Notes under the pieces: model-generated
Databases searched by the model: none
The model's input: only the letters and a program-made list of their open reading frames with translations
What the model was told of the DNA's origin: nothing
In this document: piece after piece, positions 1-64,000 of the stretch
How the letters are laid out: each line of letters opens with the position of its first letter
How positions within the stretch are numbered: position 1 is the first letter of the stretch
Origin: Mucor racemosus
Taxonomy: Eukaryota > Mucoromycota > Mucoromycetes > Mucorales > Mucoraceae
Reading direction: 5' to 3'
Length of the DNA stretch: 64,000 nucleotides
Assembly: GCA_027405735.1 (NCBI GenBank)
Contig: JAPEHQ010000021.1
Coordinates: 558,001-622,000 of the forward strand
Program-made: the position numbers and the translations under genes

Positions 1-1937
1 ATTCTTTGATTCAGCAGCTTCTAATCTCGACAAAGTTGCTTTAAGCTCTTCTAATTCAGACATGTATTCTAAATTAGCTTCCTTGAGTGAATCAATATTG
101 ATTTCGCCTTCTTTCTTTTCATACGATTCCTTTTCTAATTGAACTTGAGCTTCACTTAATTCTGAAGATAACACTTTGTTATTATTGCTCATTCCCTTTT
201 CATTTTCTTTTAATTCTTTTAACATTTCTTGAATTTCAGTAACTTGCTTTTCACGATTTGCTAATTCTGCTGTTTTCTCAGTAATTTGTTCCAACAATTC
301 TTGTTCACGTTTGATGAATTCTTCTTTCTCATCAGATCCAAGTACCATAGCAGGTGTAGAAGGCCTACTATCATCATCTACTGATAATTTGAAAGCTGGA
401 GCAGGTGTTTGTGGAGGTGTAATAGGTGCATTATTTGTGGCAGCAGCAATAGCAGGTTTTGCTTTTGTTCCATCCATAGAAGCCCAATTATTTTCAGGTA
501 CCACTTTACCTAATCGCCACATGTTAATTTCATTCTCAAGAGCAGAAATATAAGATTTGTATGAAACAGCATCTCCTTTTACACGTTTAAGTAATGCCTT
601 GAGTTCAGCAGGAGAAAGATCAGCATTAACTTTGGCTTTATTCTTGATTGCCTTTGCTCTTGCGCCAAAACGAAGTGTAGAAATTGATTCTGCTTCATTG
701 TAAGAAGAAGGGGAGCAGTTGATAATTAATGTGGTACGTGAGTTACCACCAAGTGATTCTTGTAAAATACGAGTCAGTTTAGAATCTCTGTAGGGTACAT
801 GGCTTGACTATAAAGGCATTAATGTTACATGTAAATAAAAATCAATAATGTAACATTACCTTTCCATCTGTCAATGAGTTGATGACCATACCCAAAGCAG
901 TAAGGGATTTATTGATTTTCTTTGCTTCTTCTAATGTTTGACCTGAGGCACCTGTTTTTCCTACTTTTTCAGAACCTGCAAGATCGACCAAGTATAATTT
1001 TCCACTTTTTGCTGCACCTGTATCCAAATTCTTTTGTGTAATTGTTGTGAGTACAATGGAATGACTTCTTGAACTTTCAGCATTCATATCTAAGTGCATG
1101 TACTGGGTCAACAAAAATACATAGGTATATATTGATATTTCACTCACTTGTTGATGCAACTACACGATTATCGCCACCAATTCTCATCACATCATAAACT
1201 TCACTTGTATCAGAGACATATACTTCTTTAATGCCTTTGACATAGACACCTTTTACTTTATCTTCATGGATAGGTAAATTATCGTTTGAAGCTATTATAC
1301 AGAATTATGATGGATTAATCGAAATTCAAATTTTTCATGTTTATTGCTATACTTACGAACTAAAAGATCCTTGACTCGTTCCATGTAAATTTCCATGTAA
1401 GCAACTTTAACAGTAAATTCCATATTGATAGGAGCTTCTTGAATACTTGTAAAGATTTGCTCAATGATACGAGGAATAATACCCTTATTCTTTTCATCGT
1501 CGATACTAGACCCCATCATTGTATATGTCTTACCGGAACCAGTTTGGCCATAAGCAAATACGGTACCATTATAACCAGCAACAACATCTACATGGATATA
1601 ACATTTCAGTATTTATATGCTATAATTTTGTTTATCAAAATAAATATATACCATCTACAATAGATTTAATAGAATAATCAAAAATCACTTTTTGCTCTGT
1701 ATTTGATCCAAAGCATTTATCGAACGAGAATGTATTTGTATCTTTTCCCTATCATTACTATTGAGTTTCAAATGTAATTTGAGGTACCTGATTTTGGTAC
1801 ATGTTATACTATAATACCTTTAAAGTGATACCCGTTCCGTCTTCCGATACTTCAACAATGGGTACACCTCCTTCTCTTATTTCTAATTTATTTTGAGGTC
1901 GAAAACGACATACAACTTTGATGTTATTGCCAGACAT
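1..1937 (-). CDS. Kinesin-1 heavy chain, N-terminal part (3' end beyond left edge)
   Basis: Conventional kinesin motor, plus-end-directed microtubule transport in the cytoplasm. The start is ATG at 1937, giving [17 protein letters not shown], the usual fungal kinesin-1 N-terminus. At least five short introns interrupt the motor (around 1745-1815, 1590-1655, 1295-1350, 1085-1150 and 790-860). The P-loop GQTGSGKT lies at about residues 86-93; switch [10 protein letters not shown] and switch [10 protein letters not shown] follow, then the neck. Downstream the protein becomes charged coiled coil ([16 protein letters not shown]) and is still open at base 1, so the stalk and cargo tail are missing. 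Dynactin p150 lies directly upstream on the same strand, 381 bp away. The family call is firm. The exact paralogue is inferred from the motor start and the coiled coil after the neck. Confidence 0.95.
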
Positions 1938-2318
1938 ATTTTTTTTTTTCGGTTGTTATGGTTACGAGAAATTAAATGTTTATTTCTGAGTTGGTTACTA
2001 TGGTAACTGTATCAAGGTTTTTTTCTGGTTTTGTGATTTTATATATGGATTTCTCGTATACAAATTTATAAGATTTGTAGGAGAAGATGAGATAAAGGAA
2101 AGAGAAAAAAGTGAAAAAAAGATAAAAGCAAAAAGAAATGAAAAAACTAAAGAAAAAAAGAAAAACAAAAAAAAAAGACTGCAACACACATACACACACA
2201 GATACACACATATAGTTTATACACAAAAGAAATCTCTTTCTTTTGTTGGAATATAAATGATAGTAGTACAGAACTCATGACGTCAAAATCGAGTTTAAAA
2301 ATATAAAGCTGTAGATGT

Positions 2319-5300
2319 TTATGATTGAATGAAAACACTATGTAATCGATTGAAATCCGATGCATTTGTAATGTCAATACAATGATTTGAAGTGGTAGCC
2401 ATGGATGGTAATCTCGGAATTTTAATAAGACCAAGCTGCTGTTGTGATTTCTATAATATGCATGTGAATAAGTCAGTAATACAGTAGATAGCATAACATA
2501 AATAAATAAATAAATAACCTTTTCATGATTAATAGTAGGGAATTTGTCAGTTGTGATTTGAAGATCATCCACCTTACGTCTCAGCTGAACACTGCGTTGC
2601 TTGAGTGTGTATAATACAGATTGTTGTGTTTGATATTGATAGTCAGGTGATTTCTTAATACTTGACCATTTGGAAGTAACAGGGGCAAGTTGAATTATTC
2701 TTGGAGATGCACTTGCGATTCTCATATCTTTGACTAAAATTCTTGTTTCTCTTGCAATGTCAGTCATCATTTCATTCCTTGGTTGATTCTTGATGATGGG
2801 AGCGGATGATACCAAGTCTAATGATCTACAGAAATCTGCACTCTTTAATTGAGCATTTTCAGCTCTTAAATAACGAATGGAAGCTTTGAGTGTTTCCATA
2901 TGTCCTGCCATTTCATAATAACCACCTGCCATTTCTTGCATGTGCTCAGAATCTTCGCCCTCAGTTAAATCAAAGTTAGCCTTTCTCAAAATCGATTGTC
3001 TCTTTTCTTCTCTCTTGTTAGCTTCCTTCTTGAGTTGATTATTTTCAATCTCTAATTGATCATATTCATTTTGAAGATTTTCCATTGCTTCTGCATACAT
3101 TTGCTCTTGATTCATTGATTTTTCTAAATCATCCTCTAAAGACTTGATCTGCTCCATTTCTTTCTTTGCAACTTCCATACGCTTCTCAAGTAAACTGATT
3201 TTAACATCTGATTCTTGCAATGATTGATCCTTCATTCGAACATCTTTGATTAGCTTGATAATTTCATCATTATGTTGTTGTAATTTATGTTCTAATTCAT
3301 GATTAACGACAACTTCGGCTTTAATATCAGAAGCACGTTTAATCCAGGGAGCAACATTTGTTGTAACTACAATAGATATTAGAATACTGTCTAAGCGAAC
3401 ATCAAAAAAACTTACTTTTATCCAATTTATCATCATGCTCAATCTGTGCAAAGGTTGTTTCAAGTTCATTTGTAAGTGTTTTAACGTTTCTGAGAGCATT
3501 TTCCCACATTGAACTTTCAACCATTTCAAATATCTCATCGCCTTTATCGCGCAACAATTTCTGGATGTTGGATAATTCAATTTCTTCGTGGCTTCCTCTC
3601 TTGGTATCAATATAAGATGTAATATCTTTATAGGTATCAAAGCAAAATTTACATAATTTTGTACTGATTGCATACAACATTCTGAATCTATGTAAATGCT
3701 CTGATTTTAATGTCATTGCTTCTTCAAACATATCTTCTAATTGACGCATCAATTTCTTGGCTGTAATTTTAGTGTTCTTTGCTTGTGCAATAAGACGTCC
3801 AAGTGGTTCATTGTAATCTTGATCCATTTGTTCAATGCCTTCTGAAACCACAATACCTTCGATTCTTGCTGCATTATTTAATGACTGTTTAGCAAATGTC
3901 AAAATGACAATCATACGATCTGCATTCAAATCCAAAGCTCTAGTAAGACCAAAGAATTGATCTGCGTTATTTCTTTCTTGTTGCTGCAAGTGATTTTCAG
4001 CTAAATGCTCTACTTGAGAAATAACACGTTGTAATTCAGTCAAGCAATGTACTTCATTGACTTGATCTGTTCTAAACAACTCTACAATTGCATTCATTCT
4101 TCTTTCCACACCAATTAAATCATGATACACTCTACCCATCTTTGAGAAGGTTCCAACATCGCAATTCTTGATATATGTTTGGAATCTAGTAGCTAATGAG
4201 CTTAACCATCCTGCTCTTTGCTTCATTTCACAGATTGTAACCAAATTTTCAGTAACATTGTCCATAATCTTTTCGCTAATGGGATAGTTTTGATCCAAAT
4301 GTTTAACAATAAGACCTGCCTTGAATTCCAATCGTTTGAATAACAATAAGCAAGAGATGGGGTCATTTTCAGTCTTGAAGAAAGATTCAGGTAAATAGGG
4401 TTGAATCATATTGAGGCGTTCATTGGCTTGAGAAGCTTCTAGCTTTCTCAATTCAATATCAATTGCCTTGGCTTGTGCCTTCATAACAGTTGTTTGTAAT
4501 TGGAAATTGAGAGACATCATGGCTTGAGATTGACTACTCAATGTCTTCTTTTCTGATTGTTCTGTCTGTTCCTTGCTCTTGAATTCTTCTAAATCACTTT
4601 GAAGCAATACCACCAATTCTCTGAATTGTTGAATGGTAGCTTCATAATCAGCTGTTGTTTCTTCGTTGGCTCTCAATCGCTCCAACTGCTCTCTTAATAG
4701 CATATCTCGATGATCAATCTCTGCCTGCAATTGTTTCTCGGTTTCCATATGATTTTCTTCCAATTCATCAGCCAATTCTTTTAAGGCTTCTAAATCATCT
4801 ACAGTAGCACCAAGTTCATCCAATTTCTCGGTTAAATTCAAGTTTTTCTCGGTTAATTGATCAACAAGGTCTTCTGCACCGAGAGCATCGTCTAATTGCA
4901 TCTTGAGATCCTCTACTAATGATTCAGTTGCGCTTAATTTTTCCATAGTTTTTTCATAGTGTTGTCTTATTTCTTCAAATTCATAGTTTTCTTGTTCAAG
5001 AGTTTTAATCTTGAGATTAAGTTCGTTTTCATGTTCTGCAGTAGCATCACGGAATCTGTCATTTTGATGAGTATTTAAGATTAATCAGCAACAAATCACA
5101 TGTAATATACCTTAATAAAGCTTCCTTTAATCGTTCATTATGTCTCTCCAGCTGAACTACCTCTAAAGGAGTTCTTTCTTCATTATCAGTTGATAAAACC
5201 TCGGGTGGTTTATTCAGAATATCTGCTTCTTTCTTTAAAATATCGAGATCAACGCTTATTTCCTCCATTCTATCTTTCAGCATATTGGTTTCTTGCTGTA

Positions 5301-6828
5301 GATTTTCTGCTCTTTCCTCTGCGACTTCTTTATCTAAAGTAAGCATTTCCATAGATTCAAGTAAATCATTGTATTTGCTTTCAAATGATTCTTTATCTAC
5401 GACAGTTTCCTTTAATTCTCGTTTAGTGTCTCTAACATCTTTTTGAAGTTCTGCAATTTTATCTATATACAATTTGTTAATAATTATTTTAATAATACTT
5501 TCAAAAAAAAAAGCTACATATACCTTGCAGCTTGTTTCGAAGTGTCAAGAATTGCTCTGCTTCTTCCTTGACTTTTTCATGTTCCCGAAATCTTTCACGA
5601 TCTTCATGTCGCTTATTCTCGAGAATTTTTAATTTAAATCGAAGCTCTTCATAATCTTTCAGGGGGACAGTCTAATGCTGCATTAATGAGGGTACACAAT
5701 AATTAATTATATCTTTATTTTATACCTGATCTGATTTACTAATAGGTCTTGAAGATGCTAATGATCCATAAACAGGTTCTTGTTGAACTTGCTGTGGTGG
5801 TTGCTGTGGTGGTGGTTGCTCTATTTGCTCAATAATTGGTTCATCTTCGATATCATCTTCATCATCGACGTCTTCCTTTTCAAGCGAAACTGGACTCGAT
5901 ACGATAGCAGAATTTGCATTGGTATTTTCTTGACATAAGTTATCAAACTCTGCTTGCTCTAATTCTAACTGTCTAATTTCTTCATCTTGATCATCATCCA
6001 ACATATTATCTGGGGTTGTTGGTGCTGTAATTGGTGTTCTTGACTTTAATATGGATACAGGCGATGAAGATTGTGTACTAGATCTTGCTCTTTTGATAGT
6101 TGCAGCATTAACCGATTGCTTTGGTGGTACAATCGATTTTCTATTAGGAACTACAGTGCTTTTACTATTTGGAATCGTACCAGTACGACTTGCATTAGTA
6201 GTATTTTGTAAAAGTGAAGTAGGTCTTTTCTTTGTTTGTGGTAATGCATCTGCTACAACAGATTTTCTTCTTTGAGTTGGAGATGGAGATGATGATGGAG
6301 TCATTGTAGATTTTCTCCTATCAGCAGTATTAGTTGTAGTAATAGACGAAGGTATAATTGATTTTCTTCTCTGTGTTGATGGTATAGCTGGGACAGCAAT
6401 ATCTGCTGCAATCGATTTCCTTCTTTCATTATTTGGAGCCACAACTGATTTCCTTCTTTCATTAATTGGAGCTACAATAGATTTCCGTCTTGCTGATGGT
6501 GTTGAAGGCTGAAATTTTCAATTTTCGCTTGAGATATTAATTTTTTAATTAAACACTATCTTTCACAACGTACCTCACTTATCATTTTGATATTAGCAGG
6601 TCTTGTGAACACACCATGGTTATTCTTACAATCGAAATATCTTTTCCCTTGAACTACACCACTATTTTTACCAAGTGCTTCATCTAGTTCAACACCAACC
6701 CATTTGCCTGTCTGAAAGCTTGTACTTCCTACATATCGAATGGTGCCTGAAAGCTCATTATTGACTATCACTCGAGAACCTACACTAAGGTCATCTCGAA
6801 TAACAGATGTTCTTTTTATACTTGTCAT
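2319..6828 (-). CDS. Dynactin subunit p150Glued (DCTN1/ro-3/Nip100 family)
   Basis: Largest dynactin subunit, linking dynein to microtubules. It starts at ATG 6828. The first exon (to 6574) encodes a CAP-Gly domain with GKNSGVVQGKRYFDC and NNHGVFTRP. Exon 2 (6508-5726) is a Ser/Lys-rich basic linker with repeated RRKS motifs and then an acidic/Pro-Gln stretch. Later exons encode a long coiled coil, a globular middle (about 4380-3420), a second coiled coil and a C-terminal exon after an intron at about 2450-2520. I place the stop at 2319-2321, after FNRLHSVFIQS. Introns also fall near 5640-5725, 5480-5520, 5056-5113 and 3370-3420. The RRKS repeats look like phosphosites next to the microtubule-binding domain. 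The family is certain from domain order; the C-terminal exon is a reading by eye. Confidence 0.93.
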
Positions 6829-7499
6829 TATTCTCGGTTATTTTCCCGAGAATTTTGTATTAGTGAGAGGTATAACCCTTTCTTTTTTGAATCACGGCAA
6901 AAAAAAAAAAGTGTTGTTGTTAAACAAAAAAAGAAGAATAGTTTAGTGTAATTACATTTTTCGGAAATGGTGGGTCGTCTTAAATTGGCGGTTTTACATT
7001 TTAAATTGATCATTTCTAATTGGCGCTTAAAGTTTGTCCTAGTAGTAGGCCTCTTCCACTTTACTTGCATCAAACTTTAATAAATAGAACGAGGTAGTCT
7101 TACTAGATTAAAAAAAGCCATCACATTAAGAATTAGAATTGCAGTTTTTGGATTCAATTCTATCACCTCTTTCTAGCAGTCTAGTTCTAGAATAATGCAT
7201 CAGTGGTACATCTTGGCTTGAGCATCCCAAAATTCCACTTTATATCCCATCATGCTGAGCTGCCAGTACAAATAGAATAAATTTCATGAAAAATACCGTA
7301 AAATTACATATTAAAGTACATAATGCATTTTTAAAGCATATTATATGAGGTATCATGTAGTAACACTATTCATGTATGTATCTCATTATAAAGAAACGGA
7401 TGCTCCTTGTAATGTGTTGTATAATTATTATTTCATAGCTGGTATCATACAAAAGTAAGAACAGCTTTTTATTTAATTTTCAACAACGTATAGACTATG
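6829..7499. other. Intergenic, no gene recognised
   Basis: 5' flank of the dynactin gene followed by AT-rich sequence. Short open frames on both strands here show no domain or consistent codon pattern. A run of A residues at 6898-6911 lies just upstream of the dynactin start. Confidence 0.6.
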
Positions 7500-7893
7500 A
7501 ATTACTGCTGCAGTTGCATTATGCTACCTATTCCTAAATTTATGTCATATCTCACGAAAGACTCAAAACAAGTAAAATTCACTACTTTTTCCTTGAAAAC
7601 GGGGTCTCACTTTTCATCCCTGCTCTACTTTTTTTTTCCACTAACTCACACCAAGAAAAAATTATATGTCAATGTACCTGAGATGTTCAGCTTAAATCCA
7701 AAAATAAGCACCTGGAAATATCCTATTTTTTGCAGGTGGTATTAATTTTTCAGTGCTAATGTTTCAGATTTTTACGCGTATTTCACTGCTAAAGGATTGA
7801 AAACTTTGAGGCTCCATATCTCCAAAAAAAAATTAAACTATACTAACACTTTCTAATAACGAAACTTACTTGTTTTAAGACACTTTATAACAT
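7500..7893 (+). repeat. Dispersed repeat R, copy 1, left part
   Basis: Starts near the shared motif GCATTATGCTACCTATTCC and runs to TTTATAACAT at 7884-7893. The same order of sequence is seen at 31960-32330, 44090-44490 and, inverted, at 15440-15800 and 57003-57440. The copy is broken at 7893 by the composite element and resumes at 10478. No protein-coding signal is shared among copies. Confidence 0.85.
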
Positions 7894-10477
7894 TACAGCG
7901 CATTAACCCCCCGTAAACTAAACAAAATAGGCAATAACTGTTATGATAGAAACATGCATTTTCTACCAGAAAATCCGGCTGTCATATCATAGATTCATTA
8001 AAAAATTGCAAAAGCGAGCCCGTAGAGCAACGCCGTAATTGAGCATAGCAAGATTGAATGACTACTGTAAATCTCTTCTACCATGGTATGTATCTAAGTT
8101 TTAAATGAAAAAGCGGTTTTTTAAAACTTTTCTTATATTTACCCACGTACAGTCTGAAAATTTAGATTTTGCAGCGGACATTTTAGGGGCTCATTTTATC
8201 CTTACCAACACTCATGATTTTGATCAAAAAACAGAAAAATTAAATTTTGACACCAAAATCAACGTTTAAATGTACTACATTATGAGAGAAAATTGTAGCT
8301 ATAGATGATACGCATTTTATAAAAGCTTAATATTAAATGTTAAGTAATAAAACTTTGTACTTTTGGCCCAAAAACGGTTTTTTGGTTAAAATATTTTCAT
8401 GTAATATTTTGCAATAAAAATGTTGGTTATTTTTTATTGAGCAAATAGAGCGCTAAATTTTCTATATGTACATATTTTTTGTTTTTATAATTGGTAGTAT
8501 AATTCACGCTAGATTTGCAAAATCAGAAAAAAAAAAATTAAAAAATGTCAAAATTGATGATCTGGACAAGAATAATTTTTGAAATTAATATTCTGCTTAT
8601 AAGCTTTGTAAGTCTTAAAAATAAGAGATTTTATAATACTGGAGAACTTTTCCAAGAATTTAAGATGCTGTACTCACTTGATTCAAGCTTGTTACTGTAA
8701 AACGTTATACATGTTAATATTGCGTGGTAGTTCATTGGTTGATAATATAGTATTACTTTATGATTATTGCGCTAGAGGTGATCTACATTGAGTTTTAGTC
8801 TTACCTCTCCAGAATCATAAACATAAACATGGCCATCAATCACTGGAACCTATTGCCACCTTTTTATCCTTTTTGTCCCAAACCAATTTATCCAATGCTT
8901 TACAAGGACCAACTTAAGTACTTACAAATGGTTCCTCATCAGTATTTGCATTCAAATTCCATGAATCAAATTAACTAGTTCCATCTACAGAAGTAGTATC
9001 AAACGTATCATTAGCCCGTCTTATTATGATAAATGTCGATCTAAAATTAGAAACATCCCATTGTCATTGTTATGAGTTATGAAGAGCTTGCTTTTTAATA
9101 ATACAGCAATTGAATATAAAACAAGATAATACTAATAACATATGGTGAGTATTTAACATCTAAGTAAGTTTGATAAAGTATGCTTTTAAACCCTTTTAAA
9201 ACCCTGAAGCAAATACAACATCTTGGTCCTGTAGTTTCTATGCATCAAAATGTTGCGATTTTCACCACTACACAATGAATGCACCTTTTATCAATCTTGG
9301 CGGCATCGATGTACACACTACGGCCGACCTGTGCTGCACAAGATAATTTCGTTGTGTCCAGGTGGGCTACACACTACAGTCCGAGCTGTTGTTGTGTCCA
9401 CTGAATATAGTTAAAAAAATAACAATGTCCACATGGGCACAACAAAAGAAATTGCACACGAGCACAACGCTAAGCCTGTATGTGCATAACCTTCATTCCA
9501 TGTATGCATAATAGTAGAATTGCCCATACGCATATCATTATCCCTATTTGTGCATAATAATAAAATCTGACCATGAGTATAATGAGCTGATCGTATGGGC
9601 ACAAATTGGTTTGTACATGAGCATCGTGCCGTTCTCAAAATTCCATTGCATTTTTTTACTAGAATGGGTTTTTAAATTACATTTGATTTTATTAATATAT
9701 ACTGTAGACAACACAATTCAATACGTTGTTGGTGTAGAGCAACACATGCAAGAGCCAACATATTTACGATTATTATCATCATTTGTAAATATGATTATAG
9801 CTATTACAATGTTTACAGCAACAGTGGTTTTTGCTCGAGCATAAACTTAAATAACACTTACTGTTTAAATTTATATGCAAGCCAAATCTAAGATTATGCA
9901 ATAGATGTTACTTTATCATACATAAAATTTAAACAAATTAATCTTCTTTAAACTTACTATTTTAGTTTAGTACAATTATCAGCTGTAAAAAAATTTGTTT
10001 TCAAGTATAGCTACAATCAAAACGATGATAATTAGTCAAGATATTAGATTATTCTTTTTTTTGTTTTTATACCATTTAAAGTTTTATTATTTTTCTGGAA
10101 CATTTTGTGGGTTTGTAACCAGTTCTAGCTTTTGATTGGGTAGATATAAATACCATTACCTTTGATTTGATCTGGTAATCAAGAAATAGGTCCAACAACA
10201 CAGTAGTAAATAATGATAATTGGTCCTAATAAAATGCGGTTAAATGAAATTATCAGTATCTCATATAACGACTGCTAACTATATTAATATTAGTCCCTTA
10301 TGTCAGCATGCGTATTCAGATAAAAGAAAATAATACCAGCTTGATAGTCTGATATGCCTTATCAAACGGTGAATAATATCCTTGGAATATGAAAACAAAA
10401 AAAGAGAAACAACACACGTAGAAAAGAATTTTCAAAGCTTTACATTATTTAACGCAATTAAAACCCTGCATTACAGG
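7894..10477. mobile_element. 2.6-kb composite insertion (segments A then B) carrying a gene fragment
   Basis: Inserted inside an R copy. The 10-mer TTTATAACAT occurs at 7884-7893 and again at 10478-10487, while uninterrupted R copies have it once, so it reads as a target duplication of 8-10 bp. Segment A is about 7894-9262 and B about 9316-10468, joined by a ~53-bp link. Both segments recur at 59404-61904 in the opposite order (B then A). The termini begin TACAGCGCATTAAC and end GCATTACAGG; I see no convincing terminal inverted repeat. B contains an array of degenerate units around TGGGCACAA and ATGAGCATAAT (9420-9630). There is no recognisable transposase. A hAT- or Mutator-type 8-10 bp duplication is possible, so the class is left open. 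Confidence 0.75.
8805..9007 (-). pseudogene. Dynein intermediate chain gene fragment (WD40 exon) captured in the composite element
   Basis: On the minus strand the residues read SVDGTS then WNLNANTDEEPFV, then KALDKLVWDKKDKKVAIG and, after a 4-nt shift, DGHVYVYDSGE followed by a GTAAGA splice donor at 8804. This matches the WD40 region typical of cytoplasmic dynein intermediate chains (SVDGT.Q..LWNLN...E.P, then IAVG...G.+.+YD.GE). In-frame stops and the frameshift make it non-functional. The retained donor points to capture from genomic DNA, not from mRNA. The same fragment is at 61525-61722. Confidence 0.75.
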
Positions 10478-11371
10478 TTTATAACATATTTCAGTATGAA
10501 AAAATTCTGAACACTTATTTTTTTTTCATTTTTTTGACATTTTTGCAATAGATTTCAAAATATTGGTTGAATTGAGCAACACTTTTTTACATTCATGTCA
10601 TCAAGCTCGTTGAGCTCTCTTGAGTCCAATTTAGTTTTTTTAAAAATATTGATTTTTCGTGGAGATATCCTCAAAAATGTGTACAAAGAGATACCCTCAT
10701 TTCGTACCTCAATTTTTCCCTTATATACCCTCATCCCAAATTCTGAATTTCAAAAAATTTGCCCAAAAATCTCTTTTTCTCTACGCAGAATGCAGCTAAA
10801 AGGCTAAATAATAGCTCGATCAATAGATAATTTTGCTATGCATTATCTCCATTGTTTAAATTTAAAATATGCTTATAAAAAGTATTCTATATTGTCAAAA
10901 AACCTTCGAAATTTCAATTGCATTTTGCGCAATATTTTACGTGAAACATTTTTTTAAATTTTATTTAGATGGATACAGAAGTTAAAACTGTACAAAAACC
11001 ATTTAATACACTAGGTCTACTTACTTTGCAGTTCCTGAGCATTTAAGCAATTTTGTTTTTTGAATCATTTTTCATTCATTTTTTTTAAATTAATTTTGGA
11101 AGCCCGTTAATATAAGATTAAGCTGTATTATGAACTATTATTTTGATTATCTCGACAAAAAATTAATATTTTTCGCCCAAAGAAAAAATACAAAGTAGCT
11201 TAGAGTTGGATCTATCTTGTGAATATAAAAATTAAACCGGAATTTAAGTGATCAAATATTTGCATTTTCCGAGAGATATCAATGGCCTATATAGCAAAGG
11301 TACATCTTCATTAAGAATTTTACGTTATTTGGCTCAATATTGGGCAAAAACATTTGAAAACATTTAGAAAC
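10478..11371 (+). repeat. Dispersed repeat R, copy 1, right part
   Basis: Continues R after the composite insertion, from TTTATAACAT through GTGGAGATATCCTCAAAAAT and the AT-rich 3' half, and ends at the Tc1 element. Colinear with 32325-32912, 44480-45240 and, inverted, 14490-15440. Confidence 0.85.
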
Positions 11372-11373
11372 TA

Positions 11374-13009
11374 CAGTGAGTCGCAAAACCCTTTCAATGA
11401 TTTGGAAATTTGAATGAAAATAACCATAACTTTCTCAGTTTCAATCGGAGATACACTAAATTTCTATTTTAAGTAATTCGAACGTTTTTAAATTATTTTC
11501 AAAAAGTCCGATCTAATTAATTAAAGTTCCGCAAAAACTATGCAAGTTTAAAAAAAGGCACATCATTGAAAGGGTTTTGCACGCACAGGCTTAAAATTAC
11601 AATTTTGTAACCCCTAACTTGTACATTAACGCTAAATATCTTATAAAACAGAGAAATATGCGGAAAATATATGAGATGTTTTTCAACTTTTACCCTGCCT
11701 TTTTTACTAGTAGTTTCAAGCAAAATCATCAAGATAAAAACTGTATCGGATGCCAAACGTAATGACGTTATCTCTCTGTTAAATTCAGGTCATACCGTAT
11801 CGGAAATTGCTCGTCATGTAGCTGTTAGTCAAGCCACAGTATGTAGTATTGGAAAAAAGGCCTGTCCTGACCGAGAAAAACGTAAAGGAGACCGACCATC
11901 TAAGCTGACTACTGCGGATATGAGATATTGTGTCCATAAAATCACTAAAGGTGGCTTGGATAATGCGGTACAAGCCAAAAAAGAGCTTCATCGTAATGTA
12001 CACGTTAATGGCAGTGCGAATACTGTACTAGGGCTCTTCGGGATAATGGTTTAGGCGCATTACCTAAGATAAAAAAGCCAGAAATTAGTGATGAAAATGC
12101 AAAGGATCGCCTCCGCTGATGTAAAAACAGAATTGATTGGACTTTGGATGACTGAAAGCGTGTTATATCTACTGATGAGGCTAGAATTAATTGTTTTAAC
12201 TCGGATGATCGAATTTGGTGCTGGAAAAGAGACAGCAAGGAGATAAAACCTAAGCATACCAAAAAACAAGAAAAAATGGAGATGGTCGTATCATGATTTG
12301 GAGCTCTATTTCTTGGTCTGGTGTCGTTTGGTTGTCCAAGGTCGAAGGTAATATGAACTCCAGCCTATACAGAACTATTATTGATGATGATTTGGAGAAA
12401 TCCATTGACGACATGTGTCAAAAATTGAAGTTGCGTCGTAATTAGGTTATCCTTCAACAAGACAACGATTCTAAGCACACCTCTAATTTAATGAAAGAAG
12501 ACTTCAAAACAAAAAATATGAAGTAATGTCATGGCCAGCACAATTTCCAGACCTTAATCCCATTGAAAACATGTGGAGGTTATTGAAAATTCGCCTAAAC
12601 GAATACGATACATCCCCAAAAGGGATGAATGATATTTGGGACAGAACTCAAGAGATTTGGTATGACAACATAACAGTTGGGGAATATCAAAAAGTTATTT
12701 CGAGTATGCCTCATCGTGTAAAAGCTTGTATTAAAGCAAAAGGTTACGGTATTGATTATTGACTGCATTTAAATAAGCTTCAATTTTTTTTTGATAATGC
12801 GTGCAAAACCCTTTCAATGATGTACCTTTTTTTAAACTTGCATAGTTTTTGCGGAACTTTAATTAATTAGATCGGACTTTTTGAAAATAATTTAGAAACG
12901 TTTGAATTATTTAAAATAAAAATTTAGTGTATCTCCGATTGAAACTGAGAAAGTTATGGTTATTTTCATTCAAATTTCCAAATCATTGAAAGGGTTTTGC
13001 GACTCACTG
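11374..13009 (+). mobile_element. Tc1/mariner-superfamily element, copy 1 (1636 bp, long TIRs)
   Basis: Begins CAGTGAGTCGCAAAACCC and ends with its inverse, flanked by TA at 11372-11373 and 13010-13011. Terminal inverted repeats are long, roughly 215 bp (to ~11590 and from ~12790), and each contains CCTTTCAATGAT motifs at both the outer and inner edge. The internal gene is a broken transposase. A second copy of identical length lies at 41842-43477 in the opposite orientation with different flanks. Confidence 0.95.
11671..12762 (+). pseudogene. Broken Tc1-type transposase, copy 1
   Basis: Three pieces of one DDE transposase are visible. A helix-turn-helix N-terminus (NSGHTVSEIARHVAVSQATV, then GRPS-like GDRPSKL) is intact to about 12020. 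After a frameshift near 12020-12030 come STDEARINCFNSDDRIWCW, carrying the first catalytic Asp, and VILQQDNDSKHT with the second. A last open piece from 12526 carries SWPAQFPDLNPIENMWRLLK with the final Glu. In-frame stops near 12118, 12148 and 12442 and frame changes separate them, so no full protein can be made. The same lesions occur in the second copy. Confidence 0.9.
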
Positions 13010-13011
13010 TA

Positions 13012-14485
13012 GTAGGTGGAATACAACACGTACGTTAGGAGTTTTTTATATCCAGTATCAAAAACTGGGCGCTTGATTTCTATGATCTAACCAACAAATT
13101 AATGGGATGCTAAAATTATATCGCTGAATACTGTTGCAGCTGTAATACAGTATAAACATTGAAACTTGCAACACATTTGATTTTATAAAAATTTTCAAAG
13201 AATACCTGAAACAATTGATACAAAATAGGTTGAGCACGTACGATTTTTCGCTTTTTTTCCATTTCCACAGAAACTCAAGGAGGCTAAACCCTTTGCAATT
13301 CTGTTGATCAACATTAGAAGTACTTGCCATTGTAACAGGAGGTCATTTGGATTTATATTCGTTGAGAACTGCTGGTGAGTGATATATCAGAAGTTTACCC
13401 AGATGTAGAAATCCAGGAACAACTATTGAAATCCAACATGGCATGACATTTAGTAACTCATACTAAATGTCATACATAGTCCACTGGTAATAACAGCGAC
13501 TATCAGGAAATTCAGGAACACGTGGCAACAATGAAACATAAGCAATTCTACATCTTATCCAAATGATACAATCACAGATTCCCAATTCCACAAATTCCAT
13601 TGTATATGCTCAATGCCCGGCAATTCATTAATAATATTAATAATCATATAAATTCTAGAAAACATATAAATATGAAGCATCAATGAATTAATAAAATGTA
13701 TCTTTTAGTAGAGTATTTTTATATTAGTATCCTTTGATATAACAGTGCGCTTACTGACTTAGTAGGCTTAAATTGCAGGTAATAACCAGCTTTGTAATGA
13801 TTCACATTACATGATGTTTCAACAATAATTGCATGAATTAGTTTCAGTTGTATAATCCATATAAATATGTAAATGTTAAATCAGATATTGAACATTAGTG
13901 AAAATATCTGTTTCCTTCCTTTGTTAATAATTTTAATCAAATAAACTTATTATCACAACCTCAACCGATCTATTACTTAATACTACTTGTCAAATGTTAA
14001 TTACACTTAATACATAGTAAGTATTGACCAAAGTAATAGTCAACTACAGTTAGTAACATCAACAACGTCCACCTTTTGTACTTCTTTCTTAATAGACTCA
14101 ACCTATTACAAGATCATAGTACTTATTACAAGCTTGTTGTTCAAGCTTGCCGAATGTACAATGATTTATGATGGAAGCTGGTATCCGAGATAGTTGTATT
14201 ACCTATTCATATCTATATTCATGAAGAGTGCCAGATTATTACTTGGATTGGTATTCATAGATATTGTATTTAAATTGTTTTCAATAAAAGTGCGCAGCAG
14301 TAAGTTATAGGTGCACATTGGCGATGGTTTCTTCAACACAAAGTAGGTTATGAATGTTGCTCTTGGATATCGGCGCGTCCAAGATGCGCCCCTACTTTTA
14401 TGTAAAGTTGGAAGTCATTAGAAGAATGGAAATTCGCTGAGATAGGAGGGTTTTTGTTATTGATTTTTTATAATTGTAAAAAGTA
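13012..14485 (+). repeat. Dispersed repeat T, copy 1, with U element inside
   Basis: Colinear with 40480-41838: both contain the CAAAAACTGGGCGCTTGATT-like start, the ORF-bearing segment on the minus strand, and a shared 3' part beginning TTCAATAAAAGTGC. A T-like fragment is inverted at 46019-46460 and a short one lies at 58075-58150. On the minus strand from 13330 a reading frame starts MASTSNVDQQNCKGFSLLEF; related peptides occur in the other copies. The function is not recognised. Confidence 0.7.
13793..14132 (+). repeat. MITE-like element U, copy 1
   Basis: About 340 bp that recurs inverted at about 45239-45600. The ends read GTAATGATTCACATTAC and, inverted, TGTAATAAGTACTATGATC, giving short imperfect terminal inverted repeats (TGTAATRA). 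No coding capacity. It is probably a non-autonomous DNA transposon; the class is unassigned. Confidence 0.5.
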
Positions 14486-14489
14486 GGTT

Positions 14490-15800
14490 TCGGATTATTT
14501 TTAAATGGTTTTCGAATGTTTTTGTCCAATATTAAATTGAATCACGTAAAATATTTAAAGAACATGTAACTTTGCTCCATAATCCATTGATATCTCTCCG
14601 AGAATAGCAATATTAATACCAGAAATTGACCAAAAATGACCAAGTTTGACCTAAAATTGGTTATTAAAAATTGAGCGCCTAAATTGAAGCTTAATTTTTT
14701 GTATTCACAACATAGGCCTAACTCTAAGCTACTCTGTAATTTTTGCTTTGGCAAAAAATATTGATTTTTCGTCGAGATAATCAAAATAATAGCTCTCATC
14801 ACAGCTTAAACCCTATAGTAACGGGCTTCCAAAATTAATTTCAAAAAATGAATGAAAAATGATTCAAAAAACAAGATTTTTTAAATGCTCATGAACTGCA
14901 AAGTAAGTATACCTAGTGTATTAAATGGTTTTTGTACAGTTTTGAATTCTGCATCCATCCAAATAAAATTTAAAAAAATGTTTCACGTAAAATTTTACGC
15001 AAAATGCAATTGAAATTTTGAAGGTTTTTTGACAATATAGAATACTTTTTATAAGCATATTTTAAATTTAAATAATGGAGATAATGCATAGCAAAATTAT
15101 CTATTGATCGAGCTATTATTTAACCTTTTAGCTGCAGTTTTCGTAGAGAAAACAAGATTTTTGTGCAAATTTTTTTGAAATTCAGAATTTAGGATGAGGG
15201 TATATAAGGGAAAAATTGAGGTTAGAAATGAGAGTATCTCTTTGTACACATTTTTGAGGATATCTCCACGAAAAATCAATATTTTCAAAGAAACTAAATT
15301 GGGTCTAAGAGAGCTCAACGAGCTTGATGATATGAATGTAAAAAAAGCGTTGCTTTAATTTAACGAATATTTTGAAATCTACTGCAAAAATGTCAAAAAA
15401 ATGAAAAAAAAATAAAAGTGTTCAGAATTTTTTCATACTGAAATATGTTATAAATTGTCTTAAAACAAGTAAGTTTTATTATTAGAAAGTGTCAGTATGA
15501 CTTAATTTTTTTTGGAGATATGGAGCCTCAAAGTTTTCAATCCTTTAGCAGTGAAATACGCATAAAAATCTGAAACATTAGCACTGAAAAATTAATACCA
15601 ACTGCAAAAAATAGGATATTTCCGGATACTTATTTGGGAATTAAAGCTGAATATCTCAGGTACATTGACATATAATTTTTTCTTGGTGTTACTTAGTGAA
15701 AAAAAAGTAGAGCAGGGATGAAAAGTGAGACCCAGTTTTCAAGGAAAAAGCAGTAAATTTTAACTGTTTTGAGTCTTAGATATAGGCATATAATATAATA
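14490..15800 (-). repeat. Dispersed repeat R, copy 2 (inverted, nearly uninterrupted)
   Basis: The best uninterrupted R copy after that at 44085. Reading on the minus strand it goes from CTGGCTGTATTATAT-like sequence at about 15800 through the common middle to AATAATCCGAAACC at about 14480. It lacks the insertions seen in copies 1, 3 and 4, so it is a useful reference for them. No gene is recognised. Confidence 0.85.
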
Positions 15801-16301
15801 CAGCCAGTTTATATAAAGTTTTTGTTGCTTATAAAGCTATGACCAATGTTCTCTATTCGTACTTTAGAAAAAAAGTGATTTCGGAAATTGCATGATGCAT
15901 ATTTAATTATACCTTCCATTAAAAAACGGCTTAAAGAATTCCAGCTTGCTGTTTTGACGGGCAATTAAATAGTGTGAAGCTCAAGTATTTTATAGGTTAC
16001 ATGCATAGTTTACAATGCTTAAACATCTGTGCTTTTGAAGCATTGGCTCTCGGTAATTGACATCGCAATGGCAATAATTGAAACTAAATCAAGCTATTTG
16101 TGAGTTTTCGTTACGAATTTTTCCAAATTTGATTTGAATAGAGAACAATCTCGAAGCTTTTTTTGCTTTATAATCTTACAAGAGGTTTGATGCTATTGGG
16201 GCGGTCACATTTCAATAAACATCGGCATCGTACAGACAAAGACAGCTTTAATGAACTGATTAAACTTTCTCACTTTTTATCTATTTCTCAACTTTTTTTG
16301 A
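15801..16301. other. Spacer upstream of the E3 ligase gene
   Basis: No repeat or gene recognised. It probably contains the promoter and perhaps an unlocated first exon of the downstream FYVE/RING gene. Confidence 0.4.
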
Positions 16302-17759
16302 TCATTCACATTGTCGCAAACAAATACAAATAAATTTGGCCCAGGAGGGGTTTTTGCTATCCCAAAACTCAAACCTTTGAATTCAGCTAAACAATGTTAC
16401 GAATGTGGAGAAGAATTCAGTTTATTCAAACAAAAGTATCATTGTCGAAATTGTGGTAAATATACGAAAATAAGTAATGAATAATTGTTTTTTAAAAGTT
16501 ATTTAAAGGTAATGTTGTTTGTTCCAATTGCTCTGACCATAAGAATGCACTTAAAAAGTTTGGTTATGATAAGTAAGTATGTTTTGTTTTCGGAAAAGAG
16601 TGTCTTTATTTCGTAGTAAAGCAACCAACTAAACCTATTTAATCAAGTCCTGTGAGGTGCTGTGATACCTGTGAGAAGTTGATACAAATGCAAAATATGA
16701 ATTCGAATGAGTTATCAAAACTATCCCCAAAATTGTTGAAAGAATACATAAATGCTTATAAACTACCTTCTAAAATGGCCTTGGAGAAAAGTGATTTGGT
16801 TCGCATTATTTTCAATACAAGACCTATATCCAATGATAGTGAACTATATTATAGAAGAAATCGTACAAAGCCAACAGAGGCGAGCAGCGCAGCTGATATT
16901 GATAGAAAGAGTTTCTCATTTTCAAACATGATGCAAGATTTATTTACCCCTTCCTCAAATCAAGAATCCAACAATAATAACCCTAATAATAATAATGAAC
17001 AACGCAGAAGAGAAGAAGAGTCTAGACGCAATTTGCAGGAGCAAAGACACAGGGAAGAGCAGAATAGGCGTATGCAACAGCAACAACGGCAACAGCAGCA
17101 GCAGCAGCAACAACAAAGAGCACAGCAACAAGCTCAGCGTGAAAGGCAACAACAATCAGAAAGAGAAAGATTAGACCGTCAGCAAAGAGAGCAATATAGG
17201 CGACAACAACAAGAACAACAGAGACAAAGACAACCCAACTCACCTCAACAGCGGCCGCCACCTCAGCAATCACCACCGATACCTAATAGTGAGAACTTAT
17301 TATCACTTCATGATATGATCAAGGCCAACATCGATCCAGCGTCCTTATCTGTGCGAACATTAAAATCAATTTTAAAGGCAAACTATGTGGAACAATCTCA
17401 TGTTATTGAAAAATCAGAGCTTGTTAAGCTTGTTGTTAGATTAGTTGATTCATATAAAGCTGAACATGACGTTAATAATGGAGGTGATAGTGGTACTGGA
17501 GGTGGTGGAGCGTCAGGAAATGAAGATACTATCTGTAGAATTTGTATGGATGCTCAACAAAACTGTGTGTTTTTAGATTGTGGGCATATGGTTACATGTA
17601 TGGATTGCGCTAAAAAGGTAAGTTTGATACATGAAAGAAAGAAAGTGATAGAGATAGCGAAGATTTATTGTTTTTTAATACTAGTTGATTGAATCAAGAA
17701 ATGAGTGCCCAATCTGTCGTGAGCCAATTTTGAAACTGGTGCACGTTTTCCGTTCTTAA
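16302..17759 (+). CDS. RNF34/RFFL-like E3 ubiquitin ligase with FYVE-type zinc finger and RING (5' end unresolved)
   Basis: Predicted E3 ligase of the rififylin/CARP type. Visible exons: up to 16455, 16509-16572, 16648-17617 and 17685-17759. The N-terminal zinc finger reads CYECGEEF, HCRNCG|NVVCSNCS and CCDTC, a FYVE-like domain. Next comes a SAP-like stretch (KLSPKLLKEYINAYKLP), a long Gln/Arg-rich low-complexity region (about 16990-17270), a second SAP-like stretch and a C-terminal C3HC4 RING: CRICMDAQQNC, CGHMVTCMDCAKK, CPICREPILKLVHVFRS then stop. The domain order and the HVFRS end match animal RNF34/RFFL. The frame is open back to a stop at 16299-16301 but has no ATG, so the start must lie in an upstream exon (a CCCAG acceptor at about 16341 is possible) or be non-AUG. 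Membrane or endosomal action is inferred from the family. Confidence 0.85.
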
Positions 17760-17814
17760 TACTATATGTATCAACATTGAATAAACACCTATACATTGTA
17801 TTTTTACACACATA

Positions 17815-17859
17815 TAATATATATATATATATATATATTTGTATTTTCGAGATATAGAA

Positions 17860-17898
<39 letters not shown>

Positions 17899-17905
17899 GT
17901 ATGTG
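17815..17905. repeat. (AT)n and (TG)n microsatellites
   Basis: An AT dinucleotide run at about 17818-17838 and a GT/TG run at about 17868-17888, just downstream of the E3 ligase stop. The short open frames through them are artefacts of the dinucleotides. Confidence 0.9.
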
Positions 17906-19010
17906 TGTAATGTCATTTAAAATATTTAAGGTAAAAAGGCATAAAAACGGCGCTTTTGAACGTATTAGTACTTTATCTAATTTTGCCTTTTTGTACTCGA
18001 TTTTACTGACCTTATTATGCAAACTACATTATATTATAATATTTTATTGATTGCATAAGCTCATACAATGATAAAATTAGAAAGTACCAAACGTCAGTTT
18101 GTTATTCTTGTCAATTTTTTTCTGTACAAAGGTGTTACTCTTTTACAAACCCACTAAACTATGAAAGGTTCATAGGATTGGAGTTACACCAACAGTTCTT
18201 GTGCAATACTAATCATTATTTCTTGCAATTCCATTTTACTCATCACTGATTTAAAGTCGATCTTGCATAGATATGCAATACAACTTTATCTATTTGAACT
18301 TGATATTCTTTAAAAGGCGATATGTGGTAATTAAGGTAATTTACAAAATACCTATCCATGTGATGCACATGAGTTTTTTTTTTTTACTTTACTTTCAACT
18401 AGGTTTATACTCTTTTCTAGGAAAGAATGTCCTAAAAAGAATTCATTTTACTTCTCTTTCGCTTTACCAGGTAATATCCGAAAACTTCAGTAATCTCCAT
18501 TTCTAGAAAGTATTGTGGTACACTTTGTTTACAGCTTTAAAAAGTAATTTTGATTCAAGGCAAGTGTCCAAAAAAAATATATGAAACTATTTATTTATGA
18601 CAAGGAAAACATACATATTTATATTATTTCCAGCTGAAATATACGTTGTAAACATCAGTAAATTAGTACTGATCAAACACAGGTTGTAACACCTGTACAC
18701 GCATATATACTCATACAAGAGATAGAGTAATGGCAAGTAATACTAATTATTTTCTGAATAGCTAATTTTATCATCTGATGAGTAACATTGTTTATCTTGT
18801 AATTATATGTAAGCATACTCTTCCGCCTTGGTATTTATTTGAACACATTAATTTAGATGTTTTACATTGCTATATAAAAAGGGCCAAAATTTCCCTGATG
18901 TGATGCTTTTTATTACTTACATTTTCTTAAATATACATACTTTAAATACAAGGCAATCATAATACTTTATACCCCCTCCATTGCTTGTCATAAAATATAA
19001 ATAATAATTA
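17906..19010. other. Intergenic; upstream region of the OPT transporter
   Basis: No gene recognised. TATATAAAAAGG at about 18870-18881 is a plausible TATA box about 130 bp before the transporter ATG, and a pyrimidine-rich tract precedes the start. Confidence 0.4.
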
Positions 19011-21275
19011 ATGGAATCTAAAACTAGTATCCATTCCTCTCACTCTGCTCGGCTGGAGGAAAGGGTGATTCAAGAAACTTTATCTTACGATGAAAAGAAA
19101 GCTGCAAGCTTCTATGACAATGAAGATGCCATAGGTGGAAACACTCAAGAAGAATACCATGATGAAGACTCTCCTATTGAAGAAGTCAAAGCTGTAGTAC
19201 CCAAGTAAATTGATTATAAGCATTTAAAAAGACTTGAATATAACACTAACAACCATGTTAATAGCACTGACGATCCTTCTTTACCTGTATTTACCTTTCG
19301 TATGTGGTCTCTTGGTATCATTTTCAGTTGTGTGCTTGCATTTGTTAACCAATTCTTCTGGTACAGACGTAATGCCATGACTTTATCACCTCTTGTCGTT
19401 CAATTGATTTCATTTCCTATTGGTAAATTGATGGAATTAGTTATTCCTAAATCAAGGTTCTTTAATCCCGGGCCATTTAACATGAAGGAGCATGTATTGA
19501 TTACTGCTATGGCCAATTGTTGTTACAGTACTGCTTATGCTGTTGATATTATCACTATCCAAAACTTATGGTACGATCAAGATATGGGTTGGGGTGGTGG
19601 CATCCTTCTTATTTGGACCACTCAATTGATTGGTTTTGGTATGGCTGGTGTTCTTCGTCCTTATCTTGTTTATCCTTCATCCATGGTATGGCCTACTAAT
19701 TTGGCCAATATTTCCCTCTTCAGATCTTTCCATCTTTCCGATGGTGAATGGACTGGTATGCCTCGTTATAAATACTTCATGTATAGTTTCGGTGCCATGT
19801 TTGTGTACTACTGGCTTCCAGGTTACTTCTTCCAAGTATTAACTTTCTTCTCATGGGTTTGCTGGATCAAACCAACTAACCGTGTTCTTTCTCAATTAAC
19901 TGGTGGCCTTGATGGTCTTGGTTTATTTGCCATCTCATTTGATTGGTCTACTATTGTCTCTTTCCTTGGTAGTCCTTTGGTTGTACCTTGGTATGCTATT
20001 GCCAACATTGCAGTTGGTGCTGCTCTTGTTTCTTGGGTTATTGTACCAGCACTTTACTATGGTAACGTTTGGGATTCGCAAAAGTTCCCTATCATTACAT
20101 CTGCTTTATTCACCAAAGATGGTGAGGCTTGGAACAATAGCATTGTTATGAATCCTGACAAGACTTTAAATCAAGAGGTTTATGATGAATACGGCCCACT
20201 TTATATGACTAGTTTCTTTGCATTCACTTATGGTATCATGTTTGCTGGTGTTACAAGTATTCTTTCTCACACTTTCTTGTTCCATGGCAAAGACATCGTC
20301 AAGCAATTCAAGCGTTCTCGTACTGATGATGAAGATATTCATCGTAAATTGATGCGTGCTTATCCTGAAGTACCTCTCTGGTGGTACCTTGTTATCTTCT
20401 TTGGTTCATTTGCTGCTTCCTTTGGTGTGATTTATGGTTGGCCCGAGATTAAGCTTCCTTGGTGGGGTCTCATTCTTGCTATTGCTATTCCTGTTATTTT
20501 CACACTTCCAATTGGTATCATCCAAGCTGTTACAAACCAACAACCAGGTCTCAATATCATTACTGAGCTTGTTATCGGTTATGCTTTACCAGGACATCCT
20601 ATTGCTAATGTAACATTCAAAACTTATGGCTATATATCTATGGCACAATGCTTGACCTTTGTTAGTGATTTGAAATTGGGTCATTATACTAAAGTTCCTC
20701 CTAAAGCTATGTTCTGGGCACAAATTGTAGGAACAGTTATCGCTGGTGTAATCAATTTAGCAACCGCTAAATGGTTGATGGCTACTGTTGAAAATATATG
20801 TACACCTGAAGCTTATCCATTCACTTGTCCTAGTGCTCATACCTTCTATTCCGCTTCCATCATTTGGGGTACTATTGGTCCTGGAAATATGTTTGGTGGC
20901 AAGTCTCCTTATGCTGTTATGAATTGGTTCTTCTTGATCGGTTTCCTTTTACCTATTCCTTTCTACTTTTTGGCAAAGAAATACCCCAACAGCTTGTGGA
21001 AGTATGTTCACATTCCTCTTATCTTTAATGCTACTGGTATGATGCCTCCTGCTGTACCTCTCAATTTCTCCATGTGGTGTGCTACTGGCTTTATCTTTAT
21101 GTACTGGTTACGTAAATATCGCCATAATTGGTGGATCAAGTACAATTATCTTACTTCTGCAGCATTTGATTCTGGTTGTGCTATTGCTGCTCTCATTATT
21201 TGGGGTATTGTTCAAGGTTCTGGTTATACTCCTGATTGGTGGGGTAATGGAGGTGCTGACAGCTTCGATTGGTAA
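19011..21275 (+). CDS. Oligopeptide transporter, OPT family
   Basis: Proton-coupled importer of small peptides or glutathione-like substrates at the plasma membrane. Exon 1 is 19011-19204, the intron 19205-19264 and exon 2 19265-21275, giving 734 residues, a normal OPT length. The N-terminal ~65 residues are polar and acidic. About 14-16 hydrophobic segments follow. Family motifs include FFNPGPFNMKEH near the start, KVPPKAMFW (the KIPPR-type motif) and the C-terminal YTPDWWGN. Exon 2 uses a restricted codon set (GGT, GCT, ATT, CTT) and is almost intron-free, which suggests high expression. Substrate cannot be told from sequence. Confidence 0.95.
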
Positions 21276-22267
21276 TTTATAGTATATTCTTGATATTTAG
21301 ACTTTTATTCTAACATATTTTATCATTTTTAGGTGCCCTCTCTCTTCAGTTAATGGTTCTGGAGTCTAATTTTTACTACTAATGTTTATCCTTATTTTCA
21401 TGTCTAATATTAATAAACAAATAATATGAATAAAATGTAATTTCTAATAAGTGATCATGCTATTTTAGTATATTTACCTCCCTTACTTCTGAGCAACTTT
21501 TTAGTTGGCCTTGATGATTTTTTTTTAAATTGTGTATAAAAAAGATATTATTTCTAGTACACCATGATAATTTATATGGCTATTTCTTCTTTTTATTATA
21601 TACTACGCTAGGTAGACGTGAAAACAAATCTCTTTTTAACCAGTGAAGGTCTAAAATACTAGCAATATTTTTAATCCACAAAATCATTCATTAGTTATTT
21701 ATGTAGTGATTCAGTTGCAATAGTCTCAAATCTCTTCGAATTTTCAATAGATACTTCTTGCTTTGCGAGGATAATGCTCTATTTTATTTATATATAATAT
21801 ACGTAGCAATCTTATTAGGATGTACGGTTTCAATTCACCCATAAAGTACGCGAATTAACTGCATGCTAAGCTATTACCATCCCCTAAGTACAACTTTAAT
21901 ACTATTCAACTATATCACAGTATATATGCCTCTAATGCAGACAGTATATCGATAAGATATCTACTATACTATATCTTCTAATACCAAAATGCAATATCTA
22001 AAGATCTTCGGGGCCTTAACCTCAATTGTCAAGCATATACTATCTTGTTTCAAGGATTTTAGAGGACTCAAAAAACCATATAACATGCCCATTCTTTTGA
22101 TTTCATACGAGAAAATGAGGTTTGTATGCTAATATATTTTTTATAGTTTTTTATACTAATAAATACCAAAGGCATTAGTAAAATAAAGAAATATAAACCA
22201 GAGTCACGTGATCTAATTTTATATATTTAAGTATATCAACAAGCTTAATTTCAATTTTCAACAAGCG
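21276..22267. other. Intergenic, AT-rich
   Basis: OPT 3' flank (AATAAA-like AATAAACAAATAATATG near 21411) and the 5' flank of the tRNA. No gene or repeat copy recognised. Confidence 0.5.
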
Positions 22268-22340
22268 GGTGACGTAGCGTAATGGAGATCGCATCAGACT
22301 TCGAATCTGAAGATTGTGGGTTCGAGTCCCATCGTCATCG
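22268..22340 (+). tRNA. tRNA-Arg (anticodon TCG)
   Basis: A 73-nt cloverleaf without intron. The acceptor stem GGTGACG pairs with CGTCATC (one G-U), with discriminator G. The A box is TAGCGTAATGG and the B box GGTTCGAGTCC. The anticodon stem TCAGA/TCTGA encloses loop CTTCGAA, so the anticodon is TCG, reading CGA arginine codons. A short T-rich stretch follows at about 22348 and serves as a Pol III terminator. Confidence 0.96.
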
Positions 22341-24024
22341 CTTAACAATTTTGTTTTATTTTGCAATTTTTTTGTTTTTGATTTTAACAAATGTCTAGTT
22401 TTTTGATGAATTTGATGAGAATTTTCGATTTTTTTTGCCTAAATCGAAAACAATGATTTTTGATTGTGCTGCAATTCGGTTTTTAAAGTTCCTCATGAAA
22501 ATATGTCTCTTTTATATTCACATCAGCTCGATACTCTTATTATTTCATCTTTATTAATACCAATTCATTTTAGTTATTTTCAAATTAGCGTAAAACCTCA
22601 TCTAGAAATCGAAAACATATTACGCATAAACTATATTTTGATATCTAATGCTTTGTAGCTATTTTTCATATACATTTATTTTATACATTTTCCTAATTAT
22701 TTATGAGATCTCTTGAAATTGCGTCCTGCACAATTTATTTCATTATTTTCTACATACTTATAACCTTATATTTGTATATCCATTTTACATAAATACATTT
22801 ACATCAGTTGGACAACTTAAAACCTGGTGCTCATATTTTAGAACTTGCTGTTGCATTAGCAAGTATCTATATCTATGTAAACTCTTTCTTTTACACTCAA
22901 ACCTCTCTACCACTTTATCACAAGTTTACAATTGAATTGATTCAAAGATTCAAAGGTTCATTCACAACAAATATATGACGTATCAGATCGAATTAAAGCT
23001 TTCAGACAAGAATCCAATTTGAACTCACATGAATAGTTAGCTGTTTTTGTATTCATCAGGTAATTAAAATGTGAGTCATCTGGATTGTTCATTTTGAAAT
23101 CTTGAATAATTTCACTTTTATATCTTAATTACAACGTATTTCATACTTGAAATGACATTTCAAGTTATATTGATGAAAAGTTCATTTGATATTTTATTGC
23201 GTGTATTAATCATGAATATACTACATATTTCCGTTTTCTTTTAAATATAAATATATTTAAATATATTTATATAATCTAAAATTGTGTAATGCATAAAAAA
23301 ATAGAAGAATCTGATAACAGAAGATGTCGAATTACACATAGTTGCTAAAAGTTGTTTTAGGTTAAACAGCCGATATTTGTTACAATGGAAATGTTCACAT
23401 TTCCTGAAGATCTATAATTTTAATGTTCGGAATAGGTAATGTTAAGATCTACGACAACAACCCATTAATTCATCCGTTCCATGTAATAGGCTTCAATTCA
23501 ACACAATCGCTCTTAAACTGATATTAATATACAGGAATACATTCATAAATGGCTTTTAGTCAAATAACAGATCAATTTAACGAAGAAAAAAGGCATATTT
23601 GCTATATAACATACAAATGACGATATGTACGGTATAAGAGTAAAATAAAATGGCGCGGTCTTGTTTATCTGATCTTTTAATTTTTGTGGTTCCAAGTAGC
23701 ACGAATGTTAATCTCGGAACCAATATACTGCTGGAAGAATCAATTTATTTAGTTGGAACGCTCAGAATTTTCATCCGTATCAACATGCTTTGGATGCTAT
23801 TTTTTTAATTTCTTTCTCGAGAATCTATTCCGTCTACAAGATCTCAAATAAAATATTCCCTCAGTAAGATATGAAAGGGTATTTCCGGAATCTACATTTG
23901 ATTTTTATTTGATTTTTTTGTATGCATGCTATTTGAGACAATTGAAAAAAAGTATAAATATCCAATGTAATTACAGTTTCATTTGATTTTCTTTATATAA
24001 TTTTTATTATTCTAATCAAAAACA
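22341..24024. other. Long AT-rich intergenic region with one exon-like stretch
   Basis: No firm gene. Bases 22809-22979 (+) are open for 57 codons after an acceptor-like CATCAG, reading LDNLKPGAHILELAVALAS and further, then TGA. No ATG or partner exon is seen, so this may be a gene relic. TATAAATAT at about 23953 is a candidate TATA box for the downstream YcnI-like gene. Confidence 0.4.
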
Positions 24025-24815
24025 ATGGTTGCTATTTCTGGAACATCTTGGTTTACACTTGCTGCTACCGCAACTGCTCTCTTTGCTACTGTAACTGAAG
24101 CTCATTTGTCCATGACGGTTTCAAAATCTGATGTAATTTGTAATAATTGATGCCATTGTGATAACATAATTGACAGATAAATATAGGATGATTCCTACTT
24201 GACTACCTCCGTAAGAGTTCCTCATGGCTGTCAAAGCGCCAATGGCTCTCCTACTCGTGCAATTACTGTCACTCTTCCTGTAGATATTATGAGAGTTCAA
24301 GTGGAGAATGTCGCTGGTTGGGTATGTAAAATGTTGTCGATCTTTTATGCTGATAGCTAATAGCATTTTATATTACAAAATTTTAGAATGTCACTACCGA
24401 ATCTGAGCCAGTTAGTCCACCTGTTACTATAGGTACATCTCAAATCACTTCCAGAGTCAAAACTATTCGCTGGGAAGGTGGCCCACTTCCTCAAGGCCAA
24501 TACAAAGACTTTGGCATGCGTATTTTCTTGCCAGCCGCCAAAGATGATAGTAAATCAGAATTAATTTTCTTCCCTGTTCTCCAAGAATGTGAAACCGGTA
24601 GAGATCTCTGGAATCAAATCCCTGATACTGAAGGCTACAACCATGAATTACAACGTGATGCTCCTCACATTGAAATTAATACTCACCCTGATGACACTCC
24701 TTGGACTGAAAACAGATTAGTCAAAGGACAAACATCTGCTGCATCTTCAACAATTACAAATAGCGGTGCTATTAGTTTATTAGTTGCTGCAGTTGCTGCT
24801 TACTACCTTATTTAA
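24025..24815 (+). CDS. YcnI/DUF1775-domain copper-binding-like protein, secreted and GPI-anchored
   Basis: Exons 24025-24132, 24187-24321 and 24387-24815. A signal peptide (SGTSWFTLAATATALFATV) ends at TEA|HLSMTV, so the mature protein would start with His. In bacterial YcnI the N-terminal His helps bind Cu(II). The domain shows YLTTSVRVPHGC, ITVTLPVD, VAGW and the hallmark WEGGPLPQGQYKDFGMR followed by a hydrophobic strand. The C-terminus is Ser/Ala-rich followed by a hydrophobic tail (ISLLVAAVAAYYLI), as in GPI-anchor signals, so a cell-surface location is likely. Role in copper handling is inferred from the bacterial family; the fold assignment rests on these motifs. Confidence 0.88.
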
Positions 24816-26476
24816 TTCTAACAAAAACCTAACTCCAAATAATTACATTACTTATAAATATACATAAATAAATCCAATTCTCCTATTTCAAGCAAAATCG
24901 ATGACTGCATGTATAAATTTACTTCTTTTTATAAGGTTTTATAGTGAAATTCGCCGTAAAAATGATATTTTTCTTTTTTCATCTAATGCAAAACTTATAA
25001 TGGATAGAGTAATATGAGATACAATTAGTTTTTTTGTTTAATTGAATGCTTGAATAGAACGAAATCTTGAACAAAACTAGAGAAAAGGGTCTTTACGGGG
25101 TTTAAATTAGAAATCGCCAGTGGCGAATCTTGGATCATGATTTGCAATTTTTTTGAAAAAGATTGAGCTTTAAAGGATTTTTGAGAAAAAGTGAATTAAT
25201 TACATTGTCAACATTTAATAATAAAATCTACGTAAAATAATGTGTACTATTTGAATCTATTTTTTATTTAAAAATTTCTGGTACAAAATATTTCAGTATT
25301 TTCTGAAAAGTAAGATTTTGGTTTTATCAGTAGAAGTCAAAATATTTAGCATACATTCTCCAAATAAACACTTTAAGCAGAAAGGTAGTAATATTTAGGT
25401 CATATAACTCCCGTATTTATATTAGTAAAAAGTCCCGCCTTCACGGCGAAAAATCCAATTTTGTCCAAAATGGATTTTTTTGCCTACTATCATAAGGGAA
25501 AAATTGTATTAAAATCGAAGATTTGAAAAAAATGTACGAATGCATAAAATCATATCTATTGTTCAAAGGAAATCGTTTGGTACGGTCCTGAGCATTGGGA
25601 GAAGCTTTAACATCAAAACATCGCCTCTTTAATGTTGATTGTTACGCCATTTCGGTGAAACAACAACGCATCGTTAGACGTTTCACCGTGAATCATGCAT
25701 TCTCAAATGCTCAGTGTATTCATATACATTAGTGCCTAACTCTGTAGAGCAAATCAAGACCAGATAATGTTAACATTAACTAACAGAAAGGTCATTAAAT
25801 GTTTTGTAAAGCTATATACTTTTACACTAAGGAATTAATTGAATTGTCGTTATATATATTGTGCTCTGTATTTAATAAGAAGAATACTTGTTTACACACC
25901 ATTTTTTAGTGTTAAAATCTATAGAGCTTTAGTGTGAAAGTGTAAATTGAATCTTGCACAATTGCGATTTGCAAAAAGCACTATTATAATACATGAATGA
26001 CAACAACAAATGGCGGATCTGTATCTTTAAAGGATTTTTTCTTGCTTGAATATTAATTTTGGTAAAATTTGTACTGCTATATGGCTACCTGGGTACATCT
26101 TTTATATTTAATTATTTTATTTTTTGAGTCTTTTGTTACAAAACTCACAAATTTCTTCATATTTGTATCCATGATCAATGCGGAAAATCAATTATTTGAA
26201 AGCATCAAAATGATACAAAACCTCAATGAAAATTATTGAATGGTGGTAGCATTACAATGTGCTAGTATCAAAAATTACTAGATATGTGTACAATCACATG
26301 CTGAATATGCTTATTAAACCTTCCATCTCACAATCAAAGCTTCAATTGGAAAAATCATCCCAACATCGAAGCCATTATTCGGTGACTCGCAACAAGCATT
26401 TCAATTTCAAAACGGAAGCAAACTTTTAAGACTCTTGCAATAAAAACATATTCTTTTTACACGAATACATAAAAAA
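24816..26476. other. Intergenic; contains a perfect 9-bp hairpin
   Basis: No gene recognised. CGGTGAAAC (25653-25661) and GTTTCACCG (25680-25688) form an inverted repeat with an 18-nt loop. A smaller palindrome TCGCCAGTGGCGA lies near 25114. These could be remains of a DNA transposon, but no matching ends were found. Confidence 0.4.
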
Positions 26477-28273
26477 ATGAACGATCTTTATTCTGGTATG
26501 TATATAATACCATTTTACTATACTCAATTAACTCTTAAAAAACTTTAAACAAAAAGATAGCGACCCCGAATATCGATCAACTCGAGTCAAGTCTGGAATT
26601 CCTCCACCATCAGTACGCGATCGCCGTAGAAACCCTCGTCAAGGAGGTGATCTTTCAAGGTTTAATCCTGCTATGCAACGAAATCAACATCAGCAACAAC
26701 AAAGACATTCTCCTTATGGGCAGGTTCGTGATGAAAGAAGATATCAAGACCATGACAACCAACGATATCAACAACAACGTTATCCCGAACATCAGCAACA
26801 ACAGAGATATCCTGAACATCAGCAGCGATATTCTGAACAAAGACAATATCATGAACAGCAACAGAATTATTCTGAGCAAAGAAATCATCCTGAACAACGA
26901 CATGAACAACAGAGACAGCCATACCCAAATCAACAACAACAACAGCAACGCCCTGTAGCACCACCAACACCCAAACCCAAACCATTAGAATTACGCACCA
27001 GTACCGACTTTTTAAAATGTGAAAAACGTCTTTCTTTAGAAGAACTTGTAAATACTATTGAATGCTTAGCATGCACATCCGAGACAGACTATGATTTTTT
27101 GAGTTCCAAAGCACTTGTTGACAAAGTGAATCAATTAAGGGTAATTTTTCTACTTAAAAAAAAAAAAAAAAAATAGTATGTTTTAATACCAACATGTATG
27201 TCATTTCACAGGAAAATATTCGTCATATTCCTTACGAACAAAGATCAGAAGCAAGGTCTAAAAGTAATCCATTTGAAAGAGTGGGTAATGCAATTTTTAT
27301 GAATAGAGCCGCAGCCAAATTAGCAGCTTTAGATGCTACATTTGGATTAGCGGTTACAAATAATGGTCAACAAGAATTTACATTTGCAGATATTTGTGGA
27401 GGACCGGGTGGATTTTCAGAATATTTATTATGGAGAGTACATAGTTGGGGTGAATCAGCTCATGGATTTGGCATCACTTTAAAAGGAAGTGAAGAAATGA
27501 ATTGGCATACAGAAAAATTCCGACCTGACATTCCTCGTCATAGTTTGACACAAATTGACGGAGCAGATGGAACGGGTGATTTATACAAATTAGACAACAT
27601 TAAGCAATTTGAAGCAACTGTCTTGAAGGAAACAAGAACCAAAGGCGTTGATTTAGCTGTAGCAGATGGAGGATTTGATTTTTCTGGAAATGAAGCACAA
27701 CAAGAATTATCAGCACAACGTTTGTTGTTGTGCGAAATTGTTACTATGCTTACTTGTTTAAAACAAGGAGGTCATTTTGTATGTAAATTCTTTGATATTT
27801 TAAGCGAAAGCACTGCTGGACTTGTTTGGTTGTTATACCAGTTATTTGATGAAGTCTGCATAACAAAACCTTTGAGTAGTCGTCCAGCTAATGCAGAAAG
27901 GTATATCATATGCAAAGGATTGGTGCATGAAAAACCTACCCAGCTTGTTCAATTATTGATGAAAGCTATTGACACAAACACAACAGCTATTAATATTGTG
28001 TCCCGTCAATATTTAGAAAAAGATGAAGATTTTATTGATTATGTAAAAATGCGAAATATCAGATTTGCAATGAAACAGACAGAAGCATTAGAACAAATGG
28101 ACCAATTCATTAAAAATCCGTAAGTATCCAAATGTTTAGTGATAATTTACATTTACGTGTTATTTATTCGTTTCAATAGCCAACTTGCACCATTGTACGA
28201 CCAAGAACAAGTAAAGAGACATTGCTTGAATGAATGGAGATTACCTTTACAAGATTCCCAACATTATTTTTAA
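26477..28273 (+). CDS. Cap-specific mRNA (nucleoside-2'-O-)-methyltransferase, CMTR1-like
   Basis: Adds the 2'-O-methyl group to the first transcribed nucleotide (cap 1). Exons 26477-26495, 26557-27140, 27212-28119 and 28180-28273 give 534 residues. The N-terminus is disordered, with Gln/Arg/Tyr-rich units like QQRYPEHQQ. The RrmJ/FtsJ fold shows MNRAAAKLAALDA (first Lys), FADICGGPGGFSEYLLWR (SAM-binding), VDLAVADGGFDFSGNE (Asp), KQGGHFVCKFFDIL (Lys) and SRPANAERYIICKG (Glu), consistent with the K-D-K-E tetrad. The G-patch, guanylyltransferase-like and WW parts of animal CMTR1 are not seen, so this is a shorter form. The second intron holds a run of 15 or more A. The 3' end is 24 bp from the convergent HIG1 gene. 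Confidence 0.92.
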
Positions 28274-28297
28274 AAAAAGCTAAATTAAATAAAAAAT

Positions 28298-28695
28298 TCA
28301 TTTCTTTTGAACGTGTTGATAATATAAAGATCCCCCAACCATTGCTATAACAGTAAACCCTTGAGCAGCAACTATATATCACAATTAACAAAAAATTTAC
28401 ATTTGCGAATATGTATAGTATGTTCATTACCTCTCAATCGAAACATGTTATTAGCATACGCTCTATTTCCAGTTTTTATACCAACCGTTGCGGCAACAAG
28501 AGCAAAGCATGTTAAAGCAACACCTGTATTAAATAAGGCATGAATATAGGTTTCAGATACAATTTCATGCTAAATTTTTACCTGCTGGTACAAATGGCTC
28601 TTCTCTTGATTTTCTCTTTATTCTGTCCATTGGAGATTCACCATTTAATTTATATCTTATTTGTTCCATTTCTTCAGCTGTATAATCTTTCATTT
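28298..28695 (-). CDS. HIG1-domain protein (respiratory supercomplex factor type)
   Basis: Small mitochondrial inner-membrane protein of about 85 residues. It starts at ATG 28695 (MKDYTAEEMEQIRYKL) with two introns (about 28538-28580 and 28365-28425, GT..AG) and stops at 28298. Visible HIG1 features are RIKRKSREEPFVPAG, a first hydrophobic helix (VALTCFALVAATVG), NNMFRLR and a second helix ending GSLYYQHVQKK. It is close in size to animal HIGD1 and lacks the longer C-terminus of yeast Rcf1, so it is not named Rcf1 here. It is convergent with the cap methyltransferase. Confidence 0.88.
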
Positions 28696-29072
28696 TCTCC
28701 TTTTTATCAAAATAATAATGTGTGAGAAGTTGAGAAAGAGTAACTAAATAGTTCTAGTTGGTTATACAAATTAGCCAGACCTAAAAAATGGCGGAACCTT
28801 GGCTCTCCCTTCACCCCCCATAAAATGAGGTAATATTTATTTATTTAGTAGATGTATAGTTTCACACGAAAACGATATGGGCGCTTCTTGACTCACACAT
28901 GGTGAATCGAAAGGATGAAAGCAGCATCATTGTATTTAATAACCGAATATCTATTTCCAAATAGAGTGGGTACCCTTGAATAATGAAAAAAAAAAAAGGT
29001 ATATAAAGAGCATCACTGAAAACTCTAATTACAGTTTTTTTCTTATTAATCAAATTTCATTTATATATAAAA
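28696..29072 (+). promoter_or_regulatory. Divergent promoter region between the HIG1 and cyclophilin A genes
   Basis: TATATAAAG at 29000-29008 lies about 65 bp before the cyclophilin ATG and is a good TATA box for a highly expressed gene. The left part serves the minus-strand HIG1 gene. Nothing else is recognised. Confidence 0.6.
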
Positions 29073-29816
29073 ATGTCTAACCCTAAAGTAAGTTGTATTC
29101 TTTTTACGTGTTGACACATTTGACAACGCGTTATTTAACATTTTCTTGTATAAATAGACTTTCTTTCAAGTCGCTGTTGATGGCAAACCTCTCGGAGTAA
29201 GTATCCTGAAGGTAAAATTCATGCATCCGTTTGACTAACATATCGCCATAGAAAATTGTCTTTGAATTATACAAGGATGTAGTTCCCAAAACTGCTGAAA
29301 ACTTCCGTGCTCTCTGTACTGGTGAGAAGGGTTTCGGTTATGCTGGTAGTGGTTTCCATCGTGTTATTCCCAACTTTATGCTTCAAGGTGGTGATTTCAC
29401 TAACCACAACGGTACTGGTGGTAAATCTATCTATGGTAAAGTATTCTTTTAAACGTGTTTTATGAGTAGAGAATACTCATGCTTTTTTTTTTATTCAAAT
29501 AGGCGAGAAGTTTGCTGATGAAAACTTCAAGGTCAAGCACACTGAACCTGGATTATTGTCCATGGCCAACGCTGGTCCTAATACCAATGGTTCTCAATTC
29601 TTTATTACCACTGTCCCTTGTTCTTGGTTAGATGGCAAGCATGTTGTCTTTGGCAAGGTTATTGAAGGGTATGTCTGCATGGTTATTAATTGTTATTAGA
29701 TTGGCTGAACTGACATTTTATTTAGTTTGGACATTGTCAAGAAGATTGAATCTCTCGGTTCTGATTCTGGCAAAACCAAGGCCAAGATCACCATCACTGA
29801 AAGTGGGGAATTGTAA
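29073..29816 (+). CDS. Cyclophilin A (peptidyl-prolyl cis-trans isomerase)
   Basis: Cytosolic PPIase and the usual cyclosporin A receptor. Four introns split a short protein: MSNPK | [13 protein letters not shown] | [19 protein letters not shown]... | EKFADENF... | [14 protein letters not shown]. Active-site residues are in [15 protein letters not shown] and NGSQFFITT; the cyclosporin-contacting Trp is present in [11 protein letters not shown]. The stop TAA is at 29814-29816 after ESGEL. Length and motifs are those of single-domain cyclophilin A. Codon use is strongly biased, fitting high expression and the clear TATA box. Confidence 0.96.
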
Positions 29817-30016
29817 ATAAATTAACTTGATTGAACTTCTGATTTTTTCAGATATTATAACGTAAATAAAAAAAATACAAAGAGTTAAAATCTCTATATT
29901 TTGTACCGCTTTCAAACAGATAATCTTAATTAAGTTTTAATGCTAAAAAACCTTATGCGTTACATTTTGACGCCGAATAACTCAATGCATTACTATGTTC
30001 TAGACTGTTTTACTTT

Positions 30017-31211
30017 TTATTTTTTAGTAAAAAAACTGGTGATTGACTTCATGCCCTTGGTATTGACTTTAGCCAGACTTCTTGGAACCTGAGGCTTCTT
30101 TTTCTGTGATGAAGATTTTGTTAAAACTTAATACATGCACGTTTTTTCAAGCTAAGAATTTACCTTTGCAGGGGAATCAAGGAATGCCTCATCCGGATGT
30201 GATCTCTTAAAAAAGCCAGATGGAGATGCATCTGTGACATAATTTGTAATATCGCCTAATTCAACTTCTTCTTTAACCTCTTCAATTCTGTATGTAATGT
30301 TAATAAATGCAATGCACCTCTTTAAAGAATAAATAAAGATACTAACCCTAATTTTGTTAAAAGTCTATTGAACCAATCCTTGTTCAAATAATTTGATAAT
30401 GTATATACAGCTTCTAATTTAATCAAAATAGCCTCTTGTTGTGTTGACTCAAATGACTTTTTGAAGGCTTCATTGGATATTAGCTGATTGACTTTTTTGA
30501 CAAGCCAGTCAAGCGTCTTTTCATAATTTAATTTGTACACAAACAAATTAGATGCAATTTCTAATGCAAAATGTTGAGTAAATTGTTTAGACTTAACGCA
30601 TTAAATTTTACCTTGAACATCACATAAATGTGCCAATTGTTGTGTAAATCCAGGGATGTTGGTTAATCGATGTACATCAATTGGCTTGGAATATTCGTCG
30701 CTTGTAATGCCTTCATCATCTAATGTTTCTGTACCAACAACCTCAAGTTTGACATTTTCTCTACTGAAAATATCATCTAAAGTTTTGGATTTTTTGTTAT
30801 CTTTCTTGTATACCTCATCAAGGATAGGTAGCGCCATGAAAAGAGGATCCAAAGATGTTATAAATCTTACTGCACCATCTAAGAACAAAAAGGAATTGTC
30901 AATAAATTGTTTTTTCCTCATTAAAGTAAATGACATGCCTTTATAAATATCTGTATCTAATAGCCAAGCGCTTTTACGTCCTGGCCCTGTTACTTTTTGT
31001 ATCTCGTATAATTTGCCTTTATCGTTGTGAAAATAAACAGAGCGTCTATTTGAACGAGGACAGGGTAAATATAGCTCTGTCAAATGATTAACATCTATCC
31101 AATATTGTATATATTAAATTGTCAAAATGTTGTCAATGACTCCTATTTTTTATGTGCATTTTTGTTACCATTATCCAACTTGTTTGTAAAGGCAATAATC
31201 TGAGATTTCAT
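30017..31211 (-). CDS. Ribonuclease H2 subunit B (Rnh202/Ydr279 family)
   Basis: Non-catalytic subunit of the nuclear RNase H2 complex that removes ribonucleotides and R-loops. ATG at 31211 gives MKSQIIAFTNKLDN; an intron (~31097-31167) leads to the main exon with ELYLPCPRSNRRSVYF, LYEIQKVTGPGRKSAWL and the hallmark DPLFMALPILDEV. A 51-nt intron near 30560-30612 removes an in-frame stop and joins CDVQ to EIASNLFVYKLNYEKTL. Two further introns lead to the last exon, which ends MKSITSFFTKK then stop at 30017. That tail fits a PCNA-interacting (PIP) motif and closely resembles the human subunit's C-terminal MKSIDTFF. Complex partners are not in the window. Confidence 0.92.
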
Positions 31212-31959
31212 GATTCGATCAAAGAAAACACGTTTAAATAAAAATCCTTTTCCTTGTTGCTTCCCGTTTTGAAAAAAGTTTTAAAAACCGCGTTTCCCAT
31301 CCGTGTCACTTTGAATTTAAATTGCCCTCTGTTGTAAAGTGAAAAACATTAAGCAATGTAAATACAAATAGAATATAGTAAAAAGTCGAACCAGTTACAT
31401 GAGGAATTTAAAAACTAATGCATGGTCGAAGTCTTTGAACCCGTATCTAAATCTTTGAGAAATATTCTTGAATAACCGAGGATATTCATGTATCTATTGG
31501 TATATCATAATAATGAGAAATTTTTGAATTCCTAATGTGCATTGAATCTTTCAACAATAATGCATCCATGTATGAACAAAAACTTAGAAGAAAGGTGCTT
31601 TAGTTAAACTTTTGACAGTTATCTTTTATGGTTTGGTTGTTAAATGATAAAAATGCAGCAAGAAAAACATAAACCAAAGTTTTTTCAACAATTTGACATA
31701 TTTTGCAAGTCGTGAGGATAATTTCAGTGATCTTCATATTAGGCAATTAGGAAAGCAAGGCTGGCTGAGCATACAATTAAAAGTTGTTGTAATTTATGGA
31801 GCTACTGTTGTACATATGTCAAAAAAAAAATTTCTTGTGCATTATCACCACTGTTTTTTGTTTTTAAAACGGCAGCATATCTTCTTTTCTATAGCTAACA
31901 TTATACTAGACAGTTTTTGGGATATATCTTAGACACTGCTAAACGGATATGAATTGGCC
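31212..31959. other. Intergenic, no gene recognised
   Basis: RNase H2B 5' flank then AT-rich sequence leading into R copy 3. A 79-codon open frame at 31693-31932 has no domain and no counterpart elsewhere in the window. Confidence 0.45.
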
Positions 31960-32912
31960 GCATCATGCTAACTATTCCTAGATTTATTTTATATCTCACG
32001 AAAGACTCAAAAACACGTAAAATGCACTGCTTTTTTTTAAGAGACTAGGTACCATATTTCATCCTTGCCCAACTTTTTTTTTAACTGAATAACACCAAGA
32101 AAAAATTATATGTCAATGTACCTGAAATGTTCAGCTTTAATTCCCAAATAAGTATCCAGATATATCCTGTTTTTTGCAGTTGGTATTAATTTTTCAGTGC
32201 TAATGTTTCAGATTTTTACGCGTATTTCACTGCTAAAGAATTGAAAACTTTGAGGTTTCATATCTCTAGAAAAAATTAAGCTATACTAACACTTTCTAAT
32301 AATAAAACTAACTTGTTTTAAGACGCTTTATAACATGTTTTAGTATGAAAAAATTCTGAACACTTATTTTTTTTTCATTTTTTTGACATTTTTGCAATAG
32401 ATTTCAAAATATTGGTTGAATTGAGCAACGCTTTTTTTACATTCATGTCATCAAGCTCGTTGAGCTCTCTTAGGTCCAATTTTGTTTTTTTAAAAATATT
32501 AATTTTTCGTGGAGATATCCTCAAAAATGTGTACAAAGAGATACCCTCATTTCTTACCTCAATTTTTCCCTTATATACCCTCATCCCAAATTCTGAATTA
32601 CAAAAAAATTTGCACAAAAATCTCGTTTTCTCTACGAAGAATGCAGCTAAAAGGTTAAATAATAGCTCGATCAATAGATAATTTTGCTATGCATTATCTC
32701 CATTGTTTAAATTTAAAATATGCTTATAAAAAGTATTCTGTATCGTCAAAAAACTTTCAAAATTTCAATTGCATTTTGCGCAAAATTTTACGTGAAACAT
32801 TTTTTTAAATTTTATTTAGATGGATGCAGAAGTTAAAACTGTACAAAAACCATTTAATACACTAGGTCTACTTACTTTGCAGTTCATGAACATTTAAACA
32901 ATCTTGTTTTTT
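31960..32912 (+). repeat. Dispersed repeat R, copy 3, left part (interrupted by the LINE)
   Basis: Colinear with 44090-45045. Ends at AATCTTGTTTTTT (32900-32912), where the LINE is inserted; the R sequence continues at 38564. Confidence 0.88.
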
Positions 32913-33134
32913 TTTTTTTTTTTTTTTAAATTGTTTTATTAATTGCTCCGTGTAAGACAAGAGTGGGACTTCCTATCCAAGAGGCGGGCGCAATGTAGAA
33001 GTAATAATTGAGAAAATAAATGAAAGATGAAAAGACAAGGTAATAAGGAACAATAGATATAAGATAAAAATAATAAAGAGAACTAATATATCAAGAATGA
33101 GAAAAAAGAAAAAAGGATGACCAGGAGAGTTGAA

Positions 33135-36100
33135 CTACAGGAGGGAATGGCATTGATCTTCATCAATCATTTTGTGAATGTTGAGTCGAATGCTAGCCAG
33201 TATCGCTGTATGAGAAACCGGAACCTGGTTAAAAATAAACCTCATATGGGCAAGCCAGATTTGAGAGAGTGAAATAAGAAGGATCTGATATGGATCAATG
33301 CCTTTAACTTGGCAATACCAAATATAGGAAAAGTCCAGGGAAAAGAGAGCCTCCTTAATATCTGCAATGGAAGTAGTAGGCCACAAGAACTCGAAAATGA
33401 CACCTTGCCATACTTTTTCTTTTGTTGGGCAATGAAAGAGTAGATGGGAAGAGGAATCACGAGTAGAAACGCACACAGGACACCAAGGGGAGTCAAATAT
33501 TCCAGGCATAATACTATGGAGTAAACCCCGGTTAGGGATGCAACCAGTAAGCAAGCGGTAAATGACATTTCTTTGAACTACAGTGAGAGACAATGACCAA
33601 AAGTACTTCCACCGTGCAGCAGAAACCTGTCGCAGAGACTCAGGAGCGATTAACGACGACTGAAAAGCAGATCGAAAAAGCTTAGCCGAGACCTTGGATT
33701 TAGCCACAGATTGAGAGACATCAAGAGATAAAAGATTCACAAATGGAGCAAAAGAAATGTTCAGGTCGACAGAGGACGCTGGACGACACAACGAAACAAA
33801 ATACGGTTGAAGCTTGAAATTACCAGAAATAAGTCCCTTGTAGATAGTTGGGGGAGCACGTTTCCATGCCACTAGATTTGGATCCGTAGTATCTTTCCAA
33901 TGAAGTAGACGCAAATTTGGATCATAGTGAAATACATCAGAGACAAGCATTTGTTTAACCTTAGCTGGAATAGACATCGAAGAGGAAGGAGGAACATAAA
34001 ATGCAGCTTGTAAAGGTAAGATTAAAGCAGTTGCAGGACTTATAATAGCTTGATCAAAAGAACGCGGGATGTAATCAATAGCTCGGTAAAGCATATCCAG
34101 AGTCCCAATCCGTTGTTTCCGTAAACCCTGAGTCCGAGAACAAGGGAAGAGAAGAGGAACATGATGATAAAGACATTGATTGACATTTCGAACATGAAAA
34201 CTGAGCATATAAAAGACCGGATGATTATCAATGGCCTGTTGGTCCAAAGTGAGCAAAGGTTGAAGCCAACGAAAGTAAAGAGCAGAAGATTGTAATTGGA
34301 TATCTATGACTCCAAGACCACCTCGGGTTTTGGAAAGAGTCCAAACGTTCCATGGAATAACAGGGAAGATACTTCGTCGAAGAAACTGGATAGCCACTGA
34401 GCGCAATTGTTTGAAATCGGCACTAGCAAGAGGAGTTACCCGCAAGATGTACCACAGTTTCGAAAGAATCAAAGAATTAAGAACTGTCGCTCTTCCCACA
34501 ACCGATAAAGATCTAGTACCATGTAAGTCCACCGAAGATTTCAATTTGGCGACTAAACCAGCCATAAAATTAACACGTTGGATCCGACTCTGTATGAGAG
34601 GGAAGCCGAGATAGATAATGGAAGTATCATCTTCTACTGAATGCAAATGTCTGATCTGGAGCCGAGTCAAAGGAAGACGCCAGTAATCCCAAGTGTCTCT
34701 CCCAGAGACCGAAAAAGCTTCCACTTTATCATTATTAAATTTAGCATTGGAAGCTGAGCAAAAGAGTTTCATAACCGAGGTCAAACGAGATAAATCAAGG
34801 TGATCATGGACAAAGACCAAGGCGTCATCAGCATAGCAAAGGACTTTGGTCCGGAGAGTACCGAGTAAATAGCCTTGATAAGTTTGATCATAAATAATCG
34901 AAAGTAAGAAAGGTTCAAAAGCTAAATTGTAGAGAATTGGTGATACAGGATCACCCTGTTTTAGTCCACGAAGCTTACGAACTTCCTCAGTAAAATGCCC
35001 ATTAATGTTGATGCGAATCACATTCTTTGCCATAAGATTGTAGACGCAAGTAACAAGCTTCCGAGGAAAGCCAAATTTCAGCATTACCATCCGTAGATAC
35101 TTCAGGTTTACACGATCGTAAGCCTTTTCCTGATCCAAAAGAAGGCCTATATCTTGGTCCAATGTACGAAAATAAGGATCATCGTCTTTTTGTTCCGCGA
35201 TTGACCACTTTCGTTGAGCATCTTCCATAATAATTTGGCATAGCAACCCATTTTCGGCAATAAAACGCCCCGGGAGAAAGCCCAGTTGGTGTCGACTAAT
35301 AAGTGTTTGAGATACAGACATGATCCTGCTATTTATAATACGAGTGAACAGTTTATAATCAGAGTTGGCCAAAGATAATGGTCTATAATTCTTCATATCA
35401 GCTGAATCACCTTTTTTGAAGAGAAGTGTCATGAGAGAGGTATTCCAAGATTTCGGAAACTTGCCCTTGGTTAGTGCTTCATTATAAACTGTGTAAATAA
35501 GATCATGATACGGAGGGAACCGAATCACTAAGTTGAGTATCTCATAAGGTAAGCCATCCGTGCCAGGACTACTCCGTCTTGGAGTACGTTTGCTTTCTTC
35601 CAAAATATCAACGACCAATATAGGATCAAGAAGTTCAACTTGCTGGTCGGTAGTCAGTTTCAGGTGAGAAGGAATAGAACGAAACAGTTCTCGAGCAGCC
35701 AATTCATTAATTGGTTCAGGAGTGAATAGAGTAGAATAGAATTGTGTAGCAATTTCCTGAAAACTTCCTTGAGTATAGCACATTTCATTATTCAATGGAT
35801 CTCTAAGGCCCGTAATTGAACGTTTGTTCTCCCGAGCAGTCGCTAGCCGTTTCAAAAAGCCAGGAGATTTTTCGCCGTTTTCTCGCCAAAATTTTCCAGC
35901 TTTCAGAATCTCAATCTCTGATATACTTTGTTGTAAGGAGGCAATCTGAATTTCAAGAGTCGGTAAAATCTGGTTAAGCAACCCTCGATGCTTCTGGTGT
36001 CGCAAGATCTTATTTCGCTTTGATTGTAGCCGTAGAAGTTGTTTCCTTCTCCAGTTGAAGTCCTCTATTTGAAAAGATTTAACGAAAAGTTTAACTTCGG

Positions 36101-37046
36101 CTTTGACCCAATCCCATTGTTGTTGTGGTGATGAGAAGGTTTTGACCAAATTGAACTGTTCCATAATTTCCTCCAGGTGTTTAGCTAAAGCTATTCTAAA
36201 TTGCTTATTCTTGGCCAGAAAAGGATTGGCTTTCCACGATCCAGGACCACGGCCAGTAGAAGCTTGATATTGAAATGTAAGACCCAAGAGAGCATGATCC
36301 GTCCATATATTGGATATAAAATGTTGATCTAAACTAGTAACATTATGATGTGAGAGAGTATTACAAAAAATATAATCAAGAATGCCTGAACGATTCCCAC
36401 TCTTCCAGGTAATCTGTTTCTCTTCTGCAAAAATGTCGACATAGAAGTCGTCTAAAAGTTGAGTCCACCTCAAAGGAGCGCAAAGTAATGAACCATCCGG
36501 TTTTCTGTCTGTGTATTGATAGTTGAAATCACCCATAATAAAAATGTTGTTATTATTGATGTTGTTATTGTTGATGTTGTTATTGTTGATGTTGTTTTGC
36601 AATGTGTCCTGAATTACAGAAATATCGAGTAATTCAGAATAAAAGGCAGAGCGAGAAGCAGAAGCATCTGATCGACCATATATATTAAGTATTGTAGCAA
36701 TTGGTGTAGGAAAAGTTGTATTGTCCATATCTTGGGTTAAATGAAGTGAAGCAAGGATATACCTGCCGCCATCAATACCTTCCGAGATAGATTGAATTGT
36801 AAATTTGTTGTTAAGCGATAAGATTCCACAATGAGGAGTCCAAAGGCTCGACTTGGATTGGAATTGAATATTGAATTGTTCTATTGTAAGAGGATCTGTA
36901 GCATGGGTTTCTTGTAACACTAGGATGTCATATCCAAGTGTTCTAAGATATCTAATAAATTGAGTACGTTTTTTTTGATTTTCTGTTTTTTTAAGGCCAC
37001 GGCAATTGAGGGTAGCCATTTTTACTGTATGTTGTGTAAAAATCAT
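33135..37046 (-). CDS. LINE ORF2: apurinic endonuclease and reverse transcriptase
   Basis: 1303 residues, uninterrupted. The N-terminal endonuclease shows TLNCRGLK, ILVLQETHA, IMGDFNYQ, SGILDYIFCN and DHALLG. The reverse transcriptase shows SPGTDGLPYEIL, NYRPLSLANSDYKL, GFLPGRF, LDQEKAYDRV, GLKQGDPVSPILYN and the catalytic YADD (LCYADDALVFV). Near the C-terminus CPVCVSTRDSSSHLLFHC is the CCHC zinc finger common in these proteins (zf-RVT). An Asn/Ile-rich microsatellite (about 36540-36597) lies inside the endonuclease domain between ISVIQDTLQNN and FIMGDFNY. The ATG follows the ORF1 stop with only two bases between them. Confidence 0.96.
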   Translation of the reverse strand: MIFTQHTVKMATLNCRGLKKTENQKKRTQFIRYLRTLGYDILVLQETHATDPLTIEQFNIQFQSKSSLWTPHCGILSLNNKFTIQSISEGIDGGRYILASLHLTQDMDNTTFPTPIATILNIYGRSDASASRSAFYSELLDISVIQDTLQNNINNNNINNNNINNNNIFIMGDFNYQYTDRKPDGSLLCAPLRWTQLLDDFYVDIFAEEKQITWKSGNRSGILDYIFCNTLSHHNVTSLDQHFISNIWTDHALLGLTFQYQASTGRGPGSWKANPFLAKNKQFRIALAKHLEEIMEQFNLVKTFSSPQQQWDWVKAEVKLFVKSFQIEDFNWRRKQLLRLQSKRNKILRHQKHRGLLNQILPTLEIQIASLQQSISEIEILKAGKFWRENGEKSPGFLKRLATARENKRSITGLRDPLNNEMCYTQGSFQEIATQFYSTLFTPEPINELAARELFRSIPSHLKLTTDQQVELLDPILVVDILEESKRTPRRSSPGTDGLPYEILNLVIRFPPYHDLIYTVYNEALTKGKFPKSWNTSLMTLLFKKGDSADMKNYRPLSLANSDYKLFTRIINSRIMSVSQTLISRHQLGFLPGRFIAENGLLCQIIMEDAQRKWSIAEQKDDDPYFRTLDQDIGLLLDQEKAYDRVNLKYLRMVMLKFGFPRKLVTCVYNLMAKNVIRININGHFTEEVRKLRGLKQGDPVSPILYNLAFEPFLLSIIYDQTYQGYLLGTLRTKVLCYADDALVFVHDHLDLSRLTSVMKLFCSASNAKFNNDKVEAFSVSGRDTWDYWRLPLTRLQIRHLHSVEDDTSIIYLGFPLIQSRIQRVNFMAGLVAKLKSSVDLHGTRSLSVVGRATVLNSLILSKLWYILRVTPLASADFKQLRSVAIQFLRRSIFPVIPWNVWTLSKTRGGLGVIDIQLQSSALYFRWLQPLLTLDQQAIDNHPVFYMLSFHVRNVNQCLYHHVPLLFPCSRTQGLRKQRIGTLDMLYRAIDYIPRSFDQAIISPATALILPLQAAFYVPPSSSMSIPAKVKQMLVSDVFHYDPNLRLLHWKDTTDPNLVAWKRAPPTIYKGLISGNFKLQPYFVSLCRPASSVDLNISFAPFVNLLSLDVSQSVAKSKVSAKLFRSAFQSSLIAPESLRQVSAARWKYFWSLSLTVVQRNVIYRLLTGCIPNRGLLHSIMPGIFDSPWCPVCVSTRDSSSHLLFHCPTKEKVWQGVIFEFLWPTTSIADIKEALFSLDFSYIWYCQVKGIDPYQILLISLSQIWLAHMRFIFNQVPVSHTAILASIRLNIHKMIDEDQCHSLL

Positions 37047-37048
37047 AT

Positions 37049-38557
37049 TTACTGATGAGTAGAAGGAAGGGCACCGGACGTGTCAGGTGAAGAAGGAATT
37101 TCCTTGTCAGTAGTAATATTAGAAGAGGCAGTAATCAAAGTATTAGAATTAGGAGGACCCGATAGTGGTAGACGACTAGAACTGATATCAATAGAATCAG
37201 AGGTTCGAGCAACCTTGGCATTTAAAGGAGAAGGTTCTAACAAAGGAGAACGAGGTAGCTTCGAGGAAGCCTCTTTCATGCTAACATCTGGCTTATTATC
37301 ATTGGAGCCATTGGAAGTAATGTCAGAATTGGGGGCCTCAGCAATAGAATTTACAATAGCAGGGGAAGTAGCTTCTTCCATAAGATGATCGGCATCAACT
37401 GTCTTACTCTTGGTGGGCTCATCACCTTGAATAATTGGCTGGCGAGTCGAAGATCCATCTTGAGGAGAAGAGGACTTCTTGGGATCAGAGGAACCTTTGG
37501 GAGTTTTACGTCCTTTGGTTGAAGTAGTAGGCGAAACGGCTCTAACTTTTCCGGGAGCAGAAGCAATAGAATCATTGCGAGGACAAACTTGGAAAACATG
37601 ACCAGTTTGATTGCAATGATAGCAACGGATCCATTTTTTGTAATCAGGACAGTCTGCTCTGCAATGTGCAGTACTTTGGCAATTGCGGCAAAAGTCAGGC
37701 ATTTTATCCCATTGCAGGAGGATTTTGCGTTGTTCAACGTCCTTGTCATTCCAGACGATTACTCTGGCCAAAGGTTCTAAATGTTTAAGACCACCACAAG
37801 GAGAGTCCTTTCCATGATTGAAAGGACATTGGTTATCTTCCAGGATGGGATTCAGGGTTAAATTAATGGTGGCATATCCTTCACCATTGAAAATGCCATC
37901 AGTTTTAGAGATACCCAAATCCAGGACATCACCAAAACAGGCGAGACGTTTTTCCATTTCCGATTTCAATAGCAAAGCGGGGAGGAAGGGAAGATTCTCT
38001 AAGGTCAATCTTACAATGGAAGCATCAGCTGGGTACGACTTAAAACCCTTAAGAAAGGTGCCATCATCTAAAGTGATGCCAGATTCAAGAATTGTTTTAC
38101 ATCCTTCCGATGTAGGAAGCCACAAGGTTTCCAAAAAGTCATGACCAAGGTAATTTCGGGTCTGCTTACGATACCCAAGAAATTCCTCATAAAAATCAGA
38201 CTTTGCAGCTGATTCATTAAATTTTAACAGAGCTTTATTTAACAAAGAGCGATCTTTAACAGTAGATAAATCAATAAGTACTGAATCTTGTTCCATTCCC
38301 TTGATAAAAGGACGAACAACCTCGAAAGGAGCAGGAGAAGCGCTGCCATTTAACACCTGCTGACTCGATTCTTGTTCTGTTACTGAACGTTGAACCAGGG
38401 TAGGCTTGAAGGAATAGTTTTGTTTCTTCTTATTCCTAGCCCCATGAGAGACAACTTGAGTCCATTCCCGAGAAATAGCTTGGGAGGACTGAGAGGATGG
38501 TCCTGAACTACGAGAGTTCGGATTGTTATTCTGCTGGTTACTGCGAGTTTCGACCAT
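37049..38557 (-). CDS. LINE ORF1: gag-like RNA-binding protein with CCHC knuckles
   Basis: 502 residues starting MVETRSNQQNNNPNSR. The N-terminus is Ser/Asn/Gln-rich. An RRM-like middle (VRLTLENLPFLPALLLKSEM) is followed by two zinc knuckles, CRNCQSTAHCRADC and CYHCNQTGHVFQVC, both of C-x2-C-x4-H-x4-C form. The C-terminal ~170 residues are basic and Ser/Pro-rich. It probably coats the element RNA. The stop TAA (37051-37049) is two bases before the ORF2 ATG. Confidence 0.93.
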   Translation of the reverse strand: MVETRSNQQNNNPNSRSSGPSSQSSQAISREWTQVVSHGARNKKKQNYSFKPTLVQRSVTEQESSQQVLNGSASPAPFEVVRPFIKGMEQDSVLIDLSTVKDRSLLNKALLKFNESAAKSDFYEEFLGYRKQTRNYLGHDFLETLWLPTSEGCKTILESGITLDDGTFLKGFKSYPADASIVRLTLENLPFLPALLLKSEMEKRLACFGDVLDLGISKTDGIFNGEGYATINLTLNPILEDNQCPFNHGKDSPCGGLKHLEPLARVIVWNDKDVEQRKILLQWDKMPDFCRNCQSTAHCRADCPDYKKWIRCYHCNQTGHVFQVCPRNDSIASAPGKVRAVSPTTSTKGRKTPKGSSDPKKSSSPQDGSSTRQPIIQGDEPTKSKTVDADHLMEEATSPAIVNSIAEAPNSDITSNGSNDNKPDVSMKEASSKLPRSPLLEPSPLNAKVARTSDSIDISSSRLPLSGPPNSNTLITASSNITTDKEIPSSPDTSGALPSTHQ

Positions 38558-38563
38558 GGAAGG

Positions 38564-38765
38564 AATCTTGTTTTTTGAATCATTTTCTGATCGATTTCAC
38601 AGATCGATTTTGGAACTCAGTTATCCTAGGCTCTAAGCTGTAATTAGGGTTATTATTTTGATTATCTCGATAAAAAATCAATATTTTTCGCTGAAACAAA
38701 AAACGCGGAATAGTTTTCAGTTAGATCTATCTTATGAATACAAAAAATTAATGCATCAATTTACA
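38564..38765 (+). repeat. Dispersed repeat R, copy 3, right fragment
   Basis: Restarts with the duplicated AATCTTGTTTTTT and continues GAATCATTTT...GATTATCTCGATAAAAAAT, as in R at 45049-45240. It ends where repeat S sequence and the deleted Tc1 element begin. Confidence 0.8.
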
Positions 38766-38776
38766 CTATTGTCGTA

Positions 38777-39797
38777 CAATCACGAATCATTAGTTTTGAT
38801 ACGATCTAAAATTAATAAAATAATTTGAGCATAATTCTTTTAGTTTTCTTGGTATAACTTTCGAATCTACTAATTAGTTTCAAAATGTCTAACGCGGAAT
38901 AATGGAATAATCCAACACTACCCACAAAACTTATAACAAACGCGAAGATAAGAAATATTGGGGTGTTTATTGGCTAAATAAAGAAAAATATACTATGAGT
39001 CGTATTTCATTCAGCAGCTATTGGCATCTCCAAGGCCAATGCCCAGAATATCATTAAAATAATTAAGGAAAAGGGAACATCTACTCCGGAGCATCACACT
39101 GGCGCACCCAAAAAGTTGAATGAAAGGGACATACAGTAAGACGACTTCAATGCATAGTCAGGGAGGACCCATTTGCCACATATGCTCATCAGATAAATTT
39201 GCGATTGAAAGATGCTCAGATCAATATTTCTCGATCTACCTTGATTCGATATATGAAAGAAATTGGCTTCAGTTCTTACTTCGCGGCGCATAAGCCAAAG
39301 CTATCTGAAGAAATTAAGAAGAAGAGAAGGCTTCGTTGGGCCAAAGAACGAGTGAATTGGACACCGGAGCAATGAAACAGTGTTGTTTGATCACTGGTCC
39401 GCTCAAAGCCCTGATCTGAACACCATTGAGCACATCTGGAGCTGCCTTGATATGCTCATTGATGACAAAAGGGCTAGCATCAATAATACTGAAGAGCTCA
39501 AGTCAGCTTTAGAAGAAGCTTGGGGAAGCATAACTGTTGAACTTGCTAGTAGGCTGGTTGCCAGAATGAAAGACCGTTGCCAGGCGGTTATTGATGACAA
39601 AGGCGGCCAAACGAAGTATTGAAAATAGTTTTTTTTTTATTTTAATAAAATATATAATATGTCGAGCTTTATTTTCATTTATTTTGGTGTTATATGCATC
39701 TGTTCTGAGTATGTTGTAGTCTTTCATGTAAGATACATGATGTTTTTCGGTACTTCAAAAAATAAAAAATCGTATCAAAACTGATGGTTTGTGATTG
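38777..39797 (+). mobile_element. Internally deleted Tc1-family element (1021 bp)
   Basis: Ends CAATCACGAATCATTAG and its inverse (imperfect terminal inverted repeats of about 30 bp), flanked by TA at 38775-38776 and 39798-39799. Joining the flanks gives TTGTCGTATATTTTCAGG, which is exactly what the unoccupied copies of repeat S at about 58154-58171 and, inverted, near 43980 read. That proves the insertion site. It is unrelated in sequence to the 1636-bp Tc1 family. Confidence 0.92.
38886..39622 (+). pseudogene. Transposase remnant of the deleted Tc1 element
   Basis: The N-terminal helix-turn-helix part (SFSAAIGISKANAQNIIKII, then GAPKKL) and the second DNA-binding part (ISRSTLIRYMKEIGFSSYFA, RRLRWAKERVNWTPEQ) are visible in shifting frames. 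After WTPEQ comes a stop and the sequence jumps to FDHWSAQSPDLNTIEHIW, the C-terminal catalytic Glu region. The first two catalytic Asp segments are deleted, so it cannot be active. Confidence 0.85.
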
Positions 39798-39799
39798 TA

Positions 39800-40120
39800 T
39801 ATTTTCAGGTTTGATAAATAATACGTAAAAAAGAATACATTTTAAAGAGAATGAGTAATGAATCAGTTCTTCAACTGTATAATAAAAACAGGGTATCGTT
39901 TATTTAGATATTGTATAAATGTATGGCCTTTATATTGACTTGACATTAAGATCCTGAGATGTAATTTAAGGCACTATTAAATCATTTGATCTGCTTGATA
40001 GTAATATATGGATGGAAATGAATCAATCATAATATAATCGTTCTCGCGGAGCTTGTGAGTTGCCTTGTTTCAATGCTGCACTAAATGTGCTTGGATGTTG
40101 ATTTAATAGCTATGTCAACA
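39800..40120 (+). repeat. Dispersed repeat S, copy 1
   Basis: Begins TATTTTCAGGTTTGAT directly after the deleted Tc1. Matches 58160-58480 and the inverted 43650-43985 segment. No coding signal; between 40120 and 40480 no feature was recognised. Confidence 0.75.
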
Positions 40121-40479
40121 ACTCCATATTTTTTTAAAGATTTGAAAATCATTCAGTAGATAATAATGTTTTATAAAATGTGTTTGAGTATATACTAAGG
40201 GTTATTAGTAAATCAACTCATTCAAGAAACAAAAGTTTTCTATTTTTTCTGGTATTTTTCTAACATTTATTTGCTCACAACAGTTACTTAAACCGATATC
40301 TGAAACCTCAATTTCTCTAAAAAATAAATGTAAAACATATTGGACTACAGCTTTGGTTATGCACAAACAGAACGTTTATTTATTAATTTCGGTAGCTGAC
40401 ATTGATATGTATATTGTTTTTGATTGTTTCAGGCACTATTTCTAATTCTGAAATGGACTTCTGAGTAATAAATCCTACT

Positions 40480-41838
40480 AGAAAAAAACTGGGCACTTGA
40501 TTCTTACGATTAACCAAAAAATCAATGGAATGCTAAAATTATATTACTGGATACTATTACAGCTGTAGTATACATTTTGAAACCTATAACCCATTTGGAT
40601 TATAATATTCATTGATTCAACCTTTTTTCTAATTACTTAATTTTTTTTAAGCAAAAGAAGAAGCTTTTTTTTCCAAAAAAAAATGTCCAAAAATCCTTCA
40701 AAATCAACTATTAGCTAGTGAAATTAAGATATGATCTTTTACATCTACTATGCATCAAGTGTAACTTTAAAATTTAATTTTGAACTATTATTATTCGATT
40801 TTATAGAAATTTTCAACGAATATCTAAAACAACTCATACAAAAAGTTTAAACAAGTACGATTTTTCATTTCTCTATTTCCACAGCAACTCGGGGAGGCTA
40901 AACCTTTTGCAATTTTGTGGATCAACACTAGAAGCACCTTCCATTGCAACGGGAGGTCATTTGGGTCCATATTCGACTAAAACTGCTGAGTTTACTGAGC
41001 TTAGTCGTTGTAAGTCGTTGTAAATGTATATAATAAAAAAAGATGAGTACGTGAAAATTGGTCAATGTTTATTAAATATAAAAATGAGATGAGAAAATCA
41101 AATGAAGGGTGAATGTCTACTGCTATTTATATTTGATTTAAGGATTGCTTACGCACCTGTCTAGAACGGTATTTTCATACTAAATTTTAGTGTCAATTCT
41201 CACTTATGCTAATGTAGTTATATTTAGATATAGATGATCAGTCTAAAGTCTTTAGTTGTTCTTAGCAATACTAATTATTAATGTTCTTTATTTTCTATCT
41301 TTCATTATAAGACTAGATTATTAAAACTTAGCTTATGTGATTATCAGGGTAATTATTTAGAGTGTTTATACATGACACATATGCTAAATATGTTAAGGCA
41401 TAGTTTATTGCTATATTTAAATTACGATTTGAGGTACATTTATATATGCAAATATAACATAAGTAGTAGGCAACCAACCAACATGCTGTTCAAATTTAAT
41501 GAATGCACAATGACTCCCAAAAGCTGGTATTTGAAATACTTGGAGCACCTTTATTCATACTTATACCCATGTAGAATGGCAGCTTACTTGGAACAGTATT
41601 TTTATAGTTATCGTATTTCATTGTTTTCAATAAAAGTGCTCAGTAAGCTATAGATGCACTTTAGCGATGATTTTCTCGATACACCACAGTAGGTTGTCTA
41701 TGTTTCCCTTTAAAACCAGCGTGCCAAAATGGTATCCCTACTCTCATGTAATGTTGAAAGTCATTAGGGTTGAAATACGCTGATATAGGGTTTTTTTTGT
41801 AGACTATTTATGGTTTTCCGTAAAAAAGTAGATTTCAG
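40480..41838 (+). repeat. Dispersed repeat T, copy 2
   Basis: Colinear with 13050-14480 from AAACTGGGCACTTGATTC to the TTCAATAAAAGTGCTCAG segment. On the minus strand at 40944 a frame starts MEGASSVDPQNCKRFSLPEL and is interrupted by stops further on. The 1636-bp Tc1 copy 2 follows at 41842. Confidence 0.7.
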
Positions 41839-41841
41839 CTA

Positions 41842-43477
41842 CAGTGAGTCGCAAAACCCTTTCAATGATTTGGAAATTTGAATGAAAATAACCATAACTT
41901 TCTCAGTTTCAATCGGAGATACACTAAATTTCTATTTTAAATAATTCAAACGTTTTTAAATTATTTTCAAAAAGTCCGATCTAATTAATTAAAGTTCCGC
42001 AAAAACTATGCAAGTTTAAAAAAAGGCACATCATTGAAAGGGTTTTGCACGCATTATCAAAAAAAAATTGAAGCTTATTTAAATGCAGTCAATAATCAAT
42101 ACCGTAACCTTTTGCTTTAATACAAGCTTTTACACGATGAGGCATACTCGAAATAACTTTTTGATATTCCCCAACTGTTATGTTGTCATACCAAATCTCT
42201 TGAGTTCTGTCCCAAATATCATTCATCCCTTTTGGGGATGTATCGTATTCGTTTAGGCGAATTTTCAATAACCTCCACATGTTTTCAATGGGATTAAGGT
42301 CTGGAAATTGCGCTGGCCATGACATTCCTTCATATTTTTTGTTTTGAAGTCTTCTTTCATTAAATTAGAGGTGTGCTTAGAATCGTTGTCTTGTTGAAGG
42401 ATAACCTAATTACGACGCAACTTCAATTTTTGACACATGTCGTCAATGGATTTTTCCAAATCATCATCAATAATAGTTCTGTATAGGCTGGAGTTCATAT
42501 TACCTTCGACCTTGGACAACCAAACGACACCAGACCAAGAAATAGAGCTCCAAATCATGATACGACCATCTCCATTTTTTCTTGTTTTTTGGTATGCTTA
42601 GGTTTTATCTTCTTGCTGTCTCTTTTCCAGCACCAAATTCGATCATCCGAGTTAAAACAATTAATTCTAGCCTCATCAGTAGATATAACACGCTTTCAGT
42701 CATCCAAAGTCCAATCAATTCTGTTTTTACATCAGCGGAGGCGATCCTTTGCATTTTCATCACTAATTTCTGGCTTTTTTATCTTAGGTAATGCGCCTAA
42801 ACCATTATCCCGAAGAGCCCTAGTACAGTATTCGCACTGCCATTAACGTGTACATTACGATGAAGCTCTTTTTTGGCTTGTACCGCATTATCCAAGCCAC
42901 CTTTAGTGATTTTATGGACACAATATCTCATATCCGCAGTAGTCAGCTTAGATGGTCGGTCTCCTTTACGTTTTTCTCGGTCAGGACAGGCCTTTTTTCC
43001 AATACTACATACTGTGGCTTGACTAACAGCTACATGACGAGCAATTTCCGATACGGTATGACCTGAATTTAACAGAGAGATAACGTCATTACGTTTGGCA
43101 TCCGATACAGTTTTTATCTTGATGATTTTGCTTGAAACTACTAGTAAAAAAGGCAGGGTAAAAGTTGAAAAACATCTCATATATTTTCCGCATATTTCTC
43201 TGTTTTATAAGATATTTAGCGTTAATGTACAAGTTAGGGGTTACAAAATTGTAATTTTAAGCCTGTGCGTGCAAAACCCTTTCAATGATGTGCCTTTTTT
43301 TAAACTTGCATAGTTTTTGCGGAACTTTAATTAATTAGATCGGACTTTTTGAAAATAATTTAAAAACGTTTGAATTATTTAAAATAGAAATTTAGTGTAT
43401 CTCCGATTGAAACTGAGAAAGTTATGGTTATTTTCATTCAAATTTCCAAATCATTGAAAGGGTTTTGCGACTCACTG
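41842..43477 (-). mobile_element. Tc1/mariner-superfamily element, copy 2 (1636 bp)
   Basis: Same length and nearly the same sequence as copy 1, inverted, with TA at 41840-41841 and 43478-43479. The flanks differ from those of copy 1 (repeat T on the left, repeat S on the right), so it is an independent insertion. A few single-base differences from copy 1 are visible, e.g. in the terminal repeats (AATAATTCAAACG here, AGTAATTCGAACG in copy 1). Confidence 0.95.
42089..43180 (-). pseudogene. Broken Tc1-type transposase, copy 2
   Basis: Carries the same three pieces and the same stops and frameshift as copy 1: the helix-turn-helix piece (43180-42797), the middle Asp segments in broken frames, and the last piece with LNPIENMW (42325-42089). 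Identical lesions in two separate insertions mean the element was already dead when it moved. Confidence 0.9.
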
Positions 43478-43479
43478 TA

Positions 43480-44084
43480 GTATCATACATTATCACCTTC
43501 TACAGTATCAATACATCTTACAATCTATTGACTACGACATGTATTGAAGTGCAAGTCTTGATATCGGATATAAAAAACTCCTAGCGTATCAAGTTTAATC
43601 CAGTAATTACCAAGAACGCTTTGACCTCAATTATGACACCATATTATTTCATCCCAGCAGTTAACCAATCAAGTAGTTATCAAATCAACATCCAAGCATA
43701 TTTAGCGCAGCATTGAAACAAGACAACTGACAAGCTCTGCAAGAACGGTTAAATTATGATTGATCCATTTCAATCCATAGATTACTATCGAACAGATTTA
43801 ATGGTTCAATAGTCCCTTAAATTACATCTCAGGATCTCAATGTCAAATCAATATAAAAGGCCATACTTTTACATCTAAATAAACGATATCTTGTTTTTAT
43901 TATACAGTTGAAGAACTGATTAATTACTCATTCTTTTATAATTGTATTCTTTTTTTAAGTAATATTTATCAATCCTGAAAATATACGACAGTACGTACTA
44001 AGTTTTTTATCCAGCAATTACCAGGAATGCTTGGACCTCAATTGTACCACCATATTATTTCATCCCAGCGGTTAATTATACAGA
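43480..44084 (-). repeat. Dispersed repeat S, copy 2 (inverted) plus a short extra fragment
   Basis: Matches 58155-58680 on the opposite strand, including GATATCGGATATAAAAAACT and the CATATTATTTCATCCCAGC segment. A second partial S segment (about 44005-44080) follows before R copy 4. Confidence 0.75.
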
Positions 44085-45820
44085 CACGAACTGGTCGCAT
44101 TATGCTACCTATCATTCCTAAATTTATTTCATATCTCACGAAAGACTCAAAAACGCGTAAAATTCACTGCTTTTTCCTTGAAAACTGGGTCTCACTTTTC
44201 ATCCCTGCTCTACTTTTTTTTCACTAAGTAACACCAAGAAAAAATTATATGTCAATGTACCTGAGATATTCAGCTTTAATTCCCAAACAAGTATCCGGAA
44301 ATATCCTATTTTTTGCAGTTGGTATTAATTTTTCAATGCTAATGTTTCAGATTTTTATGCGTATTTCACTGCTAAAGGATTGAAAACTTTGAGGCTCCAT
44401 ATCTCCGAAAAAAAATTAAGTTATACTAACACTTTCTAATAGCAAAACTTACTTGTTTTAAGACACTTTATAACATATTTCAGTATAAAAAAATTCTGAA
44501 CACTTTTATTTTTTTTTCATTTTTTTGACATTTTTGCAGTAGATTTCAAAATATTCGTTAAATTAAAGCAACGCTTTTTTTACATTCATATCATCAAGCT
44601 CGTTGAGCTCTCTTAGACCCAATTTAGTTTCTTTGAAAATATTGATTTTTCGTGGAGATATCCTCAAAAATGTGTACAAAGAGATACTCTCATTTCTAAC
44701 CTCAATTTTTCCCTTATATACCCTCATCCCAAATTCTGAATTTCAAAAAAAATTTGGATGAAAATCTTGTTTTCTCTACGAAAAATGCAGCTAAAAGGTT
44801 AAGTAATAGCTCGATCAATAGATAATTTTGCTATGCATTATCTCCATTATTTAAATTTAAAATATGCTTATAAAAAGTATTCTATATTGTCAAAAAACCT
44901 TCAAAATTTCAATTGCATTTTGCGTAAAATTTTACGTGAAACATTTTTTTAAATTTTATTTGGATGGATGCAGAATTCAAAACTGTACAAAAACCATTTA
45001 ATACACTAGGTATACTTACTTTGCAGTTCATGAGCATTTAAAAAATCTTGTTTTTTGAATCATTTTTCATTCATTTTTTGAAATTAATTTTGGAAGCCCG
45101 TTACTATAGGGTTTAAGCTGTGATGAGAGCTATTATTTTGATTATCTCGACGAAAAATCAATATTTTTTGTCCAAACAAAAAATACAGAGTAGCTTAGAT
45201 TTGGATTTATCATGTGAATACAAAAAATCAAGTCTCAATTTGGTGTAATAAGTACTATGATCTTATAATAGATTGAGTCTATTAAGAAAGAAGTACTAGA
45301 GATGGACGTTTTTGGTGTTACTAATTGCAGTTGACTATTATTTTGGTCAATACTTACTATGTATTAAGTGTGATTAATATGTGACAAGTAGTATTAAGTA
45401 ATAGATCGTTTATGGGTATGTTTGATAAGTTTATTCGATTAAAATTATTAATGAAGAAGGAAGAAAACAGATATTTTCACTAATGTTCAATATCTAATTT
45501 ACCATTTACATATTTATATGAATTATGTAACTGAAACTAATTCATGCAATTATTGTTGAAACACCATGTAATGTGAATCATTACATTATTTAGGTGCTCA
45601 ATTTTTAATAATTAATTGTAGGTCAAACTTGGTCAATTTTGGTCAATGTCTAGCCAGTGCGCTTATATTCTGATATTAATATTTCTATTTTCCGAGAGAT
45701 ATCAATAATGGTCTATGGAGTAAATTTAAATGTTCTTTAAAGATTTTACATGATTTGATTTAATATAGTGTAGGGCAAAAATATTCGAAAGCCTTTTAAA
45801 AACTATCTGAAACCTAATAC
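44085..45820 (+). repeat. Dispersed repeat R, copy 4 (fullest copy, with U inserted)
   Basis: Starts GAACTGGTCGCATTATGC and runs through all blocks seen in other copies to about AAACTATCTGAAACC. Element U (45239-45600) interrupts it between CTCAATTT and AGGTGCTCAATTTTT; copy 2 is continuous at that point. Confidence 0.85.
45239..45600 (-). repeat. MITE-like element U, copy 2 (inverted)
   Basis: Starts TGTAATAAGTACTATGATC and ends GTGAATCATTACA, matching 13793-14132 in the other orientation. It is inserted in R. Flanks CAATTTGG and ATTTAGG may be a decayed target duplication. Confidence 0.6.
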
Positions 45821-46018
45821 TAATGGAGTTGAGGGAGATGATGATGTGATAAGGGTTATAGGTGTTACCTATTATACTAATGTGGCATGATGATGGAACA
45901 TCATGCTTTAATATTACGCTGGAACCGTGGCTCCGTTGATGTTTAATTGACTTGAATCTCGGTTCCTGAACTATTGTTTTACTTTTGGATTTGACGTCTG
46001 GTTAAGAATGATACATCA

Positions 46019-46460
46019 CTAGTGTTGATCAAGAGAATTGCAAAAGGTTTAGTATCCCTGAGTTGCTATGGAAATGTATAAATGAAAATTCGTACTTCGT
46101 GGTCAAATTATTTTGTATCAATTGTTTGGGATACTCTTTGGAAATTTCTATAGAATCAAATAATGGTTCAAAATTGAATTTTGATGCTGCACTTAATGCG
46201 TAGTAGGTTTACAAATAACATATCTTAATTTTATTAGTTAGCAGCTGCTTTTGAAGGATTTTTGCACTTGTCCTTGAAAAAAAGCCTTTTATTCTGCTTG
46301 AAAGAAATTTAGCTGCTAAAAAAATGCTTGCAATCAATGAATATTGATTCAAATGGGCTCCAAGCTTTAAAATGTATACCATAGATGTAACAATATCCAG
46401 AGTTATAGCTTTAGTATCCCATTGATTTGCTGGTTAAATCGTAGGAATAAAATGCGCACT
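46019..46460 (-). repeat. Dispersed repeat T fragment (inverted), with an open peptide frame on the plus strand
   Basis: Bases 46019-46202 (+) are open and read ITSVDQENCKRFSIPELLW and then KLFCINCLGYSLEISIES up to a TAG. This is the same peptide as on the minus strand at 13330 and 40944. The rest matches the CCCATTGATTT...GCGCACTTTTTCC end of T. Bases 46500-46930 show no gene. Confidence 0.6.
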
Positions 46461-47076
46461 TTTTCCAGTAGGGTTTGTAGTTTGTTGCCCAGCAGACCAT
46501 TCGAATTAGAAATAGCGTTAAATCAGCCGAAAACAGCATATAACGGCTCAAAATTTTGTCGTTTAAGCAACAAGCAGTGACAAATTGAAGTCAGGTATCA
46601 GATATGCACTCAAATGATTTATCTCTGTATTTTGAGAACAAGTGATATAGGTACCTGAATTTGCCAATTGTAATCCTCTTTGTACCATATCAAAGAGCTA
46701 CTTTAATAGATTGGTTTCAAAATGAATTTGTCTCCTTTTATACAAGTATAAAGTTATGATAAAAAGTTGGTATTTTGGAGAAACATAAACCAATTCGTAG
46801 AGGTTAGTTTGCACCACTAATCGGTTACTACAAATAATAGTCGTGGTCATTTGAACGCTGCAGATCGTTGTTTATTATCAGTTGTGAAATTCATTTACCT
46901 CAAAGAAAACTTGATAAAAAACATATCTTACTTGACAGGTTAACTACCATTTATAATTTATTTATTTCTAAAATTTTATATCACAGTTTATACCATTGGG
47001 CAGCTTTAGAGTTTTTACATACTCCTAAAAAAAAAATAAAAAATAAAAAAAACGATAGCGACCATAGTATCGTTAT

Positions 47077-48073
47077 TCACCATTCTAGCGAAGATTGGCA
47101 TACATTTGGCTTTGACTTTACTTGAAATATTCCTCGAACAAGATCCTCAATTACTTTATCATCGTCTAGAGTATTTTCTACTATATCTTTGCAGTAGCAA
47201 GGTGTCACTCTACCATACCAGATGGCACGATGTCCATTGTACGTATAGACAACCAAATTACCAGCAAATGCATGCCCTAAAATATAAGAATGTTCAAGCA
47301 ATAGTCAGATAATAACACAATATAAACTATTATATCAAGTGCTAACCTCCTAAATGGCTAACAAGAGCAATCTTTGTTGCGCCGTCATCTTTACTTGCAT
47401 TCAATGATGCTTGTTGAAGGGCTTTCTGTAATAAAGGTCCGACAGTTCCACAACGGCGATCTTTGTTGCCATGACCACAGATCAAGATCAGATTTGTATA
47501 CGAGCAAGGATATATCGAAAAAGCTTGATAGCATGGCTTTCCATAGATATAATCCAACAAGGCATCGACTCTTCTAGAAGTTATATTTGATATAATGATG
47601 TTATCGGGTAAAAGTAAGACATCTGTGCCTGATGTTGAATATGTAGAAGGTAAAGAACAGTTTGTCACTATCACACGCTGGGTTTCCTGTTCACCTCGTG
47701 AATCATTGCAACCAACCGGATGGTATCTGTTTTCAAATGACCTTTGATCAAGATTTTTTCTTTTTCGTATAGTTTCTACAAATGTTCGTGCTAATCCTTC
47801 GTCTTCAATGTGAGCAGGCCAGTTTGTTTTGCCTGTCATGATAACAATGTGAATAGCGTAAGAAGGCACTGTGTTGTGCAATGGTTTTGATGTGTTAATT
47901 TTTAATTCAGGAGGAACCAAGGGATGAGGACATGGCTTATCACAGCCTTTGCATTCAATGGGTACAATGGGGTTCAATTCTTGGATATCAAGGGGTGGTA
48001 TAATGCTAGTAACTAAATCATTTGTACAAGATGAAGAATAGAGATTGCTTAGACAGTTAGCAAGCCATTTCAT
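47077..48073 (-). CDS. Sucrase/ferredoxin-like protein (Apd1/Aim32 type, thioredoxin-like [2Fe-2S])
   Basis: Starts at ATG 48073 (MKWLANCLSNLYSSS), with one intron (about 47283-47349) and stop at 47077. The C-terminal half carries CGHGNKDRRC, a C-x8-C pair, and after the intron junction HLGGH, the H-x-G-G-H pair. Together these are the two-Cys two-His cluster ligands known for yeast Apd1/Aim32. The N-terminal half has KGCDKPCPHPLVPPEL and a thioredoxin-like strand (IVIMTGKTNWPAHIEDE). The protein is about 310 residues. There is no clear mitochondrial presequence, so an Apd1-like cytosolic form is more likely than Aim32. The redox role is inferred from the family. Confidence 0.9.
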
Positions 48074-48267
48074 TGTAATTGAACATTTATATCAATAAAA
48101 GAAAGTAGAGTATATGCCCCCAGTTTTGTTTGATTTTTTATTTATTTATAATGATTTTAAAGACTATCAGATCGGGTTTGAAGCTCCGGATTAGGTCCAG
48201 GTTTTACAATACGTAACATCATGGCAACAACGTACCAAATCATTAAGAACAAATCATTCAGCACCAC

Positions 48268-48712
48268 TTATTTTTGAGCTTTATCACAGAATGTAGCAAG
48301 TTCAACATCTCTAGTTGATAAACCTTGACAATCATGTGTAGATAATGTAATTTCAACTCTATTATAAACCTAGAAAATCATTGATTAGTTTTTTCTGAAA
48401 AAATTATTTTCACAAAGCAATTTTTTTCTTTTTCTTTTTTTTTTTTTTTTTTACATTGAACCACTCAGGATGATGATCAAGTTTATCAGCTTTTAATGCA
48501 ACACGTGCCATGAAACCAAATGCTTCATTAAAATCTTGGAATGAATACTTTTTAATGATAGCATCTCTATTTTCAACCAAACTCCAGCCAGAAGATAATA
48601 ATGGGGTAAGGAGTTGATCACGTTGAGCTTGAGTGAGTGTAGATACAGACATTTTTGTATAATAATTGAAGAGAAAAGGCTTATTCAGTAACCTTTTCGA
48701 ACCGAGAAGCAT
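48268..48712 (-). CDS. Pterin-4a-carbinolamine dehydratase (PCD/DCoH family)
   Basis: Dehydrates 4a-hydroxytetrahydropterin to recycle the pterin cofactor. Exon 1 is 48712-48455 and exon 2 48369-48268; the 85-nt intron holds a long A run. The active-site motif spans the intron: [19 protein letters not shown], followed by [16 protein letters not shown]. Two in-frame starts are possible. ATG 48652 ([15 protein letters not shown]) gives a normal-size enzyme. ATG 48712 adds [20 protein letters not shown], basic with no acidic residues and like a mitochondrial leader. Which is used cannot be told from sequence. Confidence 0.92.
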
Positions 48713-49605
48713 TTTATATACAAAATTTTGTTTCCCACGGTAATAGGAAAAAAAAGGTCTGAAAGAGATTTATGCTTAAAAGCTATTGAATCATCCAGAG
48801 CCTGACATTAAAATTGAAGATGCTTAAACACTGAAGACCATAGTGGCATTACTTTCTTGATATCCTGAATATTTACAATCAATCTTATAAAAAGTATGCA
48901 TAAATATTATATATTTGCTTATAAATTATCCGATTACTAGATTTCATGTATCAAAAATTAACTACAGCAATTGCAGCCGAAAATTCTGCTAGTCAATCTT
49001 ATCTTCAGCAGAACTTCACTTTTTACAAACTAAAAACGTATAAAAAAAATTTAAAAACATAGAGAAACATTTGCTGATTGTTTAATATTAATACATTATT
49101 TAGTAAATTATGTTTCTGTAGGCCTGAAAAATTCTTAAAAAAAAATTAGCTCTTTATCAATGTTTGCGGGATATTTCTTTCAAAAATTAAGCTGTATTCA
49201 GTTACGATTTGCTGTTTAATCACTATGATAACGCAAATACCAGTAAATACTGTTATAAACGTGTTACTTGATAAGCCTTTTCTTTACATTTCCTCAAGCT
49301 TATTGACGGAATAAGTTGCAAATGTCTCGATCCATGCGATGAGGAAAACATTTGTAATTTTTATTGACACAACTTGTATGGATAAATCCGTTATTTGTCT
49401 GGTTACATTATCTTCAATTTGTACCTGTTATAAACTTGATTTGACAGCAGAGCATAAATTGCTCAAGAAAAGTTCATGAAACTAATGCAAAGATGTTGTT
49501 TCTTTTACACCAGTGACTCGTAAAAATGGCTTCAAAATGACCATATCCAATTTTTTTGTCGAGAAACTTCTGTTAAAAACCAAATATACAACTATAAAGT
49601 ATACA
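48713..49605. other. Intergenic, no gene recognised
   Basis: AT-rich region between two divergent genes (PCD and the PPIH-type cyclophilin). No repeat copy or open frame of note. Confidence 0.5.
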
Positions 49606-50440
49606 ATGGATAAAAAGAGTGAGTGTTTAATGGGATTACATTATAGCCAAACTAAAAAAGGCTTCAATTAGGCTCTCAAGTCGAAAGACCCATCGTTTTC
49701 TTCGATATCTCTATTGGTGATGTTGCCGTAGGACGTATGAAGATGGAACTCTTCTCAGATATTGTCCCTAAAACTGCCGAGAATTTCAGGTAAAAATGAA
49801 TGATTGATCATATTATGTATATAATTTACTGATTTATATACGCGTTTACTTGTACTTATAGACAATTATGTACAGGAGAATACAAGTAAATGAAATTTGA
49901 CATCTTACAAAGATAATTCTTTATATTTAAATTGATAAACATAGGAGAAATAATCAACCACAAGGATTTAAAAATTGTTTATTTCACAGGTAACGTATAG
50001 ATCGGATAACTCAAGATCCACACTTGCTTATAACAACATTGCTTGTAGAGTAATCAAGGATTTCATGGTGCAAGGTGGAGACTTTTTAAAGGGCGATGGT
50101 ACAGGATCAATGAGTATCTATGGCGATAAATTCCCTGATGAAAACTTTATCGAAAAGCATACTGGAGCAGGATTATTATCTATGGCTAATTCAGGCCCAA
50201 ATACAAACGGCTGTCAATTTTTTATTACTTGCGATGCATGCGACTTTTTAGATGGAAAACATGTTGTATTTGGACGTCTTGTAGATGGTTTATTAACTCT
50301 TCGTAAGATTGAAAATGTGTCAACTGGACCCAACAATCGCCCTAAATTACCCGTCAAAATCACTGGTAAGATGAAGGTTAATGTAAAGATTAGTTTTTAT
50401 TCATTAATTTTTTATTTTTATAGAATGTGGACAAATGTAA
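49606..50440 (+). CDS. PPIH-type cyclophilin (spliceosomal U4/U6-associated)
   Basis: Peptidyl-prolyl isomerase of the USA-CYP/PPIH group. Six small exons: MDKK | [20 protein letters not shown]... | QLCTGEY | [14 protein letters not shown] | [13 protein letters not shown]... | ECGQM, with stop at 50438-50440. The N-terminal [18 protein letters not shown], the segment [13 protein letters not shown] and the C-terminal ECGQM match the PPIH pattern better than cyclophilin A. Catalytic FHRVIKDF and NGCQFFITC are intact. The cyclosporin-contacting Trp is replaced by Phe ([12 protein letters not shown]). The 3' end is 42 bp from the convergent MED25 stop. Confidence 0.93.
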
Positions 50441-50482
50441 AATAAGGATTAAATGTTGTAATAAAAAGTATAATTTTGAAAG

Positions 50483-50512
50483 TTACATTCCAGGAGGTGG
50501 ATGTTGTCCATT

Positions 50513-50547
<35 letters not shown>

Positions 50548-53500
50548 GCTGTTGTTGCTGTTGTTGTTGTCTTGCTAAGAATAATCTTTGCTGTAAATCT
50601 CTTACAGCATTAGGTTGCAAATTGAGATTAGCAAGATTAGCCATATTGATATTGTTCATTCCAAGCAAATTGCTTGCATTCATATTATTCATGTTATTAT
50701 TACCAACATTATTACCTAAATTGATATTGGAAAGTAATAAACTATTGGCATTGAGTCCTATGTACAATATCATGTTAGTATAATTGCCTATAAATCATTC
50801 ACAAATACAACAAACCATTCATATTTGGTTGGCCTTGGTTTTGTTGTCCCTGATTTTGCTGTTGACCTTGTTGATTTTGTTGTTGAGGTGTTTGTTGTCC
50901 ACCAGAAGCAGGACTACCCATACCTGCGGCACTCATCATTTGCTGTTGTCTAAGGGTATTTTGTAAATGTTGCACATTAGGGTTATTATTGGCATTTAAT
51001 AAACTTAAATTTGCTGTATTTTGCAGATTTGCCAACATGGCTGGATTGATGTTACTACCTGAAACAGGTGCAGATGAACTAGGTGCCATACTCTGAGGAA
51101 TAGCTCCCGGCGGCATACCATTAGGAGGAACAGTAGTTCCTCCACCTGCATTCAAATCTGGAAGAGGTACTCTTGTAAATACAATACCAATCAGTTTACC
51201 ACCTGTATGAGTCAATACTACACCATGATGTGGTTCTGATGCACCGCCAGCTTGATTTGCTCCCAAATTAAACACGACAGTAGCAATCTAATTACAGCTT
51301 TAGTCAAAATTCACTCTAATCATAGATTCAAACGCTTACATATTTCTTTTGCTCTAAATTTCTAACCAATAAAGTGAAATTGGTTTGATCTTGTTGACTA
51401 CTAGTATTTAATGGTCTAAATTGACAAAATGGCAATTTGTTTTCTATAGCTTGTTTTTGAAGGATTTGTGCTCTCGATAAAGGCGATCGTCCAGCAATCT
51501 GAATTCGTGTTGGCCATATATCGGGTCGACTAGAACATAATATATTTTAGAAATCAATAGTTTGTTGATTAAAATGCACTTACTATTCATCCAAGCTAAC
51601 ACTATTTCCCTTTAAAGTAATCGCAAATGCACCACAATGACAACTGAACTCTTGTAATTGACCCTCTGGTGTTTTTATATGCCATACAATTTGACCTGTC
51701 CAAATGGGTTGAGTTGGTACAGTACCTTGTTGACCAGATTGATCTTGTGGTTGTTGTTGATTTAGTGCACCAGCTTGTTGACCTTGATGTTGTTGTTGTT
51801 GTTGTTGTTGCTGTTGCTGTTGCTGTTGTTGCTGTTGAGCTTGTTGTTGAGCCTGTTGAGCTTGCACTTGTTGTTGTAATAATTGAGCTTGCAATTCATT
51901 AATGTTGGGAGGTCTTGCACCAGGTTGTTGAGGGCTCTGTTGATTTCTTTGAGCTAATTGAGCTGCAATCAACATACGTTGCTGAGGAGTTAAATTAGCG
52001 GGTATTTGTGCATTAGTTATACTGCCAAGATTAAGTTGTTGCTGCTGCTGCTGTTGTTGTTGCATTTGATTTTGCATTAAATTATTTGGTGAATTATTAT
52101 TATTATTGTTATTATTATTCATATCAGGCGTTGAGGGTCTTACTTGTAACCCATTTGGATTAGCTGCATTTCCTGCAAATGCCATGGGAGATGCATTAGA
52201 TGCAGATACTGCTGCTGTTGTATTTATACCACCTGGTGGTTGTGATACACCATTGGCGCCGATAATAGAAGATCGACGTAATTGATCTCCCAATTTCAAT
52301 AATGCAGCTTGGATTGTTTGAAGTTGATTTTGTTGCACAGGTGTCAAATTTACACCTTGAGCAATCAAATTGTTTCTTTGTTGTAAGAGATATTGTTGCA
52401 ATTGATGTGGATTTTGCATACGACCAGCCAATGTCTGTTGTGGTTGAGGAGGTCTTTGCTGTTGCTGTTGCTGTTGTTGAGGTGTTTGATTTTGTTGTTG
52501 TGGAGGTTGTTGTTGTTGATGCTGTTGAGCTTGCTGCTGAGCCTGTTGTTGAGCTTGCAGTTGCTGTTGTTGCAATTGCTGCTGTTGAGCTTGTTGTATT
52601 TGTTGCAACTGTAATTGTTGTTGTATTTGCTGTTGCTGCTGCTGTTGCTGTTGCTGCTGCTGTTGCTGTTGCTGCTGCTGCTGCTGTTGTTGTTGTTGTT
52701 GCTGTTGTTGTTGCAACTGTTGAGGGGAAGGATGTTGTTGATTTTGTGTTTGCAGATGCTGTTGTTGCTGTTGTTGCTGTTGCTGTTGTTGATGCATTTG
52801 TTGTTGAAGTTGTTGCGCTTGTTGCAATTGAAGTTGCTGTGGTGTTAACTGCGTTTGAGGAGGTGTCTGCTGTGGTTGCTGTACGTTTTGAGCCATTGGA
52901 GATGATTTTGGTGGGGTTGAAACAAGTGCAATGTTCTGTTCATTAGGCAAAGGTGAAGCATGTTTTTCGTCAATAGTAGATTCTTCCTTTTTGATGCCGG
53001 AAATAGATCGTCTTTTGTTTGCAATTTCAGCATTAACACGAGCACTGGCTTCGGCAAAGTTTTTAGCATCAAATGCAGGTTTTGGTAAACTGATTTGCCC
53101 AGGCACATTTTCCCTCTTTCTTTTTTTACCAGAATCGCTATTAGCTGAATGTGGTGAATCTATCGCTTGTTTATTCGAAATCAAGTTCTTATTTGCATCT
53201 AAATGGATATATGTTAGCATTTATGCATGTTAGTAAATATATGTGATTTTGATTTACCTATTGTAATCACTGGAGGAGGTGCGACAGGCAATTTGAATCC
53301 TGCTAATTTTACAAGATGAGATGGAACAGCAGTTTCTCGCATAGTATTCAATTCTGTATTTTGTTCATTTACTTGAACCACAATATTATCTAATTCCTTG
53401 CATTCTTTTTTAGGTGAAATCAACGATAGTCGGATATTAGACTACGCACAGACATTTAGTATGCTTCCATGGCAACAGCATGATATAGATTTACCTTTTT

Positions 53501-54292
53501 CATTTCAGTAGTTATATCCTCGAGTTTAAATCCAGCATACTTGTCAACTAAATTACATTTAGAACCGATTCTATAAGGTATACTATTTGATAATAAAATG
53601 CAATGTTGGATCGGTTCTCTTCCATCTAACTCCTCTTTATATTCATCAAACAACTAAATACAAATTGTCAAAAAGTTAAATTTAGATGTAGATAGAACCG
53701 TATTTACCTCTAATGCTGCAACCATGCCTTCTCCAACAGCATTGTTTATAATACCTCCATTTTTAAATGTAATGCTTTTGAGAATATCTTGAAATTGAAT
53801 TGGATCAGATGTAAAATATTTTCGATCTACAGTTGAAACAGAGAATGGCTCATAATCACCAAAAATAACTAAGCCATACTTTAAAACAGGCTAATCAAGA
53901 ATATCAAAAATGTCAGTTTACACACACAATCGAATATTTGCATCAATTTACCGTCAATTTTGTCTTGGTTTGTCCATCTTCAGCTTCTGTTACGATAGGT
54001 AAACGTAATTGTCTATAAATAAACAGAATTAATCTCGAATAAATCAGTAAAAATTATAATATATCTACTTTATAATAGGTTCAACATATGCCTCATAAAG
54101 TAAATCAAAGTGAGGTTTCATTCGAGCTGTTCCATCTACAACGAAAACGATTGCTACTTCTTTTCTTTGATGATGAGAAACAGGAATTTGAGGTGATTGA
54201 TTATGAAGAGGTGTTGGTGATGTATGAGACCCCGGTGTAGTTACATTATTAGCACCTGCAATAGGTGTCGCATTCAAAGTCGGTGTGGACAT
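50483..54292 (-). CDS. Mediator complex subunit 25 (VWA and ACID domains, poly-Q linker)
   Basis: Transcription co-activator subunit in the nucleus. Starts at ATG 54292 (MSTPTLNATPIAGANN). Exons 1-5 (to about 53240) encode a von Willebrand A-type domain: EVAIVFVVDGTARMKPHFDL, LKYGLVIFGDYEPF, NNAVGEGMVAALE, QHCILLSNSIPY. The large exon (about 53199-51583) has a basic Lys/Arg-rich stretch, then extremely Gln-rich sequence including a run of about 25 Gln near 52625-52700. The ACID/PTOV-like domain begins WTGQIVWHIKTPEGQ, continues through RPDIWPTRIQIAGRSPL and VVFNLGANQAGG to KLIGIVFTRVPLP. The C-terminus is Asn/Gln-rich, ending NGQHPPPGM. About nine short introns are present. Both end domains are diagnostic of MED25. 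Confidence 0.92.
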
Positions 54293-54589
54293 GTATGAAA
54301 GAATAAACGCGCGCTTCTTTTTTGTGCTAATTTCCCTTTTTCTTTTTTACTCAACAACAAGAACTAGATTGGTTCTAACAAGGTTCTCTCTCGTATTTAA
54401 TTACTAATATTTTTTTTATAAAAAAAAAGATTGAAAACAGATTGAAATCAAAAAGCAAATGTATTTGGATGTGCTATGTTTCTTTATAAGATTGTATTCA
54501 AAAAGGGGCATTGTAGTTGGGATCTTCGGAAGGCTCAGTTTGCTACAAAGATAGTGTGTGACTCTTTTAATTATAGAAACAACTTGGAC

Positions 54590-55030
54590 GACCTTGCTTC
54601 AAGCTGTGTTGATCTGGAAACATTATTCAACTTATTATGTCTGTAGCTTTGGGTATTACAGCACTGGAGTGGTGGCCATTTTGTATCTAGATACTACAGC
54701 ACATTCTACGCTGTGATATCTTTGTTGACCAAGATCTTTCTTTTGCGAGGCTAGTAGTTGTCAAAATAGATTTTGGCAGCGAAGGCTCCAGACGGTTACC
54801 ACATGAGTTAATTTGGCGCAGATACTTTGGTTTTTGCTCGTTTACTCACCATTCCTCAATCCTACCGAAGAGCTTTGGTCTAAAGTAACGCAGCATACCA
54901 AAAGACATCCATTGGGTTCTTATGATACCCTAACTGCCCGAATAATGGCTGTTTGTTAAACTGTTTCTCGTAAAGACTACGTTGGGTGAATAAGACATGC
55001 AGAGACCTTTTTTTCAAAAAATGTTTAGAA
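54590..55030 (+). pseudogene. Degenerate Tc1/IS630-like DDE transposase fragment
   Basis: The plus strand contains a broken C-terminal transposase: LVYSPFLNPTEELWSKV (third catalytic residue region; compare the usual PYSPxLNPIE.W), KRHPLGSYDTLTARI and a stop, then SRKDYVGWIRHAETFF. Upstream there are only scattered fragments. It differs from both Tc1 families described above. No terminal repeats were found. Confidence 0.7.
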
Positions 55031-55095
55031 GATCGATTTCTTTAATGAATGGTCCTAACAATTTTAGGATCCCTTTATTCTATATATCTATTAAT

Positions 55096-56644
55096 TTAAT
55101 GCATTTTACTAGCTAAAAGAGCAGGATTTTCTATAAAGCTTTTCCATGTATTCCCAAATTGAGCAATGGTAGCCCCATCGATGACACGATGATCGGCAGA
55201 CCAACTCACTGGCAAAATCTGTTTAGCGACAAATTTCTGTGATGCTTCATTAAATCTAGGTAATCTTCTAGCAGATCCTAATGCAACAATGGCTAATTCA
55301 TTAGATACAATGATAGGATTAGCATATGTACCACCGATAGATCCAATATTCGAGAGAGAAATGGTGCCACCTTTTAAATCATTGAATGGAATAGCACCTT
55401 TTTTAGCTAATTGAGTCAATCTATGAATCTCACTAGCTACTTGGAATATGGTTTTCTTCTCTACATTCTTAATATTCGGTACGATTAAACCTTGAGGAGT
55501 ATCCATGGCAACACCAATGTTATGTGCTTCTCGATACACTAATCGAGCTGATCCACCATTCCCTGATTCTTCGATATAAGCATTTAATAAAGGATAATAC
55601 GAAAGAGATAATGATAAACTTTTGATAAGAATAGGCAAATACGAGATCTTTTTAAAGGGAAATCTATCAGGCTGACTACTAATGTACTTATTAAGAGCTT
55701 CTCGATATTCTGAAGTAGCATTAAGCTCAATTTCATCTTTATAGCCCAATTGAGGAATGGATAAGGATTTTGTCATTGTCTTGAACATGACCTTTTGAAT
55801 GGCATTCAATTTGACAGTCTGTCCTGCTTCTTCTGATGTGGTATTTTGATTTGAGATGGCTACCTTGGCATTGCTTTTCTTTTCGACTTGAATACAAGCA
55901 TTAGTTTCGGAATTCTTTAAAACTATAATATAATTCAGTACCTTTTTTAAGTGAACCAAGTTTGATTTGCTTCAAGATATCGCCTTTGAGTAACATTCCA
56001 TTCTTTCCAGAGCCTGTAACATCCTCGATTTTCAAGTCATACTCATTCAATAATCTACGGACAGCAGGCGTAGTCCAAATTGTTTTGTAGTTAGTTGATA
56101 GTGATGTTGATTTGGTATTATCCACAGAAACTGATGGGCTTGAATTGCTGGTAGGAGCAGCATTAGCATCACTGGTATCCTCTTCATCGGTTTCAATGTC
56201 AACTAAAGGATAGCCTACTTTGGCCACATCGTGCTTATCATAATGCAATTTCACTACATTGCCTGCATAGCGAGATGAGATCTCTACTGAAGCTTTGTCA
56301 GATTGTACCTCACAAATTTTATCAAATTCTTGAACTGTAGCTCCAGGCACGACAAACCTATTGTCCGGATTCTCGGTCAAAAAACAAAATACGGTGATTA
56401 TTTATTATAACCTACCATTGTACAATCTCACATTCAGTGATTCCCTCGCCAATATCAGCCAAGAGGAACGGCTTGATCAAACCGAGATTCATTGATGAAT
56501 TATGAAACGATCTAGTCTACTCAACACAATTCAGGTTATCAGGGGCAAAGCGCCGATAGAAACAGTTTATGCAAATTATTTTACCTTGATAACACCTGAA
56601 GCATTTATGTGTTGAACACGGGTTTTGATCAAGTTGAAGAGCAT
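55096..56644 (-). CDS. Lipoamide acyltransferase E2 of the branched-chain 2-oxoacid dehydrogenase complex
   Basis: Transfers branched acyl groups to CoA in the mitochondrial matrix (Val/Leu/Ile catabolism). Exons 56644-56585, 56516-56416, 56357-55942 and 55886-55096 give 455 residues. The presequence is MLFNLIKTRVQHINASGVIK then TRSFHNSS. The lipoyl domain reads LADIGEGITECEIVQW and CEVQSDKASVEI, with the lipoylated Lys in SDKAS. The E3-binding domain is TTPAVRRLLNEYDLKIEDV. The catalytic domain ends with the active-site SADHRVIDGATIAQFG. The last intron (55 nt) has an ACTAATG branch-like site and restores frame. ADIGEGI and YAGNVVKLHYD identify the branched-chain E2 over pyruvate E2. A longer in-frame start exists at 56776 but lacks leader character. 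Confidence 0.93.
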
Positions 56645-57002
56645 CTTCTTGTTCAATCGTGTTAAACTAGAAGATTGATGTGAAAGAAAGAAACCGTGGA
56701 AAAATACTGAAATCAAAAGGTCAAAATGGTCAAAATCCGTGGGAAAATGATCCTTGAATATTTTTATGTGCAGCAACTAAAACAGTAATATTGTCCATCT
56801 AGTACGACATGCTATACGCAAGTTCTTCAACTTTGAATATACAGTTTCCTTATAATGCTCGTAAAACTGAAATGAATGCCAATCAAGAAAATGTGCTTTT
56901 TCTCTGATTAATTTTTCTTGCTCTTGTTACTAAACAATTGACAATTCTTTCGTGATATTAAACATAGTGCCTTTATTCCATAAAAAATGAACAAAGAAAA
57001 AA

Positions 57003-57440
57003 TAATAAAAGTGTTCAGAATTTTTTCATACTGAAATATGTTATAAAGTGGCTTAAAACAAGTAAGTTTCATTATTAGAAAGTGTTAGTAAGCTTAATTT
57101 TTTTTTTTTGGAGATATGGAGCCTCGAAGTTTTCAATCCTTTAGCAGTGAAATACGCATAAAAATCTGAAACATTAACACTGAAAAATTAATACCAATTG
57201 CAAAAAATAAGATATCTTTGGACACTTATTTGGGAATTAAAGCTGAGCATCTCAGGTACATTGACATATAATTTTTTCTTGGTGTTATTTAGTGAAAAAA
57301 AAAGTAGAGTAGGGATGAAAAGTGGGACCCAGTTTTCAAGGAAAAAGCAGTGAATTTTACGCGTTTTTGAGTCTTTCGTGAGATATGAAATAAATTTAGG
57401 AATGATAGGTAGCATAATGGGGCCAGTTTATGTCTGTATA
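57003..57440 (-). repeat. Dispersed repeat R, copy 5 (left block only)
   Basis: On the minus strand it starts ATAAACTGGCCCCATTATGCTACC and stops at AGTGTTCAGAA near 57010. It corresponds to the first ~430 bp of R at 44085. Confidence 0.85.
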
Positions 57441-57528
57441 ATTATGCATTTCCTAAAATAGTGAAAAAAAACTGAAAAATACATGTTCACATGTATGAGG
57501 ATTAAAATTGTAGACCAACAAAAGAGAG

Positions 57529-57603
57529 TGACAAGCTTAACGGGTAGCGCATGCTCTACAAATTGAGGGCGGCGACACACATATTCGTGAGTTCAAACCC
57601 TCC
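57529..57603 (+). repeat. tRNA-like segment (degenerate tRNA or SINE head)
   Basis: AACGGGTAGCGCATGCTCTA resembles a tRNA D-arm, and GAGTTCAAACCC about 50 bp later resembles a Pol III B box (GTTCRANNC). The anticodon arm and acceptor stem do not pair well, so it is not a working tRNA. No second copy is seen in this window. Confidence 0.4.
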
Positions 57604-57735
57604 AAAGGGGAAGCCCTTTGATATTAGGATATGAATTTTAAAAGAGAATCTCCGATGCCCTTGCTTCTCATCGAATATGATCCTCCTTTTTTTCTTAATT
57701 AGTAATTTTTGCATATGTATAGCTAAGTATAAAAG

Positions 57736-57862
57736 ACGAGCCGAGCCTAGGACGAGCTTGACCAAAGCTCGCCACAACGAGCCGAGCTTTGTATCACTCG
57801 AGCTCGTCTAACTTTAACGAGCCTTGAGAAAAGCTCGGCTGCATAAAAAAGGCTCGGCTCGT
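57736..57862. repeat. 127-bp foldback rich in AGCTCG/CGAGCC units
   Basis: The ends ACGAGCCGAGCC (57736-57747) and GGCTCGGCTCGT (57851-57862) are perfect 12-bp inverted repeats. Inside are several GAGCTTG, AAGCTCG, GAGCCGAGC and CGAGCTCG units in both orientations. It is GC-rich against a very AT-rich background. Confidence 0.85.
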
Positions 57863-58074
57863 TTAATATCATTATGTATAGCAAATTTTTTCCTTTCTCA
57901 TTAATGCATATGATATGCATGCTAGTAAATTTAGCTGGCAAAACCCGGCTCGACACCAATACTACCAGCATCCATGGGTTATTGTACGTTCAGCCAGTTT
58001 GAGCAACAGGTTGGTTACCTGCCACTTACACCTACTAAGATCAGCAAGCCCATCATCAGGTCTTCTCAACGAAT

Positions 58075-58680
58075 ATGAGTCCAAATGACCTCCCATTGCA
58101 ATGGCAAGTACTTCTAGCGCTGATCCACAGAATTGCAAAAGGTTTAGCCTTGTCGTATATTTTCAGGTTTGATGAATAATACTTAAAAAAGAATACAATT
58201 AAAAGAGAATTAGTAATGAATCAGTTATTCAATTGTATAATAAAAATAAGATATCGTTTATTTAGATATAAAAGTACGGCCTTTTATATTGATGTGACAT
58301 TGAGATTCTGAGGTGTAATTTAAGGGACTATTGAACCATTATTAGATCTGTTTAATAGTAATCTATGGATTGATATGGACCAATCATAATTTAACTGTTC
58401 TTGCAGAGCTTGTGAGTTGCTTTGTTTCAATGCTGTGCTAATTATACTTGGATGTTGATTTGATAGCTATTAATTGATTAACCGTTTGGATGAAATAATA
58501 TGGTGTCATAATTGAGGTCCAAGCGTTCTTGGTAATTACTGGATTAAACTTAGTACGCTAGGAGTTCTTATATCCGATATCAAGACTTTGCACTTCAATA
58601 CATGTCGTAGTCAATAGGTTGTAAGATGTATTGGTACTGTAGAAGGTGATACATATGGCACTTGGTGGCATGACAACATA
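58075..58680 (+). repeat. T fragment joined to repeat S, copy 3 (unoccupied site)
   Basis: 58075-58150 is a short T piece, including a frame starting MASTSSADPQNCKRFS at 58101. Repeat S then runs from TTGTCGTATATTTTCAGG to about 58680. Here the site that carries the deleted Tc1 at 38777 is empty. Confidence 0.75.
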
Positions 58681-58920
58681 ATATATGATTCATATTTTTG
58701 CCAATGGTCACCTGTCCAAGAAAAAAAGCCGAACAATCTCTGGAAGCGGCCATCTAATGCTATTTCCAGGCTTTAAATTTCTAAAAAAAATCACCGGACA
58801 TCCCGGACGCTGTTGTTTAAATATTCCAAGCAGCTATACGATGCAGGTATCGAAATTTCATACAAAAATTAAGGTTCGACTGTATTGCTATTAATTATTC
58901 AAAGACTTATTTTAAGTAAA

Positions 58921-59269
58921 TGTTGCATCCACAGATCTGGGTGCATTCCTTGGTTAAGATTACGACACAGTTTGATATGTTAAGTTCTACATTGCTGTGT
59001 ATTATGTTAAGAAGCTCCGTTTATACAGGAATGTGGAACTAGTGTGTGTCACCTAGACTTGATTGGATATATATATATATATAAATAGACTCATTTGAGA
59101 CTAATCATATAATTAGAGAATGTGAATATAAAAGAAGATGTTTCGATCTTATAATAAAGTTCTTTAGTTTTAGTGTGCTCTTTCATTTTATAACAGTTTT
59201 CCTTTATTTTTATTAAATAATTTAGTACATATTTTAGCTTTGAGATTGATATAATCTCCTGGCGTAACA
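58921..59269. mobile_element. Solo LTR (349 bp)
   Basis: Starts TGTTGC and ends GTAACA, the TG...CA inverted ends typical of LTRs. It is flanked by a perfect 5-bp duplication GTAAA (58916-58920 and 59270-59274). Inside are a TATA stretch with TATAAATAG at about 59079-59087 and an AATAAAG poly(A) signal near 59153. No internal retrotransposon region remains on either side. The superfamily is unknown; orientation is probably plus from the TATA and AATAAA order. Confidence 0.82.
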
Positions 59270-59403
59270 GTAAAGCATAAATACAACCTACAACAACATT
59301 ACTAGCCTAATCACGGATTTAACTTGAAAAATATAAAATGATATAACCGGATTCAAAAAAAGTCCATAAAATCACAAATTTAAAGGATTTATATATAAAA
59401 GCA

Positions 59404-61904
59404 CTACGGCTGACCTGTGCTACACAAGATAATTTTGTTGTGTCCAGGTGGGCTGCACGCTATAGCCTTATGAGTTGTTGCGCCCACTGAATAATGGCTA
59501 AAAAGATAACAAGATGTATATGGGTACAACAAAAGAAACTGCACACGAGCATAACGAAAAGCCTGTATGCGTAGAGTTATAAATTCTGTCCGTGTGCATG
59601 ACATTAATTCCATGTGGGCATAATAGTAGAGTTTCCCATAAGCGTATCATTATTCCTCCTATTTGTACATAACGATAAAATCTGACCATGAGCATAATGA
59701 GCTGATTGTATGGGCACAAATTGCTTTGTACATGAGCATCGTGCCGTTCTCAAAATTCCATTGCATTTTTTTTTACTGGAATGGGGTTTTAAATTACATT
59801 TGCTTTTATGAAAATAATATAGATTATAGACAATAATACAATTCAATGCGTTGTTGATGTAGAGATGTAGAGCAATACATACAAGAGCCAATATATTTAC
59901 GATCATTGTTATCTTTAAATATGTTTATAGCTATAATAATGTTTACAGCAATAATGGTTTTTGCTTGAGCATAAAATTAAATAACACTTACTGCTTAAAT
60001 TTATATGTAAGCCAAATTTAAAGCTATAAATGTTACTTTATCACTCATAAAATTTAAACAAGTTAATCTTTAAACTTACTATTTTAGTTTACTATTGTCA
60101 GCTGTAAAACAATTTTCTGTCAAGTATAGCTACGATCAACACTATGGTTATTAGACAAGACATTAGGTTATTCTTTTTTTTTGTTTTTATATCATTTGAA
60201 ATTTTATCACTTTTCTGGAAGATTTCATGGGTGTGTAGCCAGTTCTAGCTTTTTATTGAGTTGATATAAATATTATTACCGTCGATTTGATCTGGTAATC
60301 AAGAAATACGTTCAACAATACAGTAGTAAATAATAATATTTAATCTTAAAATGCGTTTAAATAAAAATATCAGATTTAATATAGACTGCTACCTATATTA
60401 AAGACATTAGTCCCTTATGTTAGCATGCGTATTCAGATACAAGAAAAGAATACCAGCTTGATAATAGTCTGATATGCCTTATCAAACGGTGAATGTATCC
60501 TTGGATATGAAACGAAAAGAGAGAAACAACACACGTAGAAAAGGATTTAAGGATTTACATTATTTAGCGCATTTAAAATCCTGCTAAATTGCACATTTCA
60601 ATCAATGTAAAAGCAATCTTACAGCGCATGCACCATAAACTAAACAAAATTATAGGCAATATCTGTTATTATAGAAACATACATTTTTCTACCAGAAGAA
60701 CCATCTGTCATATTATACATTCATTAAAACATTGCAAAAGCGAGCCCGTAGAGCGACGCCGTAATTGAGTATAGAAAGATTGAACAGCTAAGTCTCGTAT
60801 ACTATGGTATATATCAAAGTTTTAAATAAAAATGCGTATTTTTTCAAACTTTTCTTATATTTAACCACGTACAGTCTGAAAATTCAGTTTTTGTAGCGGA
60901 CATTTTCGGGACTCATTTTACCCTTACCAACACTCATGATTTTGATCAAAAAAAAGAAAAATCAAATTTTGATACCAAAATCAACATTTAAATATACTAC
61001 ATTATGAGAGAAAATTGTAGCCGTAGCTAATACGCAATTTATAAAAGCTTAATATTAAATATTAAGTAATGAAACTTTGCACTTTTCCCCCAAAAACGGT
61101 TTTTTGATTAAAGGATTTTCATGTAATATTTTACAATAAAAATGTTTATTGTTTTTTATTGAGCAAATAGAGCGCTAAATTCTGTATATGTGTATATTTT
61201 TTGTTTTTATAGTTGGTAGTGGAATCAACTCTAGATTTGCAAAATCAGAAAAAAAAATTAAAAAATGTCAAAATTGATGATCTGGACAAAAATAATTTTC
61301 TAAATTAATATTCCGCTTATAAGCCTTGTAAGTCCTAAAAATAAGAGATTTTATAATACTCCAGAACTTTTTCAAGAATTTACAATGCTGTACCCACTTG
61401 ATTCATGCTTATTTCTATAAACCTTTATACATGTTAATATTATATGGTAGTTTATTTGATGATAATATAGTCTTATTTGATAATTATTGCGCTAGAGGTA
61501 ATTTTCATTGAGTTTTAGTCTTACCTCTCCAATATCATAAACGTAAACGTGGTCATCATTGGAACCTATTGCTGCCTTTTTACCCTCTTTTTCCTAAGCC
61601 AATTTATTCGCTCCGTTATTAGAACGAACTTAAGTACTTACTACGAATGGTTCCGCGGTATTTGCATTCAAATTCCATAAATTAAATTGACTGGTTCCAT
61701 CTACAGTAGTATCAAACGTATCACCAGCCCTCAGCCCGCCTTATGATACATGTCACTATAACATCAGAAACATCCCATTATTGTCATTGTTATTATAAGC
61801 TATGAAAAGCTTGATTTTTAATAAGTATGCTTTTAAACCCTTTTAAAAAGTTTGAGGCTAATGCAACATTTTGGTCTTGTAATCTCTATTCATCAAAATG
61901 TTGC
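59404..61904. mobile_element. Second copy of the composite element, circularly permuted (B then A)
   Basis: 59404-60581 matches segment B (9316-10468) and about 60622-61904 matches segment A (7894-9262), in the same orientation but swapped order. The two are joined by a ~36-bp spacer (CTAAATTGCACATTTCAATC and on). Many single-base changes and small indels separate the copies, so the event is old. No clear target duplication was found at the outer ends. Confidence 0.8.
61525..61722 (-). pseudogene. Dynein intermediate chain gene fragment, second copy
   Basis: On the minus strand the frame reads DTFDTTVDGTSQFNLWNLNA and, after stops, EKEGKKAAIGSNDDHVYVYD then IGE with a GTAAGA donor at 61524. 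This copy keeps the frame that copy 1 has lost in the last part but shares the stop after EPFV. It supports capture before the two element copies diverged. Confidence 0.75.
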
Positions 61905-61956
61905 GATTTCTACTAATAGGTAACATGCTATTTTTATTTAATGTAATTGTCATACG

Positions 61957-62753
61957 TTAAGCAATTAGTTCAGTGTTATCTGTGAGAATTTGCAATATTT
62001 TATTCCAATCGTCATTTACGGCGTTTTCCAAGCAATGAATAGTAATATACAAGGCCGTGAGAGAAGCACCAGTAGCACCAAGTAATTTTCCCAATTCTGC
62101 AACTCTTTTGCACTTTCTTTTATGTTTGCTAAAGGCAGTTATGGATGTACATTCTAATTTTTTTGCGAGTTGATTGTCGAATTCTTTTGAATTTGGAGAT
62201 TTGTTACCCAATTCAATCAGCGTTTGCATTCTAAAAAGAGTTGCAAAAATGGCTACTTGTGAAGATGATTTTGTGACATCAAATTATTGAATTTTGTTAT
62301 GCAAGCGTACACAGTTTGCCAAAATATTGTTTGATGTGCTACTGGGACCTTGCTCAACTCTGTAATTGATAGTTGCATTAGCAAAAGAGTCGATTGTTTT
62401 TTGAGTAGGTCAATGTTGATATTTTCTACAACATGTGGAGAGTCTCTTTCTACCTTGTTTGTTAAATCTGTTTTTTTAAGACTGTTTTGAATTATTCTTT
62501 TGGCATCTTTTGCACCGAATTTGTCTTTTAATGTATTGAATAACATTTCACAAATTCCATTTGCATCTTCCTCAGTTTGGATGTCATCAGAGGAATCGTC
62601 ATTGTTACTATTATCAGAATTTTTGTCATCTGAATTATTATCATCGTTGGCGTTATTAGAATTACTGTCACCAGGATATTCAATATAATTACTATAGTCT
62701 TCTTCAGACTCGTAATTTATACTACTAGTGTCAGGAGTATTTTTAAGAGACAT
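61957..62753 (-). pseudogene. Unrecognised acidic protein gene, disrupted
   Basis: Starts at ATG 62753 (MSLKNTPDTSSINYESEEDY) with an Asn/Asp/Ser-rich acidic N-terminus, then a helical part (LFNTLKDKFGAKDAKRIIQ). At an A6 run (62397-62402 on the plus strand) the frame must shift by one to continue as IDSFANATINYRVEQGPS and NILANCVRLHNKI. There a stop (62284-62286) interrupts before FDVTKSSSQVAIFA and a C-terminal helical part ending DNTELIA at 61957. The partial paralogue at 63881-64000 has GAA where this copy has TAA, so I read this as a pseudogene. No known domain was recognised. Confidence 0.65.
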
Positions 62754-62981
62754 GTTGAAGAAAAAAACTAAAAGGGTACATTTCAAAAAAGGTGGGTATT
62801 TATAAAGAGCATTGATAAATATATGTGTGAGTATAAAATAATCTATAAAGGATTATTGATAACATCTATAAAGAGTATTGATAAATTAAATAGAAAATCC
62901 TTATAAAAAGAAGAGACATTCTAGCATTTGTTCATCTGTAAATATTTTTTTTTGTAATATTAAACAATATGGTTATTACAG
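62754..62981. promoter_or_regulatory. Divergent promoter with repeated TATAAAG...TTGATAA units
   Basis: Three similar units, TATAAAGAGCATTGATAAAT, TATAAAGGATTATTGATAAC and TATAAAGAGTATTGATAAAT, lie between 62800 and 62890. A minus-strand TATAAATAC (about 62797-62805) precedes the left gene by about 45 bp. TTATAAAAAG at about 62903-62912 precedes the right gene by about 70 bp. The arrangement suggests co-regulation of the two genes. Confidence 0.5.
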
Positions 62982-63818
62982 ATGTCAGCATTTTCATTAA
63001 AAAAAAATGTTCAATATAATACAGAGAAGAAAACGTTTGCTGCACCAATGTATGATTTAGATGATGGCTCATTTCGTTATAATTGTAATGTTTCAGAATT
63101 GTTGTACAAAACGGCTACTGTTGGTTTGGATAACAAGCCAAAATCTGTATTATATACATGGGATTTGGTAGATATTCCAATAATGCAAGATTTTCTTGGT
63201 ACTGTAAATGAGTCAAGGCAAAGAGTAGATGTATTAAAGTTTAAGGTTTTGAACTGTGATATCCAAGTGCCGGCTTCTTTGGTTGATAAATTTTTGTCGA
63301 CAATTGTACCTTATAAGCATATTCCTGGTCCAGTTGATGGCTATTACTTGGTAATTATGGACGAAAAGCAAAAGGCAGAATTTCATCTTGATAAAAGGGA
63401 AATGTATAACGATGAGATGAACGATGATGATGATGGTGATTTTGATGATGGTGATTTTTCAGGAGATTTTGCTGGAGATGCTTTTGATGATATCGATGAA
63501 GAACCTGTAATTGATGATAATATAGAATCTAAAACCCTTTCAAAGTTAGAACAGTTATATGATGGTTCTTCTTCCACAAAACCTTTTCCTTCTAGTGAGG
63601 TTGCTCCAAATTTGATGGTTCCTGTTGTGGCCGCTTCAATTTCTTCTGCTTCATCGAAAAGTCAGTTAGAGACTACAGTAACAGCAAAAACAGTGACACC
63701 AATAGCAACAACTTCAAGAGTTGAAGGTTCAAGTGCTATAATCAATTTGAAGCGTGTGCATTCCTCAGATAGTGAAGCTCAAAAAAAAGTAAAGCGTCAA
63801 AATTTACTTACAAAATAG
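62982..63818 (+). CDS. Unrecognised protein with acidic linker and basic C-terminus
   Basis: A single open frame of 278 residues starting MSAFSLKKNVQYNTEKKTF. Residues ~1-140 look folded (SELLYKTATVGLDNKPKSVL, VLYTWDLVDIPIMQDFL, YKHIPGPVDGYYLVIM). Residues ~145-180 are a run of Asp/Gly/Phe (DDDDGDFDDGDFSGDFAGD). The last third is Ser/Thr-rich, ending with a basic KKVKRQNLLTK that could be a nuclear localisation signal. No family was recognised. It shares a promoter region with the pseudogene on its left and faces a paralogue of that pseudogene on its right. Confidence 0.6.
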   Translation: MSAFSLKKNVQYNTEKKTFAAPMYDLDDGSFRYNCNVSELLYKTATVGLDNKPKSVLYTWDLVDIPIMQDFLGTVNESRQRVDVLKFKVLNCDIQVPASLVDKFLSTIVPYKHIPGPVDGYYLVIMDEKQKAEFHLDKREMYNDEMNDDDDGDFDDGDFSGDFAGDAFDDIDEEPVIDDNIESKTLSKLEQLYDGSSSTKPFPSSEVAPNLMVPVVAASISSASSKSQLETTVTAKTVTPIATTSRVEGSSAIINLKRVHSSDSEAQKKVKRQNLLTK

Positions 63819-63880
63819 ATCAAGAAGCAAAGAAAGTCTTGATAGAAATAGCATTTTTTATTTATATATAAACTTTTAAA

Positions 63881-64000
63881 TCATACATCTTTAGAAAAAA
63901 AAGCAAACATGGCTACTTGTGCAACTGCCTTCGTAGCATCAAATTCCTTTATCTTGTTGTGTACTCTTGTGCAATTTTTCAATATGGCTTCCGTATTCTT
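63881..64000 (-). CDS. Partial paralogue of the 61957-62753 gene (5' part beyond right edge)
   Basis: The minus strand is open from the edge and reads AILKNCTRVHNKIKEFDATK then AVAQVAMFAFFSKDV, with stop at 63881. It aligns with NILANCVRLHNKI...FDVTKSSSQVAIFA of the pseudogene at about 62250-62320. It ends shortly after the shared part and lacks the extra ~90 residues, because sequence similarity stops after a T-rich stretch. Whether the full copy is intact cannot be seen. Confidence 0.55.
   Translation of the reverse strand, partial: KNTEAILKNCTRVHNKIKEFDATKAVAQVAMFAFFSKDV

What the first reader, a model, noticed from the sequence alone, without database searches (positions are those of the whole stretch)
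7894..61904. Two copies of the composite are circular permutations of each other (A-B at 7.9-10.5 kb, B-A at 59.4-61.9 kb)
Both blocks keep orientation but swap order, with different short linkers at the joins (53 bp in one, 36 bp in the other). That is the pattern expected if a circular intermediate was opened at different points, or if both are cut out of a longer tandem array. Combined with gene capture this recalls Helitron-like rolling-circle elements, but the flanking duplication at copy 1 does not fit a Helitron, so the mechanism may be unusual.
Basis: partly seen in the sequence, partly recalled or inferred. Interest (0 to 1): 0.75.

Follow-up and report, generated by a model that had tools for sequence, protein, structure and literature searches.

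The report
Scrambled joints of one fungal transposon
The two swapped-order repeats are pieces of one abundant, protein-less jumping element in a Mucor-like fungus: the second copy has the normal order, and the first comes from places where the end of one copy is joined head-to-tail to the inside of another, so a circular form is possible but not needed.

Summary
Confirmed: A-B at 7894-10477 and B-A at 59402-61909, same orientation, 82-86% identical. A and B are not separate elements. B-(36 bp)-A is the usual order (20 of 20 loci fetched by an A match). It lies inside an open-frame-poor, high-copy element E (about 4.4 kb) with ends CACTACGGCCGA..., a pattern found 1604 times. The A-to-B joint is E's 5' end abutting the interior of another E. 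It occurs at 11 loci, copy 1 included, and E's ends also join other E-internal sites in both orientations. Six loci read A-B-A, so head-to-tail composites exist. Copy 1 is inserted in repeat R with a perfect 10-bp target duplication, and both its ends lie at the 36-bp linker. It is a near-exact unit of a composite, fitting either a circle opened at the linker or a piece cut from an array. It is not a Helitron, and a LINE-made copy is unlikely. Best reading: rearrangement at ends of neighbouring copies, as in maize alternative transposition, then insertion of one permuted unit. No circle was observed.

The parts
7894..10477 (+). Copy 1: inserted A-J1-B segment, one permuted unit
   Evidence: BLAST to copy 2 and to the empty R copies at 32327 and 44467
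7884..7893 (+). Left target-site duplication TTTATAACAT
   Evidence: Read directly; the R copies at 32 kb and 44 kb show a single TTTATAACAT
10478..10487 (+). Right target-site duplication TTTATAACAT
   Evidence: As above
7894..9315 (+). Block A in copy 1, starting TACAGCGCATTAACC at the linker/A boundary
9262..9315 (+).
9308..9323 (+). Joint J1, GATGTACA|CACTACGG: A interior joined to element 5' end; same joint at 11 loci including this one
9316..10469 (+). Block B in copy 1, beginning with the element 5' terminus CACTACGGCCGACCTG
10470..10477 (+). Last bases of copy 1 (ATTACAGG): remnant of the linker, or a short terminal repeat of the A start
59402..60584 (+). Block B in copy 2, with the element 5' terminus at 59402
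60585..60618 (+). B-A linker (about 36 bp), internal to the element
60619..61909 (+). Block A in copy 2, truncated at 61909
57445..59401 (+). Repeat X directly upstream of B in copy 2; the X|B joint has 327 pattern matches genome-wide
7513..7893 (+). Repeat R, left part (target of copy 1)
10478..11255 (+). Repeat R, right part (target of copy 1)
44077..45241 (+). Uninterrupted R copy (empty site)

Best explanation
A and B are adjacent parts of one high-copy transposable element, E, with no long open frame (B-36 bp-A-C, about 4.4 kb, termini CACTACGGCCGA...TCGGCCGTAGTG). Its 5' end has often been joined to the inside of another copy. The joint J1 (A interior | E 5' start) made a head-to-tail composite ...B-A|B-A... 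that multiplied. Copy 2 is an ordinary, truncated B-A copy. Copy 1 is one permuted unit (A|B) of such a composite, set into repeat R with a 10-bp target duplication. SHOWN: the usual order, the inverted termini, the recurrent joints at the 5' terminus, the A-B-A loci, and the target duplication of copy 1. INFERRED: the joints come from a transposase acting on ends of neighbouring copies (alternative or abortive transposition, with deletion or inversion of what lies between). Copy 1 was then set in by repair of a staggered break, from a unit cut out of, or looped out of, the composite at the linker.
For: Usual order: 20 of 20 loci fetched by an A match have B's end upstream of A across the linker; 1 of these 20 (L016) also shows A|B. 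Termini: L012 ends match at 19 of 20 positions, 0 of 1000 shuffles as good; the terminus pattern occurs at 837+767 sites, control 0. J1 at 11 loci, copy 1 included, among 40 scored of 1490 candidates (pattern). Further joints of E's 5' end: J2 in 2 loci, J3 in 2 loci, and L024 and L022 direct; L019, L020, L023, L028 and L047/L066 inverted (read). A-B-A in one run at L031, L036, L037, L038, L046, L047. Copy 1 belongs with some J1 composites: over the same 362 bp across J1 it is 91.7% identical to L047, 91.5% to L036 and 89.8% to L034, against 83.7-89.4% (best alignment) for the other 7 J1 loci; it groups with those three in the A tree (96/96) and shares the GGCGGC variant with L036 and L047. 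Copy 1's 10-bp target duplication. Arrays: X|B joints spaced 3059-3073 bp at C21:826-13099 (5 sites) and C15:1399198-1405337 (3 sites).
Against: No transposase was linked to E: the two PF02992 loci show only 21-25 bp matches to the reference blocks in the 3.4 kb held. A consistent target duplication for E was not found: of 9 copies read at both ends, 2 match at 2 bp (L012, L024) and 7 do not; two palindromic copies (L058/L059, L060) were left out of this count. The ends of L026 and L024 taken alone are reached by 47 and 56 of 1000 shuffles. Not all joined 5' ends are letter-perfect (L019 TATTACGG, L022 CATTATGA), as expected of old copies. A simple nested insertion should leave E's C start after the inner copy's 3' end; 0 matches, control 1 (exact pattern, limited power). 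J1 loci are not one clade in the A tree (5 changes, 10 of 34 rows; 0 of 500 shuffles as low) nor in the B tree (5 changes, 8 of 21 rows; 63 of 500 as low); one origin is not ruled out and the trees are weakly resolved. The content of the 3.07-kb arrays could not be read.
Confidence: 0.6

Rival explanations
1. Circular intermediate: a circle of one unit (A-J1-B-linker) was looped out of a head-to-tail composite, opened at the linker by a staggered break, and inserted in R. J1 would be the closing joint, or simply carried over from the composite.
For: Both ends of copy 1 lie at the 36-bp linker of a roughly 2.6-kb unit. If an array piece had independent ends, the second end would fall within about 20 bp of the same phase only about 1.5% of the time (my arithmetic, assuming uniform breaks). 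Both ends carry TACAG/CATTACAG, which can be read as terminal redundancy after loss of the linker. A swap of order with only microhomology and short indels is the published signature of circles in human segmental duplications (PMC7450558; abstract and section 7 read).
Against: The right-end CATTACAG can equally be the linker's own CATTTCAG with one change and a 10-bp deletion, which removes the redundancy. A-B-A composites already supply A-B without a circle. No TIR-to-TIR junction was found (0 matches to an exact pattern). Copy 1's right end has 1 match in the genome, itself.
Confidence: 0.3
2. Tandem duplication by ordinary homologous recombination or replication slippage made the B-A|B-A arrays, and copy 1 is a fragment of one captured at a break in R. 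Transposase is not involved in the joints.
For: A-B-A and B-A-B-A loci exist. The two A blocks within one J1 locus are 85-92% alike in their main alignments (6 loci that could be aligned), against 83-88% for copy 1 and the long A matches. J1 could derive from J3 by deletion between ATGTACA repeats.
Against: Homologous recombination does not explain why the downstream partner starts at the same element terminus with several different upstream partners and both orientations.
Confidence: 0.2
3. Retroposition: an RNA read from an A-B composite was copied into R by LINE machinery.
For: A LINE with an open reverse-transcriptase frame is in the window, inserted in another R copy with a target duplication of about 13 bp.
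Against: The LINE has a poly(A) tail and a duplication beginning AAAAAA in its own orientation; copy 1 has neither a tail nor such a site.
Confidence: 0.05
4. Helitron or another rolling-circle element.
For: Order swap and tandem units recall rolling-circle read-through.
Against: E has inverted terminal repeats, and copy 1 has a 10-bp target duplication. Neither E (CACTACGG...CCGTAGTG) nor copy 1 (TACAGCGC...CATTACAGG) has Helitron ends (recalled: TC...CTRR, no target duplication). The genome was not searched for Helitron proteins.
Confidence: 0.02
5. Assembly artefact.
For: 5 of 24 E loci tested hold inverted arms of 98.8-99.8% identity, and two palindromes run past the element into flanking DNA, which can come from fold-back reads.
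Against: J1 is at 11 loci that have diverged from each other; copy 1 differs by 8% or more from its nearest relatives and carries a clean target duplication.
Confidence: 0.03

Closest known systems
Maize Ac/Ds alternative (reversed-ends) transposition and composite insertions (PMC4270019; passages read)
   Same: Transposon termini joined to new places; deletions, inversions, permutations, tandem direct duplications and composite insertions from neighbouring copies; an excised segment ligated into a circle in the model
   Different: There it is shown genetically with an active transposase and 8-bp duplications at the termini; here old, diverged copies, no transposase linked, no consistent duplication at E ends
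Circle-derived segmental duplications, A-B to B-A order (human, PMC7450558; cattle colour-sidedness only from the search listing)
   Same: Order swap with orientation kept; short junctional changes
   Different: There donor and acceptor form one pair of single segments; here a high-copy transposon, A-B joints at 10 other loci, and a 10-bp target duplication
CACTA (CMC/EnSpm) DNA transposons (recalled)
   Same: Termini begin CACTA; short terminal inverted repeats; a repeated 11-bp motif near the 5' end
   Different: No transposase found in E, no regular 2-3 bp duplication; membership not shown
Mutator-like elements (recalled)
   Same: A 9-11 bp target duplication would fit copy 1
   Different: Copy 1 has no terminal inverted repeats

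Membership tests
CACTA (CMC) transposons | TIR beginning CACTA | tested here: met
   CACTACGGCCGA at both ends; L012 19 of 20, 0 of 1000 shuffles as good; pattern at 1604 sites, control 0. Against: L026 and L024 ends alone are reached by 47 and 56 of 1000 shuffles
CACTA (CMC) transposons | 2-3 bp target duplication | tested here: inconclusive
   2 of 9 copies read at both ends match at 2 bp (L012 TG, L024 AT); 7 do not; 2 palindromic copies left out
CACTA (CMC) transposons | Subterminal repeats | tested here: inconclusive
   3-4 motif copies in the first 350 bp of 4 of 4 copies, 8 in the whole 64-kb window; but the motif was chosen after looking and is near the 3' end in only 1 of the 3 copies that have one
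CACTA (CMC) transposons | Transposase_21 (or related) in the autonomous partner | tested here: inconclusive
   PF02992 matches 2 loci with internal stops, only 21-25 bp matches to the reference blocks in the 3.4 kb held; Plavaka/KDZ not searched
Helitron | No TIR, no target duplication, TC...CTRR ends | tested here: not met
   E has TIRs; copy 1 has a 10-bp duplication; ends differ
Circle-derived segmental duplication | Swapped block order with a closing joint at the original ends | tested here: inconclusive
   Order swap met, but the A|B joint also exists at 10 other loci, several of them A-B-A
Circle-derived segmental duplication | Circular molecule observed | not testable with these tools
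   No reads available
Alternative transposition products | Element termini at the new joints, both orientations | tested here: met
   5' end joined to E interior: direct J1, J2, J3, L024, L022, L079; inverted L019, L020, L023, L028, L047/L066, L074, L081
Alternative transposition products | Target duplication at new joints | tested here: inconclusive
   Partner ends not linked in this assembly; one search found no reciprocal joint
Mutator-like element (copy 1) | TIRs with 9-11 bp duplication | tested here: not met
   10-bp duplication present, but ends TACAGCGC... and CCTGTAAT... (reverse complement) are not inverted repeats (read)

The most novel reading that the evidence does not exclude
A TIR transposon family that regularly makes circles by joining its own 5' terminus to a site inside itself (J1-J3), and spreads these permuted circles, opened at other points and with about 10-bp target duplications, alongside the normal elements. 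Head-to-tail joints would then be a normal stage of its life cycle: 13 of the 20 5' ends sampled are preceded by the same X sequence, which in four loci lies downstream of A.
Probability: 0.1. Interest if true: 0.7.

Novelty: new variant of a known kind. Interest (0 to 1): 0.4.

Why it matters
The case shows that a swap of block order between two repeats is weak evidence for a circle when the blocks belong to one abundant transposon whose ends are often joined to its own kind. It also points to a fungal family with hundreds of terminus joints (327 X|B pattern matches), in which alternative transposition, so far studied mainly in maize to my knowledge, could be counted genome-wide.

Tried and rejected
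Two independent neighbouring elements A and B: rejected, they are contiguous parts of E in 20 of 20 loci. Helitron: rejected on ends and target duplication. LINE-made copy: disfavoured by comparison with the LINE in the same window. Copy 1 as a Mutator-like element: rejected for lack of TIRs. Simple nesting of E in E: tested by looking for the C start after an E 3' end, 0 matches, control 1. Back-to-back TIR junctions: 0 matches. A tree test for one or many origins of J1 was not decisive. I briefly suspected that copy 1's left border TACAG recurs in L016; the alignment was not convincing. One search ended in a script error after printing the end sequences; the TIR test was done.

An error of mine: the notebook entry counts L019, L023 and L027 as 100% palindromes. 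Those 100% matches are trivial (one spacer read from both sides). One search is the proper test: L023, L024, L027, L060 and L065 have inverted arms of 200 bp or more at 98.8-99.8%; L019 does not.

Dropped rows: in the flank sample I took 20 of the first 21 exact 5'-type ends listed for C1 (that list shows only the first 100 of 1604 sites). The one left out, C1:4471397, has the flank CGCTGTAAT, so it is not an X flank (13 of 21 with it). Two pairs in the sample (L072/L073 and L075/L076) have identical flanks in inverted orientation and may be arms of palindromes, which gives 11 of 18 if each pair is counted once. In the trees the duplicate palindrome arms L023_6152 (A tree) and L060_7213 (B tree) were removed before building, and L035 and L046 were added to the A tree by hand. 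Two palindromic copies were left out of the target-duplication count.
Full report
OBSERVATION. The window is C21:558001-622000 of a 53.2-Mb, 54-contig genome; the window's GC is 33%. A 2-oxoacid dehydrogenase acyltransferase fragment in it is 92% identical to a Mucor plumbeus protein, and most named entries among the 120 listed hits are Mucorales, so the host is a Mucor-like fungus. The two repeats are as described: A at 7894-9315 followed by B at 9316-10469, and B at 59402-60584 followed by A at 60619-61909, same strand, 82-86% identical. The 53-bp 'linker' of copy 1 is the native end of A; many other copies carry it. Copy 2 is truncated before it.

COPY 1 IS AN INSERTION. The flanks of copy 1 are a repeat, R, that is uninterrupted at this point at 31940-32932 and 44077-45241. 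The R copies match copy 1's flanks up to 7893 and from 10478, with TTTATAACAT on both sides. So a 2584-bp segment beginning TACAGCGCATTAACC and ending CCCTGCATTACAGG was inserted with a 10-bp target duplication. Its ends are not inverted repeats. The right end (19-base pattern, up to 2 mismatches) has one match in the genome, itself.

THE USUAL ELEMENT. Searching the genome with copy 1 gave 113 matches from the 40 scored candidates of 2805. Of 20 loci then fetched, 20 of 20 have the end of B upstream of A across the linker. A continues into a further block, C, in many of them. The start of B and the end of C carry CACTACGGCCGA... in inverted orientation; the pattern has 837+767 matches, control 0. 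In the three copies tested, L012's ends beat 1000 of 1000 shuffles, while L026's and L024's are reached by 47 and 56 of 1000. E (B-A-C, 4.4 kb in L026) has no stop-to-stop ORF over 82 aa inside it; a 7.4-kb relative, L065, has one of 100 aa at most. Six such ORFs, four from L026 and one each from L060 and L065, have no Pfam match at E 0.01. A repeated 11-bp motif lies in the first 350 bp (3-4 copies in each of 4 elements, 8 in the whole window; motif chosen after looking, and near the 3' end in only 1 of 3 copies). CACTA-like is my recalled label; the transposase test was inconclusive.

THE A-B JOINT. In copy 1, A ends ...GATGTACA and B starts CACTACGG, the element's 5' terminus. A 25-base pattern over this joint has 17 matches at up to 3 mismatches, control 0, not all of them this joint; a 121-base query finds 11 loci, copy 1 included, aligned across it among 40 scored of 1490 candidates. 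I call this J1. Other upstream partners of the same terminus are: J2 in L061 and L062; J3 in L040 and L063; C1148 in L024 and C600 in L022, direct; and B862 (L020), B329 (L028), C122 (L019), C200 (L023) and B1144 (L047/L066), inverted (letters, where L019 and L022 show a decayed terminus). The 3' end shows the same kind of joint in L017, L027 and L019. L031, L036, L037, L038, L046 and L047 read A-B-A, and two further loci, C1:2226428-2232081 and C15:205042-212358, read B-A-B-A (38 scored of 4053 candidates). J1 may derive from J3 by deletion between two ATGTACA repeats: L037 and L038 carry the T that precedes ATGTA in J3.

A LESS BIASED LOOK. Of 20 5' ends taken in list order from contig C1, 13 are preceded by the same sequence X, 3 by E interior (1 direct, 2 inverted) and 4 by DNA with no match to the references used (see Tried and rejected for the dropped row and the paired rows). 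X also lies upstream of copy 2. In L013, L018, L021 and L028 X lies downstream of A, and L018 runs A-N-X-B-A. The X|B joint has 179+148 pattern matches at up to 3 mismatches, control 0, against 223+181 for the X end alone at up to 2, control 4. X|B joints recur every 3059-3073 bp at C21:826-13099 and C15:1399198-1405337, so tandem arrays exist.

ORIGIN OF COPY 1. Over the same 362 bp across J1 copy 1 is 91.7% identical to L047, 91.5% to L036 and 89.8% to L034; against the other 7 J1 loci held the best alignments are 83.7-89.4%. Its alignments of more than 800 bp to the J1 loci are 82-88%. It shares the GGCGGC variant before J1 with L036 and L047 and groups with L034, L036 and L047 in the A tree (96/96). 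So it most likely comes from that composite lineage. The J1 loci as a whole are not one clade in either tree, and the trees do not settle whether J1 arose once. Both ends of copy 1 fall at the 36-bp linker. With a unit of about 2.6 kb, two independent breaks would agree that closely about 1.5% of the time (my arithmetic). That favours a circle opened once, or breaks favoured at the linker. The apparent 5-8 bp terminal redundancy (TACAG/CATTACAG) is ambiguous, because the linker itself holds CATTTCAG.

MECHANISM. One terminus with many partners in both orientations points to breaks made by a transposase at E ends, with the broken end joined to nearby copies, as in alternative transposition of maize Ac/Ds, where deletions, inversions, permutations, tandem duplications and composite insertions are described (PMC4270019; passages read). 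Against this: no transposase was linked to E, there is no regular target duplication at E ends (2 of 9 copies match at 2 bp), and no reciprocal joints were found. The final step for copy 1, a unit set into R with a 10-bp duplication, is inferred. The order-swap signature of circles is published for human segmental duplications (PMC7450558; abstract and section 7 read). Here it is not decisive, since A-B joints also exist in other chromosomal loci.

VERDICT. The order swap is real and has an ordinary source in a rearranged transposon family. It is neither a Helitron nor proof of a circle. Two literature searches, on Mucor transposable elements (13 papers listed) and on head-to-tail or rolling-circle arrays (4 papers listed), listed no paper whose title or abstract start describes this family; I read none of those papers.

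Noticed in passing
L060 1-7412; L058/L059; L023 1995-7675; L024 2262-7874; L027 3603-8001; L065 1119-5162: Inverted arms of 98.8-99.8% identity in 5 of 24 E loci tested, although the family differs by about 14%; at L060 and L058/L059 the 40-bp flanks outside the element are also exact reverse complements. Recent inverted duplications or fold-back assembly artefacts.
   Followed up: partly
C21:826-13126 and C15:1399198-1405364: X|B joints at a regular 3.06-3.07 kb spacing, on C21 close to the contig end: tandem arrays of part of this family.
   Followed up: partly
window 33135-38596 (-): LINE with an open endonuclease/reverse-transcriptase frame, poly(A) tail and a target duplication of about 13 bp, inserted in an R copy.
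   Followed up: partly
window 11367-13012 and 41839-43484: Two inverted copies, 99.4% identical, of a 1.65-kb element with terminal inverted repeats of about 216 bp and a short helix-turn-helix-like ORF: probably a young DNA transposon.
   Followed up: no
window 8200-8230 and 60922-60952, in block A: The 31-base string CCTTACCAACACTCATGATTTTGATCAAAAA is exact in 20 of 45 A copies that span it in the held loci, although copies differ by about 14%: possible constraint in an element without long frames.
   Followed up: partly
L065 3006-3740 and relatives in L009, L010, L013, L014, L018, L025: A roughly 735-bp repeat, 90-97% alike, found in or beside several E copies.
   Followed up: no
C11:984907 and C1:1433883 (L048, L049): The only two Transposase_21 matches, with the same stop counts and scores of 49.2 and 49.1 bits; probably one duplicated dead transposase.
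   Followed up: no
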